NCBI GenBank assembly: GCA_947564645.1
Contig: CANOCU010000033.1
Coordinates: 1-38,200 of the forward strand
Direction: 5' to 3'
From: an uncultured Lachnospiraceae bacterium
Lineage (GTDB): Bacteria > Bacillota > Clostridia > Lachnospirales > Lachnospiraceae
Length of the DNA stretch: 38,200 bases
Shown here: positions 1 through 38,200 of the stretch, in pieces
Layout: each line of letters starts with the position of its first letter
Position numbering within the stretch: the stretch's first letter is position 1
Made by a program: the position numbers and the translations under genes
The notes under the pieces: model-generated
Database searches by the model: none
Told to the model about the DNA's origin: nothing
Seen by the model: only the letters and a program-made list of their open reading frames with translations

Positions 1-170
1 AGCACCGGCACACAGGTAAAAAAAACAATCGAAAGCACCTTTACTTTAAGCGAATCTATCTGTCCGCACATACTTATTCTCCATATCTCCCATTACGAAT
101 AACTAGAGAGACGTATAATGGAGCCCCAATCAAGACTAAACGAAAAATATCCCGCGCTTGCTTCATCCTA

Positions 171-903
171 ATTGGTTATTATCTAAAAGCTTTTCCCGGA
201 GAGAGAAGCGCCTACTACTCTGCTGCTCCGGCAATATAAACGTGTTAAAAGCAGGAAAAAAGATAATTTCAATTACCGGGACATAAAGAATGTCTATACG
301 ATCGTTCTGTTTGAAAAAAGTCCAAGAGAATTTCACTCATACTCTGACAAATATTATCATTTTTTCGAACAAAAATCCGACACCGGACTAAACCTGGAAC
401 TATTACAAAAATACCTGTTTATTCCCCTTGACATCTTTCGCAAAACCCCGCACAATAAAAGTGTCAATGACAAATCAGATGCATGGCTGACCCTGTTTTC
501 CAACGATGATCCGGATGCGATCATCTCACTGATTACATCATTGCCGGAATTTCGGGAAATTTATGAAGAAGCCTATGCAATCTGCCTGAACACAGAGAGG
601 GTGATGGAAATGTTTTCAGAGGAACTGGCCATTCTCGATCGAAATACCGCCAAATACATGATGGACGAAATGCAGAGCGCGATTGATGGCATGCAGGAGA
701 CCATTGATGACATGCAGGGTACTATCGACCAACAGCAAAGCAAGCTCAAAGAGCAGGAATCTGCCATCAATAAACTGCAACAAGAGTCCATTCATAAGAC
801 GCTGCGTATCCTGCGCAATTTAAAGATACCGGAAACAAAGATCATCAAACAGATTACCGCACAATATCAGATAGAAGAAGAACAGGTAAGGCAGCTTCTC
901 TAA
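171..903 (+). pseudogene. PD-(D/E)XK (Rpn/YhgA-like) transposase, truncated and frameshifted
   Basis: Reading frame 1 is open from about 187 to the stop at 901-903 and carries hallmarks of the Lachnospiraceae PD-(D/E)XK nuclease-family transposases: YTIVLFEKSPREFH, LLQKYLFIPLDIFRKT, DAWLTLFSNDDP, and a Q/D/E-rich coiled coil (repeats of ...MQ.TIDQQQSK). Just upstream, the expected FPGERSAYYSA motif lies in frame 3 (about 171-213), and the following LLLRQYKRVK is in frame 1, so a frameshift lies near 211-222. The N-terminal nuclease core with its catalytic residues is absent; 1-170 shows no recognisable coding. An internal TTG at 541 gives a 120-residue reading frame, but this is only the C-terminal part. 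Family assignment is from memory of related proteins; the broken state is seen directly. Probably a dead mobile-element gene at the edge of the glycan locus. Confidence 0.75.
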
Positions 904-924
904 CACAGTTTTCTCTTCATAATA

Positions 925-964
925 CCCGGAGCGAATCCATCTTTCATTACAGGATTCCTCCGGG
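925..964 (-). terminator. Hairpin between convergent genes, candidate terminator
   Basis: Arms CCCGGAG (925-931) and CTCCGGG (958-964) pair perfectly and continue inward with GAATCC (933-938) and GGATTC (952-957), giving 13 paired bases with one bulged base and a 13-base loop. It lies nine bases beyond the stop of the minus-strand glycosidase and downstream of the plus-strand transposase remnant. The T-rich tail on either side is weak, so this is a likely but not classical intrinsic terminator. Confidence 0.5.
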
Positions 965-972
965 ATATCTGT

Positions 973-2529
973 CTATTCCTCCTTCCTTGCCAGAACCGCC
1001 ATCCCCGGATGCGCCGGCAGGGATACTCTCGTTCTGCCCACAGCGTCATGCATTACCGTCTCTCTCGTCATCTCCCACACATCGATGATCTCGATGCGGT
1101 ATCGGCCATCCTCCGGCAGCTGCAGCCACGTAAAGCAGGGGCAGGTCCGGCCGTAATAACGAAGCTGCCAGGTGTCCGTGAACAGCACCTTATGTACCTC
1201 AGCCATGATCCCCATCAGATTCTCTACAGGCGTACTTTCCATCAGTTTGTTGAAATGTCTGTCCGCCTCCGTCATTTCTTCTCCCTTTTTCCCGTTGGGG
1301 TTCGTATGCGGTCCGTGAACTTTTGCCCTGCCGCACCCCGGCAGCTTTTCCAACAGTTCCTTCAGGAAACGGATCCTCGGCTCGCTCTCTCCGTACAGCA
1401 CGCCTCCCTTACCCCACCAGAGTACCGCATCCCCCCGGTGGAAGGTTTCGCCATGGGTACAATACCCACCTCTGGTCACGGTCCACCAGAAGCGGTCCAC
1501 CATATCGAAAGCCGACAGATTGCCCCAACCGTATTCCAGAGTGCCCTCATAGCCGCACTCGTCGATCAAGACCGGCAGTTGATATTCCTTTTTCCAGACA
1601 GGTACCAGATCAATATTGCCACTCTGGATCGAGCAATGAGTCATCCATGCTTTCTTCGGGTACAGCTGCAGGATCTGATGGATGGAGATCAGGTGACGGT
1701 AGGGGTCCTCCTTCTGCAGCAGACAGCCATAAGCGTCCCAGTCTTCCGTCTTCTTGTCCATCAGCATCTCATATTCATTGGCAAGGCTCCACCAGACATT
1801 GTGATAAGCGGCCAGTCTGGCAATACAGTATGACACATAACTCATAGATGCCTCCTGTGTCAGATGCGCGAAGCCCCATTTATCATACGGATGAAAAAGG
1901 ATCAGATCCGCCTCGATCCCGAGCTCCCCAAGCTGGCGAAGACGCAGATCCAGATTATCCCAATAGGCCGGTACGATACGGTTCACATCCCAGCTGCCGT
2001 CCTCATCCTGCTCAAAGGGATAGACAGCAGGGTCTTCCTCGTTATAGGGCATATATTTAGGAAATAATAGCATACGCAATTTATTAAAGCACCTTTCCTT
2101 AAGTGTCTTCACCGTCTGCTCCTGCAGTTCCTCCGACTGATGCGTCCAGGCATAACAGGTTGTACCAAAAGGCAGAAATCGCGTTCCGTCCGCATAAACA
2201 AACCCATCCTCCTTCATCTGCACTTTCCCATGACATCCGTCCCCAGGCGCCGTGCAGGTAAATTTTCCTTCCACCGTAAGCGCTTCTGCCTCTCCGCTTT
2301 CTTCCAGACAGATCCGGTAATGATATTTCCCCGTCTGCTCCGGCATGATGCGGATCGCATAGATGCCTTCCCGTTTCCGGAAGGCAGAAATTATGTAAAC
2401 CGCTTCGGACGATTCCGTCATCTCTTCGCGTCGCATTGCAGTTACGGTGCAGCAGCCCGGCAGGACTGCCGTACACGCTTTATAGGCAAATTCCCTTTCA
2501 TAAATATGATATAAATTTACTTTTTCCAT
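973..2529 (-). CDS. DUF5060/DUF5605-type glycoside hydrolase (apiosidase-like barrel)
   Basis: Predicted cytoplasmic glycosidase of 518 residues without signal peptide. Residues 1-100 look like the beta-sandwich DUF5060 domain; about 105-400 look like a clan-A (beta/alpha)8 barrel related to DUF4038/GH140-like enzymes (DGFVYADGTRFLPFGTT opening); the last ~110 residues resemble the DUF5605 C-terminal domain. Likely catalytic acids are Glu252 in WWSLANEYE and Glu324 in PVLIDECGYEG, by analogy with clan-A enzymes (inference). The start at 2529 is chosen because it has the ribosome site GAGAGGAAGG about 8 bases upstream and leaves a 64-base gap to the upstream gene; a longer open frame to 2667 would overlap it. 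Last gene of the GH2-GH106-like operon. The exact sugar released is unknown; apiose, galactose or rhamnose side chains are possible. Confidence 0.75.
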   Translation of the reverse strand: MEKVNLYHIYEREFAYKACTAVLPGCCTVTAMRREEMTESSEAVYIISAFRKREGIYAIRIMPEQTGKYHYRICLEESGEAEALTVEGKFTCTAPGDGCHGKVQMKEDGFVYADGTRFLPFGTTCYAWTHQSEELQEQTVKTLKERCFNKLRMLLFPKYMPYNEEDPAVYPFEQDEDGSWDVNRIVPAYWDNLDLRLRQLGELGIEADLILFHPYDKWGFAHLTQEASMSYVSYCIARLAAYHNVWWSLANEYEMLMDKKTEDWDAYGCLLQKEDPYRHLISIHQILQLYPKKAWMTHCSIQSGNIDLVPVWKKEYQLPVLIDECGYEGTLEYGWGNLSAFDMVDRFWWTVTRGGYCTHGETFHRGDAVLWWGKGGVLYGESEPRIRFLKELLEKLPGCGRAKVHGPHTNPNGKKGEEMTEADRHFNKLMESTPVENLMGIMAEVHKVLFTDTWQLRYYGRTCPCFTWLQLPEDGRYRIEIIDVWEMTRETVMHDAVGRTRVSLPAHPGMAVLARKEE

Positions 2530-2593
2530 CTCCGTTTTCCTTCCTCTCAAACCATTGATCTTTCTTTTCACATTCACCTTTCCTGATGCCGCT

Positions 2594-5338
2594 TCATATT
2601 CTCTGATAACAGAGCATGACAGGCCCCAGCATCCCACCTGGCTCCAGAGTGTTATAGACATCCGCACTCATGCTCCGGCCAAATGCCGCCGTATCCGGCT
2701 GATCCGTATCTCTGGCCATGCCCGTCTTTACCTCGATTCGGATTCTGTTTTGTCCCTGCAGCGCATAGTCCCTGACGGCAAAACAGTATGGCGTATTCTG
2801 CACCGTATCCACATAATTTCCGTTCAGATACAGCGTACAGATTTCATACACCGCTCCCAAATACAATACATCCGGAACGACAGACCAGTCTGCTTCTGTC
2901 TCGTAAATCACTTTGCCGACATAATGCGGCGCGACTCCGGCTCCGTTGATATTGATAAGCTTTTCTGACCGAAAGGCCATTCCGTCCTGCAGTGTTATAT
3001 TCCAGACAGTCTTTAATTCTTCTACTTGATCATATATGGGGGCTTTCTGTATCGGCAAATCTATCGCTCCAACATTCTCCGTTTCCTCTACGGTATCCTT
3101 TTTCCTTTTCACATACAGTACCCCTGACTGCCACTCATCCAGGAAGAGTCTGACACTGCCTTCTCCGCTCTTACACACAGAACACATCTCCCGGATTGTC
3201 CGCCGCATCACATCCACAAAATAAATCTGCCCGAAATCATCATGGTCAACATACAGATCAATCTCAAACCACGCACCTTTGCCCTCATTCAGAATAAAAT
3301 AGAAATCGCCCTCTGTTCCGGTAAAATGCGCATAACGGATATCAGGGCAGTAAGTACGCAGAGAGAAATCCCGCCGTATCGTCCTGGCAAGTTCATCTGC
3401 GATCCGGTGCAATGGCACAACTTCTCCATAAAGATTCCGAATCCGTTCTCCTGTCTGCGCCGTCACTTTTGGCGTATAATCACAGTAAAATACCGGGAAA
3501 GCCGTTTCTTTCGCCAACGCCAGAAACTCCACAAATATACCGGAAACCGCATCACAAGCCGGAACCACGAGCGCCTCATAGCAGTTCCCGTTGACCACAA
3601 GCCTGCCGTTCTGCAAAGAAACGTTCTCCTGCCCTCCATCTGACAGCAGTTCTTCCAATACGTCCGACGGTATCACATCGTAACTGATCTGATGTCTTGC
3701 CAGTTCGCCGCCAGGTGTCTGGAACCGCTGGAAATGTCCTTGATACCATTCCGCTTCCGCATGATACAGGATTGCCACCCGAATGACCGGCTTCGTCCGG
3801 TGCAGCAGATGGCACATCCGGTTGACATACAGATTCTCCCGCCGGTTGCATGCTTCCTCCGCTCCAGGGATGAAGGGCGGCGCCGGTATCATTTCGTTGA
3901 TACCGTTCACCAATAAATGATCGTAGACGTACTTTCTCAGACGGGAACCGGCAATCGCCCCGTATACTGCGAAGACTTCGCAGAAGCTGCGCCCCTTTTT
4001 CTGCGGGTCAATATGCGCGGCGGAAGATGCCAGCTTGGCGATCCCATAGTGATAAAATTCCCCGTCTCCATCCGTATTTCCATACCATGCCTGAGGAAAA
4101 TCCTTCCCCGGCATCAGCTGCCCGCCAATCAGGTCAATGCCGGCCGCATCCTGGTGTGCCTGCATCCGGAAAAAATGAGCCGGTCCAGTAGCCAGACTGC
4201 AGTGCGTATTCTCATCCTCGAGACTATGCCCGATATACCATAGACCATGCTCTTTGCACCACTTATGCATTACTCCGTTGAAGGTTTCCTGCACCAAACG
4301 CGAAACCAGATCCATAAAGATGCATCTTATCCTGTGATACTCGCCTGTTCTTTGCATCCTGTCCGCCTTTGCCCTTACATTTCCACTCTGTTCTTCGTCC
4401 TGATTCCATAACAATGGCAGCACAAGGCGGTAGTCCTCTCCCATTTCATCCCGCCACATCTGTTCCAACTGTCTGCTCCAGGGAAGCGCCATGCTCTCCC
4501 CCTCCACATTACGGGTCGCTCCCGGCAGTACCGGCGTACAATACCGCCACAGATTCCCTATCTCCGCCTCGTCATAAAAGAACCCCAGCCAGGTGCTGCC
4601 CGCCGCATCCTTCAAATGCTCATAATGCGGTTCATAGATTGCCTTAATGTTCATGGCAACGGAATCAGGATCCAGCAGATTCATATAAAACATTCTTCCG
4701 CCATCGTTTCTTGTCTCAAAAATCACGAAGATACGCCAGATGCCTTCCGGAACATCCCAAAGCAGCAGTCCCTCCCTGACCGCTTCCGTCAAATCCACTG
4801 CGGTGTCCATATCCAGGCCGCTTTCCCTGCGTCGCAGTGCGACTACTGCATACAACCTGTCCCCGGTAAAGGGTCTTGCCTTGCCGAATCCATGCTCCTG
4901 ATCCGTACTGCGGACAGACCCCATCAGCTGTGAGATCAGAAAAGTACCGTCCGCAACCGGCCCTCGCACATCCAAATGCCGTTCTCCCAGATACAGCTTG
5001 TTGAGAGACATGTTCTCCTCTCTTTGCAGGTATCCGTCTGCCAGCCCTGTGGGAAAAGGCGCCGCATCCTGCATCATAAAAATCATATCCTGCTCTCTGC
5101 AGATCTCAGCCACCCATCTGATCCTGGTCCAGTACTGTTCCGAATTGAACGGCATAAAACTCTCATCCTCCGCTTCTCCATGCCACAACAAATTCATGGA
5201 ACGCACACCCACTCTTTTCAACTGCAGGACTCTTTCCCGGATCCGTTCATAAGAATCTTCTGCCGCTAACGACGTAAAAGGATGCAGATAATTCGGTATC
5301 TCTCTGTCTGTTAAAATTTCATATAGCGCTTGATCCAT
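2594..5338 (-). CDS. GH106-like alpha-L-rhamnosidase family protein
   Basis: 914 residues, no signal peptide, so probably acts on imported oligosaccharides. The N-terminal barrel contains GFFYDEAEIGN and WYIGHSLEDENTHCS, matching in style the two conserved acidic blocks of the large GH106-like glycosyl hydrolases. The C-terminal ~130 residues (GKVIYETEADWS, LYLGAVYEICTLYLNG) form a galactose-binding-like beta-sandwich, as in GH2 and GH106 proteins. Start 5338 has a purine-rich site (AAGGGAAGAGAG) upstream; the extra 18 codons to 5392 would run into the GH2 gene. It sits 37 bases after GH2 and 64 bases before the DUF5060/DUF5605 gene, so the three are probably cotranscribed. Rhamnose specificity is inferred from family and from the GH78 gene in the same locus; it could belong to a related unclassified family. 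Confidence 0.65.
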   Translation of the reverse strand: MDQALYEILTDREIPNYLHPFTSLAAEDSYERIRERVLQLKRVGVRSMNLLWHGEAEDESFMPFNSEQYWTRIRWVAEICREQDMIFMMQDAAPFPTGLADGYLQREENMSLNKLYLGERHLDVRGPVADGTFLISQLMGSVRSTDQEHGFGKARPFTGDRLYAVVALRRRESGLDMDTAVDLTEAVREGLLLWDVPEGIWRIFVIFETRNDGGRMFYMNLLDPDSVAMNIKAIYEPHYEHLKDAAGSTWLGFFYDEAEIGNLWRYCTPVLPGATRNVEGESMALPWSRQLEQMWRDEMGEDYRLVLPLLWNQDEEQSGNVRAKADRMQRTGEYHRIRCIFMDLVSRLVQETFNGVMHKWCKEHGLWYIGHSLEDENTHCSLATGPAHFFRMQAHQDAAGIDLIGGQLMPGKDFPQAWYGNTDGDGEFYHYGIAKLASSAAHIDPQKKGRSFCEVFAVYGAIAGSRLRKYVYDHLLVNGINEMIPAPPFIPGAEEACNRRENLYVNRMCHLLHRTKPVIRVAILYHAEAEWYQGHFQRFQTPGGELARHQISYDVIPSDVLEELLSDGGQENVSLQNGRLVVNGNCYEALVVPACDAVSGIFVEFLALAKETAFPVFYCDYTPKVTAQTGERIRNLYGEVVPLHRIADELARTIRRDFSLRTYCPDIRYAHFTGTEGDFYFILNEGKGAWFEIDLYVDHDDFGQIYFVDVMRRTIREMCSVCKSGEGSVRLFLDEWQSGVLYVKRKKDTVEETENVGAIDLPIQKAPIYDQVEELKTVWNITLQDGMAFRSEKLININGAGVAPHYVGKVIYETEADWSVVPDVLYLGAVYEICTLYLNGNYVDTVQNTPYCFAVRDYALQGQNRIRIEVKTGMARDTDQPDTAAFGRSMSADVYNTLEPGGMLGPVMLCYQRI

Positions 5339-5375
5339 AAACTCTCTTCCCTTCAAACACTTGTACTGCCCTGGG

Positions 5376-7826
5376 CTACTGTTCACATACAATTCTGGTC
5401 TCCGCGTCCGGACAGCCTTCGGCCTTAAATCTTACATGTATCTCACCTGCTTCAAATCCTGCTCTGATCACAGCCTGTACACGGCCCTCAAATGTCTGCA
5501 CCGTATGCTGCCGATAGCTTCCTTTGAAATAAGGATCCGCGCTGCCATAACCCTGCAGGTTACAGACGCCCTCCACTTCAATCATAACGTCCTTTCTCAT
5601 CTGCATGTCAGCAACTCCATCCCTGTCGCACAACTGCACAGTAATATACACAAGATCTGCGCCATTTGCACGTATTTTATGGCGGTCCGCTTTTACATCC
5701 AACATCAGTCCTTCCTTTGCTGTCTGCAGTTCCATCTCCCATTGACTTTCTTCCTCACAGGCAACTGCTTTCAGTATGCCCGGTTCATAGATAAGCTCAT
5801 ATCTGGCTGTAAACCGATTTTGTTTGCCAGCCGGTTTTCTGCCAAGTGACTTTCCGTTCAGAAACAGCTCCACTTCATCGGAGCCAGAATATACGTCCAC
5901 GGTTACAGGCTTTCCTTCATATCCTCTCCAGGTCCAGCTTGATAGACTATCCTCGAATGCCCAATTGCTCTTCTCCTGTTTCATTCCATGGTGCACCGGA
6001 TCTCCCACGGTTATATAAGGCTCTTTGCGTAACCCATAGACAATTTCCCGAAAATAACTTACCGGCCGCCGCTTTCCTGTAATATCCAAATCCCCTGACC
6101 AGGCTGTTCTGCCATAGCGTTTCTCTTTTGGCTCTTCTTCCGGAAATCTGATCACACCCAATTCCACTTCTCCCAGATAATCATATCCGGTCCATGTCAT
6201 ATCGCCGATCACATAATCGTTCCTCTCCACAATAGCCCACAACTCCGCAATTTCCGACGGAAAAGTCTCCGTTCCGAGCACTACCCTGTTCGGCTTACGC
6301 ATATGGTCCATCTCATGCCGGATCGTCAGATAATTATAGCCTGCTATGTCCATACTGCCTACAAAGGAATCGATCTTTTCCGTCATGAGCGGATGCACTT
6401 CCAGCCCCTTGATCATCCAATCGCTCGTAATATCCCGGGCGTCCCCCATCATGTCATTCAGCCCTTTTCCCTCTTTCGATGCTTTTTCCCTGATTTCCCT
6501 GCATATCTCCTGTTCATAATCCATAGCAGCCAGCAACGCATTAAAAGCATTCGTAATATATCTGGTGTTATCCAGGCCGCGTATTTTCTCTGCAATCTTC
6601 CGATTGATCTCAACGCCTTTCGGCATTCCAACTTCCTGAATCTCATTGCCGGTACTGTAAAGGATCACCGAAGGATGGTTAAAATCCTTCTTTACCATAA
6701 GCTGTACATCCTTCTCCCAATCTTCGGAAAAATACAATGAATAATCATTCTTGTTCTTAGGCCATGTCCACATGTCGGCGAACTCGTCCATAACCAACAT
6801 CCCATATCTGTCACAAGCATCCAGCAATGCTTTACTCGCCGGATGATGGGCACTCCGTATGCAGTTAAATCCCGCTTCCTTCAACAGCCTGCAGCGCCGC
6901 TCCTCCGCCATCTCAAGCGTACAGGCTCCTATGATCCCGTTATCATGATGGATACATGCACCGCGTAGTTTCACCTGTTCCCCATTGATCCGCAGTCCAT
7001 GGACCGCATCCAACTGCAGTCTGCGGATACCGAAACCTACCTTCTGGTATTCCATCTTCCGATCGTCCATAAATAAAGTCAACCGGCATGAGTACAACGC
7101 CGGATTCTCACAGCTCCAAAGATCAGGATATGAAATCGTCAGTCTCTGATATAATTCCTGCTCCGTATTTCCATAAAGCAGACCGATACTTTCTTCCTCC
7201 GCCGCCTTATTTCCCTCCCGGTCATAGATTTCCGTCATCACCCGGAACCGATGGTTCTTCTTATCGTCATTCCTGACCGTCGGCCGAACCAGAACCACGG
7301 CTCCCTCTGTTTCCACCTCCGGTGTGGAGATTTTAATCCCGTCTATCGTAAAATGCACTGTCTCTCCGACATACAGCCACACATTCCGGTACAGCCCGCC
7401 GCCTGTATACCATCTGCTGCTAAGCCTTTCATTGTTGACCAGTACTTCGATTCGATTTTTCTCCCCATACCGCAGGCTATGATCCAGATTTACATAGCAA
7501 TTGGAATATCCATAATGACAACCGCCCACATAATCGTTATTCAAATAAACCCGGCTGTTCATATAAGCGCCTTCCAGTTCCAGACTGATCGTTTTATCTG
7601 ACCATTCCCGCGGTACATCAAATTCTTTCACATAACGATAATATCCTTCCGGATAAAAGGCTGTCTGTCCGCTGTTTTCACAGACAAAATCCACATCCTC
7701 TTCTATCATGGCATCATGTGGGAGCGTTACCTCCACGCCTTCCGGATAACCTGTGAAGAGCGCTCCAAAAATTTTGCCATCTATTTTGCTTACATACCAT
7801 TCTCTGTTAAAATATAGTTTCTCCAT
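5376..7826 (-). CDS. Glycoside hydrolase family 2 (beta-galactosidase-like)
   Basis: 816-residue GH2 enzyme. Order of domains: jelly-roll sugar-binding domain (about 5-155, with GYYRYVKEFD and GGGLYRNVWL), immunoglobulin-like domain (160-270), TIM barrel (275-580; KLRGACIHHDNGIIG, FNCIRSAHHP, MDEFADMW), then DUF4982-like (about 600-690) and a further C-terminal beta domain. Predicted acid/base is Glu395 in STGNEIQ, predicted nucleophile Glu520 in VVLGTETFP. No signal peptide. Start 7826 has GAGGAAG about nine bases upstream; the frame extends 12 codons further but into the regulatory element at 7848-7882. First gene of a three-glycosidase operon. The substrate within GH2 (galactoside, glucuronide, arabinoside) cannot be told from sequence; the DUF4982 layout fits beta-galactosidase-type members. 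Confidence 0.9.
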   Translation of the reverse strand: MEKLYFNREWYVSKIDGKIFGALFTGYPEGVEVTLPHDAMIEEDVDFVCENSGQTAFYPEGYYRYVKEFDVPREWSDKTISLELEGAYMNSRVYLNNDYVGGCHYGYSNCYVNLDHSLRYGEKNRIEVLVNNERLSSRWYTGGGLYRNVWLYVGETVHFTIDGIKISTPEVETEGAVVLVRPTVRNDDKKNHRFRVMTEIYDREGNKAAEEESIGLLYGNTEQELYQRLTISYPDLWSCENPALYSCRLTLFMDDRKMEYQKVGFGIRRLQLDAVHGLRINGEQVKLRGACIHHDNGIIGACTLEMAEERRCRLLKEAGFNCIRSAHHPASKALLDACDRYGMLVMDEFADMWTWPKNKNDYSLYFSEDWEKDVQLMVKKDFNHPSVILYSTGNEIQEVGMPKGVEINRKIAEKIRGLDNTRYITNAFNALLAAMDYEQEICREIREKASKEGKGLNDMMGDARDITSDWMIKGLEVHPLMTEKIDSFVGSMDIAGYNYLTIRHEMDHMRKPNRVVLGTETFPSEIAELWAIVERNDYVIGDMTWTGYDYLGEVELGVIRFPEEEPKEKRYGRTAWSGDLDITGKRRPVSYFREIVYGLRKEPYITVGDPVHHGMKQEKSNWAFEDSLSSWTWRGYEGKPVTVDVYSGSDEVELFLNGKSLGRKPAGKQNRFTARYELIYEPGILKAVACEEESQWEMELQTAKEGLMLDVKADRHKIRANGADLVYITVQLCDRDGVADMQMRKDVMIEVEGVCNLQGYGSADPYFKGSYRQHTVQTFEGRVQAVIRAGFEAGEIHVRFKAEGCPDAETRIVCEQ

Positions 7827-7847
7827 ACCAAAATCTTCCTCGCTTTC

Positions 7848-7882
7848 TATCGTTAACGACATTAGAAATTTCGTTTACTATA
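7848..7882 (-). promoter_or_regulatory. 35-bp regulatory element upstream of GH2, shared with the AraC promoter
   Basis: This 35-bp stretch, 22-57 bases upstream of the GH2 start, matches 22395-22429 upstream of the AraC gene at 31 of 35 positions, including a 16-bp identical block (7864-7879, AGAAATTTCGTTTACT). It contains the perfect palindrome TCGTTAACGA (7850-7859) and a GTAAACGA half-site on the minus strand. GTAAACG half-sites are typical of LacI/GalR-family operators and resemble CcpA cre boxes, but the binding protein is unknown. A possible -10 TATAGT lies at 7877-7882 on the minus strand. Confidence 0.65.
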
Positions 7883-7956
7883 TCTATTTGCCTCTCTCAT
7901 TTGCCCAGTTCCCAATACTGCATAAATTCTGTATTATGCTGCTTTATCCCCTTCCA

Positions 7957-9075
7957 TCAATCCGTTTTTACCCCCCCCCCGGCCTTTCTGGCCCTCTTCC
8001 GATAGTCTGAGGGCGTCTCGCCGGTATACTTACGGAACATCTGCGTAAAATTGGTAAAGTTATCGTAGCCCACCTTGGACGCCACCAATGTAATGGACAG
8101 ATCCGTATTCTTTAACAGCCTGCCCGCATACTCCATCTTCTGTTTCAGGACATATTCCTTGTAGCCGATCCCCATCTCCTTCCGGAACATCCGCGAAAAG
8201 TAATCTTCGTTCAGAAAGACGTATTTGGCTGCTTCCCGTCTGGAGATCATCCGGTCCATATTCTCTTCCAGATAGTGCAGGATATCCTGAATGCGCTCCT
8301 GTGCTGTATAGGATACTTCGTCCCCTTCCCTCTCCACCACAACACCGTGATACTGTCTGAGGCAGAAATCCACACCTCTGCACAGTTCTTCCATGGATGA
8401 ATAAGACTGCAGCATCTTTTCATAAGTAAAGCTACGCGTAAACAAGTCTTCCAACGTCTTATTCTGGGCGTAACAGGCGATAGAGCAGGCTTCCAGAAAT
8501 CTACGGATGATCCGCTGTCTGTAACCGTCCGTCAGATACCCCTCCCGCTCGGCATAGCGCAGAAGATTGACGATCTGATTCCTCACTAACACCGAATCCT
8601 TCCGTACCATCCATTTCCCCCAGGAAGCCGCCTCCGGCATGCTCAGTTCTTCCGGCATCCGATCCTCGAAACGGTCTCCCTGCTCCATGATCCGGTTGCG
8701 CATCTCCAGATGTTCCATGCAGCGTCTGATCACTTCCTCGATGTCCGGAATCTTGGCCGGCTGTAAGATATAATCGAAAGCGCCGTTATGAATGGCCTCC
8801 CTGGCGTAGGAAAAGTCTGCATGAGACGTGAGAAAGACACAGAGAATATAGGGATATTTCTCCATCTGCCACTTCTGCAGCGAGATACCGTCCTCCCCGG
8901 GCATCTCGATATCCGTCAGCATGATATCCACCGGCTGGGTATCCAGCACCTCTCTGGCCGCAGCCGCGCTGTCCGCCGTATAGACCTGCTCGATTCCCAG
9001 CTTCTTCCAGTCCACCAGTTTTACCATTGCCTTTAAGATTCTTTCCTGGTCATCCACAAGCAATATCTTCATCAC
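7957..9075 (-). CDS. YesN-like response regulator with AraC DNA-binding domain
   Basis: 372 residues. Receiver domain 1-120 with the acidic pair Asp8/Asp9, phospho-acceptor Asp55 in IMLTDIEMPG, Thr83 and Lys108. Residues ~120-260 are a helical linker, and ~262-366 contain two helix-turn-helix motifs of the AraC type (ISRREAAKYVFLNEDYFS; GYDNFTNFTQMFRKYTG). Starts with ATGATG, the first ATG overlapping the kinase stop by four bases, so translation is probably coupled. It likely controls the adjacent ABC importer and glycosidases in response to an external sugar. The last codons run through a G10 tract (complement of C10 at 7971-7980) giving KAGGGVKTD; a slip by one base would change only the extreme tail. 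Confidence 0.93.
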   Translation of the reverse strand: MMKILLVDDQERILKAMVKLVDWKKLGIEQVYTADSAAAAREVLDTQPVDIMLTDIEMPGEDGISLQKWQMEKYPYILCVFLTSHADFSYAREAIHNGAFDYILQPAKIPDIEEVIRRCMEHLEMRNRIMEQGDRFEDRMPEELSMPEAASWGKWMVRKDSVLVRNQIVNLLRYAEREGYLTDGYRQRIIRRFLEACSIACYAQNKTLEDLFTRSFTYEKMLQSYSSMEELCRGVDFCLRQYHGVVVEREGDEVSYTAQERIQDILHYLEENMDRMISRREAAKYVFLNEDYFSRMFRKEMGIGYKEYVLKQKMEYAGRLLKNTDLSITLVASKVGYDNFTNFTQMFRKYTGETPSDYRKRARKAGGGVKTD

Positions 9076-10822
9076 GATACCTTCCCGTTTTCTCTTCCGT
9101 TTTCCATCCCTACCGGCAGGATCAGCTCGCTGAACGCCCCGTCTCTGTTATCAAAATACCACTGCGCATCCTCGCCGTAATGGATCCGCAGCCGGTTTAA
9201 CAGATTAAGGATTCCCACACCGAATCCCTTGTCCGAGAGCATGTCTCCCTTCTGATTCAGAAGCGCAAGCAGCGCGCCGGGATATCCGGCACCGTTATCC
9301 CGCACGACTATGTCCAGGCTTTCGCCGTTCTCCCCCTTGATCAGCCGCACCTGGATCCGGATCTCCAGCGGCCGCTCCCGGTCCGTCTCCGTATATTTGA
9401 CAGAATTCTCCACGAAGGTCTGCAGCGCCAGGATCGGAATCTCCTGCTCTCTTACCGCCTCTTCCACCAGGATCATACAGGTGAGAGGCCGGGATGTGAG
9501 AAGCTTCTGCAGGCTGATATAGTTCTCCACGAACTCCCGCTCCGTCTGTACGGTGACAAGCGTCACGTCCCGCTGCAGAAGATAACGCAGATGCGTTGAC
9601 AGCCGCAGCAGAAACTGCTCCGCATTCCCGTACTCCTCCATCATCAGCATATAATAGATATTTTTCAGACAATTGGTGTAAAAATGCGGTGCGAGTTGCA
9701 GCTGCAGGAATTGCAGCTGTGTCTTCTGCCGCTCCAACTGCTCCTCATAAGTCCGGATCTTGTACTGGCCGATCTCCTTTAACATAAGCCAGACAGTCTG
9801 TCTTACATTTTCAATTTCCACGATCCTGTTGGGTGCGGTAAATTCCACTTCCCAGTCGCCCTTCCTGATCTCCCGAAGTGCCCTCGTCATATCCTCCAAC
9901 GGCTCTGAAAGCTGCTGATAAACAAACCGATACAAAGACAGAAGCCAGACCATCAGCAGCAACATCAGTACCGCCAGCAATAGATGCCACGGCTGCACAT
10001 ACAGCCAGAGACTGCTGGGCAGGATCTCCACCACGGCCATATCCTCCGTATCCAGCTTATGCAGATATACAAAATCATTTCCAACCCGATTCCGTCCCTG
10101 CCGCAGCGTCGCATAATTTATATCGGGATGCCCGCCGTCTTGTCCGCCTGTCCGGTAGAACTCTCCTTCATACACAATGCCGTAAGCTGCCTCGTTCTCC
10201 AACTGTTCCGGAAGCCCCTGCCGCTGACTGACACTGCCGCTGACCATGGCGCTGTTCCTTTTGATATAAACAGAGTAGAAAAGATCTTCCTCCGACTTCT
10301 GCACACCGTCCACATAAGAAACATGGAACTTTCCACAAGAAGACCCATCCTGCTGTTTTTCATAAAATTTTTCCCAATATTCCACAACATCTTCGTATCT
10401 GCGTAGGGAAGACTGTCAGCTGTAGAATACAGAACAGAATCTCCGCCGTCATAGTGTATGAACATACCGCTTAAGCAGGGTGTAGAATTCAGTTGTACCT
10501 GCAGCAGACTTTTCAGTTCATAGACATAACCGCACATTTCGGCCGCGGTCTGATAACTGCCGATCCCCTGGAAAGCTGCGCTCATAGAATAGACAGAGCC
10601 TGTCGCGTCACTAAGCTGCCCGATCGTATCCTGAAGTGTCTGAGCATAAGCCTGAAGGTCATTCAGCCTTCTTTGATTCTGGTTTTTCTGATAAGCCCCG
10701 ATCATGATCAGAAGAAAGATACCAAGCAGCAACAGGATCACCACGATAAATACAACAAGAAAAGCGAAAATCTGCTGTTTTAACCGGAACATCCTGGTCG
10801 GTCTTATCTTACCTTTTTCCAT
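9072..10822 (-). pseudogene. YesM-like sensor histidine kinase, split by a frameshift
   Basis: Two overlapping frames together make one kinase. The upstream frame gives a transmembrane helix (QQIFAFLVVFIVVILLLLG) and the start of the extracellular sensor domain, ending sensibly at STADSLP. The downstream frame continues with RRYEDVVEYWEKFYEKQQ, the rest of the sensor, a second membrane helix (WHLLLAVLMLLLMVWLL), HAMP, a His_kinase box (QLQLAPHFYTNCLKN) and ATPase motifs (QTFVENSVKYT, DNGAGYP, GFGVGILNLLNRL). The join falls at the CCC run at 10406-10408 (minus strand); one added C would restore a continuous frame of about 583 residues. Start 10822 (MEKGKIR) has an ATGAGG site; 10834 or 10891 are alternatives. 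Paired with the YesN-like regulator. Either truly inactivated or a one-base consensus error. Confidence 0.85.
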
Positions 10823-10929
10823 AATGAGCCTCATCTCTCTGTCTGACAGCAGGTCTTTCCGGACTTCTCCTCCAACCTGCTGTCCAAACATTTATTCCCT
10901 ATGGCATTTTTTACACCCCTGTGATCACT

Positions 10930-10951
10930 ATAACGCGCAGCACTGCGTTAT
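10930..10951 (-). other. Intercistronic hairpin between permease and sensor kinase
   Basis: Perfect 7-bp arms ATAACGC (10930-10936) and GCGTTAT (10945-10951) with an 8-base loop lie in the 83-152 base gap after the second permease gene. No T-run follows on the minus strand, so it is more likely an attenuator or mRNA-stability structure than a full terminator; it could lower expression of the regulatory pair relative to the transporter. Confidence 0.4.
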
Positions 10952-10974
10952 GTCCCGCAGCTTCTTATAGCTCC

Positions 10975-11862
10975 TTACCCCTTCACGCCTCCGATCACGA
11001 TCCCTTTCACAAAATATTTCTGCAGGAAAGGATAGATGATCAGGATCGGCAGTACCGCGATCACCGCGATACCCATACGGATGCCGACCTGCGGGATCTT
11101 CAGGTTTGCCGCCGCGGAACCGAGCATACTGGCATTTCTCGTAAGAAACTCGATATTATTGATCATATTATTGAGGATCATCTGGATCGTAAACAGACCC
11201 TGATCCGTCACATAGTACAGCCCGTTCATCCAGTCGTTCCAGTAACCGAGTCCCACCATCAGCACCAGCGTGACCACCATCGGCTTGGAGAGCGACAGCA
11301 CGATACTTGTCAGTATTTTCCGCTCACTGGCCCCGTCCAGCTTCGCCGCCTCGATCAGGGAATCCGGTATGCTGGATGAAAAGAAAGAACGCATCATGAT
11401 CACGTAGAAGGCGTTCATCATCAGCGAGGGCACGATCAGAGCGAAGATAGTATTCTTGATATGGAACGTATTTGCATACATCATATAGGTCGGCACCAGC
11501 CCGCCGTTAAACAGCATGGTAAAGAACAGGAAGAAGGATAAAAATCCCCGGTAGGGCAGATCTCTTCTTGAAAGCGGGTACGCATACAGAATCGTGAGTG
11601 TCAGGTTGCAGAGTGTCCCGATTACCGTAACAACGATCGTCATTCCATATCCCCGCAGGATCGTGTTCGCGCTTCTGATGATATAGCGATAGGTTTCCAG
11701 ACTGAATACCTCCGGGAAGAAGCTGTAGCCGTTCCTGGTCAGCGTCGCTTCCTCCGTCAGGGAAGCCATGACCATCAGCAGAAACGGGAGCACACAGGTC
11801 AGTACCAGAATCCCCATGAATATATGCATGATTGTCTGTTGCAGCTTGTCATGTTGAACCAT
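10975..11862 (-). CDS. ABC sugar transporter permease (CUT1, LplC/YtcP-like)
   Basis: 295-residue inner-membrane permease with about six membrane helices. The EAA loop that contacts the ATPase is visible as EAAKLDGASERKILTSIVLS (around residues 180-200). The C-terminal VKGIVIGGVKG is typical of LplC/YtcP permeases that serve complex-glycan oligosaccharide importers with YesMN regulation. Pairs with the LplB-like permease 72 bases upstream and the solute-binding lipoprotein. No ATP-binding subunit gene is present in the window; CUT1 systems of this class usually use a shared MsmX-type ATPase encoded elsewhere (known for related systems, inferred here). Confidence 0.93.
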   Translation of the reverse strand: MVQHDKLQQTIMHIFMGILVLTCVLPFLLMVMASLTEEATLTRNGYSFFPEVFSLETYRYIIRSANTILRGYGMTIVVTVIGTLCNLTLTILYAYPLSRRDLPYRGFLSFFLFFTMLFNGGLVPTYMMYANTFHIKNTIFALIVPSLMMNAFYVIMMRSFFSSSIPDSLIEAAKLDGASERKILTSIVLSLSKPMVVTLVLMVGLGYWNDWMNGLYYVTDQGLFTIQMILNNMINNIEFLTRNASMLGSAAANLKIPQVGIRMGIAVIAVLPILIIYPFLQKYFVKGIVIGGVKG

Positions 11863-11934
11863 TTTTCCCTCTCATTCCGCCGCAATCTGCGGCTTTCTAT
11901 TCTCAAACTGCCTTGAAGCCATCTACTATGGTTT

Positions 11935-12867
11935 CTAAAACAGCGCATTTTCTTTGTCAATCTTCGATACAACAAGGTTCGCGGTAAGTACAAGGATAAA
12001 TCCGCAGATGGACTGGAAGAAACCGGCAGCCGCCGACCGTCCCACATCATTTAACAGGATCAGGCTCTTGTAAACATACACGTCGATCGTCGTAGTCACG
12101 TCATATAACAATCCGGAGTTCATGGGCACCTGATAGAACAGGCCGAAATCGGAATAAAAGATTCTGCCCACGGCGAGAAGCGTCATCGTGATGATGGTAG
12201 GTTTCAGTCCCGGCAGCGTTACATGCCAGATTCTCTGCCATCTGTTCGCACCGTCCACCACCGCCGCCTCGTACAGCGAAGAGTCGATCCCGATCACCGT
12301 CGCATAATAAATGATACTGTTGTAGCCAAAGCTTTTCCACAGATTGACGAAGACCAGAATATAAGGCCAGTATTTCGGCGTCATGTACCAGTTGACCCTG
12401 CTGTGTAAGATTGAATTATTGATAAAGCCGTTATCCGTACTTAAGAAGGCAAATGCGATATAGCTTACGACTACCATGGAAACCAGATAAGGGATCAGGA
12501 TAAAGATCTGATAGATCTTCTTCGGCAGTTCCGCCCTAATCTCATTTAGGATAATGGCAACCGCAATGGCAAACACGGTGCCAAGCAGGATGAAAATAAA
12601 ATTGTAACCCAACGTATTCCGGATGATCATTCCCGCATCCTTCGTACTGAACAGGAATTTGAAATTGCTCAGCCCACTCCACGGACTGCTAGCAATCCCT
12701 TTGGAATAATCATATTTCTTGAATGCCAGGCTCAGGCCTCCGATTGGCAGGTAATTGTTGATCAGCAGATAGAGAATACCCGGCAGCATCATAAGATACA
12801 GTTCTCTGTGTCCCCACAGATTCTTTGCGATCCTCGGGCTGCCGCCTTTCTTTTTTGTTCCGTTCAT
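11935..12867 (-). CDS. ABC sugar transporter permease (CUT1, LplB-like)
   Basis: 310 residues with about six membrane helices; first helix ELYLMMLPGILYLLINNYLP near residues 22-45. The EAA loop reads YEAAVVDGANRWQRIWHVTL. The C-terminus (SKIDKENALF) is the usual LplB ending. Start 12867 has a strong site GGAGGTGG placed 4-11 bases upstream; the extra 46 codons to 13005 would run through the strong hairpin at 12906-12949 and have unusual composition, so they are rejected. Second gene after the solute-binding protein in the importer operon. Confidence 0.93.
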   Translation of the reverse strand: MNGTKKKGGSPRIAKNLWGHRELYLMMLPGILYLLINNYLPIGGLSLAFKKYDYSKGIASSPWSGLSNFKFLFSTKDAGMIIRNTLGYNFIFILLGTVFAIAVAIILNEIRAELPKKIYQIFILIPYLVSMVVVSYIAFAFLSTDNGFINNSILHSRVNWYMTPKYWPYILVFVNLWKSFGYNSIIYYATVIGIDSSLYEAAVVDGANRWQRIWHVTLPGLKPTIITMTLLAVGRIFYSDFGLFYQVPMNSGLLYDVTTTIDVYVYKSLILLNDVGRSAAAGFFQSICGFILVLTANLVVSKIDKENALF

Positions 12868-12905
12868 GCTCCACCTCCAGGTAAGATTGAGATTCCGATT
12901 GTAAT

Positions 12906-12949
12906 GAGAAGCAGGCAGTCGGCACATGTTCCCCGGCTGCCTGCTTCTC
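12906..12949 (-). other. Strong intercistronic hairpin after the solute-binding protein gene
   Basis: Perfect 13-bp inverted repeat: GAGAAGCAGGCAG (12906-12918) and CTGCCTGCTTCTC (12937-12949), with an 18-base loop whose ends can pair further. It sits between the lipoprotein stop and the LplB-like start and is not followed by a T-run on the minus strand. Such structures behind solute-binding protein genes commonly protect the upstream mRNA from 3' decay or partly block read-through, giving more binding protein than permease (established for MalE-like operons; inferred here). Confidence 0.7.
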
Positions 12950-13045
12950 TGTCCCGTTATGTATAAATACGCCTCTCTTCTTCTGCGGCAGCCTCTCTCT
13001 GTCAAACCGATCCGGCCGCAGAATATTTCTTTCTGTTAACCTTAC

Positions 13046-14608
13046 CTACTGTCCCGCAAGATAGGCGTCTAATTCCGTCTGTACCTTCTTGATCATCTCA
13101 TAGAAGCCGATCGACTCAAGCTCTGACTGGATGGATGGAAGCACGTCGTCCAAAGCTACGCTGCCGGTCTTGATGGGATGCAGATATTTCTCTTCCAGAT
13201 TCTTATAAGCCGTGATAAAATCTCCGTACTCCGACATGTCGAAGAAAAATCCAAATGTGGGAGATACTTTTACATTCTTATTCCACTCATCCACAATAGA
13301 TTTATAATCGTCTACCGGAGCATCAGCCTTAACCGGATTCAACAGATAATTCGGATAAGTCGCCGTCGCCGCGAATCCTCCATAAGGCTCGTTCTCTGCA
13401 GTCATTCCTTCCGGATATGCCGCACGTCCGTCTTCGTTGATTACATAGTGTTTGCCCTCAATACCAAAAGAAAGCAGTGTGTGCAGCCTGGCATCCGTAT
13501 ACAATGCGGAAAGCAGTGTAAACGCCTCGTCCGGGTGGGCGCTGTTGGAACTGATGCCGTACTGCAGGTTACCGATATCTGTCGGAATTGCCCTGGGCTC
13601 GATCAATACTGCCGAGGATACTGTATTGGGATAGAACATCTCCAGCGGATCAATGTCTGCATTGTGCAGGCACGCAAAAGCCGCTCCGGCCGTTACCATA
13701 CTGCTGCCCTCCTGCGTATTGCTGATGGCGTCCGGCATGATCAGGCCGTCATTGTACCATTTATTCGTATAGCTGCAGAATTCCCGGAAAGAATCCGTCT
13801 CAAAAATACTCTTTACTTCCGTGGAATCAATATCATTGGTATATGCAAAAGATGTGAGTCCAATACCTCCGATCCAGAGACTGCACCATGTCATATCATT
13901 GGTGGACTGGGGCACCAGCGCATAGATTTCCGGATGCGCCTCATGTACCTGGTAGAGTACTTCTCCCAGGCTGTCCATATCTTTAACGGACATAGGATCA
14001 ATCCCCAGTTCCTCCACAATTGCCTGATTCATGACCACTACTTCCTGCCCGCCGAACTGGTACTTTCTGGGAAGGCCGTACATACGTCCGCCCATGCTGG
14101 AAGATGTGATCTCTGCATCCGTGAAGCTGTTCTTCAATTCGTCAGAGGCACTTTCAAAGCGGTCCGTGATATCCAGAAGCTGGCCGTTGTTCACATAGTT
14201 GGACAACTGTCCGTTTCCGGTAAAGTAACAGGTCACATCCAGTTCGTCTGTGGTCATCGCCAGATTGATGGACTTCTCAAAATTACCCATCTCTATGTAG
14301 ACCAGCTTCGTCTGGATCCCATAATTCTCCGCCAAATGGGCATTGACAGCATCCTGTACTTCCGTAATGGCTTCTTCCGTGTACGGCGCCAGTGTCGGAA
14401 TATACAGAGAAACCGTCACCATATCCCCCGCATCAGCCGCTTTCGTATCCGCCGGCGCTTCCTCTCCTGCCGCTTCCTGCTCTTCGCTCTCCTGTGCCGG
14501 CGCCGTTTCTCCATCTGACGCTGCCGTGTCGCCGGAGCCGCCGCATCCTGCCAATAATCCAAGTGTCATAGCCGCGCACAACAGTGTCGCTACAATCTTC
14601 CTTTTCAT
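13046..14608 (-). CDS. Extracellular solute-binding lipoprotein (sugar ABC importer)
   Basis: 520 residues. Lipoprotein signal MKRKIVATLLCAAMTLGLLAGC with the lipidated cysteine at 22, followed by a flexible Ala/Glu/Asp-rich tether (about 23-65). The mature part has the type 1 large periplasmic-binding fold seen in LplA-like proteins (VTVSLYIPTLAPYTEEAI; GQEVVVMNQAIVEELGIDP; NSAHPDEAFTLLSALYTDARLHTLL). It captures the oligosaccharide at the cell surface for the two permeases downstream. Start 14608 has a textbook AGGAGGAAG site. The upstream gap carries a 12-bp inverted repeat around a possible -10, so the operon probably starts here. Ligand unknown, presumably a rhamnose-containing oligosaccharide given the neighbours. 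Confidence 0.93.
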   Translation of the reverse strand: MKRKIVATLLCAAMTLGLLAGCGGSGDTAASDGETAPAQESEEQEAAGEEAPADTKAADAGDMVTVSLYIPTLAPYTEEAITEVQDAVNAHLAENYGIQTKLVYIEMGNFEKSINLAMTTDELDVTCYFTGNGQLSNYVNNGQLLDITDRFESASDELKNSFTDAEITSSSMGGRMYGLPRKYQFGGQEVVVMNQAIVEELGIDPMSVKDMDSLGEVLYQVHEAHPEIYALVPQSTNDMTWCSLWIGGIGLTSFAYTNDIDSTEVKSIFETDSFREFCSYTNKWYNDGLIMPDAISNTQEGSSMVTAGAAFACLHNADIDPLEMFYPNTVSSAVLIEPRAIPTDIGNLQYGISSNSAHPDEAFTLLSALYTDARLHTLLSFGIEGKHYVINEDGRAAYPEGMTAENEPYGGFAATATYPNYLLNPVKADAPVDDYKSIVDEWNKNVKVSPTFGFFFDMSEYGDFITAYKNLEEKYLHPIKTGSVALDDVLPSIQSELESIGFYEMIKKVQTELDAYLAGQ

Positions 14609-14633
14609 TTCTTCCTCCTGTCTACCCATCTGC

Positions 14634-14687
14634 CGGGTGTGTCTGCTTGTTTGTTACTGTATTCAGTATAGCGGCCAGACACACCCG
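14634..14687 (-). promoter_or_regulatory. Inverted repeat around a putative promoter of the ABC importer operon
   Basis: Perfect 12-bp arms CGGGTGTGTCTG (14634-14645) and CAGACACACCCG (14676-14687) flank a 30-base spacer containing TATACT on the minus strand (14665-14670), a plausible -10. No good -35 is visible 17 bases upstream, which fits an activator-dependent promoter, for example one driven by the YesN-like regulator. The repeat could be the operator or an RNA structure; no T-run follows, so it is not an intrinsic terminator. Confidence 0.5.
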
Positions 14688-14759
14688 AAAGTAGCTGTTT
14701 TCAGACCTGGATTATCGATTTTATGACTTTTGCCCTTACACGTTCCCTTTTGCTTCCTG

Positions 14760-17143
14760 TCACTGCGGCACACCGTTAACCAGCACCTTCCAGTCGCTCA
14801 GGCCATCCCCGATCCTGACTGTTGGCGACCACCCGGCCGGCAGCAGAAGATCAATCGAAAGCATGCGCTCCCAGTCGTCCGCCGCCCATTTCATCAGGAT
14901 ATCGCCGTCGCAAGTCCTGACACTTCCCGCTGCCCATTTCAGGGCGCCGGGATGCGGGCTGACCACGACTGTCCTGTTCTTTTCGTCGGGAATGCCCAGT
15001 CCCAGGACGCCGCCCGTGAGAAATACGCCCGCCATGCCGTTGAAGCCGTGGCATCCGGAATGTGCATTGTAGTTCTCGAAGAAAGTTCCCGATCCTTCTC
15101 TTAATTCCGGCAGATAGACGTCCCTCATTTCTTCTAGCAGTGTATCGATCTTTCCCATCCTGTATAATACGTCAAACCGGATCATCAGTCCTATAAACAG
15201 ATTCGCCTTCGCGATATTGGGGTCGCTGCGCATTACGGGTGCTGTCCCCATCTCTTCCACAAACTTTCTGACATAAACGGGATCCTCCCTGTGAAATCCG
15301 CTCCAGAATTCCAGTGCAATGCCTCCCTCCGTAGCGTACCCGGTTCTGTGCAGAATTCCGTTTTCATAAACGGCGGCGTCTCCCTGTCTCCCCGATCCTA
15401 TGTCCGCCGCATCCATCTTCTCTATGACCGCCCGCATCTCCTGCGCCGCGCCGGTCCAGTCCCGCCTGTCATAAAGCGCTCCCAGTTCCTCCAGAATCCT
15501 AACGGCAAGACAGTTGTTGGGAATATTGACCGGATTCAGCGCCCAGTCTGCGTTGGACAAAGACCAGTCCACAAACTGCACGTCCATGCCCTCCAGCAGG
15601 CCGCTTTTTCCGCGAAGCATCAGCAATCCGTCTGCAAACATCTCCACCCGCGGATACACCTCCGCGAGAAACGCCTGGTCGCCGCTTCTCGCCGCATAAT
15701 CCGCAAGCTGCGCCATCAGCCAGAAGGACCAGTTCATAATGCCCACGTCAGACGGATCCTTCTTGCTGCCCGGATATACCTCCGGAAAAAAGCCGTTCTT
15801 CTTGACCGTTCCGTCGGTCAGCATGAAATTCCAGAGAAAATCCTTCTCCACCGCTCTGTCCCCGAACATCTGCCAGGCCGCCTGCGCGGTAAAGTAAGAA
15901 TCGCACAGCCATCCGCCCCTCTCCCGTTCCGGGCAGTCCATGAAAATATCCAGCGTATTAAACTTCAAGGTTCGCCGGGCGCCTTCATAGATACGGTTCA
16001 GGTCATTGTCGCTGCACGAAAATCCCACCGTACAGGTATCCGGATAAGAATAATCTATCAGTTCCGGTTTCCGGATCACCACCTCTCCTTTACTCCGGAT
16101 CATCAGCTTTATGTATCGGACCAGTTTGGGTTCCTGGGTGAGCAGCCGGTAGCTGCCCTTTTCCAGTTCATAATGCGCCAGATAGGTATTTGCTTCCACA
16201 AGTCCGCAAGCCGACTTGTGATCGGATGTGACCACGTCAAGTACCGTGCGCTCTTTACAGGTAAGACTGATCTCCACAAAGCCGAGCCTCGATACCGTAT
16301 CGGAATACAGCAGGTAAAAGGGCCTTGCCCCGGGCTTCACCGATACCGTGTCCGAAAGCGGCTCCCTGCTGTAACTGCCGCTGAAGGGATATTCCCTGCT
16401 GCCTGTCATCTGCGGCAGATACTCGTTTTCCGGCGGCAGCGCCGCATACCATTCCGGATTGACTGTTCTGGATAATACCATAGTGTCGTTTCTGCCGTTT
16501 CCCCGCCTGTTTCCCAGTCCCCGATATATTCGAAAGAACGGACCGCCGCCTTCTCATAAGTGGGATAGGGCGCTCTTCTTTCGAGAAACGTGACCTGCTC
16601 CGCATAAGGGCATATCTGCTCTCCTTTGCCGGCAAACCCGTCTATCCGCCACCTGCAGAAATCCGCTGTCAGTCTGTAAAACTCGATGATGCCGCGGCTG
16701 TGGCTCATAAGCTCCACATCGCAGATCCGGTACCGCAGTTCCCTCGCCGAAAGCCGTTCCCCCTCGCCGGATGCCAGAAGGACCTTTCCCGCTTCATCCA
16801 CTGCTTCCAGGCAGAACATTCCCTTCTCCAGCGTACAGTCATTAGAATATTTCTCCGGTTTATCGGCCTCCAGTACCTCCACCGCAATAGAAACCCGGCC
16901 TTTTGCCATAAAAGCCAGGCGGTCAACGCGGCAGTATCCTGCCGCCGTCCTCGCCGGTCCATTCGCTAGCAGTTCCTGATTCACATATACGCGATAGTAA
17001 CTGCGCGCCGCGACAAAAAGCGTTATCTTTTTCTCTTTCTCAGTACTGAAGCTTCCAAAAAATCCGACCAGATGATTGCAGGTACCCGATTCGGTTCCGA
17101 TCCATACCGGAACTGCCTTTTGAAATTGAAACATTGTTTCCAT
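14760..17143 (-). pseudogene. GH78 alpha-L-rhamnosidase, split by a frameshift
   Basis: Two overlapping frames together encode one GH78 enzyme. The 5' frame (from 17143) carries the N-terminal beta-sandwich and runs in register to SFEYIGDWETGG; the 3' frame resumes with GRNDTMVLSRTVNPEWY, followed by a second beta domain and the six-hairpin (alpha/alpha)6 catalytic domain with DIFMDCPERERGGWLCDSYF, the GH78 signature block with the likely general acid, and NWSFWLMAQLADY. The C-terminus (VVVSPHPGALKWAAGSVRT, LLLPAGWSPTVRIG) is the usual beta domain. The join lies at the G4 run (CCCC at 16501-16504 on plus); one more G would give one frame of 794 residues, a normal GH78 size. Start 17143 has AAGGAG in its leader. 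It would cleave terminal alpha-L-rhamnose. Loss of function or a consensus error. Confidence 0.85.
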
Positions 17144-17152
17144 GCTGACTCC

Positions 17153-19234
17153 TTACTCCACCACGACCCTTGCCCGGTCAAGATTCCGTATCTGCGTAAA
17201 AGGCGCCGTTTTATCTCCATTCCGTTCCGACTTCACGCGTACCACCGCAAAGTAGGTTCCCGGTTTCTCAAATATATGCACTATCTGCGCGGTTCCTCTG
17301 CGGCCGCCGTCACGCAGTTCCCACTCGCCTTTTTCCGGAAAATCGGTCTCACCATCGAAACTCCACTCTACGAAAGTCAGGCTGCCGGCTCCCTCCGGCA
17401 CCTCCGCCTCAGCGGTAAAACGTACCGTCTCACCCGCTTTGACATGGGCGCATTTGCTTCCGTTGGCATTCAGGAAGACCACTGGCTGCAGGCCGCCCCG
17501 CGCTATAGCCGAGTCTGCCACCAGTATATGGCCGCCGTCTACTTTATAATTGCTGGACGGCAGAGGTTCCACTCCTTCTTCCACCCACAGCGCCAGATCG
17601 ATCAGCGCCTGCTTTAAACCGGCAATATAACTGGTAGCGTGCAGTTCGTCCACGGACGCCGTGATATCGTCATGCAGTACGTTGTCGAAGTAATACAGGC
17701 GGCAGTAGTCCGTCTCTTTGCCGTCATGTTCCGAAGCTATCTTTCTCCGATACCAGTCTGCCTGCCATGGATAAGCCTGCTCATCCATCAGCGATGCACA
17801 GATGATAACCTTGCCCTGTACCAGGCCGTTCTGTTCACAGCCAGGCCCGTTGCCGCAGAACACCGGCCCTGCCAGCGTTTTCCGCTGCGGATAGAGCGGT
17901 TCTTTGTCGGCACCGCGAAACTGATCCCAGGCATGGTAATCCGCTGTGGGTACCTGATGTCTGTGATAGGTCTGGATCGCGATATAATCCGAATTGTCCA
18001 GATGCACCTCGTCTCCGCTCTCCATCAGTTCCAGGGTCTCCATAATCGGATCCGTGCCGAATCCGTCCGTCAGGTAAACGCGGCCGTCCGTAATCTTCCC
18101 CACCTGCAGCTTCTTACCCGCCGCCCTTCCGCTTACGATCGTCAGGACCAGGCCTTTCAGGTATAGATCATGCCCCTTTGCCGGAACGGGCAGCGCCGTC
18201 AATTCCAGCCAGGGTTCCGTGTCCGTCCCGGAACCGCTGATCATCTTCTTCCAGGCGTCGTTGACGCCGTTTCTCGTATCAACAGCCTTCTGCGCATCCT
18301 CTCCCTCCAGTGTCTGCAGCTTCTTTCCGGGCACATAGCACAGTTTGACCTTACTGTCCATGCAGATCCGTTCTTTCGCGGCGCTGCTTTCGGGATCGGC
18401 TCCCAGATAGCCGGGTTCTTTCCAGAACTCCTCGAAGTACGAAGGATCCATCAGCTTAACCCCCGGCAGCAGCACCGGCAGCGACCCGTCGTTTAAATCC
18501 GCACTGGAGAACCAGCTCTTAAGCGGATAACCGAATAATGTTGCTTCCCTGAGCGCCACCGCCTCTTCTTCATCCAGCCCCGCGTAAGGATCACCGCTGC
18601 CGCCTGCATCCACCGCGTCGATGATCTGTCCGATCTTGTTCCGCAGCAGCCGCTCCGCATGGGCACGGGTAGTCTGGCAATTCGGAATCGCATAAGGGGA
18701 TCCGATCACGTAAGGAGCCGCCCCGTCAAAAGCATTGGTATTCTCGATACAGGCGATGGTCCGGTATCCGCCGCCGCTGCCGCCGTATACATACCCGTAC
18801 GGACGGTGTTCATAGCCGTACACTTTTCTCGCCATCACCCGGGAATACTCCGCCGTCGCCGCACTGGAACGGTAGGACATGGTATGGTCATCCGAGTTGG
18901 TAAAGATCGCGCCGGAACCCATATTGGACTCTACATAGTAAGCGCCGTGCGTGATACAGAAGGCGATCTTGTCGTCAATGCCCGTCACCGCCACCGAGGC
19001 CAGTTCCTCCTCCGGCTCTGGAAAAGGGGACAGATATTGATAGAACCGCTCCTCATAATCTTCCGCTTCCGGGAAGCAGAAGGAGAACTTCACCGGCGTT
19101 CCCTCGAAGCCGCCGTGCATATATCGAAAAGGGATCTGGCGCCCGTCATCCAGTTCCCGTACGCGCGGTTCATCGATATCGATGTAGCCCCTGCTAAACT
19201 GCTCATCTTTTGCTGCGTCATAAATTTCGTTCAT
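17153..19234 (-). CDS. Large alpha/beta-hydrolase (tannase-like triad) with C-terminal PKD domain
   Basis: 693 residues, no signal peptide. Ser153 sits in the nucleophile elbow GYVYGGSGGGYRTIA; Asp484 in ICASLMDEQAYPWQADWY and His521 in LYYFDNVLHDD fall where tannase/feruloyl-esterase family proteins have their Asp and His, and LIDLALWVEEG resembles the end of those enzymes. About 330 residues between Ser and Asp form a large insertion or lid. Residues ~595-693 look like a PKD beta-sandwich (VRFTAEAEV, FVEWSFDG, VHIFEKPGTYFAVVRV). Start 19234 has AAGGAGGT. It lies between the sugar transporter and GH78, nine bases from the latter, so a role in removing acyl groups (acetyl, feruloyl, galloyl) from a rhamnosylated substrate is plausible. 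The triad is my reading of the sequence; the substrate is inference. Confidence 0.65.
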   Translation of the reverse strand: MNEIYDAAKDEQFSRGYIDIDEPRVRELDDGRQIPFRYMHGGFEGTPVKFSFCFPEAEDYEERFYQYLSPFPEPEEELASVAVTGIDDKIAFCITHGAYYVESNMGSGAIFTNSDDHTMSYRSSAATAEYSRVMARKVYGYEHRPYGYVYGGSGGGYRTIACIENTNAFDGAAPYVIGSPYAIPNCQTTRAHAERLLRNKIGQIIDAVDAGGSGDPYAGLDEEEAVALREATLFGYPLKSWFSSADLNDGSLPVLLPGVKLMDPSYFEEFWKEPGYLGADPESSAAKERICMDSKVKLCYVPGKKLQTLEGEDAQKAVDTRNGVNDAWKKMISGSGTDTEPWLELTALPVPAKGHDLYLKGLVLTIVSGRAAGKKLQVGKITDGRVYLTDGFGTDPIMETLELMESGDEVHLDNSDYIAIQTYHRHQVPTADYHAWDQFRGADKEPLYPQRKTLAGPVFCGNGPGCEQNGLVQGKVIICASLMDEQAYPWQADWYRRKIASEHDGKETDYCRLYYFDNVLHDDITASVDELHATSYIAGLKQALIDLALWVEEGVEPLPSSNYKVDGGHILVADSAIARGGLQPVVFLNANGSKCAHVKAGETVRFTAEAEVPEGAGSLTFVEWSFDGETDFPEKGEWELRDGGRRGTAQIVHIFEKPGTYFAVVRVKSERNGDKTAPFTQIRNLDRARVVVE

Positions 19235-19316
19235 CTCATAACCTCCTTAAATTCCGTCAGGCTAAAGCCGTCCGTATTCCTGCCGTATCGTCCGCCGCAT
19301 ATGTCAGACAGAATGC

Positions 19317-20693
19317 TTATTCCGTGATGTCCTGTGCATACTTTGCTCTTCTGGCCTCGTTTTCCTCCCGGATCTGTCCGATCTGTTTGTTTAAGGTATA
19401 GCCCTTCAGAGAGAGTGCAACAAGCACATAGAGCACCATGGGTACGATGCTGAACAACATACGGATCATAGTCATTGCACTGGCAGGCATCGTCGCCGCA
19501 TCCCCGGTGTATCCGCTCATGGACATCAGGACACCCAGTGCCGCCGCCCCAAACGAAGCGCCGATCTTACCGCCCAGTCCGACAAGACTGCTCATAGTGC
19601 CTTCCATCCTGTGGTTTCCCTTCCATTCATTGAAATCCGCACATTCAATGACGACCAGGGCGATCAGCATACTCGCCGGAACCGTCCCTGCACCCCACAG
19701 GATCGCAGCGATCGCAAGAAGCGCCACATTTCCGCCTGCCACAAAATTCAAGAAATAGCCGAAGGCAGATACAAGGAAACCAATCATCATCAATTTTACC
19801 GTAGAGAACTTAGCGATCAGTTTGGGGAAGAAAAGCGCCAGCGGCAGTGCCACAATCTGCGCTGCGGCCGTGATTCCCATAAGCCCTACATCCCCTACGA
19901 TATAAGTAAAGTAATAAGTCTGTACGCCCATATTCGTCACGAAATTGAATACAAACGTCATAAGCACAAGGATCAGAATATATTTATTCACTCTGATCAG
20001 TTTGAAAATATCGGATACTTTCAATTTCTCTGCATCTGCCGTTTCCACATCCACATCATAGATCTCCGGTACGAAAAGCATACGCAGCAGGCCAACTGCC
20101 GCCAGTGGCACTGCGAACATCAGGATCAGTCTGCTCCATCTGGCTCCGGACGTAGCGATCGAACCCATCAGCATTGGGAATGTGATATTGAAGACAACGG
20201 CTGCCAGCATGGTGATGATACTGCCATAGGAGGTCTGTTTCACGATCTGTCCGCCCTTAAAAGCGCGTACCATATATGGTGTACCGTTAGCGTTCAGGAA
20301 AGTATAACAGACGGAATTCGCCAGCGCATACATTACAAAGATCCAAATCAGTTTCGCCGTCATACTGAAGCTTTCCGGACAGGAGAACAACAGCCATGTG
20401 CATAGCCAGATCGCTACGATAAAGATTTCATAGGGACGTGCTTTCCCCCATCTTGTCTTCGTCCTGTCAACAATAAATCCCGCAAACATGTCTGTCACAC
20501 CGTCCAGAACCTTGCTGGCCACCAGAATGATACTGATATAAGCCGGTGACACCTTTAACGTATCCGTACAATAAATCATCAGAAATCCCAGCATCAATGT
20601 TACGATCGCCGAGGAAACCATCCTGCTGTTCCACAGAAGCAGTTTGCCAAACCCTAATCTTTCATCTTCATTTTTTTCCTTTGTCTTACCCAT
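19317..20693 (-). CDS. GPH/MelB-type sugar:cation symporter
   Basis: 458 residues with about 12 membrane helices of the glycoside-pentoside-hexuronide family. Diagnostic stretches: SKVLDGVTDMFAGFIVDRTKTRWGKARPYE (first 20 residues define the GPH D-x-x-T-D motif region) and YTFLNANGTPYM in the first half, and ALVVIECADFNEWKGNHRMEG near residue 365. Imports a sugar or glycoside by Na+ or H+ coupling. Start 20693 has GAGAAGGAAAG upstream. First gene of the operon controlled from the conserved promoter at 20847-20940; followed after 82 bases by the alpha/beta-hydrolase. Together with the ABC importer it gives the locus two different uptake routes. Confidence 0.92.
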   Translation of the reverse strand: MGKTKEKNEDERLGFGKLLLWNSRMVSSAIVTLMLGFLMIYCTDTLKVSPAYISIILVASKVLDGVTDMFAGFIVDRTKTRWGKARPYEIFIVAIWLCTWLLFSCPESFSMTAKLIWIFVMYALANSVCYTFLNANGTPYMVRAFKGGQIVKQTSYGSIITMLAAVVFNITFPMLMGSIATSGARWSRLILMFAVPLAAVGLLRMLFVPEIYDVDVETADAEKLKVSDIFKLIRVNKYILILVLMTFVFNFVTNMGVQTYYFTYIVGDVGLMGITAAAQIVALPLALFFPKLIAKFSTVKLMMIGFLVSAFGYFLNFVAGGNVALLAIAAILWGAGTVPASMLIALVVIECADFNEWKGNHRMEGTMSSLVGLGGKIGASFGAAALGVLMSMSGYTGDAATMPASAMTMIRMLFSIVPMVLYVLVALSLKGYTLNKQIGQIREENEARRAKYAQDITE

Positions 20694-20840
20694 TTGCTTT
20701 CCTTCTCTCCTTTCCCTGTCCGATCCCTGCAGGATCCCTTCAACATTTTCTTCCCTCCCGGCTGTTCAGACCGAATCCTTCCGGATGCCTGCTGCACTGA
20801 ATTGCTTTTGCTGTCCGAACCGCCCGGATCGTTATCTGCT
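20694..20840 (-). other. Long leader of the sugar transporter mRNA
   Basis: About 150 bases separate the predicted -10 (20847-20852) from the transporter start. The stretch has small dyads (for example GATCC around TGCA near 20725-20745) but no recognised riboswitch. A short minus-strand open frame from 20848 across this leader has basic, low-complexity composition and no clear ribosome site; it is not called as a gene. Confidence 0.35.
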
Positions 20841-20940
20841 GCATTCATTATAAGAGATGGTCCTGACCAAACAGGTATCCGTTTTCGCTCTTTTGTATCC
20901 TTTTTATCCAGAATCAGCCATCGTATTCAATTTGGATATA
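20841..20940 (-). promoter_or_regulatory. AraC-type activated promoter of the sugar transporter operon
   Basis: On the minus strand a consensus -10 TATAAT lies at 20847-20852, but there is no TTGACA-like -35 17 bases upstream (CCTGTT instead), as expected for an activator-dependent promoter. Upstream are GGATAC/GGATAA repeats and an AT-rich block (TATCCAAATT). The whole 100 bases align without gaps to 27265-27364 at about 67 of 100 positions, with long conserved blocks near the -10 and in the upstream boxes. The AraC protein encoded just upstream is the obvious candidate activator. Confidence 0.7.
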
Positions 20941-20972
20941 GGATAGCCAAAAATTGTACCTTCCTTTGTCGT

Positions 20973-21001
20973 AAAAAAAGGGAGTGACCAAACGTCACTC
21001 C
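20973..21001 (-). terminator. Intrinsic terminator of the AraC gene
   Basis: Stem GGAGTGAC (20981-20988) / GTCACTCC (20994-21001) with a five-base loop, followed on the minus strand by seven T (20973-20979). It separates AraC transcription from the transporter operon, supporting an independent promoter for the latter. Confidence 0.85.
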
Positions 21002-21037
21002 TGTTACAGCCCCATATACCCTTCCGCCTGCTGCCGC

Positions 21038-21103
21038 TTACCGCACAAATCCCTGCACCCTTCTGATCCATGCCACAGGGTCAATTTCCTCTTTCAGTCT
21101 CAT
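21038..21103 (-). pseudogene. Truncated small partner gene overlapping the AraC stop
   Basis: A 21-codon frame starts with an ATG overlapping the AraC stop by four bases (ATGA) and has GAAGGAGAACAGGC as ribosome site. Its peptide MRLKEEIDPVAWIRRVQGF lines up with MRLRDGIDLVAFIKEVKTC, the start of the 76-residue small protein at 26914-27144. It then hits TAA, and the rest of the family sequence is not found before the terminator. So this looks like a cut-down remnant of a conserved AraC-small-protein pair, although translation of the short peptide is still possible. Confidence 0.6.
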
Positions 21104-22356
21104 GCCTGTTCTCCTTCCTTTCCGATCCTGTCCCTGTATGCGGCGGGCGTCATTCCCACAACCTCCTGGAACACCCTGCTGAAATAATTTCTCGTCCCGA
21201 ACTGCAGCGTGTCACTGATCTCCTGAATACTTTTCCCCGACGTCATCAGCGCTATCTTGGCGTACTCAATCCGTGCCTGCTTGATATAATCTGAGACTTT
21301 GATCCCCATCTCCTTATAGAACTTTCTCGTGAAATAATAAGTAGCATAGCCCATCTGCGCGGCAATCTCGTCCACGTCCAGCGGTTTCGTCACATTGGCC
21401 CGGATGTAATCACAGCATTCCTGAATCGTCTTGGAGATTAACGGATTCTCCCTGCCGTCATGAACACGCCTCACATAGGCGTCCAGCATTTCCGCATTGA
21501 GGTTTTTCAGCTTCGTAACCGTATCCATCCGCTCAATCTCCGTGTGATACTTTACTTCCATCTCCTTCGCCGTCTTGATCGGCATACCTCCCTGTATCGC
21601 CGCCCGGCAGCACAGGGAACAGAAGACCAGCATCTCATTCTTAACGTCCCGCAGCGTATTACCGGAGACCGGTGTCAACTCGCTCTCGAAATCCTGCCGT
21701 CCGTCATAAATCTCCCTGTAATTCAGATTGCCGTCCGTCACTGCCTTAAGCAGCAACATTTCCCCGTTCATGACACGTTCCGGATCATTCACCATGGCAA
21801 ATGCCGTCCCTTCCTCCTCTTCCACAAACTGTTTCGTCCGTTCATCCTGAAAAAGAAAATCCACCGGCAAAATTCTCTCCGCCGTCAACGTATAATGCAG
21901 CATCTTGACATACTGATTCATCATTGGCAGCGTCACTACCGGCACCATAGCCAGCATTCTCGTCAATTGCCGCCGCAGAAAGACAGAAGATATCCTTTCC
22001 CGCAGGGAATCCTCGATGTATTTGACCGAAGTCTTGCTCAGAAACATGGGACCCATCAGCACCCGGCATAACCACATCCCTTCAGATATCATATCCTCCG
22101 CCACCCATACCAAGCCAATAGGATCACTCAGGACCACCGGCCTGTCCCACTTTCTCTGATCTTCATAGAGAAAATCCAGGCAGTCGCCAAGTTCCAGAAA
22201 AGACCAAATCTCTTTCTCATTCATGCAGGTAGAATAATATAATTCCCTGTTTGATCCCAGGCTCCACATCGCAAGATCCGCCCCGGCGAAAACATTCGCC
22301 GCCAGAAACCGGCCTCTCACTTCCACCGCAAATTCATCTACGTCTATTTTCTTCAT
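21100..22356 (-). CDS. AraC-family transcriptional activator of the glycan locus
   Basis: 418 residues. Residues ~1-300 form a large, cytoplasmic sensory/linker region (no membrane helix) of a type common in Lachnospiraceae AraC proteins; 308-412 contain the two helix-turn-helix motifs (LDVDEIAAQMGYATYYFTRK and IQEISDTLQFGTRNYFSRVF) ending in EVVGMTPAAYRDRIG. Start 22356 is preceded by GGCGGAAAG. It has its own terminator downstream and the 35-bp shared element upstream (22395-22429). By position it most likely activates the GPH transporter-esterase-GH78 operon through the promoter at 20841-20940. Inducer unknown, probably a rhamnose-derived sugar. Confidence 0.92.
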   Translation of the reverse strand: MKKIDVDEFAVEVRGRFLAANVFAGADLAMWSLGSNRELYYSTCMNEKEIWSFLELGDCLDFLYEDQRKWDRPVVLSDPIGLVWVAEDMISEGMWLCRVLMGPMFLSKTSVKYIEDSLRERISSVFLRRQLTRMLAMVPVVTLPMMNQYVKMLHYTLTAERILPVDFLFQDERTKQFVEEEEGTAFAMVNDPERVMNGEMLLLKAVTDGNLNYREIYDGRQDFESELTPVSGNTLRDVKNEMLVFCSLCCRAAIQGGMPIKTAKEMEVKYHTEIERMDTVTKLKNLNAEMLDAYVRRVHDGRENPLISKTIQECCDYIRANVTKPLDVDEIAAQMGYATYYFTRKFYKEMGIKVSDYIKQARIEYAKIALMTSGKSIQEISDTLQFGTRNYFSRVFQEVVGMTPAAYRDRIGKEGEQA

Positions 22357-22394
22357 GTATTCTTTCCGCCTGTTCTGCTTGTTTCAAAAACACA

Positions 22395-22429
22395 TATCGT
22401 AAACGACCTCAGAAATTTCGTTTACTGTA
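22395..22429 (-). promoter_or_regulatory. 35-bp element upstream of AraC, copy of the GH2 operator
   Basis: Matches 7848-7882 at 31 of 35 positions. Here the inverted pair GTAAACGA (22399-22406) and TCGTTTAC (22418-22425) is perfect with an 11-base spacer, i.e. 19 bases centre to centre. It lies 39-73 bases upstream of the AraC start. Likely the binding site of one common regulator, LacI-like or CcpA-like in appearance; no LacI-family gene is present in the window. Confidence 0.65.
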
Positions 22430-22435
22430 CTCAGG

Positions 22436-22512
22436 TCAACGGTACAGGTCTTCCAACGTGATCATTTTCCTGACACGCCTTTTGGAACAGAAAATCCAGC
22501 GCTTCCTCCATG
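22436..22512 (-). pseudogene. Collapsed relic of a DUF234-type ATPase gene
   Basis: On the minus strand this stretch reads MEEALDFLFQKACQ and then, in another frame, MITLEDLYR and stop. The first block matches residues 85-98 (MEEVLDFLFQRSCQ) and the second the last nine residues (LITLEDMYR) of the intact ATPase at 23255-24634. Nucleotide identity is high in both halves (for example 27 of 30 bases around the stop). About 350 codons between them are missing, and the two parental sites share TGATC at the junction. The upstream part of the gene is not visible beyond about 22512. Confidence 0.75.
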
Positions 22513-22686
22513 AGCGCACACCGGATACTCCGGTAGACTCCCCAAATTTGCTGTTCTCACCATTCTTCGTACTGCACATATTCTATTAGTAATCATAATT
22601 CCCATGACATAACCGGTATGCAGAATTGAAAAATCACCTGAAAAAGATGACTTTTCAATTGAAAATGCTCCGACACGGAGGTCATC

Positions 22687-23163
22687 ATGAAATTCTACCC
22701 AAACGCTTATGCAAAGATCACAGGCAGCGCCGACCACCCTTCCCTGCACGGGACCGCCTACTTCTATCCGGTTCCGTCCGGCGGCGTGCTGATCGAGACG
22801 GAAGTCTACGGTCTGCCATATGAAAATGAATCACCCTACAGTCAGTTCTACGCTATGCACATCCACGAAACGGGCGACTGCTCCCCTCCCTTCGATAAGA
22901 CCGGTATGCACTACAATCCCGGCGGACTGCCGCATCCGGATCATGCCGGCGATCTGCCGCCCCTTCTCGGCAACAGAGGCTACGCCTACGGCGCCTTTTA
23001 TACCGACCGGTTTGAACTACCGGAGATCATTGGCCGCTCCCTGATCATCCACAGCGCGCCCGACGATTTCACCACGCAGCCTTCCGGAAACGCCGGCGAC
23101 AAGATCGGATGCGGCGTGATCACCGAAAACCATGAAATACCGGGATGGTTCCCCTCCGCATAG
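22687..23163 (+). CDS. Cu/Zn superoxide dismutase family protein
   Basis: 158 residues, no signal peptide. All metal ligands of the Cu/Zn SOD fold are present: copper ligands His58, His60 (AMHIHETGDCS), bridging His75 (GMHYNP) and His122 (LIIHSAPDDF); zinc ligands His83, His86, Asp89 (PHPDHAGDL). The structural disulfide pair Cys65 and Cys142 is kept. The arginine that normally guides superoxide into the active site (GNAGSR in animal enzymes) is Lys139 here (GNAGDK). Known bacterial SodC proteins are usually exported; this one appears cytoplasmic, as in other anaerobic Clostridia members. Start 22687 has CGGAGGTC. A short AT-rich dyad (around 22626-22655) precedes it. It stands alone, convergent with the ATPase gene. 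Confidence 0.85.
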   Translation: MKFYPNAYAKITGSADHPSLHGTAYFYPVPSGGVLIETEVYGLPYENESPYSQFYAMHIHETGDCSPPFDKTGMHYNPGGLPHPDHAGDLPPLLGNRGYAYGAFYTDRFELPEIIGRSLIIHSAPDDFTTQPSGNAGDKIGCGVITENHEIPGWFPSA

Positions 23164-23254
23164 GAGCGGAACCGCAAATTCACCGATCATAATCCGCCAC
23201 AATCCGAATCGCGATTTCCTTTGCCAGCGAACCTGGATACATTCATGCCGTCTG

Positions 23255-24634
23255 TCATCGGTACATGTCTTCCAGCGTGATCAGTATCAAATTCCCCTCC
23301 TGCTTTGCCGTAAACCCTGCCCTGCTGAAGAAACCGTATTTATAGCAGGAAAATCCGCTCTCCTCAACCTGCCGGATCTCGGCACGGATCATCTCTGCAG
23401 ACACGGGTTCCCTGCGAAACTTTGCCTCATAGAAAATATATCCTTTGGCATCCCTGGTCACAATATCAAATTCTCCGTTTCTTTTTCGAATCGGATCATC
23501 ATAATAATATTTACCGATCTTTTCAAAGGGCTCTTCCAACAATCCTCTTCTGTTTAAACGGATCAAATACTGCTTACAGATTATTTCAAAAATATGCGGC
23601 ACATATTGCGTCTCAAAATCCTCTTTGATATAGCGGTCATAGAATGTTTCCGATTCCATAACATTCATCTGGGACAGATAACGGAAGATATACCGGTAAT
23701 AAAACAGTGACAAATTATCAACGATCCGATAACTTACCTTTTTACGGTTATTCTCATCGTTGAGCGGAGCCTGCCTCTCTACCATCTCCATACGGATCAG
23801 CTTATCCAGAACATCGACCATGGCAGGGCCGCTGGATACATGGGACTGGGAAAGGATATCGCTGTATTTTGAAAAGCCGCGTGATAGTGCATCAAAGACT
23901 TCATTCGCATTAATCGGTCTGGAAATCTCGGATCTTAAATACATCGATACCTCATTCTCCAGCCGTGCCCCCGGAGCGGCAATGAGTTCCGTTATATTCT
24001 CCCGTACGGTAAGCCCCGGATCGATCAGCTTGTTAAAATAGGGAATGCCGCCAAACACACTATATAATCTGACTTTATCCTCATCTGAAAACGCAGGATA
24101 GAACAGCGCCGACTCAAAATAGTCCATTGGTTTCAGGTTGATCGTCAGATCTATGCGCCCATACAGCGGATTCTCGACAAAAAGAAGCGATTGCATAGCA
24201 TCCACAAAAGAACCGCACAAAATAAGCCTGATCCTGGAACGGTCATGATACTTATCGATCAAAGACTGAAGAATGCTGTCCATTCCCTTTACACAATCCC
24301 GCAGATAAGAATACTCATCCAACACAAAGATCAGGCTATTCTGACACGATCTTTGGAATAGAAAATCCAAAACCTCCTCCATATTTCCAAAGGCCGGCTT
24401 CGGCAGATGAAATTCCCCGGCGATCAATACTGCCAGACTATCCACGTTGTTCCACTCTGTTGTCTGTTTGCACTCATAATAAATACCCGGAATATCCGAT
24501 TCCCGCAATACCTGTTTGATCAGTTCACTCTTTCCGACACGTCTGCGCCCGTAAATCAAAGACACCGTCTGGCGCTCCCCCTCCAACATGCGATGCAGTT
24601 TTTTCCTCTGCTCTGTTCTGCCAACAAACTTCAT
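23255..24634 (-). CDS. AAA ATPase of the DUF234 family (ATPase fused to PD-(D/E)XK-like domain)
   Basis: 459 residues. Walker A GRRRVGKS at 29-36, Walker B LIFVLDEY at 101-108, followed by a sensor-like LILCGS. Residues ~200-330 hold a winged-helix-like region (LSRGFSKYSDILSQSHV). The C-terminal part has the DUF234 nuclease-like pattern: Glu388 and Asp390 in NGEFDIVTRD, Glu403 and Lys405 in FYEAKF. Members are widespread in Clostridia and archaea, with role unproven; possible links are DNA processing or defence. Start 24634 has GAGGTGC. It has a strong sigma-A-type promoter with tandem repeats upstream, and a shattered paralogue at 22436-22512. Confidence 0.85.
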   Translation of the reverse strand: MKFVGRTEQRKKLHRMLEGERQTVSLIYGRRRVGKSELIKQVLRESDIPGIYYECKQTTEWNNVDSLAVLIAGEFHLPKPAFGNMEEVLDFLFQRSCQNSLIFVLDEYSYLRDCVKGMDSILQSLIDKYHDRSRIRLILCGSFVDAMQSLLFVENPLYGRIDLTINLKPMDYFESALFYPAFSDEDKVRLYSVFGGIPYFNKLIDPGLTVRENITELIAAPGARLENEVSMYLRSEISRPINANEVFDALSRGFSKYSDILSQSHVSSGPAMVDVLDKLIRMEMVERQAPLNDENNRKKVSYRIVDNLSLFYYRYIFRYLSQMNVMESETFYDRYIKEDFETQYVPHIFEIICKQYLIRLNRRGLLEEPFEKIGKYYYDDPIRKRNGEFDIVTRDAKGYIFYEAKFRREPVSAEMIRAEIRQVEESGFSCYKYGFFSRAGFTAKQEGNLILITLEDMYR

Positions 24635-24708
24635 ACTTGCACCTCATATTTTTCCAGACACAAATTCTCAAACTTACCTTTCTCCTCAAAACCGACTTCG
24701 TTGCATTC

Positions 24709-24737
24709 AATATAGCATATTGGAAAAGCAAAGTCAA
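24709..24737 (-). promoter_or_regulatory. Sigma-A-type promoter of the ATPase gene
   Basis: On the minus strand TTGACT (24732-24737), a 17-base spacer and TATATT (24709-24714) form a near-consensus promoter about 75 bases upstream of the start codon. Confidence 0.85.
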
Positions 24738-24738
24738 T

Positions 24739-24779
24739 TTTTACTCGGATTCATCCGAGTCGGTTTCATCCGAGTAAAA
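24739..24779 (-). repeat. Tandem 15-bp repeats/dyad next to the ATPase promoter
   Basis: Two adjacent 15-bp direct repeats (24746-24760 and 24761-24775; 14 of 15 identical; minus-strand ACTCGGATGAATCCG and ACTCGGATGAAACCG) sit directly upstream of the -35. The block is also framed by a 12-bp inverted repeat TTTTACTCGGAT (24739-24750) / ATCCGAGTAAAA (24768-24779). The arrangement fits an operator for a repressor or activator that controls the ATPase gene. Confidence 0.65.
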
Positions 24780-24850
24780 GTTTGATATCGGTTCCCATCT
24801 CAAAGACGATCTGGAACCAGAGAAAGAATCAACATACAAATACGGCGGGT

Positions 24851-26188
24851 TTAACTTTCCCCTAGTTTCTTATTCCAATACAGGCAGAGCGCCCCTCCCA
24901 CCAGGATCGAGATCATATCCGTCACCGCCGCCGTATAAATCACACCATCCAGCCCGAAAAGCGCATTCAGCAGATAGAGCATCGGAATAAAGACCGCCCC
25001 CTTATCTAACAGTGAGACAACCGTCGCGAATCCGGCCTTCCCCGTAGCCTGCAGAAAGGTGGTCGATAACTGGTACAGTCCATAGAAGGGACCGATCAGC
25101 ATGGAAGCCACGATCATCTTCTGTCCCAGTGCGATCACTTCCGCGTGATCGATGAATGCCGTCACGAACTGCTGCCGGCAGAGGAAACAGATGCATGTGA
25201 GCAGTGTCCCTGTCGCCACCGTCAGGATACCGGTATGCTTCACGATCCCCCGCATCCTCTTATACGCCCCTGCGCCGCAGTTATAGGAGATCGCCGGCTG
25301 CATCCCCATACAGATTCCCATCTGCAGCATGGAGATCAGCATCCCGGCCTTCCCGGCCACCCCATTTGCCGCCACAGTGACCGATCCATAGCTTACCAGC
25401 ACATTGTTCATCAGCATTGTGGAGCAGCTCATCAGGATCGTACTGCAGGCTAACGGCATCCCCAGCGTCAGGACAGGCAGCACCGTATCCTTCGTCAAAG
25501 AGACATCCCCGGGCCGCAGGGAGAACAGCTTCTGCTTCCGGAGCACATAGTACAGCAGATACACCGCGCTGACCACATTACCGGCCACGGTCGCGATGGC
25601 GGCTCCCGCCACACCCAAATGCAGTCCCATGATCAGGACAGGATCCAACACGATATTCACGATCGTGCCCAGCCCGTTCGCCATCATCGACTGCTTCGCC
25701 GCGCCGTCCGCACGGATCAGATTGGCAAATACATTTGTAAAAAGGATGACCGGCGCGCCACAGGCAATGATTCTTAAGTAACTGGCCGTATAGGCCACGG
25801 TATCCTGGTCGGAGCCGATCAGGCGCGCAATCGCCGTAATGTTCAGATTCGCTGCGATCAGAAACAGAAACCCAAGCGCCAGCGCCCCGTAGAAGCACAG
25901 ACTCGTAACCGCTTTGATCCGGTCGTAGTGCTTCTGCCCCAGGGACAGGGATATAACCGTGCAGCCGCCGCTTCCAAGCAGTGTCCCAAGGCCGGACAGA
26001 ATACTGAAGATCGGACCGCACAAGGATACCGCCGCTATCTTACAGGGATCGTTCGTCTTCCCGATAAAATAAGTATCCGCCATGTTGTAGAGCACCATCA
26101 CAAGCATGATCACGATCGTCGGAATGCACAGATGAAGGATCAGTTTCGGAAAAGCCGCTTTTTGCAATAATTCTTCGTTGTTTTTCAT
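24851..26188 (-). CDS. MATE-family multidrug/cation exporter
   Basis: 445 residues, about 12 membrane helices in two homologous halves. Family features: PTIVIMLVMVLYNMADTYFIG near the N-terminus and LLGSGGCTVISLSLGQ, with the matching second-half block MGMQPAISYNCGAGAYKRM. Exports drugs or metabolites using a Na+ or H+ gradient. Start 26188 has AGGAGGT; 20 more codons to 26248 would cross the promoter and are rejected. Divergent from the TetR gene, which is the likely repressor of this exporter. Confidence 0.9.
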   Translation of the reverse strand: MKNNEELLQKAAFPKLILHLCIPTIVIMLVMVLYNMADTYFIGKTNDPCKIAAVSLCGPIFSILSGLGTLLGSGGCTVISLSLGQKHYDRIKAVTSLCFYGALALGFLFLIAANLNITAIARLIGSDQDTVAYTASYLRIIACGAPVILFTNVFANLIRADGAAKQSMMANGLGTIVNIVLDPVLIMGLHLGVAGAAIATVAGNVVSAVYLLYYVLRKQKLFSLRPGDVSLTKDTVLPVLTLGMPLACSTILMSCSTMLMNNVLVSYGSVTVAANGVAGKAGMLISMLQMGICMGMQPAISYNCGAGAYKRMRGIVKHTGILTVATGTLLTCICFLCRQQFVTAFIDHAEVIALGQKMIVASMLIGPFYGLYQLSTTFLQATGKAGFATVVSLLDKGAVFIPMLYLLNALFGLDGVIYTAAVTDMISILVGGALCLYWNKKLGES

Positions 26189-26212
26189 AGTGAGTACCTC
26201 CTGTCTGTCTTC

Positions 26213-26241
26213 ATTATAAAGGCGCCCATCCATGCACTCAA
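26213..26241 (-). promoter_or_regulatory. Promoter of the MATE gene
   Basis: Minus strand TTGAGT (26236-26241), 17-base spacer, TATAAT (26213-26218), 25 bases upstream of the MATE start codon. The divergent spacer up to 26354 also contains two direct AAGTGTT boxes (near 26261 and 26283) that may be part of the TetR operator. Confidence 0.75.
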
Positions 26242-26354
26242 CCGTCAATGATGATACAAGTGTTGTGTTAATAAAGTAAAAGTGTTATCCTGTCATTATA
26301 GTAAATGCCATATATACAAACATGCCAAAGAAAATCAAACTGAGGGAAATCAAT

Positions 26355-26939
26355 ATGAATACGAAACAAAACCTGAAATTTCAACAGACAGAACGGAACA
26401 TCCGGGCCGTATTTACCGAACTGTTCCAGAAAGAACCCTTGGAAAAGATTACCGTAAGCCAGATCTGCAGCCTGTGCCGGATCAACCGCTCCTCCTTTTA
26501 CCTGCACTATAAGGATGTCTATGACCTGATGGACGCGGTCGAGCGGGAGATGTCCTCCTATTTCACCATGATCTTTATGGAGGATACGCCCCTGGATCTG
26601 GGAAAACGCTTTGCAAAGCTCTTCACCTTTATCCGGGATAACGACGCCTTCTATAGAGCTTACCTGAATGCCGCCGGCTCTTCTCATGTGATCAGCGGAC
26701 TCATTCCCGACTCTGCCCGAACTTCCTTAGAGACCGTCACCAGAAAGCTGGGAATCCACTCAGAGCAGGAACTGCACTACCACCAGGCATTCTTCGTCGC
26801 CGGCCTGACCGCCCTGATCCGGGAATGGCTGAACCGGGACTGCCCGGAATCCCCCGAAGAACTCGCCCGCATACTGCACAATGAATATTCCCACCACTTT
26901 GCCTGGCTCACCGTTATAGACCACTCACAAACATCTTAA
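26355..26939 (+). CDS. TetR/AcrR-family regulator
   Basis: 194 residues. N-terminal helix-turn-helix at about 15-60 (IRAVFTELFQKEPLEKITVS, ICSLCRINRSSFYLHYKD), then a mainly helical ligand/dimer domain of the TetR_C_7-like type (HYHQAFFVAGLTALIREWLN near residue 150). Start 26355 (MNTKQNLKFQQ) has TGAGGG about nine bases upstream, while the earlier ATG at 26322 lacks a ribosome site. Probably represses the divergent MATE exporter. Its 3' end overlaps the convergent small gene by 26 bases. Confidence 0.88.
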   Translation: MNTKQNLKFQQTERNIRAVFTELFQKEPLEKITVSQICSLCRINRSSFYLHYKDVYDLMDAVEREMSSYFTMIFMEDTPLDLGKRFAKLFTFIRDNDAFYRAYLNAAGSSHVISGLIPDSARTSLETVTRKLGIHSEQELHYHQAFFVAGLTALIREWLNRDCPESPEELARILHNEYSHHFAWLTVIDHSQTS

Positions 26940-27144
26940 GACGTGCACCGTCCTCCGCACTGCATTTGACACGGCTGTTTTTCAGGATGTCCTGCTGTTT
27001 TGCCAGGACTACAAAGATATACTGAGATAGTGCCGATTTCAGATTCAGCTGATCTCCCTCCTCCGTCTCCAGATAAACATCGCCCTCACATGTCTTCACC
27101 TCCTTGATAAAGGCGACCAGATCGATCCCGTCTCTTAATCTCAT
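26914..27144 (-). CDS. Small conserved protein of unknown function (AraC-linked)
   Basis: 76 residues beginning MRLRDGIDLVAFIKEVKTC, with a conserved-looking core DVYLETEEGDQLNLKSALSQYIF. I recall this family as a small Lachnospiraceae protein that often follows AraC genes and sometimes carries unreliable names in databases; no enzyme motif is visible. Start 27144 has AAGGAGAG. Upstream, the same frame stays open to 27324 but encodes an AraC tail and promoter sequence (see 27145-27225), so the longer start is rejected. The same N-terminus appears, cut short, after the AraC gene at 21038-21103. Confidence 0.6.
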   Translation of the reverse strand: MRLRDGIDLVAFIKEVKTCEGDVYLETEEGDQLNLKSALSQYIFVVLAKQQDILKNSRVKCSAEDGARLKMFVSGL

Positions 27145-27225
27145 TCCCGCTCTCCTTCCTATAATGTCAAGCCCTTCCTGTCTGGTCATTTCCCTGTAGG
27201 CTGCGGGCATCATCCCCACGACCTC
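27145..27225 (-). pseudogene. Last codons of an AraC-family regulator (deletion scar)
   Basis: The frame reads EVVGMMPAAYREMTRQEG, matching EVVGMTPAAYRDRIGKEG at the end of the intact AraC protein. No other part of an AraC gene is present upstream; instead, within about 40 bases, sequence resembling the AraC-controlled sugar-operon promoter begins (27265-27364). Confidence 0.75.
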
Positions 27226-27264
27226 ATATCCCCAGATCTGCCCCTGCACCAGGCTTTCCCTCTC

Positions 27265-27364
27265 GCACTCATTATACGGGATCACTCCCCCGGGAAAGGT
27301 ATCTGCTTTCGCGTTTTTGTACACTTTTTGTCCATAACCGGATAAGATATCGAATTTGGATAAC
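27265..27364 (-). promoter_or_regulatory. Second copy of the AraC-type promoter
   Basis: Gap-free match to 20841-20940 at about 67 of 100 positions. The -10 TATAAT (27271-27276) with following GAGTGC, the GATACC box next to the -35 position, the GCGAAA and TACAAAA blocks, and TATCCAAATT are all in the same spacing. It now reads into an AraC tail and the small gene at 26914-27144. It may still respond to the AraC regulator of the glycan locus or to a lost paralogue. Confidence 0.65.
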
Positions 27365-27391
27365 AGAAAGCGAAAAAAGATACATGGTAAA

Positions 27392-27420
27392 ACAGGGGAT
27401 GACTTCTCGTCATCCCCTGT
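27392..27420 (-). terminator. Terminator of the transglutaminase-like surface protein gene
   Basis: Perfect 12-bp stem ACAGGGGATGAC (27392-27403) / GTCATCCCCTGT (27409-27420) with loop TTCTC, about 75 bases beyond the stop codon; followed on the minus strand by TTTTA. The short T-run is modest but the stem is very stable. Confidence 0.75.
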
Positions 27421-27493
27421 CGTCTACTCCCTGCCGTAAGCATATGACATAACATCGCTGCCGTTCTCGCACTGCCAGCCCAAGGAGCCTTTC

Positions 27494-30400
27494 TTATTCT
27501 GACCACTTCCTCTTCATTCTCACATAACCTGCAATGGCGCCGACGATAATGCCTGCACCCGCTACCGAGATCAGGATCGTCCACAGAAGACCGGAAATCC
27601 CCGATTTCCTGCCGGCGATGTCGGCATCCCCGCTTTTCAGGACATCATCGTTCCCTGTTAGCGGCGCTGTCGACTCCTCCTCACGCTCCTCAGCAGCCAA
27701 CGTCTTCTCTGGCATTGCCGTTCCCTGACCGGAAGATGCCAATTCCGCACTGCCATCCGCATCACTTTCATTCTCCTTCCCGGATAAGGACGAAGCAGAC
27801 GATACAGCAGTCGTTGATGTGGATGCCGGTTGCTGCTTCTGCACTTTGGCCTGCTCCTGCGGTGTCTGCGCTGCCGTAGACTTGTCCGCACCGAAAGCCG
27901 CCTGCTTACTGCCGGTGGAAGCGCTGCCACTGCCGGCGCTGTTTCCGGAATTACCTGCCTGTCCGCTTCCGGAATTTCCGGAAGTACCGGACGATCCGCT
28001 CTGGGAAGTTCCACTGTTCTGCTGCGCTTCTCCTGCATTCGTACCTGCAGGCGCCGCTTCCGGTTTCGGATTATTCGGCTGCGGCTGATTTGGTTTGGGC
28101 TTCTCAGGCTGCGGCTGATTTGGCTTCGTCTCGTCCGGTTCCTGCTTTTCCTCCACAAAGGTTACATCCAGAATATTATTGCAGCCTGCCAGATCCTCAT
28201 ATTTGAGCGTCAGCTTCATGGACTTATTGTTTGTGATTCTCCGCTCTCCTTTATCCGACAGATAGATCTTATTTATGGAATAACCGTCCTTCGCCCTGAT
28301 CGAAATGGTTCTGGCGTCCTTTTTTCCCGTCAACTTGCAGATCTTATCTCCCTGATTATTCTCGATCTCCACTTCTCCGCCATCGGAGTTCATGACGAGC
28401 AGTTTCTGTGTTACCGACGACGCTCCTGTCGGATCCTGCACTTCAACTATTGCAAACGGACTGAACGCATTGCATGTGACCATCAGTCCCACATCTGTCA
28501 CGACACAGCTGATCTCCTCCGCAACAAGACCGCCATTCCCATCTTTCCGGAAGTGATATGCCTTATAAGTACTTCCCTGCTCCGGGCTGAATCCTTCCGG
28601 AAAACCGATAAAAAATCTGACACTGTTCCCCGTCTGAATCACATTATGATTACAGTGCGTCAGTCTGATATCATAAGTAGCGCTCTTTGTAATCGTACTT
28701 CCCGGCTCCAGCTGATTCTTTATCTCCTCCATCATCTGGTCAGCCTGCTTCGCCGGCTGTTCACTCTCCAGTACCGGTTTTGTTGCCACCAGTTTTACCC
28801 TGTCAACAACATCTGTAAGCTTCTTTCCATCCTCGGTCTTCCAGTCATCATACGAAAGATCCCGCTGCTCCAACAGGATCGGCTTTGCTCCCAACGTCAG
28901 GTAGATTCCCTGAGGACGATAAGTGCAGATGGCAATCCTCTTCTTCACATCATAGCTAAAGCTGTCTGGCGCTTTCAGGCTTTCCGCTCCCTGCAACCCC
29001 GTAACCTGTATAACATACGTTGCGTAATTGTCGGCAAGCATCCTGCTAGGCGTAAGATCAAATTCTACCGTTCGGTCACCGTCCCATGTGAAATTCTCAA
29101 TCTTACTGTTCTCCTCCGCGCTCCATCCGTCCTTCACCGTCAGCTCATACCCGGCAGACTGTCCGTCGATCACTTTCAGCTTCTCATTAAACACCGCCGT
29201 TATATGATGCTTTTTGTCCATGGAAAGAAATCCGGTATTACTCGGCGTAAGATTCCTGGCAAAAGGAGACGGCACAAACGTCCCCTTAGGATTATCCAAC
29301 TTTCCCGTAGATATCAGAAAATCACTTTCTGTTCCCTGAAAAGTCCAGTTTTTGTTCAACTCCTCTGTCGACAATCCCTCCCCATATAAGGGACCGGCCG
29401 GCTCCTTCTTTGTAATAGCGAACTCAATATATCTGCTGTTTGCATTGGAAAGGAGCAGTGCGTCTTCCAACTGCGGTATGGCAAAAGGCTTAGGATCCGA
29501 ATAGCCCCAGTCTCCTGCCTTATAAGTACCGCTGCCAGGCATAAACTGATAGAATCTCGAAAGGATATAGATTCCTTCCCGATCGACAGCCTCCTGATAG
29601 CCCATACCTTTATAACTGACTTTAAATATGCCGATGTCTCCTTCCGCTACAGTGCCATCCCGGTATTGCACCAGAAATCCGCCTTCCTCGAAGATTGTCT
29701 TATACTCTCCGTCATCCGCACTTCCGTCGTCACCACTTCCTTCATCCGGCGCTTCGCCTCCCGCAAGCTGTGGATAGCTAAAACAAAAACCTGCCGCTGA
29801 CATAACGCCGTCCGGAACATGATTCTGCTCCATCACTGCTTTCTCTGCCAATAAATACTTCTCGCGGTCCGTGCTGCCCTTCATCCCGTCATTGGCCGTA
29901 GCATCCAGGCCATACCATTTCCCGTCAATCTGTACATAATTCCACATATGAAGGTTATCGCTGCCGTCCGGCGCCCGATAGCTCCCCTGAACCAACACGT
30001 TTCTGATTCCCAGGCCATCCAACACTGTCTTGACAGCTCTGGCATATCCCTCGCACAGGCTTTCTCCCTTCACAAGTGCACCATACGAAGTTCTCACATG
30101 TCCGCTGTTGCCGGGGCTGCAATCCGTCTCAAGCTTATAGACCGTATTCTCAATAATCGCATTATTTACATAAATTACCTGCTCCCGCACCGACTGAGAC
30201 TGGTTCCTTGCGCCCTGCACGATCATATCGATCTTTCTGTCGTGCTCGCCGACTGCTGATTCTACCTGTGCCTGATCGTTAAAACCCTGTACGAAATAGG
30301 TATCTGTTCTACCGGTTCCCAGATAAGCACTATATACTACCGTGTCGCTGTCATTTTCCGACACACTTGAATCCGATACACTTGAATGCGACACCGTCGT

Positions 30401-30775
30401 CTCTGTCACATTTATGGAAAGATTCGAGAAATCCACATAAAAAATATCGGGATAGTCCGCATAAAAAGCATCCCGCGCAGCGCCAAACAGTTTCAGCACT
30501 TCATCCTGTTTTCCTCCATAAGCCGCAAGCTGGTCACTGGTTAGGTGGCCATTTGCCACAAGATCATATTCCTGGGTTCCGGTCTTGAAAATCCCGTTCT
30601 CATACATGGCATACATGGCCTCGTAAATACCCTTCGCATCGGCGCCCAGCTGATCATAATAATACCGCTCATGATTCCCATTCTCTGCTTGTACAACACT
30701 TCCAATCCCCGTCAGGCTAAAAGGTACCGCCAACATTGCCGCCAATGCAGCTGCAAGTATTCTCTTTCGTGTCAT
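27494..30775 (-). CDS. Secreted, membrane-anchored transglutaminase-like surface protein
   Basis: 1093 residues. Signal peptide 1-30 (likely cleavage after SVVQA). Transglutaminase-like domain with Cys241 (GESLCEGYARA), His276 (NLHMWNYVQI) and Asp291 (YGLDATAND). Residues ~350-860 are repeated beta-rich domains including a region with FSPFAIVEV. From ~895 a wall-spanning linker: PNQPQPEKPKPNQ repeats, then Ser/Gly/Asn-rich and Ala/Gln-rich low complexity. A C-terminal membrane helix (GLLWTILISVAGAGIIVGAI) and basic tail RMKRK anchor it; APLTGN ~25 residues before the helix recalls a sortase site but is too far away and not LPXTG. Start 30775 has AGAGGT; consensus promoter upstream. Probably cell-surface peptidase, crosslinker or inactive binding domain; cannot be decided. 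Confidence 0.85.
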   Translation of the reverse strand: MTRKRILAAALAAMLAVPFSLTGIGSVVQAENGNHERYYYDQLGADAKGIYEAMYAMYENGIFKTGTQEYDLVANGHLTSDQLAAYGGKQDEVLKLFGAARDAFYADYPDIFYVDFSNLSINVTETTVSHSSVSDSSVSENDSDTVVYSAYLGTGRTDTYFVQGFNDQAQVESAVGEHDRKIDMIVQGARNQSQSVREQVIYVNNAIIENTVYKLETDCSPGNSGHVRTSYGALVKGESLCEGYARAVKTVLDGLGIRNVLVQGSYRAPDGSDNLHMWNYVQIDGKWYGLDATANDGMKGSTDREKYLLAEKAVMEQNHVPDGVMSAAGFCFSYPQLAGGEAPDEGSGDDGSADDGEYKTIFEEGGFLVQYRDGTVAEGDIGIFKVSYKGMGYQEAVDREGIYILSRFYQFMPGSGTYKAGDWGYSDPKPFAIPQLEDALLLSNANSRYIEFAITKKEPAGPLYGEGLSTEELNKNWTFQGTESDFLISTGKLDNPKGTFVPSPFARNLTPSNTGFLSMDKKHHITAVFNEKLKVIDGQSAGYELTVKDGWSAEENSKIENFTWDGDRTVEFDLTPSRMLADNYATYVIQVTGLQGAESLKAPDSFSYDVKKRIAICTYRPQGIYLTLGAKPILLEQRDLSYDDWKTEDGKKLTDVVDRVKLVATKPVLESEQPAKQADQMMEEIKNQLEPGSTITKSATYDIRLTHCNHNVIQTGNSVRFFIGFPEGFSPEQGSTYKAYHFRKDGNGGLVAEEISCVVTDVGLMVTCNAFSPFAIVEVQDPTGASSVTQKLLVMNSDGGEVEIENNQGDKICKLTGKKDARTISIRAKDGYSINKIYLSDKGERRITNNKSMKLTLKYEDLAGCNNILDVTFVEEKQEPDETKPNQPQPEKPKPNQPQPNNPKPEAAPAGTNAGEAQQNSGTSQSGSSGTSGNSGSGQAGNSGNSAGSGSASTGSKQAAFGADKSTAAQTPQEQAKVQKQQPASTSTTAVSSASSLSGKENESDADGSAELASSGQGTAMPEKTLAAEEREEESTAPLTGNDDVLKSGDADIAGRKSGISGLLWTILISVAGAGIIVGAIAGYVRMKRKWSE
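30359..30388 (-). repeat. 15-bp tandem repeat inside the surface protein gene
   Basis: CGACACACTTGAATC and CGATACACTTGAATG follow one another (13 of 15 identical) and encode the SSVSD/SSVSE repeats between the N-terminal helical region and the transglutaminase-like domain. The unit is a multiple of three, so copy-number change would keep the frame. Confidence 0.6.
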
Positions 30776-30855
30776 GACTCTTACCTCTTTATGTATTCTT
30801 CTTCAGGATCTTCGGCTTTCTCTGACAGACAGCCGGCTTTTCCTTTTCTGGTAAG

Positions 30856-30884
30856 ATTTTATCGATTATGGGAAAAGATGTCAA
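30856..30884 (-). promoter_or_regulatory. Consensus promoter of the surface protein gene
   Basis: Minus strand TTGACA (30879-30884), 17-base spacer, TAAAAT (30856-30861). Very close to the sigma-A consensus, about 80 bases upstream of the start codon. Confidence 0.88.
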
Positions 30885-30887
30885 GAG

Positions 30888-30911
30888 TTTACATAACATT
30901 ATTTATGTAAA
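30888..30911. promoter_or_regulatory. 24-bp palindrome just upstream of the surface-protein promoter
   Basis: Perfect 9-bp arms TTTACATAA (30888-30896) and TTATGTAAA (30903-30911) around six bases, ending four bases before the -35. AT-rich and without a T-run, so more like an operator than a terminator for the upstream methyltransferase gene, which ends at 30918. Confidence 0.55.
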
Positions 30912-30917
30912 ATCATC

Positions 30918-32339
30918 CTAATTCTGTTGGGACAGAAGGACGACCGTCTCCACATTCGCCGTCCAGGGGAACTGGTCTACTGCCACAGCCCTCTTCACCT
31001 CATATCCTCTTGCCAGGAATACTTCCAGATCCCGCACCAAACTCGTTGGTTTACAGGAAATATACAGAATGTGCTCCACACCATATCGAATGATCTTATC
31101 GAGCGCCTTTGGATGAACGCCGTCCCGGGGCGGGTCCAGAATGATGACATCCGGCTTCTCCTCTATTTTGTCGAGTACTTTCAACACATCACCGGCAATA
31201 AATTCACAGTTATGTAAACCATTTATTTCCGCATTTTTTTCAGCCGCCTCCACGGCCGCCTCTACGATCTCCACCCCGATCACCCTCTTCGCCACCGGCG
31301 CCATCAGCTGAGCGATGGTTCCGGTACCGCTGTATAAGTCATAGACGATCTTATCCCCCGATCGTCCGCCGTCCGCCGCAGAGCCGATATAATTTCCGAT
31401 ATATTCCCGCGCCGTGCGGTAAAGCACTTCCGCCCCACAGCTGTTCGTCTGGAAAAAGGAAAATGCGGAAACCTTAAATCTTAATCCCAATAATTCTTCA
31501 TAGAAGAAATCCTGCCCGTACAGGATCCTCGTCTCGTCACTCTGTACTACATCCGCTACCGCGTCATTCCTGACATGCAGGATCCCCACAATCTTCCCTT
31601 CCAGATCCGATTCCAGAAGCGTGCTGCAAAATCCATCCAGAATCCTGGCAGCCTGATCCGGCTCTTTAGAAGTCGTCACAAGCGCGATCAGTATCTCCCC
31701 TGTCTTTACCGCCTTACGCACCAGAAGATGCCGTAAATATCCGCTATGACGCAGCCTGTGATAGAACCTGATCTCCATCCCCTGATCCTGTAATCCGGCA
31801 AAGTAGTCCTTTACACAACAAAGAATACGCCGATAATCCTCATCTATGATCTGACACCCGGTGACGGAGACGATATCGTAGAAGCTGCCTCTCTTATGCA
31901 TCCCCAGAGCAAGCGGACCGTCTTTCATCTCGTCTCCAAAGGAAAACTCCATCTTATTGCGATAGCCGAATTGGACCGGACTGGCCTTGATCCCCTCAAA
32001 CTGCCACGCTCCCTGCCCGCCCAAAACGCCGTCCAACAGCTTCTTTACCTGCATCTCCTTGATCCTTAGCTGCTCCTCATAGGGTAACGATAAATAAGTG
32101 CAGCCCCCGCACTGCCCAAAATGCGGACACGGACTTTCCCATTCTGCCGGTGACGGCTCAAGGATCTGCTGCAGCCTTCCTTCCGCCCTGCCATTACGAA
32201 CCCTGCTTAGCACACACCGTATACGCTGTCCCGGAATAACATTCTTGACTGTACAGATGCCCTCTTCCGTCTCCACAATGCCTTTATTGGGAAAATCAAC
32301 ACGCTTCACGATCCCTTCCAGGATCTGTCCCTTCTTCAT
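30918..32339 (-). CDS. rlmD: 23S rRNA (uracil-C5)-methyltransferase, RlmD/RlmCD type
   Basis: 473 residues. TRAM RNA-binding domain 1-60; 4Fe-4S ligands Cys71, Cys77, Cys80 (CPHFGQCGGC) and Cys162; SAM-binding motif YDLYSGTGTIAQL near 333-345 and IGVEIVEAAVEAAEKNA; DPPRDGVHP at 402-410; catalytic Cys429 in YISCKPTSL. Methylates a uracil (U1939 and/or U747 in E. coli numbering) in 23S rRNA using S-adenosylmethionine. Start 32339 has GGGAGG. Stands alone between the small acidic protein and the surface protein; its leader contains the short tandem repeats at 32374-32421. Which uracil(s) it modifies cannot be told from sequence, so the symbol is tentative. Confidence 0.9.
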   Translation of the reverse strand: MKKGQILEGIVKRVDFPNKGIVETEEGICTVKNVIPGQRIRCVLSRVRNGRAEGRLQQILEPSPAEWESPCPHFGQCGGCTYLSLPYEEQLRIKEMQVKKLLDGVLGGQGAWQFEGIKASPVQFGYRNKMEFSFGDEMKDGPLALGMHKRGSFYDIVSVTGCQIIDEDYRRILCCVKDYFAGLQDQGMEIRFYHRLRHSGYLRHLLVRKAVKTGEILIALVTTSKEPDQAARILDGFCSTLLESDLEGKIVGILHVRNDAVADVVQSDETRILYGQDFFYEELLGLRFKVSAFSFFQTNSCGAEVLYRTAREYIGNYIGSAADGGRSGDKIVYDLYSGTGTIAQLMAPVAKRVIGVEIVEAAVEAAEKNAEINGLHNCEFIAGDVLKVLDKIEEKPDVIILDPPRDGVHPKALDKIIRYGVEHILYISCKPTSLVRDLEVFLARGYEVKRAVAVDQFPWTANVETVVLLSQQN

Positions 32340-32373
32340 GATCTGCCTCCCCTGCTATACTGTATACTGCATT

Positions 32374-32421
32374 ATTGTCTTATAATTGTCTTATGATTGC
32401 CTTACTATTACTATTGTCTTG
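32374..32421 (-). repeat. Short imperfect repeats in the rlmD leader
   Basis: ATTGTCTTA (32374-32382), ATTGTCTTA (32385-32393), ATTGCCTTA (32396-32404) and ATTGTCTTG (32413-32421) occur with 11-, 11- and 17-base periods, just upstream of possible -10 sequences TATACA/TATAGC (near 32355-32366, minus strand). On the minus strand the unit is TAAGACAAT. Possibly a regulator site or chance decay of a microsatellite. Confidence 0.4.
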
Positions 32422-32471
32422 CCATTCCGGCAAATTCATTTGATCTGTCAAAGCGCTTCCTGCCGTCTCTC

Positions 32472-32500
32472 AAAAAAAACGGGATGCATAATACACCCCG
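32472..32500 (-). terminator. Intrinsic terminator downstream of the small acidic protein
   Basis: Minus-strand stem CGGGGTG / CATCCCG (32494-32500 and 32480-32486) with a seven-base loop and one G-T pair, followed by eight T (32472-32479). Marks the end of the SPFH-pcrA-unknown-small protein gene group. Confidence 0.88.
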
Positions 32501-32555
32501 CCTTCAATTTACCTTTCCATGATCAAATTCAAATTATGATAAGCCCGATCTGCGC

Positions 32556-32846
32556 TTATTTGTCCGCCCCGGCCTGATCAGCCTCGTCTTCTTCCTCATC
32601 TTCAAAGAAATCGTCGTCGAAATCATCGTCAAAGTCATCTTCGAAGTCGTCCAGATAATCCGGCTTAAAATAGCGGTACATCGCATAAGCGATCGCTGCT
32701 ATGGCAACAATTGCGCCGATGATGGCAAAGATCCACAATAACTTGTCACATTTCTTCTCTTCTTCTTTCTTCCGGCCAAGAAGCTCATTTACTCTGGCAT
32801 TGTCCAATATATCATCCAGTTTATTCAGAATCTCAGTCTTGCTCAT
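32556..32846 (-). CDS. Small single-span membrane protein with acidic tail
   Basis: 96 residues. N-terminal cytoplasmic amphipathic part (ILNKLDDILDNARVNELLG), a basic/charged stretch KKEEEKKCDK, one membrane helix (LLWIFAIIGAIVAIAAIAYAM, first 20 residues about 36-56), then an extremely acidic tail of D/E and F repeats (DDFDDDFDDDFFEDEEEDE). Start 32846 has GAGGATT. I recognise the architecture as common in Lachnospiraceae but not a function. The tail may bind cations or a basic partner. Follows the unknown gene at 32961 and precedes a clear terminator. Confidence 0.75.
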   Translation of the reverse strand: MSKTEILNKLDDILDNARVNELLGRKKEEEKKCDKLLWIFAIIGAIVAIAAIAYAMYRYFKPDYLDDFEDDFDDDFDDDFFEDEEEDEADQAGADK

Positions 32847-32960
32847 ATCATAATCCTCACTTTCCTGTTTTACATTCGTCCCCGATGCGAATCATCATTG
32901 TATATAATATACCACTTCTTTTTTCTTTTTACTATAAAAATATATAAATTTATCAAAAAT

Positions 32961-33515
32961 TTATGGATTCGCGCAGCTGCGCATAAAAAGCGCGGTTCCG
33001 GATTCCATCTCATCCGGATACAACAAGATCAGCTTTTGCTTCAAAAACGGGCCAAGCGCCTGCCGAAGTCTTTCCTTGTCCTCATCCGGAATCTGATAAA
33101 ACGTCTCTTTGTCCGGTGTTAAGAGCAGGATCAGCTTACTTCTGGCCTGAAACTTTTTCAGGTATTCCATGATCCTGACCACTGCTTTCCCCTGACGGTG
33201 CCCGTCTGCTGCCGCTTCCTGCTCATAATCGTCAAAAAAAATTCCCATCTGGACATACGCCGACGCAACCGGCTGTGTACGAATCTCTTCCTTCCCCCAC
33301 AGAACCATATTCAGCCGTACATTTCGAAATACTTCGCTCTGCTTCTTACAGGAGGTTACCACATCCGCACACAGCTGCCTTATTGTCTCCCGGTCAAATG
33401 CACAGTCCACGACCATCGCCATCTCCAGAATGCCGCCACGGTAGTTCCCCTGCACATGCAGGACTCTTTCGATCTGCTGATGCAATTGTAGATTTCTAAC
33501 CGGTGTCAGGGACAT
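32961..33515 (-). CDS. Conserved hypothetical protein
   Basis: 184 residues, no signal peptide or membrane helix. Alternating hydrophobic strands and helices (LEMAMVVDCAF, VRLNMVLWG, RSKLILLLTPD, KQKLILLYPDEM) suggest a Rossmann-like alpha/beta fold, possibly von Willebrand A-like, but the metal site motif D-x-S-x-S is absent. Start 33515 has GAGGCGG. Lies 98 bases after pcrA and upstream of the small acidic protein, all on one strand; a functional link to the helicase is not shown. The frame contains the perfect palindrome GCGCAGCTGCGC near its end. I do not recognise the family. Confidence 0.7.
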   Translation of the reverse strand: MSLTPVRNLQLHQQIERVLHVQGNYRGGILEMAMVVDCAFDRETIRQLCADVVTSCKKQSEVFRNVRLNMVLWGKEEIRTQPVASAYVQMGIFFDDYEQEAAADGHRQGKAVVRIMEYLKKFQARSKLILLLTPDKETFYQIPDEDKERLRQALGPFLKQKLILLYPDEMESGTALFMRSCANP

Positions 33516-33613
33516 TGCCGCACCGCCTCTCTGTCATTCTGCTCCTAAAACCTGCACCGGACGGCCGCTGCCGCTCTTTTTGACATAACCGTCTGCTGCC
33601 GGCCGTCAGGCTG

Positions 33614-36076
33614 TTATATCTTCTTCAATTTTGCAAAGCCCGCATACATGATCTTCTGCCCGGCCTCGTCAAATACGACTGTTACCTGGGAATCTCTCGG
33701 CCCCGGCTCTATCCTCATGACCGTTCCTTCCCCGTATCGCATATGCCGTACCCGGTCCCCCGTGCCATACTCCAGGGCTCTGCTGCCGGCCGGTTCTATG
33801 GAGACCGCTCCGGCTCCCTGCGTCGCCCGGGTAATGTAAGGTTGGTTCTCCGTAGCAGTACGCTTCGGACGGACAACTGCCTTCGGTCTTATCCCCATGC
33901 CGGCCGCTGCTTTTCGGGTGCCTTCGCTGCTCAGAGATTTTTCGAGTGAAAAATCCCGTCCGAAAGACATGCCCGTGCCCTTCGGTTTATCAAAAACATC
34001 ATCCGGCACGCGGCGATACGGCGATTCCTCCTCGAAGCTGCGGGTTTCAAAGTATTTCGTCTCAAAGGGCTTCGCTTTAAAAAAGCTCCTCTCGCGGGAA
34101 TCATCCTCATAAGCCTGATGCTCCTGGCGCTTCGGCTGCGGTATGCTGTTATCCAAGAGCTGCGGCGGAATCTCCCTCACAAAACGGCTGACCGGATTAT
34201 ACTGCGTCTCCCCTCTGATCATACGCTGTCTGGCATACGTGATCGTCAGATCATCTTTCGCCCTGGTGATTCCTACGTAGGCGAGCCGCCTCTCCTCCTC
34301 GATATCCATCGGATCATCCGACATGATCGTCATATAGCTCGGGAAGATACCGTCCTCCAGACCGGCCAGATAGATATGTGGAAATTCCAGCCCTTTGGCA
34401 GAATGCAGCGTCATCAGAAGCACTCTGTTGTCCCCCTCCCCCACCTTATCGATATCGGCAACCAACGCCACCTCCTCCAAAAATTCACTCAGAGTCGGTT
34501 CGTCGTGCGTCTCTTCATAAGACACCACCTTACTGATCAGCTCATCGATATTCTCGATTCGGTCAGCGGCATCCTCCTCATCGGACTCCTCCAGTTCTTT
34601 CACATACCCCGTCGTCTCCAGAATATCCCTGAGCAGTTCTTCCAGACTGTAAAACTCCTGTTTACTGCGAAAAGTCTGTATCATCGTGACAAAAGGTTTC
34701 AGCTTGGATGCACTCCTGCCGATCGTCATGATCTGATCCGCCTCTTTTAACGCATCATAGAAGCTGATCTGTCTGCTGTCCGCATACTCCTGTACCCGCA
34801 CAATGGTAGTCATACCAATGCCGCGCTTCGGAATATTGATGATACGCTTCACTGCCACATCATCCCGGCCGTTATCGATGGTCTTCAAATAAGCCAGAAT
34901 ATCCTTGATCTCCCGTCTGGCATAGAAATTGACGCCGCCGATCACGTCATATGGGATTCCTTCCATAATAAACTTCTCTTCCAGCAGACGCGCCTGTGCG
35001 TTGGTACGGTACAAAACCGCGCAATCGCCATATTCCGCCATACCATTTCTTGTCTTCGCCGCCACATCGCCGGCTATGTACTCCGCCTCCTCATAAGCCG
35101 TGTCAAATTGTCTGAGGTGAATGCGGTTTCCTTCTTTCTTCTCTGTCCAAAGCGCCTTGTCCTTACGTCCTGTATTATTTTTGATCACGGCATTTGCCGC
35201 ATCCAGAACCACCTGCGTAGACCGGTAATTCTGCTCCAACTTGATCACACAGGCCTCCGGATATACTTTCTCGAAATCCAGAATGTTACGAATATTGGCC
35301 CCCCGGAACTTATAGATCGACTGATCGTCGTCACCTACCACACACAGATTACGGTACTTATCTGCAAGCAGCCGTATCAGTTCAAACTGTGCCGTATTGG
35401 TATCCTGATACTCGTCCACCATGATGTAGCGGAATCTCTCCTGGTAATTGTTCAGTACCTGCGCATCCGCCTTAAACAGTTCCACCGTCTTCATGATCAG
35501 ATCATCGAAATCCAGGGCGTTATTTTTGCGAAGCACCGCCTGATATTCCTTATAAGCCTGCGCGATCTTGCCTGCATGATAATCATAATTGGCGGCTGCC
35601 TGCATCTCATATTGCAGCGGATCGATCAATTCGTCCTTCGCCGAAGAGATAGCGTTCATGATCGTCCGCTCCTTCAGCGTCTTTGTATCGATCTGCAGCT
35701 TCTTACAGATTTCTTTCATTACGCCCTTCTGATCGTCCGTATCATAAATCGTAAAATTATTGTCATAACCGATCCTGTCAATATATCTGCGCAGTATTCT
35801 CACGCAGGTGGAATGAAACGTAGAGACCCAGATCTGCTCCGCGCCAAAACCGACGATCCTGTCCACACGCTCGCGCATTTCTCCCGCCGCCTTATTGGTA
35901 AACGTGATCGCCATGATCTGGTAAGGGTTGACTCCCTCCTGATCGATCAGATAAGCAACCCGGTGTGTCAGTACCCTGGTCTTTCCCGATCCGGCTCCTG
36001 CCAGGATCAAAACCGGACCCTGAGTCTGCATGACCGCCTGCTTTTGTCTTTCGTTTAAGGTATCATATATACTCAT
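33614..36076 (-). CDS. pcrA: ATP-dependent DNA helicase PcrA/UvrD
   Basis: 820-residue SF1A helicase. Walker A AGAGSGKT at 26-33, motif II VDEYQDTN, motif III GDDDQSIYKFRGA, motif IV QNYRST, motif V TLHSAKGLEF, motif VI YVGITRAKDDL. The last ~60 residues form the Tudor-like domain (GDRVRHMRYGEGTVMRIEPG ... IMYAGFAKLKKI), which in PcrA binds RNA polymerase; the stretch between (~645-750) is a variable linker. Unwinds DNA 3' to 5' in repair and displacement of RecA and polymerase. Start 36076 with AAGGGA; 17 bases downstream of the SPFH gene, so probably cotranscribed. Confidence 0.95.
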   Translation of the reverse strand: MSIYDTLNERQKQAVMQTQGPVLILAGAGSGKTRVLTHRVAYLIDQEGVNPYQIMAITFTNKAAGEMRERVDRIVGFGAEQIWVSTFHSTCVRILRRYIDRIGYDNNFTIYDTDDQKGVMKEICKKLQIDTKTLKERTIMNAISSAKDELIDPLQYEMQAAANYDYHAGKIAQAYKEYQAVLRKNNALDFDDLIMKTVELFKADAQVLNNYQERFRYIMVDEYQDTNTAQFELIRLLADKYRNLCVVGDDDQSIYKFRGANIRNILDFEKVYPEACVIKLEQNYRSTQVVLDAANAVIKNNTGRKDKALWTEKKEGNRIHLRQFDTAYEEAEYIAGDVAAKTRNGMAEYGDCAVLYRTNAQARLLEEKFIMEGIPYDVIGGVNFYARREIKDILAYLKTIDNGRDDVAVKRIINIPKRGIGMTTIVRVQEYADSRQISFYDALKEADQIMTIGRSASKLKPFVTMIQTFRSKQEFYSLEELLRDILETTGYVKELEESDEEDAADRIENIDELISKVVSYEETHDEPTLSEFLEEVALVADIDKVGEGDNRVLLMTLHSAKGLEFPHIYLAGLEDGIFPSYMTIMSDDPMDIEEERRLAYVGITRAKDDLTITYARQRMIRGETQYNPVSRFVREIPPQLLDNSIPQPKRQEHQAYEDDSRERSFFKAKPFETKYFETRSFEEESPYRRVPDDVFDKPKGTGMSFGRDFSLEKSLSSEGTRKAAAGMGIRPKAVVRPKRTATENQPYITRATQGAGAVSIEPAGSRALEYGTGDRVRHMRYGEGTVMRIEPGPRDSQVTVVFDEAGQKIMYAGFAKLKKI

Positions 36077-36093
36077 GCTTTTTGTATCCCTTG

Positions 36094-37065
36094 CTACTCC
36101 ATCAGTTTATTCCCGCAATTACCGCAGAATTTGGAACCGTTCGTCGGTGTGCCGCAGTTCGGACAAAACTTCGGTCCGACTCCGTTTCCACTGGCTGCTG
36201 TGGGTTGTGCAGCTGCGCCGCCGCCAAAGTTCATCTGATTTACCATCTGCTGTCCGATCGCCATTCCCATCTGCAGGCCGACCATATCCGATGCCATCCC
36301 GGTTCCATGTCCGCCCTTCGCCATGCTGTCGGCAGCCGCCATCTGCGTATACCTGCCCATATCTCCCACCATGGACTGCGCCGCCGCTTTCTCCTGCATC
36401 CGCTTGATCTCCTCCGGATAAGAGAAACTTTCGATCGTAAAATCGGAAATACCGATTCCCAGCTTACGCATATCCTGATCCAGATCCGCTTCGATTCCGC
36501 CTGCTATACTGCGGGCGTCTGCCTGCAGGTTGAACATATCCCTGCCCTCTTTGCTGATCCAGCTCATCAGCAGCTGATCCAGACTGGCGACGATACGCGC
36601 CTTCACGTCTTCCACCGTATATTTCTGCTGCACTCCTGCCAGTCTCTCGATCAATACGCCATGCTCCACCACCCGGCAGTTAAAAGTCCCGAAGGCACGG
36701 ATCGGCATACCGCCCGGCAGCCCTTTAGCCTGCAGGTTGATGGCATTCTTCGTTCCCCACTTCACTAGCAGTTCCTTCGTATTGATAAAAAGAACCTCCG
36801 CACGGAGAGGTGTATTAAATCCGAATCTGAAACTCTTTAACGTTGTCAGAAAGGGGATAATATCCGACTCGATATCATAATCGCCATCTTCCTCAAAGAT
36901 GCCTTCCACCCTGCCGTTATACAAAAAGACCGCATCCTGGCCCGGACGTATGATCAGCCTGGATCCTTTCTTGATCTCCTGGCTCTGCCATTTATAAAAG
37001 ATAACCCCTTCCTCACTCTCGTTCCACTCTACCAGATTGGAAAACTGGTTCTTCAAAAATCCCAT
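36094..37065 (-). CDS. SPFH-domain protein with C-terminal zinc ribbon (YdjI-like)
   Basis: 323 residues. SPFH/band-7-like domain over about 20-215 (GSRLIIRPGQDAVFLYNG; LSRYQ-type core absent; KARIVASLDQLLMSWI), helical region rich in Met/Gly/Ala (~230-285), then a zinc ribbon with Cys301, Cys304, Cys314, Cys317 (CPNCGTP, CGNCG). No membrane helix. Related to B. subtilis YdjI, linked to the membrane-stress protein YdjG/H group; exact role unknown. Start 37065 has AAAGGAGGAG. A promoter (TTGTGA-18-TATACT) is seen upstream. Confidence 0.85.
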   Translation of the reverse strand: MGFLKNQFSNLVEWNESEEGVIFYKWQSQEIKKGSRLIIRPGQDAVFLYNGRVEGIFEEDGDYDIESDIIPFLTTLKSFRFGFNTPLRAEVLFINTKELLVKWGTKNAINLQAKGLPGGMPIRAFGTFNCRVVEHGVLIERLAGVQQKYTVEDVKARIVASLDQLLMSWISKEGRDMFNLQADARSIAGGIEADLDQDMRKLGIGISDFTIESFSYPEEIKRMQEKAAAQSMVGDMGRYTQMAAADSMAKGGHGTGMASDMVGLQMGMAIGQQMVNQMNFGGGAAAQPTAASGNGVGPKFCPNCGTPTNGSKFCGNCGNKLME

Positions 37066-37132
37066 TGTACTCCTCCTTTTCCTGTACCTGAAATCACTTT
37101 ACTGCCATAAAGCAACGGCCAAACGTAGCATC

Positions 37133-37162
37133 AGTATATCACAGGTTTCGATATCTTCACAA
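37133..37162 (-). promoter_or_regulatory. Promoter upstream of the SPFH-pcrA group
   Basis: Minus strand TTGTGA (37157-37162), 18-base spacer, TATACT (37133-37138), about 70 bases upstream of the SPFH start. Confidence 0.65.
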
Positions 37163-37200
37163 GATTTTTCCATATGGTTCTACAGAATCGGAAATCTGTA

Positions 37201-38085
37201 CTATCGTACTCCGACCACGATCCCTGCAATGATGATCCCCGCACATACCATCTTATGCGCAGTGTCCTTTTCCTGAAACAAATATCTTCCGGCCAGAATA
37301 GTCACCACACAACCGGCCTGTTTGAGCAGCGTCATCACCGTGATCCGGCTGCCCGGCATACCATTGGCAATAAAAAGCGACCTGTCTGCAATCACAAACA
37401 GAATACTCAGCATCCATATCCACTTATTGCCTACTGCACTCCTCATATGAACCGGTGTCCGTGTAAAAATAATGTACAGCAGATAAAATAAGACAAGGAA
37501 GAGCATATACCAGAACTGCAGCTGAGAACTGTTGATCTCCCTCATCAGCAGTTTGTCTAATAAGCCTGACAGCGCATTGAACATGCAGGAGGCAAATGCC
37601 ATGACAACATACAGACTTCTCACACTTTGTTCTCCCCGGACCGCCCCGGTTTCATGATCCGCCGCCCGCTTCCAGGACCTCTGCGGCCTGTACTTTAACA
37701 ACAATAGCCCCGTGGACACAAACAAAAGTCCCGCAATCTGATAGCCGCTCAACACCTCGTGCATCACAATGACACCAAGCAGTGTGGCGAACATCACCCT
37801 GGAAAGGTCCAACACTCCGTAAAGGCTGATCGGCATTCTTTTGATCGCCGTAAAACTGAACATCCATGCCAGAAAGATAACAAAAGACTTTAATGCTATA
37901 TAGAAATAGAATCTGGTTTCCAATCCCATCGCATTCTTTATATCCGGCAGCACGATCACAAATGAAAGCAATGTGTACATAAATAACACTTCTATCGTAG
38001 AATTTTTCTCCAGGGCCTTCTTTTTCAGGATTTCCCTGCAGCCTTTCAGTATTCCATATAATAAAACAAGCAGTACCCACAACAT
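37201..38085 (-). CDS. EamA/DMT-family transporter
   Basis: 294 residues with about ten membrane helices in two repeats (first EamA repeat from MLWVLLVLLYGILKG to VLSGYQIAGLLFVSTGLLLL; second from LYVVMAFASCMFNALSGLLD to AHKMVCAGIIIAGIVVGV). A drug/metabolite-superfamily exporter or importer of unknown substrate. Start 38085 (MLWVLL) is preferred because earlier in-frame ATGs would lie in or next to the tRNA; the ribosome site (TTGGAAAAA) is weak. Divergent from the tRNA-Gly gene. Confidence 0.82.
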   Translation of the reverse strand: MLWVLLVLLYGILKGCREILKKKALEKNSTIEVLFMYTLLSFVIVLPDIKNAMGLETRFYFYIALKSFVIFLAWMFSFTAIKRMPISLYGVLDLSRVMFATLLGVIVMHEVLSGYQIAGLLFVSTGLLLLKYRPQRSWKRAADHETGAVRGEQSVRSLYVVMAFASCMFNALSGLLDKLLMREINSSQLQFWYMLFLVLFYLLYIIFTRTPVHMRSAVGNKWIWMLSILFVIADRSLFIANGMPGSRITVMTLLKQAGCVVTILAGRYLFQEKDTAHKMVCAGIIIAGIVVGVR

Positions 38086-38147
38086 TTTTTTTATTTTTCC
38101 AATCTTTTGCTTTTCTTTTTGGTCATTTGCTGTTATAATAGTCGTAT

Positions 38148-38200
38148 GCGGATATAGTTCATCGGTAGAACGCCAGCTTCCCAAGCTGGAGAGGCGGGTT
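38148..38200 (+). tRNA. tRNA-Gly(CCC), cut by the window end
   Basis: Acceptor arm GCGGATA, T-A, D-arm GTTC/ATCGGTA/GAAC, anticodon stem CCAGC/GCTGG enclosing loop TTCCCAA with anticodon CCC, and the start of the variable and T arms (AGAGG CGGGTT). The 3' third lies beyond the window. A TATAAT sequence (38134-38139) on the plus strand, nine bases upstream, is a likely -10. Confidence 0.9.

Follow-up and report, generated by a model that had tools for sequence, protein, structure and literature searches.

Tannases are marked by a CS-D-HC motif, in which a Cys pair lies beside the Ser and the His, and MHETase is a member of the same family, PF07519. In Bacillus and its relatives, pectin oligosaccharides are imported by YesMN/Lpl-type systems. 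In the available part of a report on Lactobacillus jensenii, an alpha-rhamnosidase, a DUF4038/DUF5060 protein and membrane transporters form a cluster flanked by an alpha/beta-hydrolase and MFS transporters (PMC10711310). GH3, GH39, GH78 and GH106 enzymes of Sphingobium have been applied to steroidal saponins, according to the main text of a second report (PMC10653915), and an early structural study, in the portion available, ties a PF13204 protein to rhamnosidases through gene context (PMC4032388).

Here we describe a locus that resembles these systems in part, from a member of the Lachnospiraceae that probably lives in the gut. The window, by which we mean the whole stretch of 38,200 nucleotides that was analysed, is the entire contig 33 of a 4.15 Mb genome in 140 contigs, so genes past the contig ends are out of view. 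Family searches placed 12 genes on its minus strand between 973 and 22356 (Table 1), equal to 14 ORFs with the GH78 and histidine kinase genes each counting as two. The order and common strand of these genes, proposed in a preliminary description of the sequence, were confirmed; the locus is real and coherent, and its parts are mostly known.

Organisation of the locus

Table 1. Genes of the locus, with their positions in the window and the evidence for each assignment
Gene product	Coordinates	Strand	Evidence
Apiosidase-like and DUF5605 glycosidase	973..2667	-	PF13204 E 7e-18, PF18310 E 7e-14
Remote GH106-type (alpha-L-rhamnosidase superfamily) enzyme, 932 aa	2594..5392	-	PF17132 21.4 bits, cut-off 29
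GH2 beta-galactosidase-like enzyme, 828 aa	5376..7862	-	PF18565, PF02836, PF16355, PF00703, PF02837, each above cut-off
AraC-type response regulator, YesN-like	7957..9075	-	Response_reg and HTH_18
Sensor histidine kinase, YesM-like, frameshifted (9072-10385 and 10118-10891)	9072..10891	-	PF06580
ABC permease, LplC-like	10975..11862	-	PF00528
ABC permease, LplB-like	11935..13005	-	PF00528
Lipoprotein-type sugar-binding protein (DUF3502)	13046..14629	-	PF12010, PF01547; N-terminal LLAGC
GH78-type alpha-L-rhamnosidase, frameshifted (14760-16481 and 16406-17143)	14760..17143	-	PF17389 78.9 bits
Tannase/feruloyl-esterase-superfamily hydrolase (most likely), PKD-like tail, 693 aa	17153..19234	-	Transitive homology; putative triad Ser153, Asp484, His521
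GPH-type cation symporter	19317..20693	-	PF13347 (MFS_2) E 1e-43
AraC-type activator, weak PocR-like sensory region	21100..22356	-	HTH_18; PF10114 below cut-off

The transport and regulatory genes largely agree with the preliminary description. Its LplB/LplC-type importer was recovered as two PF00528 permeases with a DUF3502 binding protein, and no ABC ATPase was found among the window ORFs scanned. The GPH symporter scores well above the cut-off of PF13347 and below that of TIGR00792 (201.6 vs 231.35 bits), and the AraC activator was confirmed by its HTH_18 match. Both members of the proposed YesMN-type pair are present, but the kinase is split by an apparent frameshift; the intact 573-aa kinase of a relative (L001) matches the two window pieces in frames 3 and 1.

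Among the glycosidases, the GH2 enzyme stood as described, with five GH2 domains above cut-off, and its closest solved chains are 7rsk and 6b6l. The GH78-type gene scores above the PF17389 cut-off (24.5 bits), but it is broken by an apparent frameshift into two overlapping ORFs of 245 (16406-17143) and 573 residues (14760-16481) in different frames; a single GH78 ORF in locus L043 gives weak matches to both, in frames 1 and 3 (E 0.002 and 8e-12). The GH106-like label survives as a remote relationship: the 932-aa protein is itself under the PF17132 cut-off, but two of five relatives pass it (L040, 43.1 bits; L044, 32.3 bits; L042, L045 and L046 are below), and L040 aligns with the window protein across most of its length (28% identity, E 3e-106). 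In L042, a single 965-aa ORF (L042:4013-6907) combines an AraC-type HTH with the sub-cut-off GH106 match, a possible regulator-glycosidase fusion or chimera. For the enzyme first described as DUF5060/DUF5605, DUF5060 went undetected, whereas PF13204 and PF18310 were detected. It is apiosidase-like by name, PF13204 supplying the name only and GH140-type apiose release being putative; its sole strong match among solved chains, 4n0r (E 3e-84), is titled 'putative glycoside hydrolase'. Its ORF overlaps the adjoining gene by 74 bases, and for this reason Met47 (2529) may be the true start. Across the whole genome, the GH78 domain finds matches in nine places, and L-rhamnose isomerase is encoded as well, so rhamnose use does not depend on this locus alone.

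Beyond the locus, the window encodes a 158-aa Cu/Zn superoxide dismutase (22687-23163, plus strand; PF00080, E 5e-28), by eye without an evident signal peptide, in a host that is a probable anaerobe. A 1093-aa protein (27494-30775, minus strand) has no Pfam match at E<=0.01; by eye, its start is signal-like, it contains transglutaminase-like motifs and its C-terminus has a membrane stretch. At 38148-38200 (plus strand), a tRNA match is interrupted by the contig edge, and ARAGORN gave none.

The 693-residue hydrolase

The preliminary description called this protein an alpha/beta-hydrolase acting on acyl groups. In Pfam, at E values up to 10, it matched PKD domains but neither an alpha/beta-hydrolase family nor PF07519, and by its own score it is not a PF07519 member. 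A PDB search returned only collagenase fragments, aligned with the PKD-like tail, plus chains of the GlmU type, none of them better than E 0.13. Its relatives nevertheless connect it to the tannase/feruloyl esterase superfamily, and in this form the acyl-hydrolase claim was retained. The relative in L001 is 90% identical over 693 residues. Eight plasmid records also match, with full-length relatives of 30-43% identity in Novosphingobium, Spirosoma, Alteromonas, Sphingobium, Caulobacter and Croceicoccus, spanning Alphaproteobacteria, Gammaproteobacteria and Bacteroidota, and a partial relative in Mycolicibacterium. The Caulobacter protein aligns with the window protein over its full length (32% identity, E 5e-76) and passes the Tannase cut-off (41.0 vs 29.8 bits); its best match among solved structures, a weak one, is an MHET hydrolase (E 0.023). 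The Sphingobium relative is below the cut-off, and among aligned family members 6 of 18 match Tannase at E<=0.01 and 12 do not.

In profile comparisons, the C-terminal half matched one tannase at 87% probability, with D484 and H521 facing the tannase Asp and His, and the region of the nucleophile (S153) matched three tannases at 76%; three unrelated control proteins or profiles, including another alpha/beta-hydrolase, gave 0.1-0.2%. Taken alone, the probabilities of 76-87% are suggestive. An earlier comparison that reached 100% was discounted, because one row of its tannase set (L053:14123-16216) is itself a member of the hydrolase family (29% match), and the three-tannase set was used instead. 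The Ser, Asp and His of the putative triad, at positions corresponding to tannase residues, show no variation in either alignment of the family (14 of 14 and 18 of 18 members). The Cys pair is missing: G152 is invariant, and an Asp follows the His in the window protein. This absence is not decisive, because the pair, present in two of the three tannases compared, is missing too in L047, a 240-bit tannase. AlphaFold2 models built from 13 rows were of low confidence (mean pLDDT 52.4 at full length and 48.3 for residues 1-575). Viral contigs scanned with a profile of the family contained no relative, and keyword searches of one open-licence library returned no paper that we recognised as describing it. 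As judged from these comparisons, the protein is most likely a branch of the tannase/feruloyl esterase superfamily that has no name, and most likely works as an esterase of that superfamily.

Genomic neighbours, distribution and cellular location

The comparison covered 21 Lachnospiraceae/Clostridia loci, namely that of the window, 13 from a first search for relatives and seven from a second set. In the first search, L009 and L014 were merged (one isolate name, complementary gene parts) and L015, drawn in by a 52-residue match, was excluded; the near-copies L011 and L012, L013 with its partly matched hydrolase, and L037 and L001, apparently from one genome, were kept in the count. A neighbour was called at >=70 bits to a reference protein, the window row being entered by hand from family matches, and absences are weak because several loci lie on short contigs. 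GH3 was the commonest enzyme partner (16 of 21 loci). GPH symporters were found in 14 loci, AraC regulators in 13, DUF5605 enzymes in nine (a tenth, in L004, is a fragment), ABC importers in eight, GH78 in seven, kinases and GH43 in six each, response regulators and GH2 in five each, GH106-like enzymes in three and GH42 in one. In L007, from Mediterraneibacter glycyrrhizinilyticus, the hydrolase is accompanied by GPH, AraC, DUF5605 and GH78 genes. L039 had no reference partner above the cut; there, a gene of the carbohydrate acetylesterase type (PF03629) adjoins the hydrolase. The gene set is therefore conserved in part: the hydrolase, GPH and AraC genes mostly travel together, but GH78, GH2 and GH106-like genes vary. 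No GH3 match occurred among the window ORFs scanned by family. With GH78 or GH106-like genes in nine of 21 loci, neither in the sequence covered of the other 12 (some on short contigs), GH3 the leading enzyme partner and the window's own GH78 frameshifted, the earlier label of a rhamnoside-focused locus is too strong.

The hydrolase was found in 8 of 397 genomes of the family, a count that omits relatives missed in the first pass of the search, and in 4 of 77 of the genus, one of them a 53-position stop-containing match; both counts include its own genome, which was the only one in a phylum-wide sample (1 of 398). Since no other genome of that sample matched whereas named plasmids of other phyla do, the family is patchy and not confined to Lachnospiraceae. 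One genome of the same genus (G419) has two copies, L037 (G419:C11) and L033 (G419:C17), and the L037 copy, 50% identical to the window hydrolase, lies in a different context with GPH, AraC, GH43 and GH2 genes. All eight hydrolase genomes hold DUF5605 relatives (E<=1e-40), whereas in the family sample as a whole 46 of 397 do (P 1.8e-8, or 1.6e-7 without the own genome). This co-occurrence is partly confounded, because glycosidase-rich genomes may hold many such genes independently; less so are the same-contig distances, the two genes lying 2.1 to 16.2 kb apart on one contig in five of the eight. A close GPH symporter (E<=1e-100) is present in three of the eight against 8 of 397 (P 3e-4, or 0.005 without the own genome).

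Far from the Lachnospiraceae, the Novosphingobium locus L049 has the hydrolase with GH106 (760 bits) and GH39, the Alteromonas locus L051 has GH78 and two annotated TonB receptors, and the Sphingobium locus L055 has GH115 and GH36, together with ORFs that by eye are acyl-CoA dehydrogenase-like and Rieske-like. Annotated tannases stand beside the hydrolase in Caulobacter (L052) and Croceicoccus (L053), one of the two in Croceicoccus being a hydrolase-family member, and P450 and SDR genes are annotated in L053 and in Mycolicibacterium (L054). No glycosidase is annotated within the stretches of Spirosoma (L050) and L054, and the reference glycosidases had no match in L050, L052, L053 or L057, a second Novosphingobium place. 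The rhamnosidase linkage recurs outside Lachnospiraceae, without being universal.

A tree was built from 25 rows. All but one of its 17 Lachnospiraceae/Clostridia members group together (support 95/95), these 16 being a clade only if the root falls outside them. A signal-like N-terminus was seen in none of these 16 vs five of the nine other rows; the remaining four (L050, L052, L053 and L053b) have no clear signal-like stretch. L043, among the five, lies outside the 16 on a very long branch. Its member (L043:8090-10786) combines the signal-like start with a PKD domain and BspA-type LRR_5 repeats, in a locus that holds GH3, GH78, GH43 and an ABC importer. The tree suggests that cellular location changed, in one direction or the other, between the 16-member group and the remaining rows. 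Within the locus, a hydropathy heuristic, not SignalP, showed no signal-like stretch in the enzymes: their best 10-residue segments remain under 1.7, whereas the binding protein, permeases, kinase and symporter reach 2.3-4.0. Both the absence of signal peptides from the enzymes and the intracellular degradation after uptake that had been proposed at the outset agree with these results and with the signal-free N-termini of the 16-member group, and the hydrolase appears to be cytoplasmic and coupled to import in Lachnospiraceae.

Candidate substrates and relation to known systems

The enzyme set fits acylated small plant glycosides or oligosaccharides of pectin and arabinogalactan, and since, of the transporters, the GPH symporter accompanies the hydrolase most steadily (14 of 21), we lean with modest confidence towards the small glycosides. 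We give an even chance to an import-first locus for the use of acylated plant glycosides, in which the ester would be cleaved in the cytoplasm. The conjugate would enter the cell through the GPH symporter, the Lpl-type ABC importer or both, and there the PKD-tailed enzyme would remove the ester-linked acyl group by a Ser-Asp-His mechanism; the apiosidase-like/DUF5605, GH2, GH78 and GH106-like enzymes, with GH3, GH43 and GH42 in relatives, would then strip the sugars, and the AraC protein and the two-component pair would sense the substrate. This reading starts from the superfamily placement through transitive homology, the invariant putative triad and the recurrent neighbours, and adds to them a predicted esterase activity, cytoplasmic location, substrate and order of steps. 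Against it stand the missing Tannase match of the protein itself, the low-confidence structure models, the frameshifted GH78 and kinase genes, the GH3 not found in the window, the 12 of 21 loci in which neither GH78 nor a GH106-like gene was seen and the close GPH symporter in only three of the eight hydrolase genomes. A bolder version, which we consider unlikely, holds that a tannase-superfamily esterase, often exported in relatives, is cytoplasmic here and coupled to an apiosidase-like glycosidase and to a GPH symporter dedicated to it, acylated conjugates entering whole and being de-esterified inside. If this were true, the conjugates would be saponins or phenolic glycosides, perhaps carrying sugar chains in ester linkage, and both the sugars and the acyl acid would be kept private.

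A locus for pectin or arabinogalactan is, by our estimate, somewhat unlikely; in it, the ABC importer would bring in oligosaccharides of rhamnogalacturonan or arabinogalactan, and the hydrolase would remove acetyl or feruloyl groups from them. The window does hold an Lpl-type importer and a two-component pair, ABC-importer genes recur in 8 of 21 loci, and these enzyme families are also used on pectin and arabinogalactan. Beta-galactosidase-type GH2 and GH42 enzymes occur, and the one GH43 tested (L002) matched chains named beta-glucanase (6eug, best), which we take to be a GH43_24 exo-beta-1,3-galactosidase, and galactan 1,3-beta-galactosidase (7bys); the nearest chains of the one GH3 tested (L003) are named beta-xylosidase. 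However, no polysaccharide lyase, GH105 or GH28 was matched by the scanned window ORFs, and the GPH symporter is a steadier partner than the ABC importer. As a special case of the import-first reading, the substrates might be saponin-type terpenoid glycosides, the hydrolase cutting an acyl ester or the glycosyl ester between sugar chain and aglycone. The pairing of the hydrolase with GH106 and GH39 in Novosphingobium recalls the Sphingobium GH3, GH39, GH78 and GH106 enzymes tested on steroidal saponins, and the acyl-CoA dehydrogenase-like and Rieske-like ORFs and annotated P450 and SDR genes of the distant loci point the same way. Yet in the Lachnospiraceae loci, whose other ORFs were searched by family in part, we noticed no genes for aglycone degradation, and the words 'esterase' and 'tannase' are missing from the main text of the Sphingobium report (PMC10653915), and we regard this case as decidedly improbable. 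That the locus is decayed or mis-assembled here and not a working unit, which would be compatible with any substrate, seems to us quite unlikely: two frameshifts lie about 6 kb apart and gene content differs among relatives, but eight of the ORFs for enzymes and transport are long and uninterrupted, and the hydrolase is 90% identical to that of L001 over 693 residues.

Under the import-first reading, a family without a name gains a testable catalytic hypothesis and a set of partners, and the locus offers candidates for the genes with which anaerobes of the gut may break into acylated plant glycosides, which would have a bearing on the metabolism of plant drugs and foods. With the YesMN/Lpl-type pectin importers the locus shares two LplBC-type permeases, a DUF3502 binding protein and a YesMN-like pair; unlike them, it has no lyase or GH105 match and has a GPH symporter as well. 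The hydrolase resembles the tannase/feruloyl esterases of PF07519 in its transitive full-length homology, its corresponding Ser, Asp and His and a similar region before the nucleophile, but it has no PF07519 match of its own, a PKD-like tail, no Cys pair and a probably cytoplasmic location. The L. jensenii cluster, in its available description, also has a rhamnosidase and transporters, with DUF4038/DUF5060 and a flanking alpha/beta-hydrolase, whereas it is bordered by GH1 and GH28 and includes an isomerase (PMC10711310). In the main text on Sphingobium, GH3, GH78 and GH106 enzymes are likewise combined on plant glycosides, but that system is proteobacterial and no esterase or tannase is named there (PMC10653915). 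Seen against these systems, the locus appears to vary a familiar theme rather than to be new in kind, and its interesting component appears to be the PKD-tailed branch of the tannase superfamily, which is without a name and apparently cytoplasmic in Lachnospiraceae.
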